NCBI GenBank assembly: GCA_029891345.1
Contig: CM056994.1
Coordinates: 227,780,991 to 227,844,990 of the forward strand
Source of the DNA: Dryococelus australis
Taxonomy: Eukaryota; Arthropoda; Insecta; Phasmatodea; Phasmatidae
Length of the DNA: 64,000 bases
Reading direction: 5' to 3'
Shown here: piece after piece, positions 1-64,000 of the stretch
Numbering within the stretch: position 1 is the stretch's first letter
Layout of the letters: each line of letters starts with the position of its first letter
Translations under genes and position numbers: made by a program
Notes under the pieces: model-generated
The model's input: only the letters and a program-made list of their open reading frames with translations
Told to the model about the DNA's origin: nothing
Databases searched by the model: none

Positions 1-490
1 ATGCACACTCACAATTCATATTTCTATGTTTATACCTATTTATACATATGGTATCTGCAGGTTTTCTTCTGGAGCGAACGAGTATGTGGATTTTCTCTGA
101 GTGCTCCCACATTTTTTAACATTTAAAATGTATGAAATAAAACTTTCTGCCATCATAAGACGTGTTATTTACTGTAAAAAGAATCTCTTTTATATACGAA
201 AATGGTAGTAGTCATTCTGACACCATCAATTTGGAAGCATTCCCTTATCATACTACGAAGATGAATTGTGAATACGGAGGCCTGCCTTTGACTTCAACGA
301 AAATGGAGCCGCGAACTGCATCATCATTATCTGATTCTTGTCGGCGGCAATTCAGCGATCGAATTTTCACCTTAAGTCAAAATGCTCGGCAACATGAGAG
401 AACCACATGTGCCAAGAGTACTTTTCACGTAATGCGACATTACGACATTAGTCCCATGAAATTTATGCAAGGCGATACACTGAAGTAAGA
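1..490. other. unassigned stretch
   Basis: No recognisable gene. A 108-codon open frame at 162-488 on the plus strand has no motif I can identify and no promoter signal, so I do not call it a gene. The inverted-repeat element starts near 490. Confidence 0.4.
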
Positions 491-494
491 CACC

Positions 495-2400
495 GATATT
501 GCAGTTGAGGCATCTAAGGCAGATAACCTGAATAACGCCGCCAATTTCAGTGGTAGAAGAAAATATTTATGATAAAAGTTGTTTTGGTCCAAGATGCTGA
601 TAACTTGATAGTGATAATTTCCTCATTTGTGGAAGGGTAAAGAAGATATGAAGGTTAACTTCGTTAATCTAAATCGAATGATAATATTTATTAACACCCC
701 TCGACAGTGTGTATGAAGATGTAATAAATACAATTATATTTGCCGGTCATTCAAGACCACTGAATTCGAATGAAGAAGCAAACTTCACTGCCGCACGGAA
801 CAATAGGCCAATGTAGCGCTGTCCTGTAGCACCATCCTGTAGCTGGTGCTAGTTTAAACAAACGCCAGCCTCAGGTTATACTTCCTTTGTTATTTTATTA
901 TGATATCAGGTGTTCATATTGGTAACCTTGTCCATTGATATGTACTGTAAAGCGATTCTGAGCTGAAATTACCGCACATCGAATTTCATCTGAAGTTATC
1001 ACAGAACATGTTCGTGTTATAAGTCCTTTCATGTTTTAGGGAGTCGTCAATGGGTCTTTGTAGACCTGTTGCTTTAATGTTACCCACAGATAAAAGTTCA
1101 TAGGCGTTATGTCTGGGGAACATGCATGCCATTTCGTGTTTCCAGACCGATCAATACAATGACTACCGAAAGTTCTGTTACTAACCGTTGTAATTCTATG
1201 TGTAGAATGAGTGGGACGTCCATCGTGTTGGTACCACATGGATTGCCTTATGTCCAGTGGGATGTCTTCAAACAATTGAGGCAGCACTTCTCTTAGGAAT
1301 TGTAAATACATGTTGCTGTTTTGTGTCCCAACAATAAAGAAGGGATCAATTAGGCAATTATGTATAAAACCACACCACACGTTTACAGACCATGGTCTCT
1401 GTTTATCCACTTCTATAAATCAGTGTAGGTTGTTATCTGACCAGTAGTTCATGTTGCGAAGGTTATTCTGCCCATGGTTTGCAAATGATGCTTCATCGGT
1501 AAACAAAATCTTGGACAGGAATGTGCCATCGTTTGTAGTTTTCATAGACACCATTCGGAGAACTGTACCCGGAGTCAAAAGTCATTTCCATGTAGCTTTT
1601 GAAGTGAAATGTGGAGAGGATGAAATTTTTTCTATGTAATATTAGCAGAATACTCAGTTGACTGATCCTGCTCTTACATTTAAGCTGCCTCGTGCTGACA
1701 TGTGGATTGTGTGCTGCCGCAGCTAAGATATTAATTGCATTTCCCTCGCCAGTTGCTGTTTTTGTCTTTGGGTTTTTCTTTTCCCTGCTTCCAGTTTCTT
1801 GAAATGTTTTTACTATGTTAGCAAAGACAGATCATGCCAGTGTGGCATGATCAGTATATTTCTCAGCATACAATGGCACTACTGCTCTTATGCTGTGGTG
1901 ACATTCGCCATAAATGGAAATCACGTCAACTCTTTTAGATGTCGTGTACACTGTACCAGTTCGAATAACGTCACGAATAAGTTGCCTGATCGCTACAACA
2001 GTACAGCACAGCCTAATGGCCCATTGTTCCGTGCAGCAGCGCAGTATGCATCGTCATTGGCCTTACGATCTTGAATAACCAGTAAATGTAAAGGTATTTA
2101 ATACCTTTACAACTTCATACGCACTGTCGAGGGGTGTTAATAAAAGTTATCGTTCTATTTATTACATGATCATACACACTGTCGAGGGGCGTTAATAATA
2201 ATTATCAATCAATTTAGATTAACAAAGTCGACATTTGTATCTTCTTAACCTTTCCACACACGGGGGAATTAACACTATCAAGTTATTAGTGCCTTAGACT
2301 CAAGACACTTTAGTCTGAAACATTTTATTCTACCACTGAAATTGGCAGTGCTATTCAGGTGGCATGCCTAGATGCCACATCCAGTATTTAAGGATTCGTC
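495..2400 (-). mobile_element. mariner/Tc1-like element with long inverted repeats
   Basis: The segment is bounded by imperfect inverted repeats of about 220 bp (about 500-722 and 2174-2396). The best-matching core is ACACTGTCGAGGGGYGTTAA next to the interior. The match continues outward through the TTTAGATTAAC block, the CACTATCAAGTTAT block and the CTACCACTGAAATTGGC block. A second direct copy of the core lies at 2119-2140, so the right arm ends in a short tandem duplication. Between the arms lies a decayed DDE transposase on the minus strand. I could not fix exact termini or a TA target duplication. The arms may instead belong to a second element nested with the transposase. Confidence 0.6.
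1036..1790 (-). pseudogene. mariner/Tc1-like DDE transposase remnant
   Basis: Read on the minus strand, the translation shows the order expected of an insect mariner-like transposase. A helix-turn-helix tail comes first (NPHVSTRQL, then ISQLSILLILHRKNF). The first catalytic aspartate follows in ILFTDEASF, then a tryptophan-rich stretch (QRPWSVNVWCG), the second aspartate in WYQHDGRPTHS, and the third acidic residue in SPDITPMNFYLW. The gap between the last two aspartates is about 36 residues. A TGA interrupts the frame between the first catalytic motif and QRPWS, and there are further shifts upstream, so the gene is dead. It lies inside the long inverted repeats and was presumably mobilised by them. 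The family assignment rests on motif recognition. Confidence 0.8.
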
Positions 2401-2644
2401 TACTGGGAGCCAGCAAGTGTCGCAACCAATACCTCTTTTTTCATCGATTGGTACTGATTCCACAGGCGATTATAATGAATAATTGTTATGTACAGTAGAG
2501 TCAGTTCGCGCGAAATATACACTTGTATGGCTTTCGCAACAAATCTATGAACTTCAAAATAAATAGCCAACAGCTCCTAATACTAATGAACATAGAACTC
2601 TTTCTACAAAGTAAAGTAAATATAAAATACACTACAAAACAGGA

Positions 2645-2938
2645 GATGAAGTTTATCATGAAGACAGTGTTGATTAAAATGAACATGAAAACAGTGTTGT
2701 TGAAGATGATGGCGATTTTATCTATGCTCTGACATACACCTCCACCATATTTGCTGCAACGAGCGTCATGAAGAAAGCAGAAGATGCTGAGAACACTGGC
2801 TACATAATTCCCGAAGACCTGATTGAATTTATTGATAACTTCAAACATTTAATCGCGTTGCAGCAAGGTATATACTCGTGCATAAACGAGATATATTCAG
2901 TCATTAGTGAACAGAAGGTCAGGGATAATATCCCATGA
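2645..2938 (+). pseudogene. orphan coding-like frame, unknown product
   Basis: One plus-strand frame reads as plausible protein for about 97 codons with a single TAA at 2675-2677. It is acidic at the start (NEHENSVVEDDGDFIYAL) and then helical (KKAEDAENTGYIIPEDLIEF). There is no ATG at its start, so this would be the end of a longer gene or an exon. I do not recognise the family. A TCAGT initiator-like motif lies upstream near 2500, without a clear TATA box at the right distance. The composition looks more like coding DNA than the surrounding AT-rich sequence, but chance is not excluded. Confidence 0.25.
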
Positions 2939-3089
2939 TGAGATGAACTGCTTTCTTCTGAAAAGTTAACGAACAAAATAAGAATAAATACAATTCTTTC
3001 CATAGCATAATTCATATTTCTTTATATTGTGTGTTGTAACCCTCATAAGAAGAAGCAAACCACTATGTGAATGTGAAGCCTGGATGGTG

Positions 3090-3530
3090 TGATGGGTCGT
3101 TTTGTGAGCGGGTTGGCTTAGGAGGGGTCAGTCTTACGAGGGGCTGGTCTTAGAGGGGTCAGTATTATGAGGAGTTGGTCTTACGAAGGGTTGGTCTTGT
3201 AAGGAGTGGTTCTAGTGATGGGTTAGTCTTGTCAGAGGACTGTCTTGTGAGGTCTGTCTTGTGAGGGGTGGTCTTGTGAGGGGGTGATCTTGTGAGGGGT
3301 CAATACTGTGAGGCTTGGTCATGTGAGGGCCTGTCTTCTGATGGGTTGGTCTTGTGAAGGGTCGGTATTGTGATGGGTTTGCCTTGTTAGGGGTCATCTT
3401 GTGAGGGGTTTGCCTTGTTAGGGGTCATCTTGTGAGGGGTCTTTCTTTTGAGGGGTTGGATTTGTGTAGGGTTGGTCTTGTGATGGGTCGGTATTGCGAG
3501 GAGTCAGATTTGTGAAGGATCAGGTGGTGT
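3090..3530. repeat. G-rich minisatellite, ~13-bp unit
   Basis: Degenerate tandem copies of a GGTCTTGTGAGGGGT-like unit run for over 400 bp. GTCTTGTGAGG recurs many times, with variants GTCTTACGAGG and GTATTGTGAGG. The strand is strongly G/T biased. Open frames across it are translations of the repeat. Confidence 0.9.
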
Positions 3531-3534
3531 GTGA

Positions 3535-3722
3535 AGTGCTGATGATGTGTTGGTGCTGATGGATATGCATGTGGGGCTTATTGTGGTGCATGTGGTGCTG
3601 GTGTGGTGTGTGGTGATGCGAACGGAGCATGTAGTGATGATTGTGATACATGTAGTAATTATTGTGGTGAATATGGTGCTGATTGTGGTGCATATAGTGC
3701 TGATTGTGGTGCATGATGGTGA
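3535..3722. repeat. minisatellite, GTGCTGATTGTGGTGCAT unit
   Basis: A second, distinct G/T-rich array adjoins the previous one. Units of about 18-21 bp such as GTGCTGATTGTGGTGCAT repeat with variation. The His-rich and Val-rich frames on either strand are repeat translations, not genes. Confidence 0.85.
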
Positions 3723-3729
3723 GAAGAGG

Positions 3730-5000
3730 TAGTATAATGTAACTCCAGTGAGATGTAAGGGAGGATCGAATAGAAATTCATAGTGAGGATCTATGGGATT
3801 GGGCGAATACCAGTAGATGGTATAGAGGAACTGGCTAATCAGTAGAGTTAGGGGCTGGAGAAGGAGGGTCATGACTACTAATCAATCAAAACAGTGGTTT
3901 GGATCAGCTGCCTGGTATGCATGCTGCTGGGGGTACCACCACAAATGTACATATTTTAAAATAAAATTATATATATATATATTTTAAATTTAGTAATAGC
4001 TTTAAACTTTTTTATAATTTGTTTTAATGTTTTGTATTTTTTAAGATTTTTTTACTTTTTGTGTTTAAGGTTATTGGGGTCAATATTAAGGTGCCCACAT
4101 TCAACATGGGGGCCATAGTCAGCCAAATTATATGTTTGCCAATTTTTAATGAATTTATTAGATTTTTACAATGTTTCTTTATGTTTGTTTTTAAAGTCAA
4201 TGGCGGGAGAGACTTCCATGTAATTATTCGTTGATTTTTAAAATAATTTTTTAGCGATTTTTTCTCGATTTTATATGATTGAAGGGTGGGCGTGAGGGAT
4301 GTGAGAGTGTTGGCTAGGGTGGAGGGGTTATCGGGAAGAGTTTTGGGTAATGTTATATGTTTTGCGATTGTCACAGTTCATTCGAATTTTTGCGATATTT
4401 GTAGATTTTTATGATTTTATGATCAGTGGATGATGGTTAGTGTGATTAGGAGGGGAGCGTAGGGTAATATTATATGTAACTCGATTTTTAGAATTTTTTA
4501 TAATTTTTTTTTTGGAATTTTTGGGAATTTTTGGATTTTTTGGGTTTAAGGTGGTTCAAGATCATGGCCATGTGGTTCAAGGTAACATGTACAAGGTTAA
4601 CGTTTCAGGCACGATGTCAAGGTCACCCATATCCAAGATGGCTGCCAATTCCTGACTCCTGTCGCAGAACTTACCAAAATACTCTACTTATGTGCAACAA
4701 TTTTGGGGTATTCTTTTAGTTTTCAGATTCAAGTGGGTGAATATATATTAATTGATTGATGATTTTCTATATTAAATATTAGTAGATAGGAAATATATGT
4801 TACACTGCAGGCATCAGGCATCGAAGCTCAAAGCCGGCCGCCATCCTGGTAGACATCGCAGAGTGGGGTCGTGCTCGATGGCCTGACACAGCCATATTAG
4901 TGACAACATACTCGATTTACAGCGAAAATTACTTCATAAATTGACGATGTTACTCCAATATTGAACATTCGCATTAAAAGATTCCAAAATAAAATTGGGT
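3730..5000. other. AT-rich repeat-like DNA, no gene seen
   Basis: Long T runs alternate with blocks resembling GGTCAAGGTCACCCA and CCAAGATGGCTGCC (4600-4650). Related GGTCAAGGT..AGGTCACCCA blocks appear again at 16,120-16,160, so this is probably a dispersed repeat family. Confidence 0.5.
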
Positions 5001-5004
5001 AAAT

Positions 5005-5215
5005 GTTCCACTCGAGTCCTCAAATGAACAAAGTGGATTTGAGACTCCTCGTTGCCAGAGCCAAAAAGTCCTCAAATTACAAAGCGTATTCGAGAGTCCT
5101 GGGTGTATCAGTCATGTAGTCTTTAAAGCAGCAATGCAGATTGGAGGCTTCTAGGCGTAGGTGCCATAGTCCTGAAAGTATCAAGGCGGGCTAAAGGATT
5201 ACCACTGGAACTACA
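5005..5215 (+). repeat. dispersed repeat with GTCCTCAAA core, copy 1
   Basis: The sequence alternates CTCGAGTCCTCAAATGA, AAAAGTCCTCAAATTACAAA and GGCTTCTAGGCG-like segments. The reverse complement of 17,250-17,465 shows the same succession: CTCGAGTCCTCAAATGAGC, then GTCCTCAAAGTGCAAAGT, then GATTCGAGGCTCC. The two are inverted copies of one family, unclassified. Confidence 0.6.
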
Positions 5216-5959
5216 ATGTCTTACAACTACTGTGTTACATTACTGACGATAGTAGTAGGGCCAAGACGGTCTTATATCAAAGGGGATGCTGCCTTTTTTG
5301 ATTGACATAATTAATTTGATATAAAATTGATTGATCGGATTAAGGATTCATCCGATATTAATCCAATCATAAATTTTAATCGGGTATTCTTAATCAGTTA
5401 AAACTAATGGGATGAAATTTAATTCATTGATCCAATTAATTTAATTTAATTAATCAATCAAATGTTTTTTATATTTGGTGTGAAGTGATAATTGTATAGT
5501 TTGGTGCGAGACTGTGATAAGGGTGTTTTTTATTTATTTTTGGGGGGGGTGGTTGGGGAGCGGTATGGTACGTCCTCGCCCTCAGAGCTCTGGCGTTGTA
5601 CTGAGGTGTTATCTGTTGGGGAAGGGGTGTATATAGGTATTTTGTAATATTAAATTTTAATGGTATTAAGGAGGAGTTCCTTCCCGTTTACTGTCTGGCA
5701 ATTGACTGAGGTAATGGCGGAGTTCGAAAAGGCGTATTTCTACGAAATGAAATTATTAGGAAGTACATAATGAAACACGATATTACTGTATAATATTCTG
5801 AAATCTAGACCGTGATTTGAATAACCCATCCTGTATGGTAGTAATGACAAACAAGACAGACTCGCACGTGACTCGTTGAGAAACAGAAGATATTAAGTGT
5901 CGGAAATGAAAAGAATTCGATTTACACCCAAAAAAAAGTCTGTTTACAAATCCAATTAA

Positions 5960-6335
5960 AACGAATCGCAAATGACAAACGAATCACAGAACCCAGTTAT
6001 CCTGGTGTTATAAAGAAAGCCAAAAAATTATTTCCTTGCAAATAAATTAAACGAATTGCATATGACAAACGAATTGCACAGCCCAGCTATCCTGGTATGA
6101 TAAAGAAATCAAGCAACGAGTTATACCTACAATGAACTCCAAAAACAATTTCCCCACAAAATATATTCCACGAATCCAATAACAAGTAATTGAATTACAT
6201 AAGCTATTTCCACGTCAATAACGACCCATAAATCAAGTAGCAAGTTATACCTACACCGAAGGCAAAAAATTATTTCCCTAAAAATAAACCAAACGAATTT
6301 CAGAGCCCAGCTATCCTGGTGTTATAAAGAATGCT
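5960..6335 (+). repeat. tandem repeat, ~90-bp unit
   Basis: Three copies of a block containing CCCAGYTATCCTGGTRTKATAAAGAA occur near 5991, 6082 and 6303. They are linked by AAACGAATTGCATATGACAAACGAAT-like and AAAAATTATTTCC segments. Degenerate and non-coding. Confidence 0.75.
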
Positions 6336-6339
6336 ACAA

Positions 6340-8400
6340 ATTAATATAATTATATATACAACGAATTCAAAGCACAACTGTTTATAATACACACATACCT
6401 TAAATGTTTTTAATATAATATTCATCCGTTCGGTTGGGAAGTTGCAGTAGGAATGAGTCGAATGTATGACTTGTGGTGAATTATAAGCTAGGCGAGGTTT
6501 TGGGAGAAAACAGATTGTACTTAGGCTGCCGTCGAATAAAGCCATGGCGGAAAATACTCGACATTAATATAAATAAACATTATGTCACAAATTAATAAAA
6601 GTTATTCATCCCTGTCTACGGATTCACCGGTTTATATATTTACTGGAAGCTAATGTCATTACTAGACATGTATGGCTTATAATTTAATACGGAAAGATCT
6701 ATAACTTCCAGTTAACACCGAAAAATAAAGATTTCCAAACCGAAGAGAAACTCGCAAGTGACACTATTCATACGCATTCTGAATTATACCTACAACGAAG
6801 TCAAAAACATATCCTATTTCTCTACGAATCTATGAGATATGAAAAGCGCAAACGTTCAAAATACGCAAACTTACTAACGAAGTGTTATAAAATAATTCAA
6901 TTTTAACCAATCACAAATGCATAATAGACATACATGCACGTCCCCCTCATCGCCTCTCAGTTCTACAACAGACAAGGATGTAAACTTGATTCGCATAGAA
7001 AAACTTACCCCAATGCCAAGTTTTAAATGATCAATACACAGTTTCTCTTCCCTGGGAAAAAATTAGAACTCAGGTGGATTATTTAACGACATATCCACAA
7101 ACATAGTTTCCTACCGCGAGAATAAATTATTTTTAACACTACTTCCGTGTAAGTCTCGCGAGACCAGTTTCGGAAATTCACATTTACAAATCCTAGCTGA
7201 ACAAAAAATCGCATGCATTATTTAAAACATATTAGATGCAAGTAAATGTATTTACGGAATCGCTCTTAACACTATCTCTCACAATGGCAGCTCGGTATAA
7301 GTATCCAGACATAGGTGGTCCTCAGAAACGCATTTCACATGCGAATTTTTCCAATAATCGACACTTATGAAAAAAACCGAAACAATTATATTAACACGCA
7401 TAAATAATATTGTTGCTCCTATCGCATTCTATGTTACAAAGAATAGGATCTCCAGAGCTCTGCCTTGCATTCAAGTCAAGGGTTGTCGAGAAAATAAAAT
7501 GGCCTCTCTGGGCTGCTGACCAGCAGGGCAACGTTTGGAAGATACCTCTAGAAACCCCTCCCTCCCTCCCCTTCACCAAAGTGTGTCTTTGTCCAGCACG
7601 AGCCCTGCCACCTCCCGCCCCTCCAGCCGCGAACTTGGACCCTGCTAGAGCGTTGACCCTATCCTGAAATCCTGTGGCCAAAACCTCCAACTCCATACAC
7701 TGACCTATTATGAACATTTTCTGACATCAAAATAAGAAATTTAACAAGTCCTGCTGAAAAATTATTTCCGCAACACTAACATTTAGGTCTGAATTTTAAT
7801 TAATCCCACAATTCCAAGAAATGAATTTTAATCCGGAAACTTAAGACAAATTTTTAAGTTTCAAGTATTTCCCATTTTCCAGTAGCCTTATTCATTTTTA
7901 TTTTAAAGTATTCCCATTAAACTTATTAATTTTAAAATCCCACAGAAATTCAGGAAACAATGAATAATTTCACACAACGATGTTTTCACCAAATAAATCT
8001 TACACGAGTCAAATACTTTTTATATATAATTTATGTTTTAAATATTGAAAGAACACCATTTGCAAACACGTATCATTCGATTTATGAGATACACAAGTTA
8101 AAGGGTTTAACTATGAAAAACATACATATTCAAAGATATATGCATAGTAGAGAATATATGTATTTTGCATGTAGAGTTCTCTCAAATTAAAGTTATAAAC
8201 AAAGCTTCCATGCAAGATTGTCGGTTACACCATCTTCCAGAAATGCATATACTTGAACAAGTATTAAGTTATTTTATTTAAAAAATACTTAGTTTCGACG
8301 TAATATTAATGAAAGACTACGATTCCAGGCAGAAATTACTTCTATCGGAGCTGGAATATGCCAAATTTAACAATATTTGGGAAAGGACCCTATTTTAAGC
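6340..8400. other. AT-rich intergenic DNA with one GC-rich block
   Basis: Nothing recognisable except a GC-rich block at 7430-7680. It is open on both strands (85 and 108 codons) and carries no motif I can name. It could be a buried promoter, an exon or part of a repeat. Confidence 0.4.
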
Positions 8401-8415
8401 AAATTCAAAGGAAAA

Positions 8416-8475
8416 TGGCTGCCATTTTGTATCCGTTTACTATATAAGAAGGGAATAAATTAATATTTTCTCAGT
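8416..8475 (+). promoter_or_regulatory. promoter of cassette copy 1 (gene A)
   Basis: A GGCTGCCATTTTG motif (8418-8430) is followed by a TATA box TATATAA (8441-8447) and a TCAGT initiator (8471-8475), 30 bp from TATA start to initiator start. The same three elements in the same order occur at 39,638-39,689. That repetition is the main evidence that this is a real promoter. Confidence 0.7.
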
Positions 8476-8554
8476 GTTAAGTCAACAGCTACTGAAGTCA
8501 CATTGTGTACATGAGTGTGCATTGCAATAGACGCCTACAGTACTGCAATCTATG

Positions 8555-8806
8555 CTAGGCATCCACACACCAAAAGTTATGCTAAGCGTCCACAGCACCC
8601 AAAACGATGCCAGGCGTCCACAGTACCGAGAGTTTCGCCAGGCGTCAACACCACCGAGAGCTACGCCAAGCATCCACAACATCCAAAACAATGCCAGGTG
8701 TCCACAGTACCGAGAGTTTCGCCAGGTGTCCACACCACCGAGAGCTATGCCAAGTGTCCACAATACTAAGAGCTACGTCAAGCGTCGACAGCATCGAGAG
8801 TTGAGC
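8555..8806 (+). repeat. 28-bp tandem repeat in gene A leader, 9 units
   Basis: Units begin at about 8555, 8582, 8611, 8639, 8667, 8695, 8723, 8751 and 8779, nearly all 28 bp, with consensus CAGGCGTCCACAGTACCGAG followed by AGYTACGC. Units of two kinds alternate into an 84-bp (3 x 28) higher order. As 28 is not a multiple of three, a translated array cycles through all frames, and all three plus frames stay open for a while. It lies between the initiator and the gene A start codon. Confidence 0.9.
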
Positions 8807-8864
8807 CGCAAAAATCTGCAGGGATTACTTCTCTCTGCGACAACATCATCTCGCAACAGGTATA

Positions 8865-9272
8865 ATGCACGAAGGCCACTGCTGCGATAACTGTGATCAG
8901 GAGTGTGTAAAAGTATTCTATGTGATTCTAGCTTACGGATGAACGAAATCGTTGTTGAGTTAGACTGTTCTCAGTTGTGGGTGCTGCCTAACGATTTCAT
9001 GATCACTTTTTCATCCCACGAAACAAAATTAGTCTCCATTACTTCCTGAACATTTAAGAGCAGACGAGGATACTGTGTCTTAGCTTCCTCGTGAAGACTG
9101 CCCATTCGTCATGCCCGCTTTCGTTAACGATGTCAACGAACAACATATGCGGCGGGATTACATGTCGTGAAGGTTGGAACAGCTAATAGAAGCTAGGATC
9201 ATTCCCAATTTACCAATGGATGATTCCGGGGTTGACGAAGTGGATTCCGAGGAGTCCACCGAGATCTTGTAA
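8865..9272 (+). pseudogene. cassette gene A, copy 1 (unknown protein)
   Basis: Unknown family, recognised only by matching a second copy at 39,995-40,378. The start is the ATG giving MHEGHCCDNC; copy 2 begins MHNGHCCDYC. The shared HCCDxC cluster suggests a small metal-binding motif. Mid-protein, a stretch reading LPNDFMITFSSHE matches a decayed WPKEFIISFAPHE in copy 2. The C-terminal part carries LRADEDTVS, then CP, FVNDVNEQHMRRD, DDSGVDEVDS and ESTEIL before the TAA. Several stops and shifts break the frame, for example a TGA before EHLRADED. It sits downstream of a TATA/initiator promoter and a 28-bp repeat leader, and 75 bp upstream of gene B. Function unknown; the conservation indicates former coding. 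Confidence 0.6.
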
Positions 9273-9346
9273 AAAAAAAAAAATTGTAGACTTTCTGTAC
9301 ATACTATACAACTTGAAGTTTATAGTGTAAAATAAATAAAGTCATA

Positions 9347-9811
9347 ATGAAGTGCTACGTGCAAGGATTTGAAAATTACCAAGACAAATATTTTGTAATT
9401 AAAGAACTTGCCATTTCATATGCGAATGATTATAATAATAGTAAAGTATTAAATCTCCCATGCCTTGGTTTGTTTTAAATCCAGAAGTCAAAATGATGTT
9501 TCGACATCAGTCTTACGAAGTCCATAATTTCAAATGCGACTCTGGTGATAGAGCTTATGAAGAACGTTTCCAGTATGCGAATCGAAGACTATCCCGTATA
9601 CGTGCTTGGAAAAAAGCAGAAGGAAATTTTAAAAAGTTTAACCAATACAGAAGTCATAAACATTAGAAGATATCACGACTGTTCAAGCATTAATTCGATA
9701 ATAAAATGCTATAACACTAATCACTGTGGGAAAAAATGGTTTGTTCACAATGCAAAAGTGAAACTTTAAGAGAGTATATATAATGTGTATCAGCATCCTA
9801 CCTATATGTAA
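9347..9811 (+). pseudogene. cassette gene B, copy 1 (unknown protein)
   Basis: Starts MKCYVQGFENYQDKYFVIKE and ends YQHPTYM at the TAA. Copy 2 (40,722-43,992) starts MRLVQGLKNHHDKSFTVKEI and ends YQHPSYV, so both ends are homologous. Shared internal blocks are a KVLxxxP segment, MMFxHQxYEVHxxK, RFQY, DYPVYVLGKxQKE, LTNxEVxNxRRYxxC and a CSQCKSExLREY zinc-ribbon-like tail. The reading frame changes at least three times, so the gene is dead. The pattern VQG...F..KE near the N terminus followed by VYVLGxxxKExxK recalls a repetitive arthropod protein family with an exonuclease-like look, but that is an unverified impression. An AAATAAATAAAG run lies directly before the ATG. Confidence 0.6.
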
Positions 9812-9870
9812 ATATAATAATTAAAAAAAAATTGTTTGTTACGGGTTCATACCCGTGTAAGCCTTTGAAA

Positions 9871-12050
9871 ATGGAGACATTCAGCCCAGAACAGGTGTAC
9901 AAGAGTGTGGTGTGCGGATACAAGAGAGCGTGGTTCAAGTATAAAGCCAATATGTTCTTCCAATTATAAATGTGCAACAAAAATGAACACTGGAACTGTT
10001 CACAAAGTTTCGCAGGAAATACCCGTGGGAAGCCACAAATTAATTTGATATACAAGCAATGTGTATAAAAAAAATATCAAACAGCTATGAGTTCAGTATC
10101 AGTAAAGGTAAAATCAGCAAAAATATAAAACTGCTAAACATTTATTAAAATAAATGCACAAATGAGCTGGTTCTATTGCAAATCCTTAACACTGAAATAT
10201 AACAGCCTTATCCTAAAATGTCGTTACCAATTTACGTGACACAAGGTGCCTCACTAACCAATAGCACGCAAATATAAATGTTTGAAAAATTAAATATTCA
10301 CATGAAATATGAAGTGAAATATTAAAGTTGAAGATAAAAGACTACAAATCGCAGTCCTTCAAACAAATACCCTAATAACACTGTATATAAAATATTAGAA
10401 AACTCACAACCTAACCCCGTCACGTCCTGATGTATATTCATTAACAACAACGTATAATTACTTTCTGTAGCTGTACACAATTCATTTGAAAACCACAAAA
10501 ATACCGCCGCAGAGTGATTAAAATATTGGGACTCCTAGAGTACACATTTGCCTTAATCTCGATGGCACAACAAAGTGCCACTTGCAGACGGTCAGTAAAC
10601 ACAGCCCTCGGTTAACCTAGGTAAGTTTATTTCTCAGAACCAGAGGCACCTTGCCAAAACAAAACCTCGGAATTACTTGTTACACAACAGCTGTTAAAGA
10701 TTTTCTGTATCCACAATAACACTCTTAGAATGCAAACGAGCTTACTAAACAGTTTGATAAATTCGTTACAAACCCTTAAGCTCGTTTGATGATAATTGAT
10801 TCCTACCCTGATTTAACATTTTAAACGAGCCAGTCCACACATCGACTGCATTTCTCGTGTTTGGAAAACTCTTTATTTGGAATATCAATATCCTTAGACC
10901 TGGCACATTTCACATTACCCATTACTTCATACAGCGGGGCAACATTTACTCCCATATCAGCCCGCTGAGATGAAGATACATATAAAAATTTAATAAAAGG
11001 CTATAAATTTATAAATTGGCTGATCAGCGGCAGAGGCACCCGAACAAAGTGACCAGTCATAAAATTGTTTCATACACACAGTTTAAAGGATTGGCCGGCA
11101 TTGTTGATAGTGAGCATAACCAACACTGAAAGCAAGCAGATAATGGGGCGGCATTGAAACTACAAATCTCCAGGAAAAAATTACATTTCTCAAATAATAA
11201 CAACAGCCGCCAATTTAATTCCAAACCAAATTTAGATCATGCATGCAGAATATGGATTTTACAAAAGAAACAGCACACACACAAAATTACTTTGCACTTC
11301 CATTACAACACCGAAAAAAGACATGCCCAATCAAATAAAGGCTTTTGGCCACAACTCACCAGTTTTCTAATTACATGCCGCACCTTCCGAATAATATTTA
11401 AATATACACTACTCATATCACTAAAGTAGTAGCCCTTACGCATTACTACAATATTAAGGTGAAAGAATTACTCGTCGCACATTTTATAGCTGAAAGATCC
11501 TCGCAGAATGTGAATTCAAGTGCCGATCGGTGAGCCAGTTGACGAGCATTAGGAAGGCAGGTAAAATTGTAGGGAAATTATTCTGAGGTTTGACACCTTG
11601 AAGAGCTAGTATTCAATTAAAAATGCAGCGTTCAGGGAGAAAGGAAGCAAACAGAGGGAGGGCTAGGAGAAAGGATAGGGGCTACCGAGCGACACCAAGA
11701 TCGCAAGAACTGTGATGCACCTAACAGCGGCAAACAGTACTATCGGCGGCGGCCAATTCAAAGGCCGGCGCATACATGTAAAGAACGAGTATTGTGTTAT
11801 GAGAAAGATGGTTTCTCGATTTTTAATATGCGACCCGACAGCGAACTTCCCTTTTTTTTCTGGGGAACTGTGATTTAAAACTGTAAGTGACGAAATAACC
11901 AAAGCACCATGACTTAAACAAATTAAATATAAATTAAGTAGAGAGCTTTACGAAGAAGAAACATGCAATAACAAGGGACACATAACGCAAATTAAAGGAA
12001 GTAGTCGCCTTCAAAGATCGCCTTGTGGAATATGAAAATGCGAAGTATAG
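9871..12050 (+). pseudogene. cassette gene C, copy 1, split by insertion
   Basis: The N-terminal part (9871 to about 10,020) reads METFSPEQVYKSVVCGYKRA, then MCNKNEHW after a TAA, matching C1, C2 and C3 of the second copy. The C-terminal part resumes near 11,787 with CYEKDGFSIFNMRPDSELP and continues to ETCNNKGHITQI and SPCGI, ending at the TAG at 12,048-12,050. The matching C1 sequence at 44,110-44,648 has no equivalent of the 1.75 kb between, so it is an insertion, or less likely an intron unique to this copy. Further frameshifts occur after DSELP. Function unknown; the family has conserved Cys and His residues (CN..EH, ETC, SPCG). Confidence 0.6.
10022..11785. other. insertion inside gene C copy 1, unclassified
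   Basis: Defined by comparison with the uninterrupted C genes at 44.1-45.7 kb. No transposase, terminal repeat or target duplication was found by eye. The AG of TGTAAAG just before the resumption, and a GTGGG just after the break, leave an intron possible. The content is AT-rich with no convincing gene. A 91-codon frame at 11,154-11,429 is unremarkable. Confidence 0.45.
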
Positions 12051-12600
12051 TGTGACGATTCATTGGTCGTCACCTAGTAAAATGTAATGGTTTTAGTATT
12101 TTGCACCACAGTCGGTAGCGCTGCGTATTTACAGTTTTTATGTGTTTTTATATTTGGTTATATGTCGACCGGTACATTTATTCTCATTGCCATCTATTAA
12201 TCAAGTATGTATTTTATTGCACATAGTTTTTACGGCAAAATTATTCTTATTGTTTACTGTTGATCTATTATTAATTATACTGCACGTATTTTTTATTAGT
12301 GTTGTGTATGATATTTGTAATCGATATTATTTGTGCAAATCGATTTGTAAAGAGTCGCGACCGTGGTACTTGGGGTGTGGGGAGACCGCGACGTCATCTG
12401 GCTGAGACAGCGCGCCCTACCCAGTGTGTGTGTGTCCGCCGCGGTGTTTGGATCGGTCGCAAGGAGTGTGCGCTCGACTGCGGAGCGAGAGAGTATCGGG
12501 AAGTCGGGCGGACGTTAAGCAGTATCGGACTGCTATGTAATTTTTCCCTAGTTGCGATCTGCAGTGTGTTACCCGAGCAAGTGAACGTCACCGTAACATT
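12051..12600 (+). repeat. possible LTR (TGTGACG...CGTAACA)
   Basis: Directly after the gene C stop codon the sequence begins TGTGACGATTC and, about 550 bp on, reads CGTCACCGTAACA. These are short inverted ends of LTR type, with a GC-rich 3' half and no coding motif. A gag-like frame lies 1.4 kb downstream. No partner LTR was found in the window, so this may be a solo or truncated copy. Confidence 0.35.
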
Positions 12601-13980
12601 TTCGGGAGCAAACAAATTAACTGTTTAAAAAATGTTATAATAAAATGCCTGACGTGAACTTAGAAATGACGTTGCTATGTTTTCCTGTGGCGTGCAGCTC
12701 CTGCTAGTGAAATATGGGCCAAGTATTACAAAGACGTAAACTTGATGCGGACATACTATGTGTGAAAAAGCTGCATATAGGAGTATTATTCACTTTAATA
12801 CCAGTGTCCTGGAAATCGCGGAAAAAACTGTGAGACCACGTCTTGTGATTTATGGCTAGTGAAATTGAAATTGCCATGCTGGTTAAACTGCCCATTTCAC
12901 GTGGCTCGAGGACGAGCATTTTAAAGTGTACGTGTAGTAACAGTGACGTATGTAAACGGCCCATGTTGTTTTGCAATATTAACTTGGAGCCCAGAAATGT
13001 AACATTAAATATTTATTTGCAACTTATCATACACAGGCTTTATTGCGAACTGTGTTACATGTGGTTTTAGTGCTAGAAACATGCCCCTACTTTTGCGTAA
13101 CGACTAAACACACTAAATATACTTGAGCGCGTCAGTGCGAACCTACACCCCAGTGAGAGCAAGAAAACCGCGCATGGGTGCGTGGGGCCCCAAGGTGAAC
13201 GAAACGACAGCTGCTCCCCTTTTGACGGCGTGGAGCAGGTCGGAATCTACAGCGAACTGACACTGGGCAGAAAGGACGTTTCCCGACGTGGCCAGGTGGT
13301 CGGCGGTATGGTATTCTGTACGAATGCTAAATTTATGGTACGAGTTATACATATGCGCCATCGTCAGCTTATCTCTGCAGAGTCCGTCATCCCTTATTTA
13401 AAAAAAAAGAACGTCAAGCGCCGCAGAAACGATTCTCGTTTATGATTAAATTTTAATATTAGAATTTTATGAGCAGCAGTTATTGAAAGTTACCGCGTAG
13501 GGCAAAAGACGTTGAGCGATATTAAGGGGCTAGCCCATGCAGTAAGTAAATTTGAGTGCAGAACTTTTTAGTATATTTTATCATGTGTATGTATGAGTAA
13601 AACCTGTGCCTGTAGACAGTCGTTTTGGTGCAAAATAAATAGTGAATCAAAAGACCTTGGAATTTAAGAGTAGAGAGGCATTATTTGCAAATGACTCCCC
13701 GATTTACGAAAGACTTGTATCGCTGTAGCTTGAGTAATAATAATTCGATTGTAGATATTTATAAGGGAAAGAGCATTTGGGTTTTTCAAGTCGAGATCGC
13801 TTTCTGCCCCGTAGAGGTAGTTTAGGTAATATTAGTGTGTCATGGAGTGAGGTAGAGGTTGATACACCTGACACCCCTGCGGGGTAGGAGGGCCTCTCAA
13901 ATCTGTGCCACTCTGCTTACCCATTTGACCGCGGTGCAATGCTGGTAATGAAGTTTTGCCTATATTTGATAATCATGACA
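12601..13980. other. leader-like region without a recognisable gene
   Basis: Between the putative LTR and the gag-like frame. Several 70-90 codon frames overlap on both strands at 12.7-13.45 kb, none with a motif I know. Confidence 0.4.
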
Positions 13981-13986
13981 TCTTGA

Positions 13987-14610
13987 GTGTACAAAGTGGA
14001 TAAGTCCACTTTGTTGTCAAACTTGAAAGCTGCCAACATTGCAACAGATGAGAGTGAGGGGATTGACGAGTTACATAAGAAAATGGCTGCAACTGTTAAA
14101 CTTGGTGGTAAAAGTAGTGCAGCAGCCGGGAGCGATAAAAATCAAAGTGAACAAACTTGTTATGTTGATATTGCGCTAAATATTGCCACCTCTTCTCTTG
14201 ACGCGATTGATGAGCTTAATGAATTCAGTCCTAGAAATTCATATAATTTTTGTATTCAAGATAAACTTCAGAAAAGAAAATTTTTCTCAAATGACATTTC
14301 TGTTACAAGCAATAGTAAATAAAACTAATAGAGTTGCTAGTGAAATAATTGCGGATGGTGTGCAGAAAAGGGAAGATTGGTGTCAGGTGAAGGGTAATTT
14401 ATGGGAAAGCTTGTGTCCTTAACGGGCTAGGGAAGATATGAGTAAGGAATTTGTTTTCCCGTTCCAGGAAATTAGTGAGATTATTTTGAAATTTCAGAAA
14501 GAAATAAGCGAGTGTGCCGGGGCTCTCGATACTGTTTTGGACGAGGAAAAACTGGTTACCTTATGGTTGGATCATATGGTTAGCTCGCGTGGTTGGTTTA
14601 AAAAGGGTTA
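13987..14610 (+). pseudogene. gag-like reading frame of an LTR element
   Basis: The N terminus MYKVDKSTLLSNLKAANIAT followed by GIDELHKKM has the look of the SAP-like helix pair that begins many arthropod gag proteins. After a shift the frame continues KTNRVASEIIADGVQKREDW, a TAA, then EISEIILKFQKEISECAGAL and LDTVLDEEKLVTLW. These are amphipathic helices of capsid type. No zinc knuckle or pol domain follows, so the element is truncated or decayed. The identification is by general character, not by a diagnostic motif. Confidence 0.35.
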
Positions 14611-15019
14611 GCGTGTATGGTTTGTTCATAGGGTTAGTTTGTATAGTTGATCTTGCCCTTTGATATCCCCAATAGGTCTTGCTGATCTGGTTTGTTTGTA
14701 GGTTTTTGGTATGGTGAGCTGGTCCGAACAGGAACTTGAAAGTTTATATAATTTTAATTATGTGAGATAATGTATGTGCAAATACAAGTAAGGCAGATAA
14801 TACTTCACGAACTGTGATAGAAGTGTCAAAAATAAAATACCTACCAGTCTGAATGCTATTATGGCCAGGGAAAAGAGTGATATGTCATTGGTTGCAATGG
14901 ATGGAGAGAAAACTGTGACATGGCGAAACATTATTTATCTCCAGAGGTCGCGATGTGACGGGACCGAAACCCGATCAGAGTGAGCAATGTGACATCATGA
15001 AATATTTTCCCCACTAACA

Positions 15020-15440
15020 CTGTGTAGCGGTAGTGGTGGGTGTCGAGCTACAGCGGGTAAATCATGGTGGGGTGATGGGAGCCGAATAAATAGCCAATGA
15101 AATATAGTGGTGGGGATTGAGGTGGTCAAACTATAATGAGTCATTGGAGCTGGAGTTATTGGTGAGTGTTGGCTGGGTGTTGGGTCGGGGTGTGGTGGTA
15201 GTAAATGGTGGGTGGTACAGGAGATCAGTCGAGCTAATACAACTGATTGGCAGGAGGTTTTATGGGAACTAGCTAATCAGTCAAACATTAGTAAGTAAAT
15301 GGATGTTGGAGTGTTGGTAACTGAAAGAGGGGGGATGGGGTGAGGGTGTTCAATTTGTGATGGGGAGTTGTCCTGGGGTAAAGGAGGTGGAGAGTAGTGT
15401 GGTGGGTTGGTAGTATAGGTGGATGGTGTCAGGGAGAAGA
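15020..15440. repeat. G/T-rich low-complexity region
   Basis: Runs of GGTGG, GGGTGTTGG and GTGGTGGGT-like motifs without a fixed period, resembling the array at 3.1 kb. The proline-rich minus-strand frames here are artefacts of this composition. Confidence 0.6.
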
Positions 15441-15744
15441 GAGGGTGTGTGTATTGCATAAAGCCAATAACTTGCTTGGGAGGTGGGTAATTGGGTGTGG
15501 GGCTTGCAGATTGACAGACAATATAGCAGGTGCATTGGAGGCATCTGCTGGTCACAATACAGAGAGTGGGTGTGCTCCGGCATTTTCACGAGTTGAGTTG
15601 AGAGTTTTGGGCTGTTCTAAACAAAGAGATCTTGAGAGCGGATGAGGGAGAAATAAGGTGAGCGTGGAGCAGCACATGAATGCAAGGTGAGGGGAAATGG
15701 GAGATTCCCGAGAAAACCCGCCAACGAGCGGCATAGTCTGGCAC

Positions 15745-15851
15745 GATTCCCACTTGCGAAAATCCAGTGAGATCCAGCCGGGGATTAGGCTAAACCCAGC
15801 TCGCCTTGGTGGAAGGCGAGCAGTCTAACCGCTCAGCCACTGTGGCCCCCA
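15745..15851 (-). repeat. tRNA-derived SINE head
   Basis: On the minus strand the sequence begins GGGGCCACAGTGGCTGAGCG, then GTTAGACTGCTCGCCTTCCA. That is a tRNA-like acceptor and D-arm with a polymerase III A box (TGGCTGAGCGGTTAGA). A CTAACCGCTCAGCCACTG block on the plus strand shows the same. A long pairing GCTCGCCTT/AAGGCGAGC follows where the anticodon-variable region would be. A clean B box is not seen, so this is a SINE copy and not a working tRNA gene. Confidence 0.6.
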
Positions 15852-15859
15852 GCATTTTT

Positions 15860-17220
15860 ACTAGAATGGAATTCTTTATCTCTTGCATGTAAATCGCTAA
15901 AGGATAATTACTAATAATATCAGAAACCAGAAAATGAAGAAAAAAAAAACCATCTTATTAAATCTCACATTTTATTTTATGTGAAATGAGAAATTTTAAA
16001 TTTCCCCTTGACTTTAGCGCAATGTTCGGGTTCATCGTCACTTTGGGCCAAGGTCACGAAAATCACGCAATGTGATCGGGGTCAGTAATATAATTTCCCC
16101 CCATTTTCACGAGTTCTAGGTCGCTTGGGTCAAGGTCTAGGTCACCCACATTCAGCCTCGCAGTCGGGGTCAGTAATATGGTTTCCTCCTATACGTTTTA
16201 CGATGATTTTTCTCAATATTTTGCTATTATTTCGTGTTTCTGAATTCACAGTAATGGAGTCAAGGTCATGAACACCTGCCAGTGGCGTATCCAGGGGAGG
16301 GGGACTGAGGGGGTCTCCCCCCCCCCCCCCCCCCCGAATGTTTAAAACCTCAATATTTTGAAAAAATAATTCTATACTGTTTTAAAGTTATATATTTGAA
16401 CATACTTGCACCACTTAATTATATAAATTTTCGCAAAACACTAAATATTTTGTGCTTAAGAGGATATAGTACCAATCGATTTTCTGTGAAATTCATGTTT
16501 ACGCGTTTGCACTTTTCTCGGTAAATAAGCATTGTAGGAATACGACTTTTGGGCAAAAGAAGCATGTCTACAACCGTACGGTTTCACTTTTAGCATATTA
16601 CGCGCATGTAAAGAGGGAAAAAAAATCGTGAGAACGGGAAAAAAAATCACATGTTCACTGCTGGATTGCGCAGTTTCCGTAAGGGATAGGAGAAAAGTAC
16701 AACAGTGCGGTAGCAGTTTAACCTGTGAGCTTTCGACACGTGTAATAAAGCCCTACCGCAGCATATCATTAAATGAAGATATATTGCTTGAGAAATTCGC
16801 AAAGAAGAACAGAAGAATGCTGCTTATTTAAATTTTTTAGGCAAAAGAGTGACCGAAGAAACATTAGCACTTGATAAATTTCTTTATTGCGGACTTTATT
16901 TTATGCAGTGTTTGATGCATTTAACTTTTAAATGTTTTTTTTTTAATGGAATGTTAATATTTTGTGTTCTATTTGTTTTACTCGTTGCAGGGGCGTAACC
17001 AGAAAGCACCCCACTTTTCGCCCCTTAATCTTAACAATTTTTATCTTCAAAAATATAGATATTTCTACCAGCAGTATATTCAATTATTAGATACTAAAAT
17101 TGCTCAAATAGCACCACTTTGCATCCTGAAATCCAAGTTTTTTTTTAAATAGAATTTCTGAGAATTTTTTTCGAGTGTATGGAATCAAGATAATTTCTGT
17201 CAAGTTCAGGGTCCTGGACT
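15860..17220. other. repeat-rich AT region, possible hAT-like end at 16,288
   Basis: GGTCAAGGT..AGGTCACCCACATTC blocks at 16,110-16,165 echo 4.6 kb. CAGTGGCGTATCCAGG at 16,288 followed by G and C runs resembles the outer end of hAT-type elements. No matching right end was found. No gene seen. Confidence 0.35.
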
Positions 17221-17249
17221 ATAATGCAAGCAAACATTACCGATGTTCC

Positions 17250-17465
17250 CCTGAACCGCTGTGACTGATTCGAATTCTTTAGTATGCCTTGCTCCTTTGA
17301 GGACTATATTGCACTCACATTCCATAAGCACCGAATCCATTTTGCTGGTGGTTCATACACGGAGGAGCCTCGAATCTACTTTGCACTTTGAGGACATTTT
17401 GGCTGTCGTATCGAGTAGTCTCGTTCAGCCTTGCTCATTTGAGGACTCGAGCAGAACACTTTTCA
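17250..17465 (-). repeat. dispersed repeat with GTCCTCAAA core, copy 2
   Basis: Inverted relative of 5005-5215. On the minus strand it carries CTCGAGTCCTCAAATGAGC, GTCCTCAAAGTGCAAAG and GTCCTCAAAGGAGCAAGG. Confidence 0.6.
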
Positions 17466-17944
17466 ACTTTTTTGGAATTTTTTGGGGGAAAGGCGATTTT
17501 GGGGTAAAAGGACCAATTTTTAAGTAATTTTTGAAGAAAAAAGATACTTGTGTTGATAACATGGCCGCCCCAGGCTGTCGAGCGCAACTCCCTTCGATCA
17601 CGTTTACCTAGATGGCAGAAACCGTCATTTGTTTTGAAGTTCGCATCAGAAACAGCTGACGAGGGGCAGGGTAAGTTTAGAGGATGTTTACTGTACACAA
17701 GTGAAAGTAGTTTACCTCAATAAAAATTATAAATTTATGCATTGCATATGGATGTACACAAATATTTGAAAAGGAAGCAACGTTTCCTTTCACACGTAAG
17801 TAGATTTGTATGAAAAAGTTGTATATTATTTATCTCGTTTAAGTCCGTTTTATGATAAATGGTGTTGAGGTCTAGAAAATGGTGTTATTTTAAACAACTG
17901 TAAAGTGATAATAGTGGTTTCACTTCACCTAATTCGAAATGTAT

Positions 17945-18462
17945 GATAAAATAAATATAAAAAAACTTTCAAAGCCAACCTTTTATTTCTAAATGCACTA
18001 AAAAGAGAAAAATAATTATAATAGTTACACAATTTGTAGAACTTGTAAGATGTGGTCGAACAGCCGTAATAAACTTTACTACGAATTAATATGTTTGTAT
18101 CAATTTTAATTTAGTATATAAAAGCTTGGCGCAATGAGGAACGAATACCTCATTTGTGTAAGCTTAGTATGCACATATCTTGCCCAAGGCTCTTAACTAT
18201 TCACAATATAGAACATATATTACATTTTCGTAAGCATAGGAAGAACATATCGTGCGTAAGGCTCTTGACAATTCGCGCCAATATTTTATATACTAAATAT
18301 AACTTGATACAAACATATTAGTTTCTAGTAAGGTTTATTACGACTGTTCAACCACATCTTGCAAGTTCTACAAATTGTGTAAATATTATAATTATTTTTC
18401 TCTTTTTAGTGCATTTATAAATAAAATGTTAGTTTTAAAAGTTTTTTTATATTTATTTAATT
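17945..18462. repeat. fold-back element, ~175-bp arms
   Basis: The left arm (17,947-18,127) and right arm (18,285-18,460) are reverse complements over most of their length. Examples are TTGTAGAACTTGTAAGATGT against ACATCTTGCAAGTTCTACAA, and AATATGTTTGTATCA against TGATACAAACATATT. About 155 bp lie between. No coding capacity: a MITE-like or fold-back repeat. Confidence 0.8.
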
Positions 18463-18754
18463 TTTCCTTTTTTAGTCTCCAACCATATGCTTGTATCACG
18501 AATATGACTTTCCCTTGCTAAGAAAGATCCCCATAATGTATCGTGATCGACCAGTAGTTCACTTTCATTCCGATACGTGACATACTGTAGCAGCAAACTA
18601 TAATAATAGTTTTCAGAACCATTTGCCGCTACAAAAAAAAGGCGCGTGCACAACAGCATTGACACTTCTAATCTCTATTTTACTGTTACTCTATTCTGTA
18701 AAACAAACTCGATACGACATTTACTGCATGTAGTTTTAGAGTTCCTATGGCCAC

Positions 18755-19040
18755 CTTCTGGCTCCATCATCAGATCAGCTCAATGTGGTACCTTCGCATT
18801 GTATTGTCATGGGAACTACACATGTATGCAAAATTTCAGTTCAATTGGATAATGGGAAGTGGTTTAAAATACGTACACGTGAAGTTTCATTATAAGCTTG
18901 TAATTTCTGGCTCCATCACCAGATAAGCTCAGTAGTACAATCACATTGTATTGTCATGGAAACTACACATGTATACGAAATTTCAGCTCAATTTGATAAC
19001 GTGATGTGGTTTAAAATCGACTTGCAAGATTTCACCCGAA
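18755..19040 (+). repeat. tandem pair of ~145-bp repeats
   Basis: TTCTGGCTCCATCAYCAGAT at about 18,754 and 18,906 starts two copies. Both continue through ACATTGTATTGTCATGG, AACTACACATGTAT and AATTTCAGYTCAATTKGATA to TGGTTTAAAAT. Only part of a third unit is seen. Confidence 0.85.
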
Positions 19041-19599
19041 CGTACAAACTAACTAAAAAGGCAAGTTAAATAAAAGCTTGTAAAAATAAGTCACTTTATT
19101 GAATTGTATACTACTTAAAATGCTATTAGTTTTAGTTTTGACGAAAAACAACGAACCAAAATACAACCGAGAAGTTAACATAAGTAGGAACGAACAGCTT
19201 GAAGGCCTATAGGCCTACTAATTAATTGAACATAAAACTTGACAACTGAGATACTGTCGGCACCAAAAAGACATTAGATTTATGCTGTTGATTTAGACTA
19301 AAAAAAAAATTTATCTGCAAGTAGCTGGTTCACACAGACGCTACTTATAAGTACTTATGTAAATGTAACGATACAAATATATTTCACAAATAATTCACTC
19401 GTACAACATTTGGTGTAAAAGAGCCGTATATTGTTTAAAATTCATGGCTAACAATTTACACTTAACATAGCAACTGTTGTAAGCATTGTATCAAATGGCT
19501 TAACTGCGCCACGATGACCCTAGTCAGCAGTTTGAGATAGTTGCCAAAAAAATTACGTAGAAACAACAGCCAATGAGCACTTTATAAGAATATATACTC

Positions 19600-20165
19600 G
19601 AAGGCGACTCCCGCTTGTGACGTCAACCAAAATGGCGGTCGGCATCTGGCTCCAATGACTGATGCTTGCACCAATGCATACATACATTCCCTATCTACTA
19701 ATGTCCTTCCAAAGGTGATGAAATCAGATATTTGTTTGCCACTTTATGCTAAAATCTCCGACAAGGCAAAATTATATTTTAATTTAGGGGCGTTGATTCA
19801 AAAATTGTCTTTAAAAATCCTTTACAACTTCTCTTACAATCTTTGAAGCAAACTTAGAGTGGAATTCCCCATTTAAATAATAAGTGTGGGGGGGGGGGGC
19901 GATATTACCAATAGCGTTTTCAGAGGTACAATATCACCGTTATAGCAACTCACTATTCACCGACTTGTTACTTAATCGCAAGTACTTTCCGAAATTTTAA
20001 ACTAAAATATTCAAAAAAACCAAATGTTTGGGGGGCTCATACTCCCTTAATAATCACTCAGGGGAAAGTCTTATGTTTTCGTAAGAAATAACCCACCGGT
20101 GTTTATCGTTGTTAAACAACTTACCGCCATCTTGGTTGACGTTATACCTGCGGGTCGAATTCAAC
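19600..20165. repeat. element with GGCGGT-type inverted ends
   Basis: GACGTCAACCAAAATGGCGG at 19,619-19,638 faces its reverse complement CCGCCATCTTGGTTGACGTT at 20,124-20,143, within ~35-bp imperfect inverted ends. The interior is about 490 bp, with a G run and no convincing gene. A small non-autonomous element is the simplest reading. Confidence 0.5.
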
Positions 20166-20169
20166 GGCC

Positions 20170-21255
20170 TCACATCGTAACAAACCGCATCCAAAAATTT
20201 ATTAACATTATCATTTACCCGTTGTGTTCAACATAATACGTATCCGAATAACAAATGTAGGCCTAACAATTTTTTTTCATGTAGAGAACCTGTTGAACAA
20301 TTAAACCAAAACGACCATAAGCTATTTTTTTAGCGGCTCACAAATGCCATGTTGAAGGTGCATGCATCGCACAAAATCTAGGTAAAGTGGCACTCTTCGT
20401 CGACGGAGGTAGTTAAAACATTTATATTTTTTAATGCTAACGCTGGACAAAACGTGTGGCAAAGCGCTTTGCTTGTAAAGCAAATGTAGCACCTGAACAC
20501 ACGACGTCTCGAAAGTGAGTGAAAAGTAATATCGTATTACAGTACCCGCTCGGCGTACACTATAAAGCTAAATGCTTGTCGCATGTTCTCGGAGTGGGTG
20601 CTAATGTAGGTCTATAACGTTTGGTGGCGATGACAACAACCAGGACAGCAGCAGTAAGGAGTAAATCTGGATTCACAAGTAAAGACATGAGAGTACAAGG
20701 ATTTACCGGTATGCCTTCGTACCTACCGATTCACAACTGCGCATAATATTCTGTGTGCACGAGAGTTCCTGACAGAGTGCGTGACGGGAATGGTGATATT
20801 AACTTTCTTATGCAACCGTATAGGGCAACAGCCAATCAGAGAAGAGTACAACATTTTCGACAAAGTTGTTTATTTAGCTGTAAAAATAAAGAAACATGTT
20901 TATGCTTATGAAACGAAGAAACGTCGCCAGCTACAAATTTTAAGGAAAGAACAGGTGTGCCAAATTTTTACAATCGTAAAACTTAAAATTTTCAAGACAA
21001 GAAAACATACCCACTATTTAAAATCACTGTCGATTTTTGAACACCATTACATTAAATAAGAAACTGTAATCGATTTTATGTTTGTCAAGACAGTATCAAG
21101 GCATTATTAACCAAAACCATTGACAGACGTCAACCCATCACAAAATTTAGTTGGCTTAAAATAATACCTAAGTATTGAATTGTGAATATATTTCTCACAA
21201 GTTCCCCTATGCTCTCTGCCATCAGTGAACGTGGCATGAAGTGAGATACTGCGCA
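20170..21255. other. no gene recognised
   Basis: A 92-codon frame at 20,781-21,059 (Lys-rich) has no known motif. If the P450 exon at 21.3 kb is live, this region would be its first intron. Confidence 0.4.
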
Positions 21256-21260
21256 CCGAC

Positions 21261-21345
21261 CTGGAGGGAATCCCGGAGGCCTGGCTGTCATGTAGCGGTA
21301 CACGACCAGCAGGGCACAGACGGCAGCAAGCCACAGCGCCAGCAT
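21261..21345 (-). CDS. cytochrome P450, first coding exon
   Basis: On the minus strand an ATG opens a 28-residue exon. It reads as the membrane anchor of a microsomal P450: hydrophobic MLALWLAAVCALLVVYRYM, then the proline-rich hinge ARPPGFPPG that orients the catalytic domain in the ER membrane. The frame meets a splice donor (CCAG/GTCGGT, exon ends at 21,261) exactly at the PPG, a position where insect P450 genes of the CYP2 clan often have an intron. The downstream exons should lie further left or outside the window; I did not find the haem-binding motif. The flank upstream of the ATG (21,346-21,540) is GC-rich, as expected of a host promoter. No damage is visible in this exon. It could be an isolated or duplicated exon. 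Confidence 0.65.
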
Positions 21346-21599
21346 CCTTCCTGCACCGAGTCACTGGAGCGGAGCCACTGGCCGGGTGGGCTTATTAGCC
21401 CTCTGCCCGGTACGAAGTCCACCCGCCGCGCCGACCAGTCTTATCACAAGCCAAAGTCAAGTAAACATACGCTGCCTTCTCCAGTTCAGTGGAATAGAGT
21501 GCACGTGCCAGCTGTGCAGGAACTAAGCTTCGAGTCCCACCACTGAGCTGCTTTTATCCCTACAGTTGACTAGAAAGTCACAACACTGTTTGCATGTGT

Positions 21600-23680
21600 T
21601 TTTTAACAACACCAACACACTCCGGCAGATTATTTGTTACGAAAATATATTTACCAATTTTCCTTTAAGAGGTTGTATCGCCCCTAATAGAGAAACTATT
21701 CATTTTAGTGTTTTAACAGAAGAGTCAGGATCATTACTGAAAATGTTTCACTATGGAAGCATATTACATGTTTCTGTGGAAATTTTTGTTCCTGATTGTT
21801 AATAGATTTTCCCTGGCTGTCATTAAATGGTGAGAATAAGTAAATATGATACATTTTGTGTGATATTAATTGTGCCATAAATATGGGTTAGTAGTTCATA
21901 TAATATGTCTGTAATGTGGCATTTTTCAACAAACCCTCGTAAATTCGAATCAGGATGAAATAAATAAAAAATTCAATATGGTGGGTTACACGGGCTCTTG
22001 AGTGATTAGTACGGAAGCTATGCGCCCTCGAAAATCGGGTTTTGAAAAGTTTTTCCTTGAAAATATCACAAAGCACTCGTGATTAAGCAGCAAGTCGGTG
22101 AATAGTGATTTGTATAACTGAGATCTTAGATCTCTGGAAACGTGGTTGATAACATCACCCCACTTCATTAAGTAAATAACGGTTGCTATCCTATGTTTGC
22201 ATGAAGATTTGTAACAAGGAATTGTACATGATTTTGTTACGACATATCGCGATACAGCACGTTTAAATAAACAGCAAAAGTCTCGTTGTCGGAATATACT
22301 CAGGGGAACCATTTTGGATAAATACACGCGTAAATTTCAGACAGAAGGTGAGTAATCTCACAGACAACAGACAATACACACGACATGTGACTGAAAGATA
22401 CGCGAATGCGTTAAGAGGCCGTTTAAGCGTTTCAGGGACAGTATGCTACCCGCAATAACTCCATTTACTTTAATGAAAATATTTATATGCTTCTAGTGAG
22501 AAAAGTAATACAAATTTTGAATTTTTATTGGTATCGTATTACAGGCATGATTAATCTTATTTGAGGTACTTTCTCCGAACTCTTTCATTAGTGATAGTTT
22601 TATAACAATAGTTAAAAATGTCGATTATCTTCAAGTGTGATACCAGAAATAACAATTATGATCACACAGTGAAATATTTTATGTAATGTGGTAACTGTTC
22701 TCCTATTTGCTGAAAATTAAATTTAAAATAATACGTTTATGAAGTTTGTGTCGATTACATTGCTATCATGACAGCAATATATATATATAATAACATAAAA
22801 TTGTGGGTACTATTTCTTGGACATAAGTCCCTTTCATCCATAATCGGGCGATAGCTTGCGGCCCAGCAGGAAATGAAGCAGCAATTAGTCGCGTGGGAGT
22901 GAGGTCGGGAGAGGTGGTGGCCTGACACGGAAGAACAGCAGACTACTGGTTCTCAGAAAGCCAAACCTCGTGGACAGTAAACTACAGTGTTTCTGACAAT
23001 TGGAATGTGGAAGTGCATGACATGATTATTTTCCATAAAGTAGTTAATGGCGATTGTCGCGGAAAGGAAAAATTTACTTATATATTTCGGCACGACGAAA
23101 GAAGAATAAAGGGGGAAATTTACGAGCATGGAGAGAGAAGCAGAAACAAAGGCAAGATTGTCTGCAATGTATGTACACATCAGAAGGACGATCACTTCAC
23201 GTAACAAGAAACACGCAACACGGATGGACCTTGGCTCACACTGCAACGACACCCATCGTGTTCGTTTTATGTGAAGTTAAATGTATGTTCGCTGTTCGTG
23301 TAATAAAAACCTTATTAGTGTCATTTGATTAAATTATGCATTTAGGGCCTACATGTTCTCTTTGGTGTTTTGTCCTTAGGCCCTAAATAGAATGTCTGTT
23401 ATGTATGTACTGCTAACTTTTTTGTGGAAGTGTGTTTTTGAATGTAAAATGATATACTACTTATGGAAACAAAAGTGCTGTAGAGTGGTTTATTTTCGTA
23501 TAGAATGGTCAAGAATATCACACACTCGTTTTGTCCAGAAATGAATGAATGTGAATAATTGGGATTTGCATTGAAAGTTCTAACACGTCACTAATCTGTA
23601 CGACACATTGTATCTAAAATTCAGCAAATACACTACATAATTCCTTATATCGTTTGTTATACACATGGCATGGGAACAAG
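21600..23680. other. no gene recognised
   Basis: AT-rich DNA with short frames on both strands and no motifs. A 10-bp perfect stem TTTAGGGCCT/AGGCCCTAAA occurs at about 23,341-23,386. The short frames at 22.95-23.33 kb overlap each other and show no coding signature. Confidence 0.4.
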
Positions 23681-23689
23681 TAGATGTAT

Positions 23690-23990
23690 AGTGCCGATCG
23701 TGGAGCACCCCTTATTTTCATAGAAATATCAAGGTTTTTTTATCCAAAATCAAGGTCTTTGAGACTAAATTTTGGCTCTAAATTTTTTTTAAAAGGAACC
23801 CTCAAAATCAAGCCATTTTCCTCGAATTCGTGTCAATTTAAGCCAAAATCAAGCAAATATTCAATTTTTTTTATCGTCGTGCAAGATTTGTGCCAATTAA
23901 CCAAAAACATGAACATTTCCCACTTTTGATGCAATTTTTCACGTTTTCTAGAAAAGTTAATTTTGTGAGTGAGCAATCTAAATCAAGAAA
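23690..23990 (+). repeat. Polinton left terminal inverted repeat
   Basis: Starts AGTGCCGATCGTGG. It pairs with 35,755-36,050 through blocks such as TTTTCCTCGAA, GATTTGTGCCAATTAA and TTTTGTGAGTGAGCAATCTA. Confidence 0.9.
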
Positions 23991-24094
23991 ATTTATGCTA
24001 AAATCAAGCAAATTAAGTAAAAGACAAATAAAAAGAAACAAATTAAATAGAATTCAATTTATTCAATAAATACAATATCATTCATAGTTTTTCC

Positions 24095-24270
24095 ATTTTT
24101 CATTTCTTTTAAACCTTTATACGCCACAAAAACTTGTTCTAACTTAGCAATTTTAAATCATTTTCATCAATTATCTTTGCATAGCGATCTGGTAAAGTAA
24201 TTTTATACCTATCATCTAGAATACAATTTAGATTCATAAATTTTAAAATCTGTGGCTTCGTATCATTTAT
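24095..24270 (-). pseudogene. Polinton small ORF, unknown
   Basis: The minus-strand frame reads FMNLNCILDDRYKITLPDRY, then AKIIDENDLKLLS before a stop. This looks like real protein sequence next to the left TIR. I do not recognise it beyond its position, which is where Polintons often hold a small accessory gene. Confidence 0.3.
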
Positions 24271-24389
24271 CAATTTCTAGATCCAGTAGTGTAGTCAATT
24301 CATATGAATGGTTTAAATTAAAATGATAAAAACATTTTCTCTTTATAAAATTTTTTCTGTATAAATTAAATGGAATCGATGCTTGAAAT

Positions 24390-24830
24390 GGAAAATAATA
24401 ACACAAGCAAGTAATGTAAAAAGTGTGGTGAAGTTTAAAAAAAAAAAAAAAAGTTTTGCATCGTATAAACACACAAAAGATAAGCATTTTAACATCTGTA
24501 AAAAATGTTAAAGTGAATATGGTAGTAGTTGTTATGAATTTAAAATAAGAGAAAGTATTGTGGGAATAAGGAAAATATGTATATAATGCATTCTCTAAAA
24601 GCACAAAAATAGTAAATCATACAATACAGCATTAGATAATTTAAACTAAATTTACCACAATAACTATGCAACAAAAACATGTAAAGTGTGTAATGAGAAC
24701 AAATCTATAAAATTATTATCTCCTAGTAAAACTACTAAGGACAAATACAGAAATATATGTGAAAATTGTTTTAGTGAATATCTTAAGAATTATCATCTTA
24801 ACAAGAAGTTAAATTCAGTTTCCCAATAAT
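24390..24830 (+). pseudogene. Polinton twin zinc-ribbon protein
   Basis: Two homologous zinc-ribbon units follow one another on the plus strand. The first reads CKKCGE, then YKHTKDKHFNICKKC and SEY; the second reads KTCKVCNENKSIKLL, then TTKDKYRNICENCFSEY. Each has a CxxC pair, roughly 25 residues, and a second CxxC pair, with the shared words TKDKxxNIC and SEY. Stops and shifts separate them. Direct homology between the units points to an internal duplication. Nucleic-acid binding is the usual role of such ribbons; its role in this element is unknown. It precedes the polymerase on the same strand and could be a separate gene or part of the polymerase leader. Confidence 0.5.
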
Positions 24831-24909
24831 TTAAGCACTTTTCGAGTTTTTCAAATATCGTTATTTTATAATTTCTTTATAAAGTTTTATTTCTTATAAA
24901 TAAATAATT

Positions 24910-27809
24910 GTGGCGACGAACAATCTAACAGTTGAGTTGAGCAATAGGACAGTGAGGGATTTGAGAATTATAGCTAGAAACTTTGAAATTAAATATCGAC
25001 ACAGGTTAAGAAAAAACGAATTGATTAGAAATATTATAAATGAAGACAGAAAATGAAACTATGAAAATTTACCATTTTCAAATAAGGATGTAAAATATAG
25101 AAAACCTAAATAAACATTAAAGTAGATATTTCCATTCTCAAATAATCTATTTGTACAACCTAGCAATAAACGTAAGCTGGTAAAATAATGAATAACAAAG
25201 AATAATTTTACAGATTCGCCTATATCTGATGTTAATATCAATGAACTATCTAAACACTATAAAAACGAATTAAAATAAATATTTCCTTATTCTACTAATG
25301 TTTTCGGTAACAAAAGAAATAGAAGAACCAATAAAAGTTGCATTGTTAATAAAGCTTTCAAGGTAGGATATCAACACATAACATTGAAGATAACTTTAAT
25401 TTAGTAATGCTAGATTATTTTTTTATTCAGTAAAAAATAAGGCTTTTGGCATAATACACAATAATCTCAGAACATTTAGGGGTCTAAAAACTAATATTAA
25501 ATAATATACGAATTGTCATAAGCAAGAGAATAATCAAATAGAATAATTTACATTACAATGACCCAATTATACAATTTTGAATGAAGGAGATATTAAAAGG
25601 ATTCGTAAATTAATAAAATAAGAAATAATTACACAGTTATCTGAATTTCAAAAAAGAGGGCCAGGATGGACTTTAGAAAGAATAATGGGAATACAACTAA
25701 CTATAAATAAGTATAATCCATTAAATGGAGCAACATATATAGAACTACTAGAATTTATTAAGAATAAAAAGCCTGCATGAATATAAAGAATGATATTCAA
25801 AAATGCTTTTTTTGGACAATAAAATCTGCATTGTTTCCAGCAGAAAAAGATCCTCCTCAAAGAGTTACTAAATATAAAAATGTGGGGTTTGACATCGATA
25901 AAGTAATAGATGAATATGAATATCCAATAATAATTGATTACATACCAAAAATAGAAAATCAAATTGATAAATCTATAAATATATGCTATATTGAAGTTGA
26001 AGGTAACAAATACATGGTACATCCACTCTAACTTACAGAAGATATAAAAGATAAACACATACATTTACTTTATTTTAAAGATGATAAAAATTCGCATTTC
26101 TGTTGGATGAACGATTTATCGAAACTGCTTTCAGCACAAAAAAATCAACAGCATAAAATTATATTTGTAATATGTATCTTCGATTCTTTAAATCGCAAGA
26201 AAAATTGAATAAACATACAGAAGACTGCTCTAAAAATTAATCTGTAAGAGTGAATATACCTTCGAAAGGAGAGCAAATATTTTTCAAGAATTACAAATAT
26301 ACAATGAAGGTTCCTTTTACAATATATGCCGATTATGAATAAATTTTAAAGAAAATATCAACCACCCAACCTAGTCCAAAGGAAATAACTGAGTTTAAAT
26401 TAATCAAAAAATATCCAGTTTCACCAGCAGATGATATTGATAATGGTCTTTATAAGTAGATACTTAAAAAACAATATAATCTTACTAATGAATAAATAAA
26501 TAACATTGACTTAATGTTGAATGACGAATCATATACTATGAAATATCAGTTACACGAAGCATCAAATAAAGAGTCTAACTATTTAGCATATCTCGATTCT
26601 AATAATTTATATGGATGGGCAATGTCACAATATTTACCATATGGTGGTTTCGAATAGGAGAATTATACAGCACTTCATTTTTACAATGAACATATATTAA
26701 ATTTGGATGATGATTCAAAATATGAATACATTTTAGAAGTTGATAAAGAATAACGACAATAACTGCATAATTCGTATAAAGATCTTCTGTTTTGCCCTCA
26801 AGATAATGTAGTTCCAGTAACAAATCAATCCAAATTGCTAACAACTGTACATAAAAAATGAAAAGTATATAATACACTATCGTCATTTAAAACAATGTCA
26901 AAAGAATGAATTAAAAATTACTAAACTACATTGAATATTAAAGTTTAATTAGTCTGATTGGCTGAAAAAGTTACAGAATTGAATACAGAGATGAGAACTA
27001 ATGCCAAAAACCACTCTGAGAAAGATTTTTATAAACTCATGAATAATTCTGTGATTGGGAAGACAATGGAAAATATAATAAACAGAGTAGATGTAAGATT
27101 AATATCAGATGCAGAAAAATACGAAAAATTAATATCCAGACAAAATTTTAGTAAAAGTACTATATTTAATAAGAATATTATGTCCCTGCATATGAATAAA
27201 ACAAATGAAAAATTTAATAAGCCAATTTATGTTCCTATGCCAATTTTGGACATATCGAAAGAATTAATGTATGATTTTCATTATAAAGTTATGAAACCAA
27301 AATATGGCAATAAAATTGAATTATGTTATCAAGATACAGATTCGCACACTTATAACATAAAAACAGAAGATTTTTAAAACGATATGAAGTCGATGATAGA
27401 AAAATTTGATACGAATGATTACCCAAAAGATAATATATAACATGCCTCAAGTAAATAATAAAAAATTTTAGGTAAGATAAAAGATGAATGAAATGGTAAA
27501 ATAATGAAAGAATTTGTTGGTTTACGAGCAAAAATGTATGCTTACAAGGTTTGTGAAAATGAAAACAAAAAATCTAAAGGAGTAAAGAAATGTGTTGTTA
27601 ACCAGTGAATTACTTTTGACGATTATAATAATTGTTTCTTTAAAGAGAGAATACAATATTAAAAAATGAATTTAAAATGAAGTGAAAAACATAAAATATA
27701 TGCAGTTGAAATTAATAAAATAGCTTTAAGACCTTGTGATAAAAAGAGAATTATACTAGAAAACAAAATAGATACATTGCCATATGGTTATCAAAACAGA
27801 GAATCTTAA
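24910..27809 (+). pseudogene. Polinton protein-primed DNA polymerase B
   Basis: An SAP-like start (LTVELSNRTVRDLRIIARN, LRKNELI) is followed by GPGWTLERI, NKYNPLNGATYI and a block at 25,780-26,030 with FFWTIKSALFPAEKDPPQRV. A decayed zinc-type segment ends in LNKHTEDC-like residues. The palm region shows SNNLYGWAMSQYLPYGGFE (26,600), KDFYKLMNNSVIGKTMENII (27,020) and YQDTDSHTY, the catalytic DTDS motif of family B polymerases (27,330). The C terminus ends INKIALRPCDKKRIILE and LPYGY. At least ten in-frame stops make it non-functional. Such enzymes replicate the excised linear element from a protein primer. Length, about 2.9 kb, fits the family's roughly 1,000 residues. Confidence 0.9.
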
Positions 27810-27823
27810 AGATCTTAAATTTT

Positions 27824-28440
27824 TTAAACAATATTGATATAAGCACCATCAAAATCAATCAGTTTACCACTTTCGTCTCTAATTTCCAGAAAAGTATGAT
27901 TATAACTTTCATTATCTATTTTATAAAAAATAACATACACCGTCTTATAAATAATAGAATCTCTAATGCCGTACATTGTTTTTGGTGGAAAATTAGCTAT
28001 TATATTTGTTTCAAATTTTATTAACATACCACATGCTAAGTTACAGTGAACATTTATTGTTTCAAAAGGGTGAACATTAGGTAATTTAGTACCCACAACA
28101 ATTTTGTCTTTGTCAATAAAAATATTTCTTTAAAACCAATGATATCAGATAATCGATCATCAAGTTTAATAACAAACTTATATTTGATATATATATATAT
28201 AATATTTCTTACACTATCTGCTGTTAATGCAATATTGTCTGATGAAAATGGATAAATTTAATTTATAGTTTCCTTTAACCATTTGTTATCATATAGACCT
28301 GTAGGAATAGTTGTGACTTCATTTTATCAACAACAGGACAAAAATTTTCAATTGCCATTACAGTATTGTTATTTATATTTGATGTTAAGAATTTCAATGA
28401 AAATTAATCAAATCAATATATTTTTAACTATGGATAAATC
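27824..28440 (-). pseudogene. Polinton penton-type minor capsid protein
   Basis: The minus-strand translation has the C-terminal signature seen in Polinton minor capsid (penton) proteins. LDDRLSDIIGF is followed by an INVHCNLACGMLI segment, then TFLEIRDESGKLIDFDGAYI. In the family the pattern is LS..LGF, a HVHCDL-type strand and a D..G.LVDF.GE ending. The upstream half is broken by stops and an (AT)n tract at about 28,185-28,200. It is convergent with the polymerase gene, and its stop lies within 15 bp of the polymerase end. It would form single-jelly-roll pentons of the virion-like particle. Assignment comes from remembered family pattern. Confidence 0.65.
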
Positions 28441-28509
28441 ATAATTCAGTATATAACTATTATTCGTCAACCTAAACACTTTATTATCCATTTATATAAA
28501 AAATTATCT

Positions 28510-29210
28510 TATTAAAAGAAAAAACAGCAGCTAGATCAACGTTTGCAGCACAAAGTCGATTAGGGTATTGATGTTTTAATTCATGAAGAAAACTCTAATT
28601 ATAAAAATAATAGAGAACGATTGCCTGATAATGTAAGAGTCTCAATTGTTGGTCCTAGTAACTGTGTAAAAACTAATTAGAAGAATAATTTCATTTATAA
28701 TTCAGGTTGGTTAAATTTCAATAAATGGTATGTTTGCTCGAAAAGTTTGAATCATCACAAATATATTCAATTACAAAATGATTTGGATAAAGAATTTAAA
28801 ATATATAATAGTTAAAGAAAACCTAACATACTTTTCCAATAATACTGAGGAAATGGTCCCTGTAGATCAATGTGAAGACAATTAACTGGTTATCTTCGAT
28901 AATGTTATTTTAGAAAATGAAGACATCATCAGGGATTATTTTACAAGAGGATGACACAAAGTATTAATGTTTTCTATTTAGCTTAGACATTTTCAAAAAT
29001 TCCAAAACAGTTTGTAGGAGATAACACTAATCCCATGTGTATAATTAGACAAGATGGTACTAATTTAAAACACATTTATAATTATATTGTTTGGGGAGAC
29101 ATGCCTTATGAGAAATTTAAAAGATATATGTGCCAAGTGTTGCGACTAATATTATGGCTTTTACATGTTAGATTTAAGTTTAAAAAAATGAAGGAAAGTA
29201 TAGAAATAAA
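28510..29210 (+). pseudogene. Polinton FtsK/HerA-type packaging ATPase
   Basis: The Walker A motif appears as GPSNCVKT (28,650-28,673), the family GPSNCGKT with glycine changed to valine. WYVCSKSLNHHKY follows, and then the Walker B strand VIFDNVILENEDIIRDYF (about 28,890). TFSKIPKQF, then NLKHIYNYIVWGDM and FKRYMCQV close the gene, all in family order. Several stops and shifts lie between. This is the A32-like ATPase that would pump the genome into capsids. The altered Walker A alone would disable it. Confidence 0.8.
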
Positions 29211-29539
29211 ATCAAACATTTTATTGTTTTTTTTTAACATAATACAAACGATGATCAAATTATTTTAAACATTTTTATGAATGTAAACTGTAATGTTGAA
29301 CATAAAAATGTTTCAATGAACATAAAAATGTAACATTGAATGAAAAAATCACAAACAGCTGTTTCACAATCAAAGAATTATGTGAATTATCTAAACCTAA
29401 CCATTTTACATACGTTTTATTTCCTTTATTTTTAAAGACTTTTTCAATCAAATATTCATCAGAAAAGTTAGTTTTCATAATTTTGTATTCATTAAAATTG
29501 CCTATTATTTCTTATCTTTAGTTTTCTTTCAGTTAGTAA

Positions 29540-30300
29540 GTTGGTACATTTAAAACTTTAATAATGGTAAATTATTCTGTTGTCCAATTAGCAGTATACC
29601 CCTTTTCAAAAATTAGTTTAGTTTTGCTAACAAGTACAATATCGCCTACTTTATAATTCAGTTTAGTAATCATGTCTACAAAATTTGTTTGCATTAAATT
29701 TTTTTTTATTGGTCTTATTACCATCAATTTCATTCCGATAGTTCTATGCTTTGTGTTGTATTCTTTCACTAAATCATTTAATATATTTAGCCATTTGTAA
29801 TTGCCATTTAAAGCAAATTTCTTCCACATTTTGTTCTTGATTGTACAATTATATCTTTCCACACAACTGTATTTAATTTCATTTAATGTAGAATAATTCT
29901 TGATGTGATATTTATGTATAGGTTCTTTAAATATTTCACTCTGAATATTAAGCAGTTTTCATTTAACTAATATAGATTGTAAAGAAATTCCTACATTCTT
30001 GACTGTTTTATCATTAATTGGTATAGCAAATGTGTATTTTCAAAGGTCAATAATTGTCATAATATATATGTATCCATTATTTATATGTGATATGCCTTTC
30101 AAATTACTAGTATCCATCTCAACAAGATCGATTTGCTGTAAATCATCAATACTATACGAAATTAGTTTTCTTCTTGGAAAAGTTTTTCGTGCAGGTTTAT
30201 ATAGTTTATTGATTATACCATCTCTTACAATGAACAATTTTTTATTTTATTTTAGAAATGTTGAATTTTTATAAATAAATATCGAGCATAGACTTGTCTT
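29540..30300 (-). pseudogene. Polinton retroviral-type integrase
   Basis: The minus strand reads KPARKTFPRRKLISYSIDDL then QIDLVEMDTSNLKG and GYIYIMTIID, which is the first catalytic aspartate region of Polinton integrases (family YKPARKNFPRR...D.L..ADLVEM). Further on comes MERYNCTIKNKMWKKFA, holding the catalytic glutamate (VERFNRT-type). LVKEYNTKHRTIG and a C-terminal YKVGDIVLVSKTK strand, a chromodomain-like tail, follow. At least one stop divides the two halves. It would insert the element with a 6-bp target duplication. Confidence 0.85.
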
Positions 30301-30778
30301 AACTAATCGTCAATTTTTAGTATTTTAAATTTTTATATTATTATTTATGGCTTTTTTACACTTCAATCACTAATTATTCTCCATTTAATAAGCATAGAAA
30401 AATAATTAATACTTAAATTTTTCGAATATTCCTATTACAGTCATCACACCATCATCATATTCAGATATTTCAGTTTTTTAATTTTAAATTTTAAAATATC
30501 GCTTATGTTAACATGAAAAGTCTTATTTGAATAATTTTTATAAATCCATCAATAACAGTCGCAGTACCATCAGGTAAATTGGGATTAACAGTAATTATTT
30601 TATAAACATTACAATACATCACAAAAGTAAAGAAAATTTTATTAATATCTTAGTGAAAAATATTATTACTTTATTCCACTTTGCAGGTAAATAAAATATA
30701 TGAGATTTTTTTTCCTTACATTTTTCAATTTTCAAGTTGACAAGTGTATCATAATAGTTCAAAACTGGTTTTTAAATT

Positions 30779-31132
30779 TTACCATTTAACTGCTATTTCT
30801 TCTTCTAAATATATTTTATTGGCCGCACCTTTTCCATCTACAGGATCAGCCATATTATTAATTATACGATTTTGAATAAAAACATAATCTGTTGTATAAA
30901 CAAAAACTTTACTAAGTTGATCTCACAAAGCAGAAAAAATAGTATTGTATTTTGAATCTACATATTTTTAAAAATGAGAAACACTAGTATTGTATCTTCA
31001 TTCTACATATTTTTTTTAAAGCATAGTCAGAAACAATGGTTTTATATTTCGAATCTACATCAATTTTTAGTGCCTGCTTTGCATTATTTATTTGTTTTAT
31101 ATAATCAGAAATAGTATTACTGAATTGTATAT

Positions 31133-31177
<45 letters not shown>

Positions 31178-31462
31178 CTTTTGGAGCATAATTAGCTATT
31201 TGTTTAATAAGAAATTTTTAATTAACTGTGTCTTTATCGTCTCTAGGATCATCTATATTAACAATTCTATGCCCTAAAAAAGAAACATAAGATTTCGTTT
31301 AATCAAAGTCAGTGCTTAGTTTACTTTGTAAATCAGACACACCCGAATTGCATTGTGAATCGACACATGTTTTTAAAGTGTAATCAGAAGCAATAAATTT
31401 GTATTTTAAATCAATATCTTTTTTTAAAGCATACGAAATAGTGTCAAAAATTTATTTAAAAT
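30779..31462 (-). pseudogene. Polinton tail-fibre-like protein
   Basis: Two repeats on the minus strand carry the signature of phage and virus fibre proteins. RIVNIDDPRDDKDTVN, then KFLIKQI (31,195-31,275) is the first; RIINNMADPVDGKGAANKIY followed by LEEEI (30,787-30,862) is the second. The known fibre repeat is RI.NVADP...DAVNK.YV. Before each repeat come heptad-like segments (VDSKYNTIFSAL, VDSQCNSGVSDLQSKL, DIDLKYKFIASDYTLK), repeated at least four times, which would form a trimeric shaft. An (AT)n expansion at 31,120-31,170 and stops break the gene. It lies between integrase and protease on the same strand. A receptor-binding fibre is the natural reading, by inference. Confidence 0.6.
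31118..31174. repeat. (AT)n microsatellite
   Basis: About 50 bp of alternating AT inside the fibre-like gene of the Polinton. Confidence 0.95.
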
Positions 31463-31965
31463 TTTGATTGGTGGTTTTCGAATTATAACTGAATAAAAAT
31501 TCAGAATTCGACCATCATTTTAATAAACATTTCTGTTTTTGAAATAATTAATTTAATTATTAGGAATATTACCTCCAAATGAATCGAAATAGTAAAACTT
31601 GTTATTTTCTTTAAAATAACAAAAAGAATGAGTTCCCTGATTTTTGAAATATCAAAATTAAGCACAGCACATTCATTTTTGTGCATACTTTTTTGTAATT
31701 CATCAATCATGTAAACATTTCTGAAAGTTTTTATATTTAATATTTTTACATATTTTTCAATGTGGATATTAGATAGTAGGTATATATTCACTTTTCTTTG
31801 TCTTCCCTTCTCTTTTGCAACTGCACCATTTCCTGCTTTATTTTATGTTGCAAAATTGTGTCTCTGTTGTTCTTCTAATTCTTTTTTACTTTTTCTAGTT
31901 TGTTCAACAGAATTGTAAATTGCACTAACTCCTCCAGCTAAGGTGCCAAGTGTACCTAAAGCAGC
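31460..31965 (-). pseudogene. Polinton adenovirus-like cysteine protease
   Basis: The N-terminal part is a small Gly/Ala-rich segment LLAALGTLGTLAGGVSAIYN and a charged helix KKELEEQQRHN, then a TAA. The protease domain begins YLLSNIHIEKYVKI and FRNVYMIDELQ, then KNECAVLNFD. After a frameshift it reads GTHSFCYFKENNKFYYFDSF with the catalytic histidine of the GTHW-type motif. The family motifs are LSN.DI..Y, KNECGI.N.D and GTHW..Y...YFDSFG. The C-terminal catalytic cysteine region is decayed. In the family this enzyme matures the capsid proteins. A Tc1 fragment adjoins its 5' side. Confidence 0.8.
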
Positions 31966-31974
31966 AAGTAGACT

Positions 31975-32305
31975 ATCTATCAAAAAGTAATTGGGAACCT
32001 GTCCACAATGTTTGCTTGGTGGTAGTCACCCCATTAGAATCTCGTAGAGCCACCTCTTGCAGCTATATCAGCAGCCACCCTGTCTGGCTTGCTCTCTACA
32101 AGTGTTTGCTGGACATCCCCGGAGATTCGTCGCCATTCCTCTTGCAACAATTCCATGAGTTGAGGAATGGATTTTGGCCGCGCCTGAAGAGTCCTCACCT
32201 GGTGATCCAGTTCGTCCCAAAGATGTTCTATAGGGTTGAGGTCGGAGCTCTAGGCGGGGCAGTCCAATCAGCGAACATCCATGAGGTAAACAACTTCCAG
32301 ATTTT
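31975..32305 (-). mobile_element. Tc1-like transposase 3' fragment inserted in the Polinton
   Basis: The minus strand reads SSDLNPIEHLWDELDHQVRT, the Tc1 motif SPDLNPIEHLWDEL that holds the final catalytic acidic residue. It then reads SIPQLMELLQEEWRRI and ESKPDRVAADIAARGGSTRF, the usual C terminus. Base composition is about 50% GC against the AT-rich Polinton around it. Only the last third of the gene is present, so it is a truncated insertion. Confidence 0.85.
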
Positions 32306-32759
32306 TTTTGACCATCTTTTTGACTATTGGTAGTAATAAAGTTAATTTGAAACTTTTACCTTCTTTTATTTTTATTTTTTTCCTCTCAATTTGATCATTT
32401 GTTAAAAAAAAATTATATACCCAAATCTTTAAATTTCTTAAAGGGAATATCGAAAGTTATATTTGTTATCTTCATTTATAAGTAAAAATATATATATAAT
32501 CAATAAAACATGTTAATTCCCCAACATATTTTTTTTTGTAAACATAGTTGAGGAAACAGCAGCAGATGCAATTTTTTCTCCAATTTGAGTGTTTTTATTT
32601 AACATTATTTATTTATTTTGCTCCTCTTTGTACAATTTTAACAGCATTATGTCTAGATTATAAATCTTTATGGCCTCTATCTATATGCAATATCGTAATA
32701 TTTGCATGCTTCGTTTTATTTATTTATTCCTGTTTCGCCTCCTTCCAATCTTTTATATA

Positions 32760-33870
32760 ACTTTGTAAATGGACTCAATAATTAAAACCAGGCAAATGCA
32801 TTTCGGGTAGCATTAAATTGTTTAATTCCTAATTTATGATACCTTTGCTAGGGGTTCAGAACTCCAAAACTAATGTGGAATTACATTTGAAACTCTTAGT
32901 ATATATGGAATTCCTTTCGGATTATTTATAACAAAATCAGAAAAATTATTGTTCAGCATATTTATTATGTTTGCTTTTTTATTGCAATAATTTTTATTTC
33001 CAGCATTTTAGTCACCATGAATAACTAATAATCTATGAACCAATTTTCTAACATCATCCATCCAAACATATTATTTTGGTAAATTTTTGTATTTTTTTAT
33101 ACCTTCTCCAGATCTAGGATTTCTTGGAGAAATCTTTTTTCTGGTGTGTTTGATGCAGTTCTTGAATGTGATACTTTTATATAGTTATTATAAATTTGTC
33201 CAATTATCTTTCTATATTTCCAATTTATATTCAAGTTTATTTTATTTCTTGGATTATATTCTTGGAATGCAACATCGGTATCTAAAACTATTTTCGTGTA
33301 GTTATCATAGTCGGTAGCAGTGAAATTAACCTTATGATATTATTTTTTATCTTTTGTTGGCAAATTAGAAAGTCCTTCTGTTAATTCACATTCTTTATTT
33401 TTAACTGATATTTAATTAACATTTATCTTTACTTGTGTATTACCAATGTAGAAATGTTGTCCTTCTACACGTAAACCATATTGAGTATCAATAACATTTA
33501 TTCTTTTTTAAACTTCTTAACCAAGATTTATAGTAGAATCAGACGTGGTTCTTTTTATGGGTAGAATGCCCATTCGCTCTTCCAAATTAGGAGATTTCTG
33601 TTCTGAGAATAATTATCTTTCAAATGACTTTTCTTCTGGCATTGGTGGAAAATCTAAATTTTTTGGTATTACAGGAACTAGTGTTGTTATTAAATTATTA
33701 TTTTCTTCACTTACTTTTTCTACTTTTTTTACCAATATTTCATCATTCATAGATTAATGGTTGCTCTTTCTTCCTATGTTTTTCATATTCTTTTTCATGA
33801 CAATTTACATATTTTTTTATATCTTTCAATAAGTATTTAACTCGTGAAACCTCCTTTGATTCCATCATTT
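32760..33870 (-). pseudogene. Polinton virion-associated protein
   Basis: On the minus strand, NEILVKKVEKVSEENNN and a proline-rich segment precede a stop. Then come DTQYGLRVEGQHFYIGNT and TEGLSNLPT, followed by NFTATDYDNYTKIVLDTDVA and NWKYRKIIGQI. Many Polintons contain a protein with the order YGI....MIGN, GT.GLWEL.., Y...DY..Y..IL..T.A, and the correspondence is good. Its role is not firmly known; an internal virion protein is usually proposed. Stops are frequent. The region 32,310-32,760 next to it, also minus, is too decayed to assign. Confidence 0.55.
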
Positions 33871-33893
33871 ATACATTAATTTTTTTCTCATAA

Positions 33894-35234
33894 ATGAGTT
33901 GTAAAAGTATTGAGAGTTTCAAGAGACAAATTTTTCATCCAACTGATCAAACTAGGGAGAATTAAAATGTTTACAATAATAGAATCGAATTGTATAATCC
34001 TATAGCTGATGGCTTTTCTTTTCCAAATTAGGCTTATATTTATGAGCAATTTAGTTTACTAAAGGGAGATCAGGTTGGAGCTGACGCAATTATGTTTAAT
34101 CAGATAATATAGATGTTTGTTCTAATTGCTTTCCTTTTCAGTTTCCTAGAGTAGAAATTTCAAAACATGGAAATATTATTGAAGCTATTGATACTTCAGG
34201 TATAACATCAACAATCATGAATCCTTTAGTGAGATCACCAAGTGAACAAAATTATTTATAATTTAATGGTGTTGATAATCTATATCGAAATAAATCAGTT
34301 TCTAGCAATATAACAAAAGAGGTTAAAAAGTGTTTCTAGTAATAAAACAAATTTAATATTGTATCTGCTGAGATATATGTTTGGTTTTATTCGTGATAAC
34401 AATGATGTTTATTGGAAAGTGGTTACATATTTTTTTTTTTTTTCGGAATTCATCTGGAAACAACTATTTTTTCTTTATGAAACTTTAAATAAAATGATAA
34501 CATTACGAAATATCGTCCTGATCTTGGTAAAATTGATATTAAAAAATTAGAAATTATGTGGCCTATTGTTGAATATGAATCTAACACTGCCATTGCAATT
34601 AAAGAAAAAATATACAAAGATCCAAAAATACCTATTAGTATTGATTATTGGCATTTAAAAAAAAAAAAAAGAAGTCCCTGCTAAAACAACTGTTTTTAAC
34701 TTTGATATAAAATATCAGTTGAATATTTTAAAATTTAAAATGCCCGATTTTGTAATATTGTAGGTTTTCAACTTAATAGAATAAATCGTGCTGAACAGTA
34801 TAAACATGCTACTATGTTTGATCATTGTAATGTGAGAAATATTCATGTTAAAAATGGTAGAAATGAAATTTTTTCTAAAGAAAACTGGAATCTGAACATT
34901 AAAGTTGGTGTTTGTCTTAAACAATTTCTTGCTTATAATGATTTTAGAAATTCAAAAACCAAGCTCGATACAAACTATAGAAAATGAACTTTATTATAAC
35001 TCAACTGTAAACTTTGATGGTGATACTTATTATTCATTTTGGGGTCGAAGACCATTACATGTCATAGATTGCATGTATAGAAAAACTACAGTAGCTAAAG
35101 AAAAAACAAATATAAAAATTAGTGTTGATTTTAATGATGAGGTTGAAGCAGGTGACATTTGTAATGTTGTTTTAATTATTAAACGAACTCATTCTTATGA
35201 TTATTTGAAAAAAAGAATTACTAAATATTTATAA
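33894..35234 (+). pseudogene. Polinton major capsid protein
   Basis: The plus strand begins MSCKSIESFKRQIFHP, then YNNRIELYNPIADGF. The middle holds the GDQVGAD and ISKHGNIIEAIDTSG segments. Near 34,750 it reads FCNIVGFQLNRINRAEQYK, then MFDHCNVRNIHVKNGRNEIF. The end reads YYSFWGRRPLHVIDCMYRKT, then IKISVDFNDEVEAGDICNVV and LIIKRTHSYDY. The FxxGFQ.NR, FDHC.VRN and P.HVIDCSRQ patterns are those of the Polinton double-jelly-roll capsid protein. Stops and shifts abound in the first two thirds; the last 109 codons are open. Confidence 0.75.
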
Positions 35235-35394
35235 TTTTTTATATTAATAAATGGAAGAATAAACAAAATGTTTCGAAATTTTAATACAATATTTTAGACT
35301 TATAGTTGGGTGTTTACATTAAAAAAATTTACGAATGTCTATAAATATAGATTAACTATTTGATCAAATAAAAAATCATAATTCTAAATGAGTT

Positions 35395-35661
35395 TTATCT
35401 TTCTCTTAATAAATTGCTTTTCTTTATAAATAAATCAGATTCATTATTTGCATTGTAACCAAATTCATCATAACCAGATACATAATCTGCAATTGGAAAT
35501 CCCTCGTACTCGTAATCTGCAATTGGAAATCCCTCGTACTCGTGATCTGCCACTAGAAATTCCTCGTAATCTGAATCATCTTCGTATTCTCCATTTAGAA
35601 ATACAATGTAATTCTCTTAATCATAACCAGATTCGTTATCTGTGTCTGAAAATCCATTCAT
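35395..35661 (-). pseudogene. acidic repeat protein near Polinton right end
   Basis: An 88-codon minus-strand frame from ATG (MNGFSDTDNESGYD, one TAG-type stop position, then ENYIVFLNGEYEDD) contains three units of YEYEGFPIAD/HEYEGFPIAD encoded by a 34-bp-scale tandem repeat at 35,495-35,565. It is strongly acidic and tyrosine-rich and ends LLRER. I do not know the family. It lies between the capsid gene and the right TIR, in opposite orientation to the capsid gene. Similar acidic tails can bind DNA or mimic it, but nothing here proves a role. Confidence 0.45.
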
Positions 35662-35754
35662 TTTGAATTTTTTAGTATGATTATTTATAAGATATAAATT
35701 TTATAAAGAAAAAATATTTTTTTGGATCTGTCGACAAGCTCAATTTGAAACGAT

Positions 35755-36050
35755 TTTCATAAGATTTAGATTGCTCACTCACAAAATTAGTATTTCTAGA
35801 AAATTTGAAAAATTGCTTGAAAAGTGAGAAATTCGAATGTTTTTTGCTTAAGTTTTGATGTTTTTTTAATTGGCACAAATCCTGCACTATAATTTCCAAA
35901 AAATTGACAATTTACTTGGTTTTGGCTTAAATTTACATGATTTTCGAGGAAAATTGCTTGTTTTTCAAAGCTCCTTTAAGATTTTTAGAGCTTAAATTTA
36001 GCCCCAGAAACCTTTATTTTGGAGCGAAAAACCTATATATTTCGATCACT
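35755..36050 (-). repeat. Polinton right terminal inverted repeat
   Basis: Ends CGATCACT on the plus strand, so AGTGATCG inward. It pairs with the left TIR over its whole length with point differences and small gaps. Confidence 0.9.
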
Positions 36051-36059
36051 GGTACACAT

Positions 36060-37430
36060 AAAATAAACGAAAGTACAGTAATAGCTGGTGTATTAGAGGA
36101 AAATTAGTAAAATTTGAATTCATTCTTCCACATCACTTTGTAACTGGTAGTAAAAAAGACACTGGGTTTAAACTCGTAAACAGCTTGCATTTGACAAGCA
36201 TGCAGTTGGAATAAAATAGTGTTTTTCTCCATGATTTAAAATAATTAGTAGTATGTTTGCAATTATCCTTTATAGGGACATGTTTTCATTTCTGATGATA
36301 GGTATATCCATATATAAAGAATTATATTTAAAATAAGCGCATGCACACACACATACACATATTCTCTAGATTAAATATTTATTCTAATAATCATCACACA
36401 AGAGCTCAAATATATCCTCAATAAATGTCGGCTTTTTTAATTTGTACATACATATTTCCATTTTAATGTCAAAACCCAACTGAAAATTCTTTATTTTATT
36501 ACAAATAAGTCTTCAGTGTACGGATGATTTATGAGAAAGATTCAAATAAATTATAACATTGAAAGGTCACTAATTTAGTCACTGTACATGCCATAGTATT
36601 ACTGCACTGAGGCAAATAATCTCTATAGTGAAGAATTTTTAACTAAACGAAAAGCTAATATAAATGTAAACATTTTAAAGTTTTGATAACCCACAGGCAT
36701 TTGAACCAAAAAAAATATGTTCCCCACCTCACTCTTGATGCGATATTTTTATTTTTGTAATTAATATTTTTTACAGAAACGAGTATTTGCATGCTATAAA
36801 AGTCTCTTGGTGATTTTTAATGGTCCAGTTGTAACTGTTGTTTCGAAAATTTGTGAATTTCAAGTTGGTACCCCATGGGAACCAATCTGTGCACTCTTAT
36901 TTCAAGGCATAGGAGCTACTGCTATACCATCAGGACACCCTACTGTTTTCAGATCAATTAAACAAGTGCTAGTGTCTCGAAACTTGTACACTTTAGAAAT
37001 AATATATCTTTCTTTGCACTGTTCTCAGTTTTTTTTTCATGTGTTTCAGATAAATGGCTATTTTTTTTTTAAGATAGTACCTATGACACATCGAATTTTC
37101 ACCTAACTGAGCACATACTGAAGGCTTGATGAGGTAGTTACCATCACCTTGACTGAGAATGTCGATCAGCCATTTCATGTTTACCAGATGCATAATAATA
37201 ACATACAACAAACAAAAGAGGAGCAAACTACGTTGTTTGTTCCTTGTTATACTTGAATTGATCGTATTATTAGCTCATAAACCATAATTTTATATCAGGT
37301 ACTTTTTTGTAATGGTTGATTAGACTGTTTATAAAAAAATTGCATGCCAAATAATGACGAGTGTGAGACACCAGTAGTAGGCGCGGGGGACGTTCTGGAT
37401 ACAAAGTGCAAGAGTGGCCTATGTGCCATT
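36060..37430. other. no gene recognised
   Basis: AT-rich sequence. A 99-codon frame at 36,807-37,106 has no recognisable motif. Confidence 0.4.
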
Positions 37431-37619
37431 TCACAAAAGTGAGGTAAGGTTGTCCCCATCCCCCTCTCCCACCCCTACCAGAGCTGTGTTGTTATTGGCT
37501 GTGTTCCCTCCCTTGAGGCGTACTTTGATTGGCTGGTGTTACCTCTACTTTCTCCTGAGGTGAACCTTTTCGTCAGGAAAGGGATAAGTGAGGTTAGGTT
37601 CTGCAATTTGTGGGGAGCG

Positions 37620-37712
37620 GCACAGCTCTTCACCCATCGGAGTCCATACGACGACTGAGCTCTGGAATGGCATAGATGTTCACCCTTCGGAGTCCAGACC
37701 ACGGCTGAGGTG
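37620..37712 (+). repeat. 51-bp direct duplication
   Basis: TTCACCCATCGGAGTCCATA at 37,630 and TTCACCCTTCGGAGTCCAGA at 37,680 begin two copies that continue CGACGACTGAG and CCACGGCTGAG. The block lies in a GC-rich, CCAAT-like region (ATTGGCTG occurs twice at 37,490 and 37,530). Confidence 0.7.
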
Positions 37713-37812
37713 GTGGAGCATTCGCGACTAATTGATTGAAGGATGTGACTAAATGGTGGGTGAGGGGAGGGAGGGGGTGGAAGGGATATGACTAATGGAT
37801 GGAAAGAGCGGA

Positions 37813-38002
37813 GGCCGCAGCTGGTCAGGGGCTAGAACACCCAATAGTGGGTCCGCAGTAGCCCAGTGGCTGTAGCACCCCATAGTGGGGCCGCAGTAGC
37901 TCAGTGTCTAGAGCACCCAATAGGCGGGCCGCAGTATCTCAGTGGCTAGAGCACCCAAAAACGGGGCCGCAGTAGGTCAGTGGTTATAGAACCCAATACA
38001 AA
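37813..38002 (+). repeat. 38-bp array with tRNA-like A box, 5 units
   Basis: Five units of 38 bp follow the consensus GGCCGCAGTAGCTCAGTGGC, then TAGAGCACCCAATAGTGG. Each contains AGTAGCTCAGTGGCTAGAGC, which matches a polymerase III A box and the D-arm of a tRNA. No B box or acceptor partner follows, so these are repeated heads of a tRNA-derived sequence and not tRNA genes. Confidence 0.85.
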
Positions 38003-38164
38003 AAAGTGACTAGATCCATTAAAGTCCTAATTATCATTCTAACATAAAACATGGGCGAAAATATGGCAGGGTGTAATGTAATAACTCCATTTAACCTGAA
38101 AGAATAAATAAGGGTATTTTAAACATAAAACCTTAATGATACTCTGGTGGGCTTTAGTTTAATA

Positions 38165-38202
38165 ACTTTTAAAAAAAATCATGCGAAACGAAGTCGCGCG
38201 GG
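38165..38202 (+). mobile_element. possible Helitron 3' end
   Basis: GCGAAACGAAGTCGC, able to form a short stem, followed by GCGGGTCAGCTAG and T. This ends in CTAG/T as Helitrons do. Other non-LTR families end similarly, and no 5' end was found. Confidence 0.3.
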
Positions 38203-38209
38203 TCAGCTA

Positions 38210-39600
38210 GTTTTGAATAAAACTAATACGAGTATTAATGCAATTCAAAACATTATTCATGTATGCATACCACCAACCTAGTGCACAAAACTGTCGGACC
38301 CCCGCATCGCATCTGACTAGTCGCCGTTCCTGTCTTTCGCGCAGCATCAACTCTCAAACACTAGCACACTCATTCCATCACCACATGCCTTTCTTTTTTA
38401 AAATCACGATCATAAACAGCAAAATTTACGTTTCGTCAATGTTATAGCGCTCAGTCGCGAAAGCTTTTTCAAGTTTGCCTACCAGACTCTCTGCACTTAG
38501 CTCAGGTCCTTGTGGCTACAAGCCGTCCTCTGCATATACGAGACGCCAAACAACTTTCAGTATCTATCTACCACTTTCCCCATGGCCACACACACATGTT
38601 CGCTTTATGCAAACTGACGTCCCAATTAATATATAAAAATAGCGACGCAAATGAATTCGCCAATCCTAATTCATTAGTGTGGTAGTTTTCGGAGAAAAAC
38701 GAAAAAAAAATAATTAATTAATATATTTGCAAAAAATACCAACTTCGTTTTCTGGGTGGGGTAAAGAATTTTATTTTGAAAACAAATACCAGACAGGATA
38801 CTTTAGTTAACTATGAATTAGACTCCCGTATGTAAAATTTAATATGATTGTCGAATACCTGCTGCAGCTTGTTAGTTTGGTGCACTCGACTTCGATTCCC
38901 AGACGGAATATGTCAAGAATTTGGTGGAAATACTGTGATTGATTCCTAGCATTTGTGTAAGTGTTTGGAAATACCGGCTTCAATTTCCGGCAAAGGCATT
39001 AATGTTATGTTTGGAAATACCGGGTTCGATCCCCAAGCGGGTTACTTAGTTATTTATTTCTATTTTTTGGAAAATCTATGAAAGTGCACATTAACAGGTG
39101 AGAACTTACGAGAGCAGCTTAATCGATATGACCTCGCTGACAGCCGGGGCTCGAGACTAACGTGATAAGCTCGGCTGATGACGTGTAAGTGCATCGGTAC
39201 GCTGCTATGCCACTTCACTTTTGCGTAAACATAAGCATAAAAGTAAACATAACTTACCAATCGTCAACTAAGCAACTAAGCACTAACAAAGAGAATATTT
39301 AAATTATGATTATCAACAATATAATATCATTATGCAATCAGCAACAACTACTCATACACATCCACACCCCACGACAACCACCCATCAACTAACCATGTCT
39401 ACCCACTGCACAACTCACATATGCACATCCATCACGACAGTCATTCTTCAACTTACTTATATCAAAGCAAATTAAATATTTTTAAGTATTATTATTAATC
39501 GCAATTGCATTGAATATAATGTATTACCATACCACTCAAGTACACTCATGCATAACTGAACAAGAGAGACGTACATCCACGTCCGAGGACTGTTAGCGTG
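38210..39600. other. no gene recognised
   Basis: AT-rich. A B-box-like GGTTCGATCCC at about 39,009-39,020 follows two copies of TTTGGAAATACCGG at 38,965 and 39,010, suggesting another tRNA-related repeat. No open frame stands out. Confidence 0.35.
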
Positions 39601-39635
39601 AGATTGAATGAAGTCCATTTAATTGCAGGCGTTCG

Positions 39636-39689
39636 ACCGCCATTTTGGATCTTATCACTATATAAGGAAGAAATAGGTTTTTTCTCAGT
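39636..39689 (+). promoter_or_regulatory. promoter of cassette copy 2 (gene A)
   Basis: CGCCATTTTG (39,639-39,648), TATATAAG (39,659-39,666) and TCAGT initiator (39,685-39,689), 26 bp from TATA to initiator. Same order and similar spacing as at 8416-8475. Confidence 0.7.
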
Positions 39690-39854
39690 CTAAGTTTACA
39701 ATTCAACAAGGTTATATGTAACTCATCGTATTCCATTACAATCTCTGCTTCATAATCTCTACTCTTTGTGTGCATCACCGAGAGCAACATTACAATGGTG
39801 TCGTAATTGCATTATCGAGATAATCAACATTCACAGAAGACCTATTATCGCCGC

Positions 39855-39945
39855 TATCAACAGAAGCGAAAACCATCACTGCTATCAACCCACCACTACT
39901 ATCAACCCACCATGGCTACCAACCCAGCACTGCTATCAACAAGAG
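39855..39945 (+). repeat. short tandem repeat in gene A leader, copy 2
   Basis: Degenerate units of about 18-21 bp around CACTGCTATCAACCCACCA repeat four times between the initiator and the gene A start codon. They take the place held by the 28-bp array in copy 1, though the sequence differs. Confidence 0.65.
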
Positions 39946-39994
39946 AAGAAGAATAGACATCATCACCATTTGAGACATCAGTTTTATGGTTAGC

Positions 39995-40378
39995 ATGCAT
40001 AATGGCCACTGTTGCGACTATTGTACGAATAATGCAGTAATGCGTATAATGTGATACTAGCATTCGGACGTTCAAAAACACTGTTAAGCCTGGACATCCA
40101 CTCATAATAATGGCCTAAGGAATTTATAATTTCATTTGCTCCGCACGAAAGAGCTGTCGGAAGAGCTAAGGGCTGATGAAGACATAGTTTCCTATTTACT
40201 GTGTCAAGAGTGTCCTTATGGTCCACTAGGCTTTATCAATGATGTCAACCAGGAACACTTCAGGAGAGACAGTGTTATGCGCAGAATGCAGCAAGTAATA
40301 CAACTCATTAACAAAACACCTCCAAACACGGTCACTGACTCCGGAATTGACTCGAAGGCATCGACCGAAAATTTATAA
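39995..40378 (+). pseudogene. cassette gene A, copy 2 (unknown protein)
   Basis: Starts MHNGHCCDYC, matching MHEGHCCDNC of copy 1. After several stops, the last 81 codons (from 40,136) are open and read LRADEDIVSYLLCQECPYG, then FINDVNQEHFRRD, a helix MRRMQQVIQLINKT, and TDSGIDSKASTENL. Shared with copy 1 are LRADEDxVS, CP, FxNDVNxxHxRRD, DSGxD and the ESTExL-like end. The short, Cys/His-bearing N terminus and the acidic, Ser-rich C terminus do not match any family I know. It lies 340 bp upstream of gene B on the same strand. The surviving open frame in the C-terminal half argues that it decayed recently or was under constraint. Confidence 0.6.
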
Positions 40379-41109
40379 AACATACAGAACCGTGTGTGTA
40401 GTAAGTGTTCTTCAACTAGACTTTGTAATGCACAGTATAAACTTATAGATGTAAAATATGGTTAGGAAAGTATTAAATTGTGTATTCTTCAGTGAGATGT
40501 TGTAATTATTCTGTTCTATAAAAGGTTTAAATTGATATGTTTATTTTAAAGGCTAGATATACTTTTGCATAACTTTATAAGTTAATGTTTAAAGCGATAC
40601 ACATTGAATAAAAGGACAAGGTGTTGCTATTTTGTATGAATAGGTCATCTAATGTTTAAATTGATATGCAAACCATATTATAATACACTATGTGTTTTAA
40701 AATGGATAAGTCATAACCATGATGCGTTTAGTGCAAGGACTTAAGAACCATCACGATAAGTCTTTTACTGTGAAAGAAATTGCTACATCGTATTCAAATG
40801 ACGATAACGACACTAAAGTCCTAAGCTTTAAACCACCTGATTGTGGTTTGTTTTAAGCCCTGTGGTGCAAATGATGTTTCAACATCAAACATACGAAGTA
40901 CATGACTTGAAATGGGATGCCGGTGTTTTATAAAATGAAGATAGGTTCTAACACCTAAATAATGTTTTCCTCGGGACTATCCCGTATATGTACTGGGAAA
41001 AACACAAAAGGAACATATGAAGACTTTAACTAACCCAGAAGTTGTAAATGTTAGAAGATACTACGAATGTCCAAATATTAATTCACTTGTACAACATTAT
41101 AATATCTAT

Positions 41110-43900
41110 CAGTGGCATCTCGTTAGGGCAAGCAAGGAAAAACAATGCTTGCCCAGACAGTTACCTGACAATGTTGTATTGAAAATAAATATTAAATTAT
41201 AACTTATATTTACTCTAAGGTAACTTTTCACTCATGTGGTACACATTCTACTCGGGAAACTATACTGTACATTATAAGAAAACAACTCGTTGGCTAGCAA
41301 AACCTAGATGTTTGAAAGCACTGTAAGCAATGCTTTCAGCAGGTAGGCGGTCACAATGGTTTCCCATCCGTCCGGCGGGGAGGGGGGCAGGGTAGGAAGA
41401 CCACCCTGGGAGGGCGGGGGCTTATGGCTTTGTCAGCCTGTGTTAGAAGCTACGATGGTAGTGCTTTCTTCACCGAACTGAAGCGGACATAGCCGAAGCT
41501 GGCCTAGCCGCAGGCAGTTGGCGTGGTGTTGTTTACAGTAACTATATCGATGCGTGGGCAAGTACGTGCGCACAACACAAATCGTATTGTTTTTATTTAA
41601 TTTAGTTTTGGTGCTGAGAATGTTACATATATTCGTGCGCGATGTATACGCTACATAAAAATGATAAAATTACTGTGTGAGACTGGGAACCGAGTAAATA
41701 TAATGAGTGCAACACAAACATGTGGATGTAAGTGTGGTGTGTGTGGATTACAAGTGAAGAATTTTTCCAGCAGTGCTTTCACGTTTCAGGAAAGATGTGA
41801 CATCACAAAAGAGGGTAGACCAACACCTGAACTTACGATCACGACAACACGCAAGAAAGGTAATTTTGTAAATCATTTCCAAAAAAAAAAAGTTTATCAG
41901 AAACAGTCGTGGTTAGCTGGATGTAACAGCCTAAACAAACAGTTTTGCTGGCCAGGTTTATTGTTTTCAAAGGATGTTAACACATCTGCTGCAACTGGGT
42001 ATTGTGACCTTAACAATCTGTGCATGCTGTTCAAAAACACGAGCGGTCTGAAGTTCACAAAAATTCTTTTTTGTCTCATCAAGAATTAGGTAAAAATGGA
42101 GTTGATTTTGGTCTAGATAGACCCAAATAATTAAGCACACAACAACGTAAGAATGTTAAAAGAAACAGAGAAATTTTGAACCGTTTAATAGATATTTGTT
42201 TCTTGGTTGTAGCGGAACTGCCTTTCCGTGGTCATGATGAGACAAAAGAATCAGAAAACCATGGCAATTATGTTGAGTTAATTGCTTTAATTGTATCATA
42301 TGTTCCAGTATTGTCGCAGCACTTTGAGATTTCCACAGTATTTTTTGGCCTCTCGTTCAATATCCAGAACGACCTGATAGAATACATTCAAAATATTGTG
42401 TTTGCTGAAATTAAAAATGAAATTGAATTGTTTCAATTTTACTTGGCGAGACGTCGGAGTGTGCCAAACTTACTCATTTGTTCACTGTTTTTGGATTTGT
42501 AACGAGTGATGGAGAGATCAATGAACGATTTAATGGCTTCACTAATGTTAGTTGTTATAGGTCGGCGGGAGCCATAGCAAGTCATGCAATTGAATTTGTT
42601 ACGACAACTAACTCTGACAGTAAACTTGTAGACACAATTTTGAAAATGTTTTCTCTGACATGCTAAAATTTGGCCTGGAACCAGAAAAAAACGTCGGAAA
42701 TTAAAAGATGAAGTAAACCCAAAGTGAGAGTATTCTAGGCTACACGCTGAAATATTAGACAACATCGTAACACAAATCGAAACACGTTTAGAAAACATTA
42801 ACAAATTAAGATTTTTAGAACTTGTAAATGCTACATAATTCCAGTTTTCTCATAGTTTTCCTGGGATCCAGTAGAAGTCCTTAATCGAATACTATGGCAG
42901 TTACTTTGACTTTGATAAGCTTCGGTCTGAACCAAAAGTTGTGTATAGTCGAGATGCCATGAAAACCAGAAGTGTTCAAAATTTTCTTAAATACATTCAT
43001 GAAAATTATTTACAAGATGCTCTCCTACAGTTCCATAACATGTACGTTAATGGCAACAATACAATGTACACCGTCCTCTGCGGAGAGTTCTTTTTCAACA
43101 CTAAAACGAATAAAGACATACTCACGGAACACAATTTGACAAAATAGACTCTCTGGTCTTGCACTTCTCTCCATTGAAAAGAAACTTGCCTTCGATTTTT
43201 ATGAAGGTGTCACGACGGAATTCGTGTACAAAAATTAGGGTTGTTCGTTGTTTCAAATCCCCTACGCCCTCTACAGTGTACAAACAACTCTAATACTTGT
43301 GAAGAGTGTATATTGCTTTGAGCGACGTGGTAGTGATTCAAACAGCTGGGATGTTGAGCATCGTAGGTGAGTTTGTAAAAATTTCCATAGAAATATTAAT
43401 TCAAATTTGCCATTTACTGTTTGTGCAATATACTTTTAAGTCAAAATATTCATTTGCTGTATATTAATTGTGACGTGAATGTTTACAGATATAATTATAA
43501 GTGTAATTTGTGCTCCTGCTCGTTCGACTGCTTTCCATCTTTACACAAACAAATAATAATTTTTCCTGTCTACAGTTCTGCACAAACAAAATTGCTCCGT
43601 GTGTAAATACCTCACTGTCAATGGGTATTAAAATTATATTGATTTTTAGTAGACAAGGTTTCGGGTTTGATGAAGGTATCTTTGTAATATTTTTCACTCG
43701 GGCAAATTTTTTGTAAAACAATATTAATATTTTTACAAGAGGTGTTTTTTATATTTAGGTACGAAATTTTTTTTTAATGGGACCATTTTGCACTTTGAAA
43801 TCCAAATTTTCCCGGGGGAGGACTCCCGGGGAGATCAACGCCATTACTGCCCCCTGCACACAGTAGCTTGCCCATGAAATTATAGCACTTATCGCCACTG
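41110..43900 (+). mobile_element. hAT transposon (ZMYM1-like), 2.79 kb
   Basis: Ends CAGTGGC and GCCACTG form the terminal inverted repeat, and a GGGCAAGC/GCTTGCCC pair lies just inside. The element is flanked by an 8-bp target duplication ATATCTAT/ATATCCAT with one mismatch, the hAT hallmark. It is inserted in cassette gene B. It carries one decayed transposase. Confidence 0.9.
41661..43242 (+). pseudogene. hAT transposase, TTF zinc finger / ZMYM1-like
   Basis: The N-terminal TTF-type finger appears as SWLAGCNSLNKQFCWPGLLF, then SKDVN and GYCDLNNL (family WL.GC...N.LFCWPCLLFS.....W...G..DLNNL). Next come NRLIDICFLVVAELPFRGHD and ETKESENHGNYVEL, as in ZMYM1-like proteins (L..AV..L..QGLAFRGH.E......GNF.EL). 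DGEINERFNGFTNVS lies in the catalytic region. The C-terminal dimerisation domain reads SAESSFSTLKRIKTYSRNTI, then RLSGLALLSIEKKLAFDF. Stops within the dimerisation helix and several shifts make it inactive. Confidence 0.85.
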
Positions 43901-44109
43901 ATATCCATCAATGTTCGAAGCAAATGTTTTGTTCACAGTGTAAAAGCGAAGCGTTAAGAGAATATATGTACCAACACCCATCGTACGTTTAACTGTATTA
44001 AAGTTTTTAAAAAGAATTACTTGTTACAACGTATAGTGAGAACGACAAACATTAGACATAAATAAAGGAGCACCCTGAGTGCATACGTCAATTTACTTAC
44101 ATCATTGAA

Positions 44110-44252
44110 ATGGAGAGATTTAATGCAGTAAGGACGTATAAGAGCGTAATGTGTGGATACAGGAAAGTATGGTTCCGACTGGACAACTATAGACCATGGA
44201 AAATCCAGCTCTGTAACAGGGAAGAACATTGTAATTTCTCAAAAATCAGTCC

Positions 44253-44312
<60 letters not shown>

Positions 44313-44648
44313 GAATGGGACTTGTGCGATGGAGACGACGGCCTTGTTTATAATATGCGACCTGATAGTGAGCTGCCATGTTCTTCAAACGAACTAAGGT
44401 TTATTACCAGAAGTGAAAAAATAACAAAGTATCCAGGGTATTAACCAATAAAGTACAAATTAAGAAGACACTTTTTTGACAGTCCTACAATGTGGACGGA
44501 AACATGCAATAATAAGGAACATGTCACTCAAATCCAAGGGGATAACTGACGTATAGTCTCGCCTTGTGGAATGTGGAAGTGCATAGTTTGGCTAAGCAAT
44601 GTGTGTGCCTGCAAATTCGACTTAACCGAGATGCCATTGAGTAATTAA
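44110..44648 (+). pseudogene. cassette gene C1 (unknown protein)
   Basis: The N terminus is MERFNAVRTYKSVMCGYRKV, then WFRLDNYRPWKIQLCNREEH, open to an (AT)n expansion at 44,255-44,308. Beyond it, in another frame, come EEWDLCDGDDG, NMRPDSELPCSSNEL, MWTETCNNKEHVTQIQGDN, a stop, SPCGMWKC and a TAA at 44,646-44,648. The stop codon abuts the CCAAT box of the C2 promoter. Shared with C2 and C3: GYRxVWF, a QxCNxxEH motif, a C..C cluster before RPDSELPC, ETC...EH and SPCGMWEC. Conserved Cys and His suggest metal binding or disulphides. I do not know the family. The dinucleotide expansion destroyed this copy. Confidence 0.65.
44255..44308. repeat. (AT)n microsatellite inside C1
   Basis: About 52 bp of alternating AT following the codons for SPEY. 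Confidence 0.95.
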
Positions 44649-44709
44649 CCAATGAGAAGCATTGACATATTAATGTTTATATAAAGAAAGGAACAGATGA
44701 CATGTCAGT
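44649..44709 (+). promoter_or_regulatory. promoter of gene C2
   Basis: CCAAT (44,649-44,653), TATATAAAG (44,678-44,686) and TCAGT initiator (44,705-44,709); TATA to initiator is 27 bp. A second TCAGT at 44,723 lies just before the start codon. Confidence 0.75.
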
Positions 44710-44731
44710 TTACATGCGTACGTCAGTTACG

Positions 44732-45181
44732 ATGGAGAGATTCGATCCGTTAGTCAAGTATGCTGGTGTAGCTCCGGGATACAGGAGAGTATGGTTTTAA
44801 GAACAGAATAATACTCCATTACAGATTCAAATGTGTAACAGGGAAGAGCATTGGCGTTTATTCTTCATTAGTCCAGCATATACTTTAAAAGTTTTGGATG
44901 TTTGTTATGGTCGACACTGTGCTTTGAATAATCTACATCCAGACAGTGAGTTGCCCTGCAGTGTGAACGAACTAGCATGTGAAACTCAAGCTAAACACAT
45001 CACGAAACGCGCGTCATTCCAGAGAATTAAGTACATAATGCAAAAGGACTGTTGCTCTATTCCTACAATGTAGAGCGAAAACTGTTACAATAATGAACAC
45101 GTTACTCATATAGATAACCAAAAATTAATGTCTCCCTGTGGGATGTGGGAATGCAAGGTTTTTCAAAGTAAGAACATCTAA
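44732..45181 (+). pseudogene. cassette gene C2 (unknown protein)
   Basis: One continuous frame of 149 codons with two internal stops (TAA after RRVWF, TAG after SIPTM) and no frameshift. It reads MERFDPLVKYAGVAPGYRRV, QIQMCNREEHWRLFFISPAY, DVCYGRHCALNNLHPDSELP, then CSVNELACETQAKHI and ENCYNNEHVTHI, ending SPCGMWECKVFQSKNI. The start is the ATG 22 bp after the initiator. The length of about 150 residues agrees with C3 (145) and with the coding parts of C1. The best-preserved member. A secreted or zinc-binding small protein are both possible; no signal peptide is evident, which favours an intracellular role. Confidence 0.65.
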
Positions 45182-45226
45182 TTTAAGTTACAGGAAAACG
45201 TATGTGGTGGTTTACCTACAAATTAG

Positions 45227-45294
45227 CCAATGGGAAACATTGACGTGTTAACCCATCCTATATATAGGAAGGTGTGAGATACTAAAGTGTCAGT
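45227..45294 (+). promoter_or_regulatory. promoter of gene C3
   Basis: CCAAT (45,227-45,231), TATATATAG (45,259-45,267) and TCAGT (45,290-45,294), 31 bp from TATA to initiator. The C3 start codon follows after one base, so the leader would be only a few nucleotides. Confidence 0.75.
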
Positions 45295-45295
45295 C

Positions 45296-45733
45296 ATGGT
45301 TAGTGTGTTTAATCCTACGGTTGCTTCCGAGATCCTGCAAGTAGGATGCAGGAGAGTAATATTTAAGCCATATGGTGGCCTAATACAAGTTCAAGTATGC
45401 AACAATATCGAACATTGGTGCTAAACCTTCTATACTAGTCTCAGCACCAGATTCGGTGAAGGCCTGGCATGCAATGATTGTGCTGTGGGGTATCTCCGTC
45501 CCGACAGTGAATTACCATGTACACTAGAAGACCTGATGATAGCTAGCCTTAGCGAAGAGATAGAAGAACAGGGCGATGGAGTAATCACCTATCAACTTAC
45601 CAGACCTAACCGTTGAATCACTATCTGCTGGAAGGAAACCTGCGATAGCGACATTCACAATTTTATTCTCGAACAAGGAAGTTTAGCATTTCGATCTATG
45701 TGCAACATATATGCATGTGAAGTAGCTAATTAA
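45296..45733 (+). pseudogene. cassette gene C3 (unknown protein)
   Basis: A single frame of 145 codons with two stops (TAA after EHWC, TGA after RPNR). It reads MVSVFNPTVASEILQVGCRR, QVQVCNNIEHWC, LACNDCAVGYLRPDSELPC, LMIASLSEEIEEQGDG and WKETCDSDIHN, and ends CNIYACEVAN. It shares order and Cys positions with C2 but is the most divergent of the three, so the duplications are old relative to the copy split. It is followed within 6 bp by gene D. Confidence 0.6.
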
Positions 45734-45738
45734 GAATA

Positions 45739-46184
45739 ATGTTCACACCGAATGGTAAATACTTGTTTACTGGACATGCTTTGTATTCTGTAAGGCATGA
45801 ACTACCATATACACATCTCACATATAAGGAAACGTGTTACTCAAATATTAATTTTAAATGTTCATATATGTTAAAATGTAATAAACCATGCATATTTGAA
45901 TTTACTTAAACTGAATGCATGCGTTCAAAATGTTCTGTAAACCAATGTAGACCATACCTGACAGAGAAAATATGTAATTTTAAAACTGAAGGCGAATATA
46001 TTGTGATAAGGTACTGTGGGTAAGACCAGAGTTTGAAACATATTATTTTATGCTTGTACACTATAATGAGTTTGGTTACTTATTAGTTACCGGGTGTGTC
46101 GTGTTTGAATGTTACATACATCGAGCTGTTAAATTAGGTAAATTAAAGTTTAAACCACAAACACTGTTCAGCTTAAAATTCTAG
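45739..46184 (+). pseudogene. cassette gene D, small cysteine-rich protein
   Basis: Starts MFTPNGKYLFTGHALYSVRH, 5 bp after the C3 stop, without a promoter of its own that I can see. The first 94 codons (one TAA after CIFEFT) are rich in cysteine: KETCYSNINFKCSYMLKC, NKPC, ECMRSKCSVNQC, then EKIC. A shift near 46,008 leads into VRPEFETYYFMLVHYNEFGY, then LLVTGCVVFECYIHRAVKLG and a TAG at 46,182-46,184. The second part is hydrophobic and Tyr/Val-rich. I do not recognise it. Copy 1 of the cassette is truncated before this position, so only one example exists here. Confidence 0.45.
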
Positions 46185-46325
46185 ACAAATTCAAGTGTAA
46201 AACCAATATTATGCATTATTGTTTAAGGATTAGTCTCAGTCAAGTATAGGATCGCATACTATAAACATATTCTTCCACCCTGGTAATCATTACGTTGGTG
46301 TTAAACCTAGGATGTCTAATGTATC

Positions 46326-47400
46326 CTACTCGTTCTGGTTTAACAGTCTTTTGAGGGACTTTCTTGAGATTTGGAATGGTGTTTTCCATTTCAGAGTCGT
46401 AAATTTCCCATTAAGTGAAGGAAAAGCAATGAATTGATTCAATGTGCTGACATGCCAATTTGGATGAGAATAGTCAGACTTTTTACTCAATACATTTTGC
46501 CAGTGCAGAACGAAGTCCCCAACATCATATGGGTTATCTAACCTACCCTGATTATATTTTCTGGCTATAGATCTCATTGCTTTTTCCAAATTTGCATAAG
46601 CCTGCTGCCACAGATTCCCCAACTCCTTTTTATTACTCACATCCAAACACTTAGGGGTAATACCCCAAATATTCAGTAAAGGAGATGGAAACTCTAGTCT
46701 AAGGGACACTTTGCTCAGGGAAAAGCCTGTGGTGCTATGCGTCACCGAATTGAAAGCAAGACTTAACTCAGAAATATTCAAATCCCACCCACGCTGGTCA
46801 GAGTTATGGAAAATACTAATGGCCACCTTAACATTCTTGTTAACATGTTCCACTACATTAGGGCAGGGATAATAGGGGCTCATTTTAACATGCTTGACCC
46901 CAATTAAAAGCACATATCTTTGATAATGCGCGAATTCAAATATCTGGCATTATCGAATATCAATAATTCAGGGCCTCCAAATATCTTCCAAACACTATAT
47001 ATGAAAACTTTTTAATATCCCCCACCTTCATGTCTCGTAATGGTAATAAAATGGTCAATTTGCTGAAACCATCTACTAAAATGATACAATTATTCCCCTT
47101 TCCATACCTAGGCAAAGACCCATACATATCAATACATACTCTTTCCCAGGGTCTACCTGGTAATTCAACCGAATAATTGCCAACCTTATTATTCAATGGT
47201 TGATTAGCAAGCTGACAATTGTTACATTCCTTAACATATTTGCGAATATCCTGATTCATACTAGGCCAAAATTTCACATTTAATAAGCGCTTTCGTTTTT
47301 TCCTGACACGTGTGTCCTCCACTAGTTGAACTATGAAAATATTTAAGTAATAAGTTTTTTGCTTTATTAGGAACATGTATCCTTTTCCTTTTTGATCGAT
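46326..47400 (-). pseudogene. gypsy-1 integrase
   Basis: HHCC zinc module FHSSTSGGHTCQEKT ... VKECNNCQLANQ, then the core with ERVCIDMYGSLP (first Asp), ILVDGFSKL, FDNARY after a shift (second Asp) and NVVEHVNKNVKVAI (Glu). FNSVTHSTTGFSLSKV and a GDFVLHWQNVLS tail follow. One frameshift lies near 46,940. Confidence 0.8.
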
Positions 47401-49062
47401 CAACAAAATAAATGATACCCTTATTAAGACAATAATTTGGAATGTTTTCTAAATCAAGTTGCTTCCTTATCTCCCGACATTCCGCGTCATCCTTTTGCCA
47501 ATCAGGAAAATTAGTAAATACCTCAGGCATCGTTCTGATCATAACATAACATTCTTCATCACCACTTCCTACCTCCTCACAATTATTGACAGGCGAAAAG
47601 TCACTAGAACTTTCGTAGTCTTCCTGATCGTACATTCTCGAAAGACAGTCAGCAATGATATTCCCTTTCCCCCGAATATGTATGATATTAAAATGGAAAT
47701 ATTTAAGCCACATAATCAACCTACCTATCTTTCCCATCTGTTTAGGATGGGAATATAACCAGGTAAGTGATTGATTATCAGTAAATAAATTAAACTTGAT
47801 GTGTTCTAGGTAAGTAGTAAACTTCTCTACCCTCCACCTCCACACTCATGCCAGGGCTTCTCAAAAGTGCTAAGATGTTTTTTTTCATTTTCACTTAACA
47901 TCCAACTAGCAAAAGCTATACGTTTCAAACCCTCGCCTTTATTTTGCAATAAAGTCCTCCCCCTCCCCATTTCAAGAATCTTAAAGCACTCGAGGAAGCA
48001 TCTACCTGTAGCGAAAACTGTTTGGTAACGTCGGGTAAAATTAAAACTAGGGGATCGGAAACAGCATATTTCAGCTGATCAAAAGCTTTCTCTTGTTTCT
48101 CCGTCCATTTAAAGGGAACATTTTTCTTGCGCGAATGAATTAGAAGTGCGCATATTTTGGCATAATCGTTATTATACCTTAAAAAATACCCCGACATTCC
48201 AATAAACCGCACGTTCCCTTTAACATTCTTCGGTCGGTGAGAATTTACGATGGGGGCAATCTTGTCAGGGTCCGTTAACAATTTCCCTTCGGATAAAATA
48301 AATCCCAAAAATTTAATTTCGAACTTGGCCTAGGTTACTTTTTCAGGGTTAGCAGTGAACCCTAGTTCTCTTAACTTACTCAATATTATCTTCATATGTT
48401 CAAGATGTTTCGCTGGATTATCAGAAAAAATACAAATGTCGTCAAGAAACAGGATAACAAATTTAAAATGAAAATCATCTCAAGCCATTTGAAGTATACG
48501 GGAAAGACAATGGCCCCCAAAGTTAACGGCGAACGGTGCCCTATTCCATTCGTAGTGCCCCCACAGGGTGAAGAAGGTGGTATACTGTTTGCTTTCCTCG
48601 CTCAATAAACACTGATGGAAAGCTGAATTTAGGTCAATTTCCTAAAACACTTTAGCACTACCAAAATATTACAACACATGCTCTATATTTGGCATTGGGA
48701 AAGGTTCAATTTGAATATTCGTATTCAGCTGGCGGTAATCGATTACACGCCTGTACTGCCCAGGTTTATTTTTACCGACGAGAAAAGTAGGAGAAGCATA
48801 CGACGACAGGGAAGGGTGAATAATGTTCTGCTTCTGTAATTCAGATACACTATTTCGTAGGACTTTAAGTTTGGGCAGGGCGCATTGATACAGCTTAAGC
48901 TACACGGGTACATAATCTGACAGCCTAAATTGTTGGACATAGAGCTGCAAACAATCTAATTTCTTTGTGACTACATCCTGAAATTGCCTTAACAAATTAT
49001 TCAAATAATTCATTTGCTTGCTATGCAAAACGTCACCCATATCATCTATATCATAACACGTG
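47260..49062 (-). pseudogene. gypsy-1 reverse transcriptase and RNase H
   Basis: In order on the minus strand: LLRQFQDVVTKKLDC, LPKLKVLRNSVSEL, SYASPTFLVGKNKPGQYRRV, then IDYRQLNTNIQIEPFPMPNI. The catalytic FLDDICIFS (YxDD type, about 48,420) follows, then KFLGFILSEGKLLTDPDKIA and FKWTEKQEKAFDQLK. The RNase H part starts FSLQVDASSSAL and runs to LTWLYSHPKQMGKIGRLIMW, then HIRGKGNIIADCLSRMYD. A few stops and one frameshift near 47,900-47,950 (a run of G) interrupt it. Well preserved by the standard of this window. Confidence 0.85.
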
Positions 49063-49067
49063 ACGTG

Positions 49068-49238
49068 GCGTACCATTGGACCATGGGGGGAACGAAGGTC
49101 ATGTGGATAGGAAACGATAGTTGTGGGGTTTCTCCGGTTGGCGCCGGTTCTCCGTAGTGGGTAGAGCATGATGTTGATGTTGCTGTAGACTCTCTCTCTC
49201 AGGTCATGATGGCCAACGACCATTGGCCTTCCCCCATT
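49068..49238 (-). repeat. gypsy-2 3' LTR candidate
   Basis: About 85% alike by eye to 55,813-55,983. Shared blocks include GTGGGTAGAGCATGATGTTG and ATGTTGCTGTAGACTCTCTC. Confidence 0.6.
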
Positions 49239-49654
49239 GAATATTGTGACGTGCGCACCAATGCGTAATATGGAACACTTCACTTGAATGGCATTTAAAT
49301 ATATTACACTGAAAAACACTGACAAGGTAGCATTGCAGGAGGAAATACACATGACATAAAAATAAACAAACACTCATACACTCCCGAACATATTAAAAAG
49401 GCCATAAATACACTCCCTACACAAACGCTGAATTAACGATGAAACACACAAGGCACTGTTTCGAAGACGCAGGTGCTGCTCCGTGGCGTTGTGTTTCTAT
49501 TGTGATGTTTCAGATGGCACGGCGTGGAGAATGGCCTGAGGCCAAGGTGCTGTCGACGTCAAACGCCCTCCCCTTTGGAGGCCATTTACTCGCTGTGTCC
49601 TCTTCAAACTCCATCGCAGCACTTCGCCAGCAGCTGATGCTTCTACCATGGTCG

Positions 49655-50040
49655 CAGTCCATAGATGTGTGGCTTTTGTTGTGAAGCTGCTCCGAACCCA
49701 CATAGTTACGAACTGTCTACACATGCTCCCTCGTGTCGTTGTTTTCCTCCGAGCTCACATGGCCACAGACTGTAAACATAGGATGTACCTTGTTGTTATT
49801 TTGATCTGGCCTGCTCATGTGGTCGTGAAACGTCAACCCTCTCTTTCTCTTGTTGTGACGTTTACTGCTGCTGCTCGGCTACGGGCGCACGTGGCTGCAG
49901 AATGTAAACATTGGATTGTTGTTGTTCTGCTGGTTTATGTGGCCGTACTTCCCATGCTGTTTGTGGTGACTTGCGGGCTGCGGCGGTTCCAAGGCCATGT
50001 CTGCAAGCTATGCACATGGTATACTGTTGTTTTTGTGTAA
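49655..50040 (-). repeat. degenerate ~58-bp repeats in gypsy-2 3' region
   Basis: About six units (starting near 49,697, 49,755, 49,815, 49,888, 49,937 and 49,996) begin with CACATGGCCACAGACTG- or CACGTGGCTGCAGAATG-like words. They continue TAAACATNGGATTGTTGTTG. On the minus strand they encode Gln/His/Pro-rich repeats such as RPHKPAEQQQSNVY. The whole follows integrase, where gypsy elements may hold a third gene. Confidence 0.55.
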
Positions 50041-50519
50041 GTTTGGAGTGGCGGGGAGAGGTAGAGAGTCCCCCTGTTCCCGACTCGTCGCTACTGCTGT
50101 CCTCTGCAATGTACGGGTGGTGACGGCTTGGAGAGGTGGTGTCCTCGCCACGTGTTCCTTGCATCAGCTCTTTTTCCCAGTGTTGTTGTTGTTGTTGTTG
50201 TTGCAGGTGTCGGCATGGCAGGCTGCTTACATCCCAGGGGTATTGTGTTTTCCACATGTGTGCCCTGATTGTATGTCACTGTACCATGTTGCGATTCGTT
50301 CTGCATCACCGTGGCAATGGGAGCAGCTGTTTCCCTTGTGTACACTCTCTTGTTGGGTGTGGCAGCTGTCCGCAGGCTCAGAGGCAAAGCGAATAAGTTT
50401 CCAGCACTTGTTACATTTACTAGCGGTGTTCTGGCCCTCTCACTTCCTTTACATTCACTTTGTTCTGATGCATTGTTGGCATGTGTGTTGGTAAGCCTGA
50501 GGGCGTCGTGGTGAAAAAC

Positions 50520-51560
50520 TGCTTTTCTACGTGCCCCCAACTGTACTTCGTAGCATGTATCTCCCATTAGTCTCATGATTGTGTAAAGTCCTCTCCATTT
50601 TTCTGCTGGTCCTGCGCAAAACCCCTTCTGTCCTGCCGACTGGTGATGGGCCTTGACATAGACGTGCTGGCCCGGTTGGAGTTGTGGTATGGGGGGGGGG
50701 GGTGATACAGGCTTCCACTGTGCAATGTAGCACCTTTGATTTTCGTGTGCATCTCTCACGGCACAGCACATCTCTCTCCCCTTATCTCGTCTCCTTCTTC
50801 GCCACTGGCGCGATCTCTGGCTCTGTTTGCGAACTCGCCCGGGAGAGGCAGGTCACGACCTTGCAGCAGCTGGGCAGGCATTGTTCTCGTGGCCAGATTT
50901 ACCCATATTCTGAGAGTGAAGAGGGCAGCGGGGAGTTGTTCCGCCCACGAGGTGTGGTTCTCACCCACATGCAGATGCAGCTGAGTTTTCAGTTGTGATG
51001 TGGCGAACACCCCATTTCTCACACATGTTTCGCCACATCCGGACGATGAATTAGATCCTGTTGTCACTCAGCACTGTGTGCGGGTACTCCCAGCGAGCAA
51101 AGAACTCACTTTCCACAACCTTTCCCACAGTTAGGCGAGGCGCACTTTACACTGCGTACGCTTCGACCAACCTAGAAAATAGATCCATGACGACAACAAT
51201 AAACCGTTTGCCCATCGAGGTGCATGGATACGGGGACATCAAGTCCAGTGGCACAATCTCGAACGGTTCTTGAGGGCGGTTGTTGTTGCATACCATCTGT
51301 ATGTCGACTCTTGTATCTGTTGCAGGCAGTACAATCCCGTATAAAGGTGCGGACATTGATGGACACTCTCGGCCAGTGGAAGTGTTTCAGGATGTTACAG
51401 TGTATCTGTTCAGAACCGGGATTTCCTTCAAGGTTGTTGGAGTATGCGTATTGTAGGACCATGCTGCAGACAGCAGTTAGCACTTACATTTTCCAGATGT
51501 CGATATTAGTGTTCGCACGTTATTCCAAAGAGCCATTCAATATATGCCAACGATAACTGA
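50520..51560 (-). pseudogene. gypsy-2 integrase
   Basis: Minus strand: LQYAYSNNLEGNPGSEQIH and DCTACNRYKSRHTD (zinc module), then PFEIVPLDLMSPYPCTSMGK with the first Asp and VVVMDLFSRLVEAYAV. After shifts the C-terminal domain reads LQPGQHVYVKAHHQS, then EKWRGLYTIMRLMGDTCYEV (GPY/F-type) at about 50,560-50,680. Frames change repeatedly between 50,770 and 51,150. Confidence 0.75.
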
Positions 51561-51779
51561 CATGTTGCTCACATTCGGAAATCCCCTGTTGTGCAGTGGG
51601 GCAGTCTGCTTGTGTTCAAAACGAGTTCTAATGGTTACAAATGATGGTGCTTGTGGTAACACTGTTGCATTAGCGCATTGTACTATTGGCGAGGGGTGTT
51701 TTCGTGCATTGGTGGAAGAGGGGGGTAAGACATTTTCCCACTCTTCCTCGTCACCTGCGACTTCTGTCCCTGGTATTCG

Positions 51780-53170
51780 AGAGAAATGGTCGGCGAGCTG
51801 ATTTCTTTGCCGGCAACATGCACCTCGATGTCATATGCTTGCATTAAGAGAGCCCATCATGTGAGTTTGTTCATGCACTCTCTCATGTTGTGCAGCCATA
51901 GAAGGCAGCATTTGTCAGTCCGCGATGTCAAGTGTTTGTACTCTAACAGTGCTCTGTACTTCTTCAAGCTCCATGCCACAGCCAGGCACTCCCGTTCATT
52001 CATGTCGTACCGCCGCTCTACTGGACCAAACTTCGCACTCCCAAAGTCCACGATTCGTCGATTGTTGTCGTCCGACAGTTGACTACAACACCAAGTCCCT
52101 TTTCATTCGCATCCGATTGGACATACAAGGGCCGGCTTGGATCGTACCTTGATAGGGCTCTGCATTCGTGGAAATACCGCTTCACCTCAACGAAGCTCTG
52201 GTGTTGTGCGGGTTGCCAAATAAAGCGTACGTTTGGTGAAATTGGTTCCGTTAGGGGGGCAGTAATGATGAAAAAACGCTCGATGTATTCTCGGAGCCAA
52301 TTAACAAACATGAAAAATTTTCTCAACTGTTTGCAGGTAGTAGGCATAGGATACTCTTACATGAGGTTGAGTTGCTCCGGTACTGGTCTTCGTCCATTCT
52401 CACTAACGAGGTGACCGAGGAACTAAATGTCTTCCTTCCGTATATGGCATTTGTTGTTGGTACAAGTCAAACCATTTATTGCCAAACACTCGAACATGAG
52501 TCACATGTGGTGTAGATGTTCTGGCCACGATTCACTCCACACAATCATGTCGTCAAGGTATGCTAGCGAACGAACACCACTCAAACCATCCAGTATGCGA
52601 ACCATCATCTCCTGGAAGGTGAACGAGGCGCATTTCAGGCCGAACGGCATGGCACAAAATTGAAAGCGGTGTCCATCAGGGGCTGCGAATGCCATTTTGT
52701 GCCGATCTGTTCGTATTACAGGTACTTGCCAATAACCACTGTGGAGGTCAACAGTAGTTATTACCTTTGTTTGTCCCAGCGTATTCAAGGCGTCTTGGAT
52801 GGGGATGTATAGAGGTGGAGCACTGCAGGTAATCAAGTTTAGCCTATGGAAGTCCACACAAAAATGCCAAGTGCCATCTTTTTTAGGCGCCAGGGTGACC
52901 GCGGAATTAAAGGGACTTTCCGACGGTTCAATAACGCCTTTGGATAACATTTCCGATATTTGCTCCTGTATTATTTCCTGCTGATGCGGGTAGTCCCGAC
53001 ATGGACTGTCATACAGTGGTGTGTCAGTAGTTAATTGAATTGTGTGTTCTGCAATGGTAGTTCGGTGTAATGGGTTGGCGATGGTGAACACATCCCTTCG
53101 TTCGTTCAGCAGCTCTTGTACATCTTCACGATACTCTGGGGGCACTACATGGTCGAGGTCGTCCAAGGCA
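51780..53170 (-). pseudogene. gypsy-2 reverse transcriptase and RNase H
   Basis: A 221-codon open stretch (52,501-53,166) starts MDDLDHVVPPEYREDVQELL and carries EPSESPFNSAVTLAPKKDGT, FCVDFHRLN, TTVDLHSGYWQVPV, FQFCAMPFGLKCASFTFQEM and the catalytic YLDDMIVW. A stop follows, then thumb segments and YIERFFIITAPLTEPISPNV. RNase H motifs are LYVQSDANEKGLG and RYDMNERECLAVAWSLKKYR. Together with gypsy-3 this is the same family: nearly every motif has a counterpart at 59.8-61.1 kb. Confidence 0.9.
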
Positions 53171-55422
53171 ATGGCGGGTGTGTCATCCTCAGCTCACAGC
53201 TCTAAGTTGTAAGCTGTCTAGCGCTCCTTACATCTGAAATGTATCAGTCGTGCAGCAGGTTCAACGACTGCTCTTTGTTCTACTAACCAGGGAATCCCCA
53301 AGATAACATCTTCCCTGATGTCGTAGGAAACAAATGCAGTGATGGTTGTCATAGTGTCTCGGATGTTGATTGCGACTGTCACTTCGCCGATCACTTCACC
53401 TGTATGCTGCCGTGTTGCCAGTTGTATTGCCTGCTTGTTTCATTTCACCTCGTCCGGATCCACATAGCTACCATGTACGAAATTATGCGCAGCCATGTCT
53501 ACTAATGCTCTGCCGAGGATGTTTTCAATATTGATTGAAATACATACAAAGTTGTCTGTTTTGCTCGTGATTTGACCTAGAATGATGTGGGGTTGCGATC
53601 TGTTGTTGCTGTTCTGGTGACGGCCTGGGGTGGGTAGCATCAGGCAGCCCTGCCCCATTTCCCCGCTGTGATCTATGCTGTTGTTGTCATAATGATCCAG
53701 ATGGGAAGTTTGCCCATGTCGGACAGTCGATGTCCCAATGCGATCTATTGCATCACCTACAGGGTCGCGGGGCCAGTCTGCTTCCACCCGCATGCATCGG
53801 TGTAGGTGTGTTGTTCTGGTTTGACTCAGTCGCAAAAGCCCATGAAATAGTGCCTTTGCCTTTAACTGTAGCTGCTTCTGGTATTCCATTAGCCATTTCT
53901 TCCACAGGCGGGTTCTTCAGTTTGTTGGCGTTCGCCTCACGACGTGGCTGTGGGTTTTACCGGTCACGACACGATTGTGAAGGACTGTTGGCATCCAGCA
54001 CGAGTACAGTTTATACAAATTTCTGTCCCAGAGTATGAATAGTGGATGTTAATGTATGGTGGTGTTCTTTTCTGACCGAGCTGGCAACTACTTCCAGGAT
54101 GTCCCATAGTGACAGTTCTGGGTGGTAGGTGCATATAAGATTAATTTGACTGGTTGCAAAATCATACAGCGACTCATTGGCATGTTCTCACATAATCGTC
54201 TGGCTGTGGCCTCGTAAAGACATGAATGTGGTAGCAAACCTACACTTGAAATTCTGTCGGAAGTCTTCCCACATCAGTCCGTAGCAGGCTATACTCCGCC
54301 ACCATGTATTGGCATCTCTGAAAAACCTTTCTGCGATGCGATGAGGCCAATCCTCTTTATCGACTCTGTATCAGCTTAATTGCCTTTCGCAGTCTTTTAC
54401 GAATGCTTCAAGGTCCTCGCTGGCACTACCAGCATAGATTGGCAGCGACTGAAATCTGGCTAGTGTTGCTAGGTTTTGTTGGTAACACTGATGCCTGCTT
54501 ACATACCCTGTTATGGTTGTCAGTGGTGCATATTGGATTGCCATGGGCACTTATCTCATGAGCCGGGTTGAGTGTGAAGGCTGACAGGGTAGTACCAGTT
54601 GTGGGGGTGTGGAACAAGTGATCGCCCAATGTATCACACCATAACTCCTGCTGATTCTCACATCGATACTGCATCGGTGTGAGAAACATTTGGCTTACAA
54701 TTTCCCCGGTTCGTACACGTCCTTGTTGTACTGGTTCCAGACTGGGTTGTTCCAGTACACAGCAGTTGATATCGTGTGCTTTATTTGCATAGTTCTCTCC
54801 CAAGGCATAATAAACCCCTCGTGGTAGACACATTTACATTTAGTACACACGAGAGTGGTTGTACCATTTCCATCACACAAATCGTAGTGTGCACATTTCC
54901 TCAGGGTTTTACGTAATTGTGACCTCGGAGGTTCGGTGCCCTGATCCACCAGTGGACATGTACACAAGATCGGCGCGCACGCCTGATTGATAAGGCCTTT
55001 GGCCCATTGTGGTTTAAGGCAGTTGTTCCACATCTTCTCTGCTTTCCCCATACTGATGTGAGTGAGCGGATTATTACTATGTTCCTGGTTCATTGTCTCA
55101 ATCTCTTGCCGCATGTGTTGTATGGCAGCCTAGTTATGACAAATGCACATTTTGTCGCTATCCCATCCAAATGACAATGGATTCGATAGTGCAGTGGCTC
55201 GCAGGCATCGAACACAAGGACATTGGTTTTCCGTTTGTGCTCCAGAGATCTAAACACCCCTTGTGGGGCCCGCGGCATGGTGACAACATCTTGTTTCTTC
55301 TGCCGGACCACATGTACATGGCTCATGGCTGACACCCACGTGCGCGGCTTGGTATGGGTGGTCCTGCCGGGATGACATGGTGGGGATGGAGGGGGTGGCA
55401 AGTGGTAACTTCCCCTCGCCAC
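53170..55422 (-). pseudogene. gypsy-2 gag and aspartic protease
   Basis: The frame opens at 55,422 (MARGSYHLPPPPSPPCH) and passes LVFDACEPLHYRIHCHLDGI. A shift follows, then NNCLKPQWAKGLINQAC and a Cys-rich segment with CAHYDLCDGNGTT, then CTKCKCVYHEGFIMPWERTM. The capsid part has FQSLPIYAGSASEDLEAFVK and WPHRIAERFFRDANTWW. A zinc knuckle of the form CxxC-like ... CNRSHWDIDCPTW lies near 53,740. The protease has ALVDMAAHNFV, where DTG would be expected, so its active site is altered. The N-terminal Cys cluster is unusual for gag and is also partly preserved in gypsy-3. Confidence 0.65.
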
Positions 55423-55812
55423 AGGTTGCCCAAGATGGCCGACCTATGTCACCAACCTGGTTGCATGGTGACGAGGCGGCTTTTTCAACATAGCGAATGA
55501 CGACAATTTTGGTGCAATTTTTCATTTGATATTTTCCTGAATTCCTTGTAACTTTACCCCATTGTGTTGTATCCTCTTCTTTGTTGAAATAGTAGGAACT
55601 CGGCCAATAGCAGGAATAATGAGCACATCTCAAAGGAAATGGATAATGTTTACTTACATGGTTGCACGCAGTATACAGGCTGATGATACAGAATTCAGGT
55701 TATCGGAAGTGGTATAAATGGTTGATAAATTAGGATGAATTTTTCAGTAGGCAGGTACTGGAATAATTGGCGGGAAACTATAGGCTACTAGTTATGGCAC
55801 CATTTTAACATT

Positions 55813-55983
55813 GCATACCAATGGACCATGGGGAAAATGAAAGTTATGTGGATAAGAAACAATAGATGTGGGGTTTCTCCGTTAGCCACCAGAGATGAAT
55901 AGTGGGTAGAGCATGATGTTGATGTTGCTGTAGACTCTCTCTCTCGGTCAGTGATGGCCGACGACTGTTGGCCTTCCACCATG
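55813..55983 (-). repeat. gypsy-2 5' LTR candidate
   Basis: Direct-repeat partner of 49,068-49,238, 390 bp upstream of the gag start. Confidence 0.6.
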
Positions 55984-55984
55984 T

Positions 55985-57640
55985 CCAATGTCTTGATGAA
56001 TGCAGTATTTATGATATCACCGCCAATCACACAAAATCTAATATTGCCTTGCCTAGTGAGGGTTGTCAGCCATACTCATACGTCAGCTCACTCCCGATGC
56101 ATTATTTTGGCTACCGAATTCCATGATTCGAACCGTGAAAAATAAATAAAGTGAAAAAGATTGAGTAACTGATAGGCGGCTATACATAACAAAAATGCAG
56201 GCACTTCACCATCACGTGTTTTATTACACTTATTCACCCATTGGGGCACATATATTTATACCACCGCTATACAAGCCAAACAGGCTTTTAAACTGCAAAA
56301 GAAAAAGCCATAGGGCCTACAAGGATAAATTGTACTTTATGCTTCGGCCGTGTAAAATACGGCCCAATATGTGAATGACCGAGTACTCCTCTTGGCTAAA
56401 ATCGAGAAAAGGTACCAGTAAGTTATGTTAAATATACAGAACTGCATGATGATTGAAAGAACAAACTTGCAATACCCAGAGCATGCGACGCGGTGGTCGT
56501 CTCATGAAGTCTACGACACTACTACTTCCTCGTTGGCATGGAGCCTGCTCACTTGCTGATGCTCCCTCCCAAGTCATCACATGACATAATTACACAGAAA
56601 TGAATTAAATTGAATGAGATGATACTAATCCTACAATGGCAATGGGATGAACCTTAAAACAAACCCTTATTAACAAAGCACAACTACACACAATAAAAAT
56701 ATATCAATACATATTCCTGTTCAACAGCGCTGCATTTCCGTTGCAACCTAACCTCACCTGCTTTCTTGGTGAACATGTAACACAGTCTTTATCGGGCCTC
56801 TCCCTAATAAAGTTTATTGTGTCCACATGTATTATATCCCTGTTAAAGACCTTGAGTTCATATTTAGTTAACCATATATAATGTTAAAATAGATTTGCAT
56901 ATATTAGCATCGTTTGTGCCCCGAGTCTGTGCATGACAGTCCACCTTAGTGCGAGGTTGCATAACATAACCTCAGAGGGCAGTATTTCAAAACTGGCAGT
57001 ACTGTCTTTACTGGATAAACATAATTTAAGTAAATGAAACTATCTGAGAACTCTTAATGTGCATTATAACTGACTTGATTAATTATAAATAATATTACTG
57101 AACGTAATACTCACCACAGCGGTTTTGTGTGTGGCCGTTTCAAGAACTACACAAAATGGAGTCTCCTGCGCCCAAATTCAAAACTTTAAGAAATAAATAC
57201 AATGCTACATGACAGTAAAAATTCACTAAATGATAATATAAATGATAATATATAAGGGAGAATATTTGCCTCGTACTTACATAGGGTACAAAGTAACATG
57301 GGACGAATAAAACAACACTACTTAGCAAACATACACATTACACTGAAAACATAATATTGGAAATATAAACATTGGCACATAGCCATCACCATTGGACATG
57401 CCGTGTTGTTTTGATCTGGCCTGCTGTAATCACCAGGGACATCACACATTCAAGTAATTTTCACTATCATCTTATTATTAATTCATTTTTTTTATCCCAT
57501 GTGATGTGTTGTGGGAACTGGCCAGCCAACCAACGGCCAGCCCGTGCAAGTAACAGCAGTAGCATCTTGGTCAGTCGTGGGTATGGATGCGTGTCACGCC
57601 ACTCCTGGAATTTCACCATTTTCTAAGAATAATTTAGTGT
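55985..57640. other. spacer between two head-to-head gypsy elements
   Basis: AT-rich, with CCTAACCTCACC-type insect motif at 56,748. TTTTGATCTGGCCTGCT at 57,410 is identical to 49,798-49,814, in a wider ~33-bp similarity. No gene recognised. Confidence 0.4.
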
Positions 57641-57779
57641 ATCAATGATTTTTTATATTTATTACAGAACCCTTATTTATAAGAAGATACATGCATCTGT
57701 CAAGACCCAGCCACTGCCAATTATAGGCAGAAGGAGAAACAAAAGATTAATGCAGAAATTTGCAACAGCACATGGCCTG

Positions 57780-59500
57780 AATCAGTGTGGGTTGGCTGGA
57801 AGATGTATGCAACACCTGTCTGAAAACACGTGTAGCTAAAGGTTTTAAAAATCCAGTCTGCCACCATATTTTTGCAAGTTCTCAGCAACTGCCAAGAACT
57901 ACCACCATTATATATGCTCATTCCAAGCGTATCTACCACGACGAGTACATCACCATGCAAGAGCGGGCTATACTTAAGGACAACCAGTAAATTCAGTGTA
58001 ACAAATGCATTTCCGAGCCTAACACCATCAAATCTCCACTCTGGCAAGACAGCGCCCCTGTATCAACATGTGGCAACAGTGCTACACCACAAATTCCATC
58101 ACCCATGACACATACAATGGCTGGCGGCAACGAGATAAGTGAACCATGGAGTTTTCAACCAAGGAGTCGTGAGATACCAACCCCTTGCACCACAGTTGAT
58201 ATTACCAGGACCACCACAACTGTATACCCCGCTACTTCAGGAGGCGCCAGCAACTGCAATGTGTACATCTACAGCCACTATACTACCTTAGACTAATGAG
58301 ACATGCATGCATAGTTGAAAGCAAACAAAAACTCCGACAAGCTTCCAGTTGTTGGCAATTATACCAGTATGGCGAACAAAGACCTACATAATTTCTTGCG
58401 GAATTGCGAGAAGAGACTGAACAAGTACGGTGTGGGACAGGAGGATTGACCACACTGCATTGGGAAGAAACTCTTCGGCATCGCCTTGAAAAGGTGGCAT
58501 GGGATTACGCGCTACAATATATCGTGACAGGAGTTCAGCAGCGCATTCAATTATCGCTTCTCCAACACCTTCACATTGTTGCAGGCATGAAGTCAAGTAA
58601 TTATGATGGAGCAAGGAGAGGAGTCTTTGTACTACTTTATAACTCACAATATCAGCCTGGTCAGGGCGTACCACATGGAACTTGCCCTGTGAGATTGTGG
58701 CCAGCTCCGCGAGGTCTGAGTATCGGACTGCTTGCCCCAGTTATCCACATGACAGAAACGGTATTCATCCAGACTGCATTATTCCTCGATGCCAGCATTA
58801 GCACCCGACCGATCCGCAAACATGGTACAGCACAGCCACGCCGCGATCGTGACGTCGTGAAAACCAAAGACACCAACAAGGAACCAGCATCCAGGAATGC
58901 CGAACCAGTGATGGGGGGGGAGGAAAAGTGTAAACATGAAACCCAGTGCGCATGAACATGAGGGTGAAAATCGTGTCGTTCCACTCACACCCGGGGGACT
59001 GAGGGCACCCCCTGCAAGTGGTGTGGAGGCCCCCCTCCCTGGAACAATCATTGTCAGACTTGGGCAGACTACATCCAGGCAGGAGAACCCCACAAACAAC
59101 ACCAACCGCCGCCACAGGGAAGCAGATGTCAGGGGTAGGGCCACATGACGCCATTCATACCAGCCAGTCCGCATTTTAACCAGGTCAAACTCCACAGCAC
59201 ATCATTCTCACCCAGATCATCAGTAACCACAGCAGTTTCATTCACATCACCATCCTCATGCTCACCCATGCCGAGCACTTATAGACACCGCCGCTTTACA
59301 CAACCTTGTGCACTCATCTGTCATACATCCACGAGATATCCAGCCAGATCAAAATATAGTATGATTAGTTACCCGCCACCACTCGGGCCAGATTGCTGGG
59401 GAAGCAATAATAATAGTGCATATATGGGACATTGAAACCAAAACAGCAGTCTTTGTGTCCGACGAGCTGAGGAAAGACGTTATCCTGGGATTCCCTGGCT
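57780..59500 (+). pseudogene. gypsy-3 gag and protease region
   Basis: NTCLKTRVAKGFKNPVC and HSKRIYHDEYITMQERA correspond to NNCLKPQWAKGLINQAC and CKCVYHEGFIMPWERTM of gypsy-2, fixing the gag start. A 183-codon open stretch at 58,404-58,955 reads LREETEQVRC and HRLEKVAWDYALQYIV; it is helical and has no clear zinc knuckle. The frame at 59,400-59,520 (ETKTAVFVSDELRKDVILGF, PWLID) resembles the end of a retropepsin (DVILGxPWL). Many shifts. Confidence 0.6.
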
Positions 59501-59589
59501 GATAGACCAGAACACCATCGTCGAAACAGTTGTGCGACACATCCATTTTGGTCATATGGAGAGATGCACTGTGTACAACTTGGAAGCCA

Positions 59590-61160
59590 AGCCAACTAAT
59601 AATGCACCCGCCGTCCAGCTGGATGACCTAGATCACGACGTGCGCCAGTAGTACCGGGATGCAATGCAATGACTGCTGGACAAGCGATGCCATGTTTTCA
59701 CGGTCGCCGACCCCCTGCAACGCACAACAGTGGCAGAGCACCATATTTCTCTTACAACTACATCACCCATCTTCGACAACCCACGCTGCTGCTGCTACTA
59801 TCCCTACCAATGCGAAATTATCCGAGATAAGATCACAGAAACGCTACAGGAAGGCATCACTGAGCCACCTGAAAGAGCGTACAACTCCGTTATCACTCTG
59901 GCACTAATCAAAGATGGCATGTGGCGGTTCTGTGTAGATTTCCACCGCCTGAACCTCGCAACCTGCAGTGCACCACCACCATAAATCCATATCCAGGACA
60001 CTCTAAACAAGCTCAGATGTGCGAAGGTAATCACCACCATTGACCTTCGCAGAGGCTACAGGCAAATCCTAGTGAAACAAGTTGATCGCCACAAGACTGC
60101 CTTCATCGTACTGGACAATCGCAGCTTTCAATTCTGCACCATGCCTTTTGGATTGAAATGCATGTCATCCACCTCACAAGCTATGATGTTGCAAGAGCTA
60201 GATGAGCTCATAGGACATTGTGCATTAGCGTACTTAGATGACATCATTCTGTGGTCGGAATCATGGCCAGAACACATCCAGCATATTTCGCTTGTGTTTG
60301 AACGCCTTGCAATAAATGGTCTGAACTGTGCAAACCACAGGTGCCATATTGGAAAACCAAACATCCAGTTCCTGGGACACCTCATCAGCGAGAATGGGAT
60401 ACACCCAACACCCGAACAGCTCAACCCGATAGAAGACTACCCCGTCCCCGCCACACAGAAGCAGGTATGCAATTTTTTTGGCCTAATCAACTGGCTGTGG
60501 GAGTACATTAAGGACTTTGCCATAATCACCACCCTGCTGACTGAGCTAATGTCCCCAAACGTCAGATTCAAATGGCAAATGGCACAGCAATCCAGTTTCG
60601 AACAAGTAAAAAAGAGTTTCCACGAGTGTCTGACGCTGGTGCAATACGATTCCGCCAAACATCTGTATGTACGAACTTATGCCAGCAAAAAAGGACTATG
60701 AGTTGTCACATTCTAGCTTGCAGACAATGAGGAACATAACATTATCGACTTTGGCAGTGCGAAGTGTGGCCCAGTAGAGCGGCACTACGATGTCAATGAA
60801 CGCAAGTGTGTGGCTGTAGACTGGAGTTTCAAGAAATACCGACAGCTCTTGTAATGCCAATACTTCACACTACAGACCGACAACTGCTGCCTACTGTTGT
60901 TACACAGCATGCGAGTAAGTCACAGCAAGTTGACGCACTGGGCACTACTATTGCAGGCATACGACTTCGAGGTACAACACATAATGGGCGAGGAGAATCA
61001 GCTGGCCGACCACTTGTCATGGTCTCCAGGCGAGTCGATTGCTGAGGAAAAGGAGTACTGGAAACAGTATAACCCCCCTCCCCAGACAATTGAACATGCA
61101 CCACGCAACAGTGCACCAATATCAGCGTGTTACCCGCGCCACCCTTATTGGATGATGTGA
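59590..61160 (+). pseudogene. gypsy-3 reverse transcriptase and RNase H
   Basis: QLDDLDHDVRQ and HVFTVADPLQRTTVAEHHIS lead in. The core has EPPERAYNSVITLALIKDGM, FCVDFHRLNLATCSAPPP and TTIDLRRGYRQILVKQVDRH. FQFCTMPFGLKCMS and the catalytic YLDDIILWSESW follow (60,232), then FLGHLISENGIHPTPEQLNP. The stretch 60,072-60,701 is 209 codons without a stop. RNase H has LYVRTYASKKGL (the usual D is Y here), RHYDVNERKCVAVDWSFKKY and EVQHIMGEENQLADHLSW. Confidence 0.9.
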
Positions 61161-61184
61161 GAAGACAGGCAATACGTTCCCAAG

Positions 61185-62170
61185 AAACATGTCATATTTC
61201 ACAAAAATGAAACTTGCCTGCCAGCAACACCTTACAGAGCAGTGGCGTGCGTTTCATGAGAGTCTACAGTCGCTTGTAAACACTACTAGTGAAGTATGGA
61301 GGACATATGTACTGGAGGGCGCACAGAACTTTGTTTTGCAGTATGCCCATTCCAATAATGTAGCGGGACACCCAGGTGCCGCCCAGATGTTGTAATATTT
61401 TTTCTGGCCAAATTTATCAACACAATTACGAAAGTTTGTCAGGGAGTGTATTACATGTAAACATTACAAGAGTAGGACAACTGATGGGACTCAAAAACAA
61501 CAACAACCCAGAGTACCCAGCGAACCTTTTGAAACCATGCCATTAGATTTAATGGATCCTTATCGGTGTAAGCTTAAGGGTAAAATTGTGGAAAACGATT
61601 TCATCATCTGCTGCAGCTGCCTCAGGACACTTCTCAGTGACAATGGCACGCAATTCACGAGAAAAGTTTGGAGAGAGACGCGCAAATGATGGGGCATGCA
61701 ACACCACACCACAGCAGTTTATTATCTACATAAAAAACCCCAACAGAACGGCGTAACCAAGATCTGAAAACATAACTACGTCTACAAGGGGGTGATAATC
61801 ATGCATCCTGGGCTGAACACCTGCCTGCATCATTATTCACTTTATGAACCCGCGTCAACTTGGCTATGGGGATGACACCTGCCCAGCTGCTCCAGGGCCG
61901 TGACCTTCCTCTACCCGGAGAGTTTCGCAGCGGGGCAAGAGATCGCGCCACCAGTTCAAGAGTTGGAGAAGGAAGAGAGGGGAAGCACGAGATAACCAAT
62001 GCAAATACATAGTGGTGTGGCTGCCGACCCCCCTCCCACTTTCCAGTTACAACCAGGGCAACATGTCTATATGTACACGGACCCGCAGTCAACTGCAACT
62101 AAGAACTACTGTGCAGGCTTTGCGGAAAAGTGGACAGGACTTCATACAAACATGCAAGTCATCGGCGCCA
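61185..62170 (+). pseudogene. gypsy-3 integrase, core deletion
   Basis: Zinc module VLQYAHSNNVAGHPGAAQML ... CITCKHYKSRTTDGTQ, first Asp in MPLDLMDPYRCKLKGK, then directly LLSDNGTQFTRKVW (second Asp). The 60-odd residues normally separating the two are reduced to about 20, so part of the core is deleted. After further shifts the C-terminal domain reads LQPGQHVYMYTDPQS and FAEKWTGLHTNMQVIG. Confidence 0.75.
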
Positions 62171-62794
62171 CCAATTGATTGGCAGGAGCTCAGCAGTTTT
62201 CCATCGAGGCACGTTTCGATTGGCTAGTATCGGCGTCGCGATGCTGGACATCGCCACATCTCCCTCCCCTTTGGGATGGGGAGGGTGATGGGGGAAATAT
62301 GCCCAACAATCTACACCATACCAGCGCATCAAAGACTCCAGCTGAACATGTCGAGCCAACTGCATGTGTCACTACGACACCCGACGCCTCGGCACCTACA
62401 TGGGAACTAGGGCATGATAGCGAAAACACCAGCGCCAGACAGCCGTCGTGTATCCGGACACCTGTGAGAAAACCTCATTCCACACCTGGCCCCTTGTCAT
62501 CAGCGGGGGAGTCATCAGTGGGAACAATGGCATCGGCTTCGGACATGCCACTCAAACGTGTCGGGGATGCCCACTTCGCCCAAGGTCTGTAAAAGAGGAG
62601 ACTGACCCAAGAAGGGCCATATAGTCGAGGGCTCTGTAGGGCGAAGGGCAGAGGCGTGATGTAATCTGCAGCCTTCCCATGGAGCCCTGCCCAAGCCGCC
62701 CGACCTGTATTCCTCGCAACACTAGTTCCCGTACGAGCAAGCTATTTGTTGTTTTGACGATGACCACATGTTTTCTGTTGCCTGAGTAGACTGT

Positions 62795-63001
62795 ATGATG
62801 TCAGGTACAAGGTGTGCTGTTGCAGATTGCAACAATAGTTTAGATAAAATGAAATTTCACTGCAATTTAATTTCTTATCATAGATTTCCGAAGGATGGGC
62901 GGAAAACGGAATGGATCTTTAAATGTAGAAAATAAGACAAATTAAACCCAGATACATCTTACACCTGCTTTCAACACCTCGAAGAAAATGTCGAGTTTTG
63001 A
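62795..63001 (+). pseudogene. THAP-domain protein, N-terminal part
   Basis: MMSGTRCAVADCNN starts the C2CH zinc finger (CxxxxC here). ISYHRFPKDGRKTEWIFKCR follows, with the HxFP core and the conserved Trp, then DKLNPDTSYTCFQHLEENVE with the final C and H. All eight hallmark positions of a THAP DNA-binding domain are present in order. A single TAA lies between KCRK and DKLN, and a TGA follows EENVEF, so the frame ends at the domain boundary. THAP domains occur in P-element-type transposases and in host proteins; no further domain was found downstream. It lies 190 bp after the gypsy-3 end. Confidence 0.75.
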
Positions 63002-63009
63002 AACAAGTT

Positions 63010-64000
63010 TAGGAGGATAAATATATCTGGTATTGATATCTAACAATTCCCAAATTATTTGGACAGCTATAATAGACAGTAAAATATCTTTCTGCAGCAT
63101 TATAATTATCTTGAACTCCCGGCTCATAACGATTTTTCTTGTTATTGATGTCTGCTTCTGGTTTTTGATTCCGAACTGACAATTCGAATTGAACTTTCGA
63201 ATTCAACAATGAAGCCACACTACAACATTGAAAAGTTTTCCTAGAATTACGGAAGAGTACTGGTAAAAATGTATCCAGAAACCTCCGTAATATTACAGAC
63301 ACACATTTTTTTCCAGTAATGGACTTTCCTTGAATTTATGGAACTTTTCGTGTATCTTTTAAATTATTTTACAGTGACATGCTATGTGGTGTTCCAAATA
63401 TTGCATTATTGTCGTGGTCACTGTAAAGTGAGGACTTTTGAGGCCTTAGATATTTTTTGTTTTCAGCCTTTTTTATCCTTTAACTAAATTTTCAAATGAA
63501 TACTGCCATGTATGTAATATATGCTGTGTATATATTTCACCATACTAGGAAGTTAACACATAGGGTTAAAGTATCACACATTTATTGACTGTTATTCCAA
63601 ATGAGAGGGCTTTTAAAAGTGCTCACTTTACCGTGAATAGCCTAGACAAGGATGTTGCACAGTGTAAAAGAAATAGATTAAATAATTTATGTCAATTTTG
63701 TCTTGAAGCGGGATTTTAATAGAAATAAAAATGTTTTAACATCACGCCCTGTTCATCCACCATACTTATATGCGGATACTTCACATATATTGTTAATATT
63801 TTCAATAATATACACGTACTTTTTCAATCTTCCGTACAGTTGAAGTGTTTGAAGCGATGCCGTCTATTACAAAGTGCTTTTTCTATCTCGTGATGTTTAA
63901 AATTACACCATTTGAGATGCAAATGTTTTTAAAGGCACAGGAACAAACTTTTTTCATTTTACAGTGGTTAAGTAAACTTAGTGTATACTTAGCACTATTT
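63010..64000. other. end of window, no gene recognised
   Basis: AT-rich. TCACTGTAAAGTGAGGAC at 63,418 and GTGCTCACTTTACCGTGA at 63,616 form an imperfect inverted pair about 20 bp long. A 97-codon minus-strand frame at 63,009-63,302 has no motif. Confidence 0.4.

What the first reader, a model, noticed from the sequence alone, without database searches (positions are those of the whole stretch)
8416..46184. Two diverged copies of an unrecognised multi-gene cassette (A-B-C[-C-C-D])
8.4-12.05 kb and 39.6-46.2 kb share the promoter (GCCATTTT, TATA, TCAGT), gene A (MHxGHCCDxC start, FxNDVNxxHxRRD), gene B (VQGxxN start, YVLGKxQKE, YQHPxY end) and gene C (GYxRxWF, RPDSELP, SPCG). Homology is clear in the protein frames but the DNA has drifted, so selection on protein acted before decay. 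Gene order is collinear on the same strand. None of the proteins belongs to a family I can name. Compact spacing and one promoter per gene suggest an endogenous DNA virus or a multi-gene mobile element.
Basis: partly seen in the sequence, partly recalled or inferred. Interest (0 to 1): 0.88.

Follow-up and report, generated by a model that had tools for sequence, protein, structure and literature searches.

The report
Fossil virus-like three-gene cassette, two copies
Two old, broken copies of the same small group of genes lie about 30,000 bases apart in what is probably an insect genome; they look like remains of an unidentified DNA virus or virus-like mobile element, but no relative could be found with the collections at hand.

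Summary
With 20 cassette pieces searched against the window, 31 of 31 cross-matches (E≤0.01) fell in the same gene family on the + strand; the reversed-DNA control reached 0.049. Order A-B-C is collinear at 8.42-12.05 and 39.64-45.73 kb. Correction: "D" is a diverged C, so copy 2 is A-B-C-C-C. Between copies, 83% of synonymous but 22% of nonsynonymous sites differ, while in-frame stops imply only about 0.10 neutral changes per site since death: the copies diverged as living genes and died later. Gene A has a conserved 67-nt promoter and the last two C genes share another, each with TATA and TCAGT 26-31 nt on, as in early genes of arthropod DNA viruses and in insect genes; none was found for B, C1 or C2. 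The viral, prokaryotic, metagenomic, PDB, Pfam, PHROG and NCBIfam searches gave no relative. No eukaryotic genome could be searched (genome search: 18 calls, none answered). Best reading: early/accessory genes of an unidentified DNA virus or virus-like element (0.55); main rival, a dead host gene cluster.

The parts
8421..8487 (+). Promoter of gene A, copy 1: GCCATTTTG, TATATAAG, TCAGT
   Evidence: Conserved with 39639-39700: score 59, maximum of 200 shuffles 40; TATA...TCAGT match; longer pattern found only at these two sites
8562..8800 (+). 28-bp tandem repeats in the leader between promoter and gene A, copy 1
   Evidence: Tandem Repeats Finder; leader not alignable with the copy-2 leader (score 31, shuffle maximum 41)
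8865..9272 (+). Gene A, copy 1 (stops and frameshifts)
   Evidence: tblastn E 9e-15 to copy 2, collinear pieces
9347..9811 (+). Gene B, copy 1 (frameshifted middle and end)
   Evidence: Collinear pieces match copy 2; best E 2e-18
9871..10005 (+). Gene C, copy 1, first part
   Evidence: tblastn E 1e-10 to C2
10006..11764 (.). Unidentified insertion that splits gene C of copy 1 (limits approximate)
   Evidence: C matches stop at 10005 and resume at 11765; no inverted repeats found in 9850-12100
11765..12050 (+). Gene C, copy 1, second part
   Evidence: tblastn E 1e-16 to C2
39639..39700 (+). Promoter of gene A, copy 2
39873..39940 (+). 17-bp tandem repeats in the leader of gene A, copy 2
39995..40378 (+). 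Gene A, copy 2 (frameshifted); C-terminal DSGIDS
40722..41109 (+). Gene B, copy 2, first part
   Evidence: Matches B1 in three pieces
41110..43900 (+). hAT-like transposon (name recalled) inside gene B, copy 2; CAGTGGC/GCCACTG ends, 8-bp flanking repeat ATATCTAT/ATATCCAT
   Evidence: Ends read from the sequence; DUF4371 piece 42131-42499, E 1.9e-7, 31.6 bits against a cut-off of 32.1
43901..43992 (+). Gene B, copy 2, tail (FCSQCKSEALREYMYQHPSYV)
   Evidence: tblastn E 7e-6 with the B1 tail
44110..44597 (+). Gene C2, copy 2, with an (AT)27 microsatellite at 44256-44309
44643..44716 (+). Promoter of C3: CCAATGAGAAGCATTGAC, TATATAAAG, TCAGT
   Evidence: Aligned with 45221-45298: score 48, maximum of 200 shuffles 32
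44732..45181 (+). Gene C3 (one frame, two internal stops)
45221..45295 (+). Promoter of C4; TCAGT ends one base before the ATG
45296..45733 (+).
   Evidence: 28% identity over 142 aa to C3, E 1e-10; stops

Best explanation
The two cassettes are fossil fragments of an unidentified nuclear DNA virus, or a virus-like multi-gene mobile element, of an arthropod; probably they are its early or accessory gene region. Shown: two collinear A-B-C cassettes, saturated silent divergence with conserved proteins, later decay, conserved TATA + TCAGT core promoters for A, C3 and C4, tandem amplification of gene C. Inferred: host RNA polymerase II would transcribe these genes directly from short promoters. A, with its own upstream GCCATTTTG element, would be a small Cys/His-rich regulatory protein. 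B would be a globular protein with a C-terminal cysteine cluster. C, Cys/His-rich and without an obvious hydrophobic N-terminus, would be an intracellular host-interaction protein multiplied in tandem, as such viral families often are (general knowledge). Either two virus lineages inserted near each other, or one long insert carried both cassettes.
For: Collinear order and strand, 31 of 31 cross-matches. pS 0.83 against pN 0.22 over 288 codons, codon-position differences 86/56/152, while stops imply only about 0.10 neutral change per site, so most divergence arose in living genes. TATAWA-N20-34-TCAGT: 11 rows in the window against 2.57 expected, 0 of 100 shuffles as high; 5 of the 11 rows are the four cassette promoters. 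The layout resembles early genes of WSSV, a large arthropod dsDNA virus (TATA, then (a/c)TCANT 20-30 nt on; PMC1550435, passages) and the arthropod initiator CAGT of AcMNPV early genes (PMC8789824, passages). C3 and C4 each read in one frame over about 145-150 codons, broken by stops only, so they need no intron; C stands in three tandem copies.
Against: No polymerase, capsid, helicase or integrase was found next to either copy (Pfam scan of 129 ORFs; low power: ORFs under 62 aa were left out and the Polinton-like pieces in the same scan gave nothing either). No relative in 5 scans of viral contigs or 3 protein searches. The promoter type is also that of ordinary insect genes (PMC1550435 says so of Drosophila). 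WSSV early starts lie 20-85 nt before the ATG: C3 fits, but the leader would be about 4 nt for C4 and about 390 and 310 nt for A. CAGT was at only 6% of all AcMNPV start sites in PMC8789824. The A and C promoters do not align with each other (scores 22-23, shuffle maxima 31-35). Outside the cassette promoters 6 TATA-TCAGT rows remain, against 2.57 expected for the whole window. Two copies within about 30 kb on one strand also fit tandem duplication of host genes.
Confidence: 0.55

Rival explanations
1. A host gene cluster (orphan, fast-evolving genes) that was tandemly duplicated long ago, stayed functional in both copies, and then decayed in this lineage.
For: Same strand, same order, about 30 kb apart; core promoters of a normal insect type; gene C already amplified in tandem. 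No viral hallmark gene seen.
Against: All eight gene copies are broken, so a whole cluster would have been lost twice; saturated silent divergence requires a very old duplication kept working for long and then lost wholesale.
Confidence: 0.23
2. Accessory (cargo) genes of a known type of large transposable element, such as a Polinton/Maverick or a giant LTR element, whose core genes are lost or lie elsewhere.
For: A Polinton-like element with terminal inverted repeats lies between the two cassettes at about 23.81-35.96 kb, so the genome hosts such elements.
Against: That element is 24-30% G+C in 2-kb windows, the cassettes about 37-38%, and its ends do not enclose either cassette. No inverted repeats enclosing a cassette were seen (one search printed only the 5 longest of 38 pairs for 37-47 kb).
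Confidence: 0.15
3. A segmental duplication of one already dead locus.
For: Two copies, same order and strand.
Against: Silent sites saturated, protein conserved, third codon positions carry 152 of 294 differences; expected divergence after death is only about 0.2 per site between copies.
Confidence: 0.02
4. Chance similarity between unrelated noncoding DNA.
For: All gene copies are broken.
Against: E-values down to 2e-18 between copies and 2e-31 between C2 and C3; 31 of 31 collinear matches; reversed control best 0.049.
Confidence: 0.01

Closest known systems
Early genes of arthropod nuclear dsDNA viruses (WSSV, baculoviruses)
   Same: TATA box with a TCAGT-type initiator 26-31 nt downstream, small genes, an amplified gene family (PMC1550435 and PMC8789824 by passages)
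   Different: No core gene of these viruses seen; none of the three protein families matches the libraries searched; only C3 has a leader of the length given for WSSV
Polinton/Maverick elements
   Same: Multi-gene mobile DNA of animals; one such element seems to lie in this window
   Different: No PolB, integrase or terminal repeats seen with the cassettes; different base composition
Endogenous viral elements found by homology surveys (e.g. the Hymenoptera survey PMC10259472, passages)
   Same: Broken virus-derived genes in arthropod chromosomes
   Different: That survey started from a viral protein database; genes without relatives there would not be seen

Membership tests
Endogenous DNA virus | Homology of at least one gene to a known virus | tested here: inconclusive
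   None found, but how many insect viruses these collections hold is unknown, so power is low
Endogenous DNA virus | Core replication or capsid gene in the same insert | tested here: inconclusive
   Pfam scan of 129 ORFs of 62 aa or more found none, but it also found nothing in the Polinton-like element
Endogenous DNA virus | Different insertion sites or copy numbers between related genomes | not testable with these tools
   The genome search did not complete in 18 calls
Endogenous DNA virus | Coding selection before insertion, neutral decay after | tested here: met
   (also compatible with a dead host gene cluster)
Polinton/Maverick | PolB and retroviral-type integrase | tested here: inconclusive
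   None near the cassettes; the same scan did not detect them in the Polinton-like element either
Polinton/Maverick | Terminal inverted repeats around the genes | tested here: not met
   Inverted-repeat scans show none enclosing a cassette (whole window, 40 nt or more, 16 nt or more, not all pairs printed)
Host gene cluster | Conserved orthologues at the same place in related species | not testable with these tools
   No eukaryotic genome could be searched
Arthropod Pol II TATA-initiator promoter | TATA box and TCAGT about 25-30 nt downstream, upstream of the gene | tested here: met
   Gene A in both copies, C3, C4: 26-31 nt; not found for B, C1, C2

The most novel reading that the evidence does not exclude
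The cassettes are the first traces of an unrecognised family of arthropod nuclear DNA virus, or of one segment of a multipartite one, with three orphan gene families and host-type early promoters, known only from fossils because searches for endogenous viruses start from known viral proteins.
Probability: 0.4. Interest if true: 0.8.

Novelty: new member of a known kind. Interest (0 to 1): 0.5.

Why it matters
If these are viral, three gene families with no relative in the searched libraries become probes for an unrecognised lineage of arthropod viruses. They would also show that fossils of viruses without known relatives can be recognised by collinear cassettes that are conserved in protein, saturated at silent sites and carry Pol II early-type promoters.

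Tried and rejected
Chance similarity and duplication of a dead locus were rejected by the E-values, the reversed control and the codon pattern. An internal duplication in gene C was rejected: 401 of 500 shuffles for C3 and 439 of 500 for C4 score as high as the real halves. Weak Pfam matches were not accepted: Mss4 to A2 only (E 0.003, below the cut-off; not seen for A1), Pox_G9-A16 to C4 (E 0.011), 2L_N_poxvirus (0.0034) and PEX6_vert_N (0.0056) to one ORF each among 129. Predicted structures are too poor to use: C, mean pLDDT 36.9; B, 46.0, with an uncorrected frameshifted middle. No fold search was run on them. The leaders of gene A do not align (score 31, shuffle maximum 41) nor do the A-B spacers (35 against 46); the end of B with the B-C spacer does slightly (42 against 38). 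A nuclease-like (DnaQ-type) fold for gene B was a lead from memory; one search gave no nuclease (one row, a dynein light chain, E 0.74), so it is dropped. The DSGIDS of A2 resembles a beta-TrCP degron (recalled); A1 has DSGVDE, so the motif is not conserved. GCCATTTTG resembles a YY1/Pho site (recalled; no call tests it; one search was a keyword listing).

Full report
What was checked. The finding claims two diverged copies of a multi-gene cassette at 8.4-12.05 kb and 39.6-46.2 kb. I cut 20 protein pieces out of both places, with stops read as X, and ran tblastn against the whole window (its printed list was cut in the middle, and the count below comes from a repeat inside). Between copies, gene A matches at E 9e-15, B at 2e-18 (collinear pieces) and C at 1e-16; C2 and C3 match at 2e-31. 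Leaving out self-matches, 31 of 31 matches with E≤0.01 lie in the same gene family on the + strand, and the best match of the same queries to the reversed window is 0.049. No further copy of A, B or C was found in the window at that threshold.

Corrections to the anatomy. The layout is therefore A-B-C in copy 1 and A-B-C-C-C in copy 2. Each of the eight gene copies is broken by stops, frameshifts or insertions. B2 is split by a hAT-like element at 41110-43900: CAGTGGC/GCCACTG ends and an 8-bp flanking repeat ATATCTAT/ATATCCAT read from the sequence, with a DUF4371 piece inside (E 1.9e-7, just under the curated cut-off). C1 is split by about 1.75 kb of unidentified DNA, and C2 carries an (AT)27 microsatellite.

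When did the copies diverge? Over 288 aligned codons of A, B and C (copy 1 against copy 2, C1 against C2), 83% of synonymous sites but 22% of nonsynonymous sites differ; differences by codon position are 86/56/152. The blocks were chosen by protein similarity, which favours low nonsynonymous values; codons with stops and one short block of 8 codons (the C1c-C2c row) were left out of the total. Homology itself rests and not on this ratio. In 1059 codons of all eight gene copies there are 15 in-frame stops (A1 4, A2 0, B1 0, B2 0, C1 5, C2 2, C3 2, C4 2), which implies about 0.10 neutral substitutions per site since death. The blocks follow the open frame, and two stops of A2 fell just outside a block, so this is a low estimate. 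Even doubled for two copies it falls far short of saturated silent sites. The genes diverged as functional, selected genes and decayed afterwards. This contradicts duplication of a dead locus.

Promoters. Upstream of gene A a 67-nt block is conserved: GCCATTTTG, TATATAAG, TCAGT (score 59, best of 200 shuffles 40). C3 and C4 share another block with CCAATGRGAARCATTGAC, a TATA box and TCAGT (score 48, best of 200 shuffles 32). The A block does not align with the C3 and C4 blocks (23 and 22, shuffle maxima 35 and 31). From TATA to TCAGT is 26-31 nt. The pattern TATAWA-N20-34-TCAGT occurs in 11 rows in the window against 2.57 expected, with 0 of 100 shuffles as high; 5 of the 11 rows are the four cassette promoters and 6 lie elsewhere. 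No such promoter was found for B, C1 or C2, so 'one promoter per gene' is only partly right. WSSV early genes have TATA followed 20-30 nt on by (a/c)TCANT, 20-85 nt before the start codon, like Drosophila core promoters (PMC1550435, passages read). AcMNPV early genes use the arthropod initiator CAGT, although CAGT stood at only 6% of all start sites in that data set (PMC8789824, passages read). C3 fits the WSSV spacing. C4 does not, since its TCAGT ends one base before the ATG. Gene A does not either: its leader is about 390 and 310 nt, with tandem repeats in both copies and no alignable sequence.

Relatives. None were found: three searches of 5.8 billion predicted proteins, five scans of viral contigs (27, 29, 30, 69, 103), one scan of prokaryote genomes with gene B only (85), PDB sequences (nine rows in all, best E 0.18), Pfam (weak rows only, apart from DUF4371 of the transposon), PHROGs (E 0.12 and 0.19 only) and NCBIfam. 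The protein and contig collections are described as genomes, metagenomes, viral and prokaryote contigs; no eukaryotic genome collection is among them, so absence here does not mean that the genes are new. The genome search did not complete in 18 calls. Structure predictions were too poor to use. The nine paper searches that ran were keyword searches of which I saw listings; no listed title or abstract start describes these genes, which is weak evidence. A survey of endogenous viruses in 124 Hymenoptera assemblies searched by homology to a viral protein database (PMC10259472, passages), a method that would miss genes without known relatives.

Interpretation. The best reading is a fossil of the early or accessory gene region of an unidentified nuclear DNA virus or virus-like mobile element of an arthropod (0.55). 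The arthropod host is itself inferred from the promoter type and the transposons; no call names the organism. The translations show no obvious hydrophobic N-terminus (read by eye), so an intracellular role is likely. A is Cys/His-rich; B has a C-terminal cysteine cluster; C is Cys/His-rich and amplified. A role in host interaction is inference. The strongest rival is an ancient tandem duplicate of a host orphan gene cluster that later died (0.23): same strand, same order and close spacing fit it as well. Cargo of a Polinton or other large transposon is less likely (0.15), since no inverted repeats enclosing a cassette were seen and the Polinton-like element in the window differs in base composition. 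The three hypotheses can be told apart by the distribution of the cassette across related genomes, which could not be tested here.

Noticed in passing
23811-35959: A Polinton/Maverick-like element of about 12 kb, 24-30% G+C, with inverted repeats at its ends (AGCCATTTTCCTCGA... / ...TCGAGGAAAATTGCTT), a PolB-like YQDTDS motif at 26958-27374 (+) and an integrase-like ORF at 29575-29958 (-). Name and motifs are recalled; Pfam gave no PolB or integrase match to these pieces, and no matching 6-bp flanking repeat is visible.
   Followed up: partly
50094-55129 (-) and 57781-62175 (+): Two diverged retroelement pol-like stretches (28-76% protein identity by piece) in opposite orientation, a large imperfect inverted pair (name recalled).
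   Followed up: no
46329-48479 (-): Gypsy-like reverse transcriptase/integrase remnant directly downstream of copy 2 (name recalled).
   Followed up: no
8562-8800 and 39873-39940: Tandem repeats of different unit (28 bp and 17 bp) at the same relative place, the leader of gene A, in both copies.
   Followed up: partly
37813-37998: 38-bp minisatellite whose unit resembles a tRNA A-box (GTAGCTCAGTGGCTAGAGC), possibly SINE-derived (resemblance recalled, ARAGORN found no tRNA).
   Followed up: no
517-738 and 2148-2369: 222-nt inverted repeats (79%) around 1.4 kb with a mariner-like ORF at 1039-1419 (-) (name recalled).
   Followed up: no
17937-18132 and 18275-18470: 196-nt inverted repeat (88%) with 142 nt between the arms, a foldback element.
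   Followed up: no
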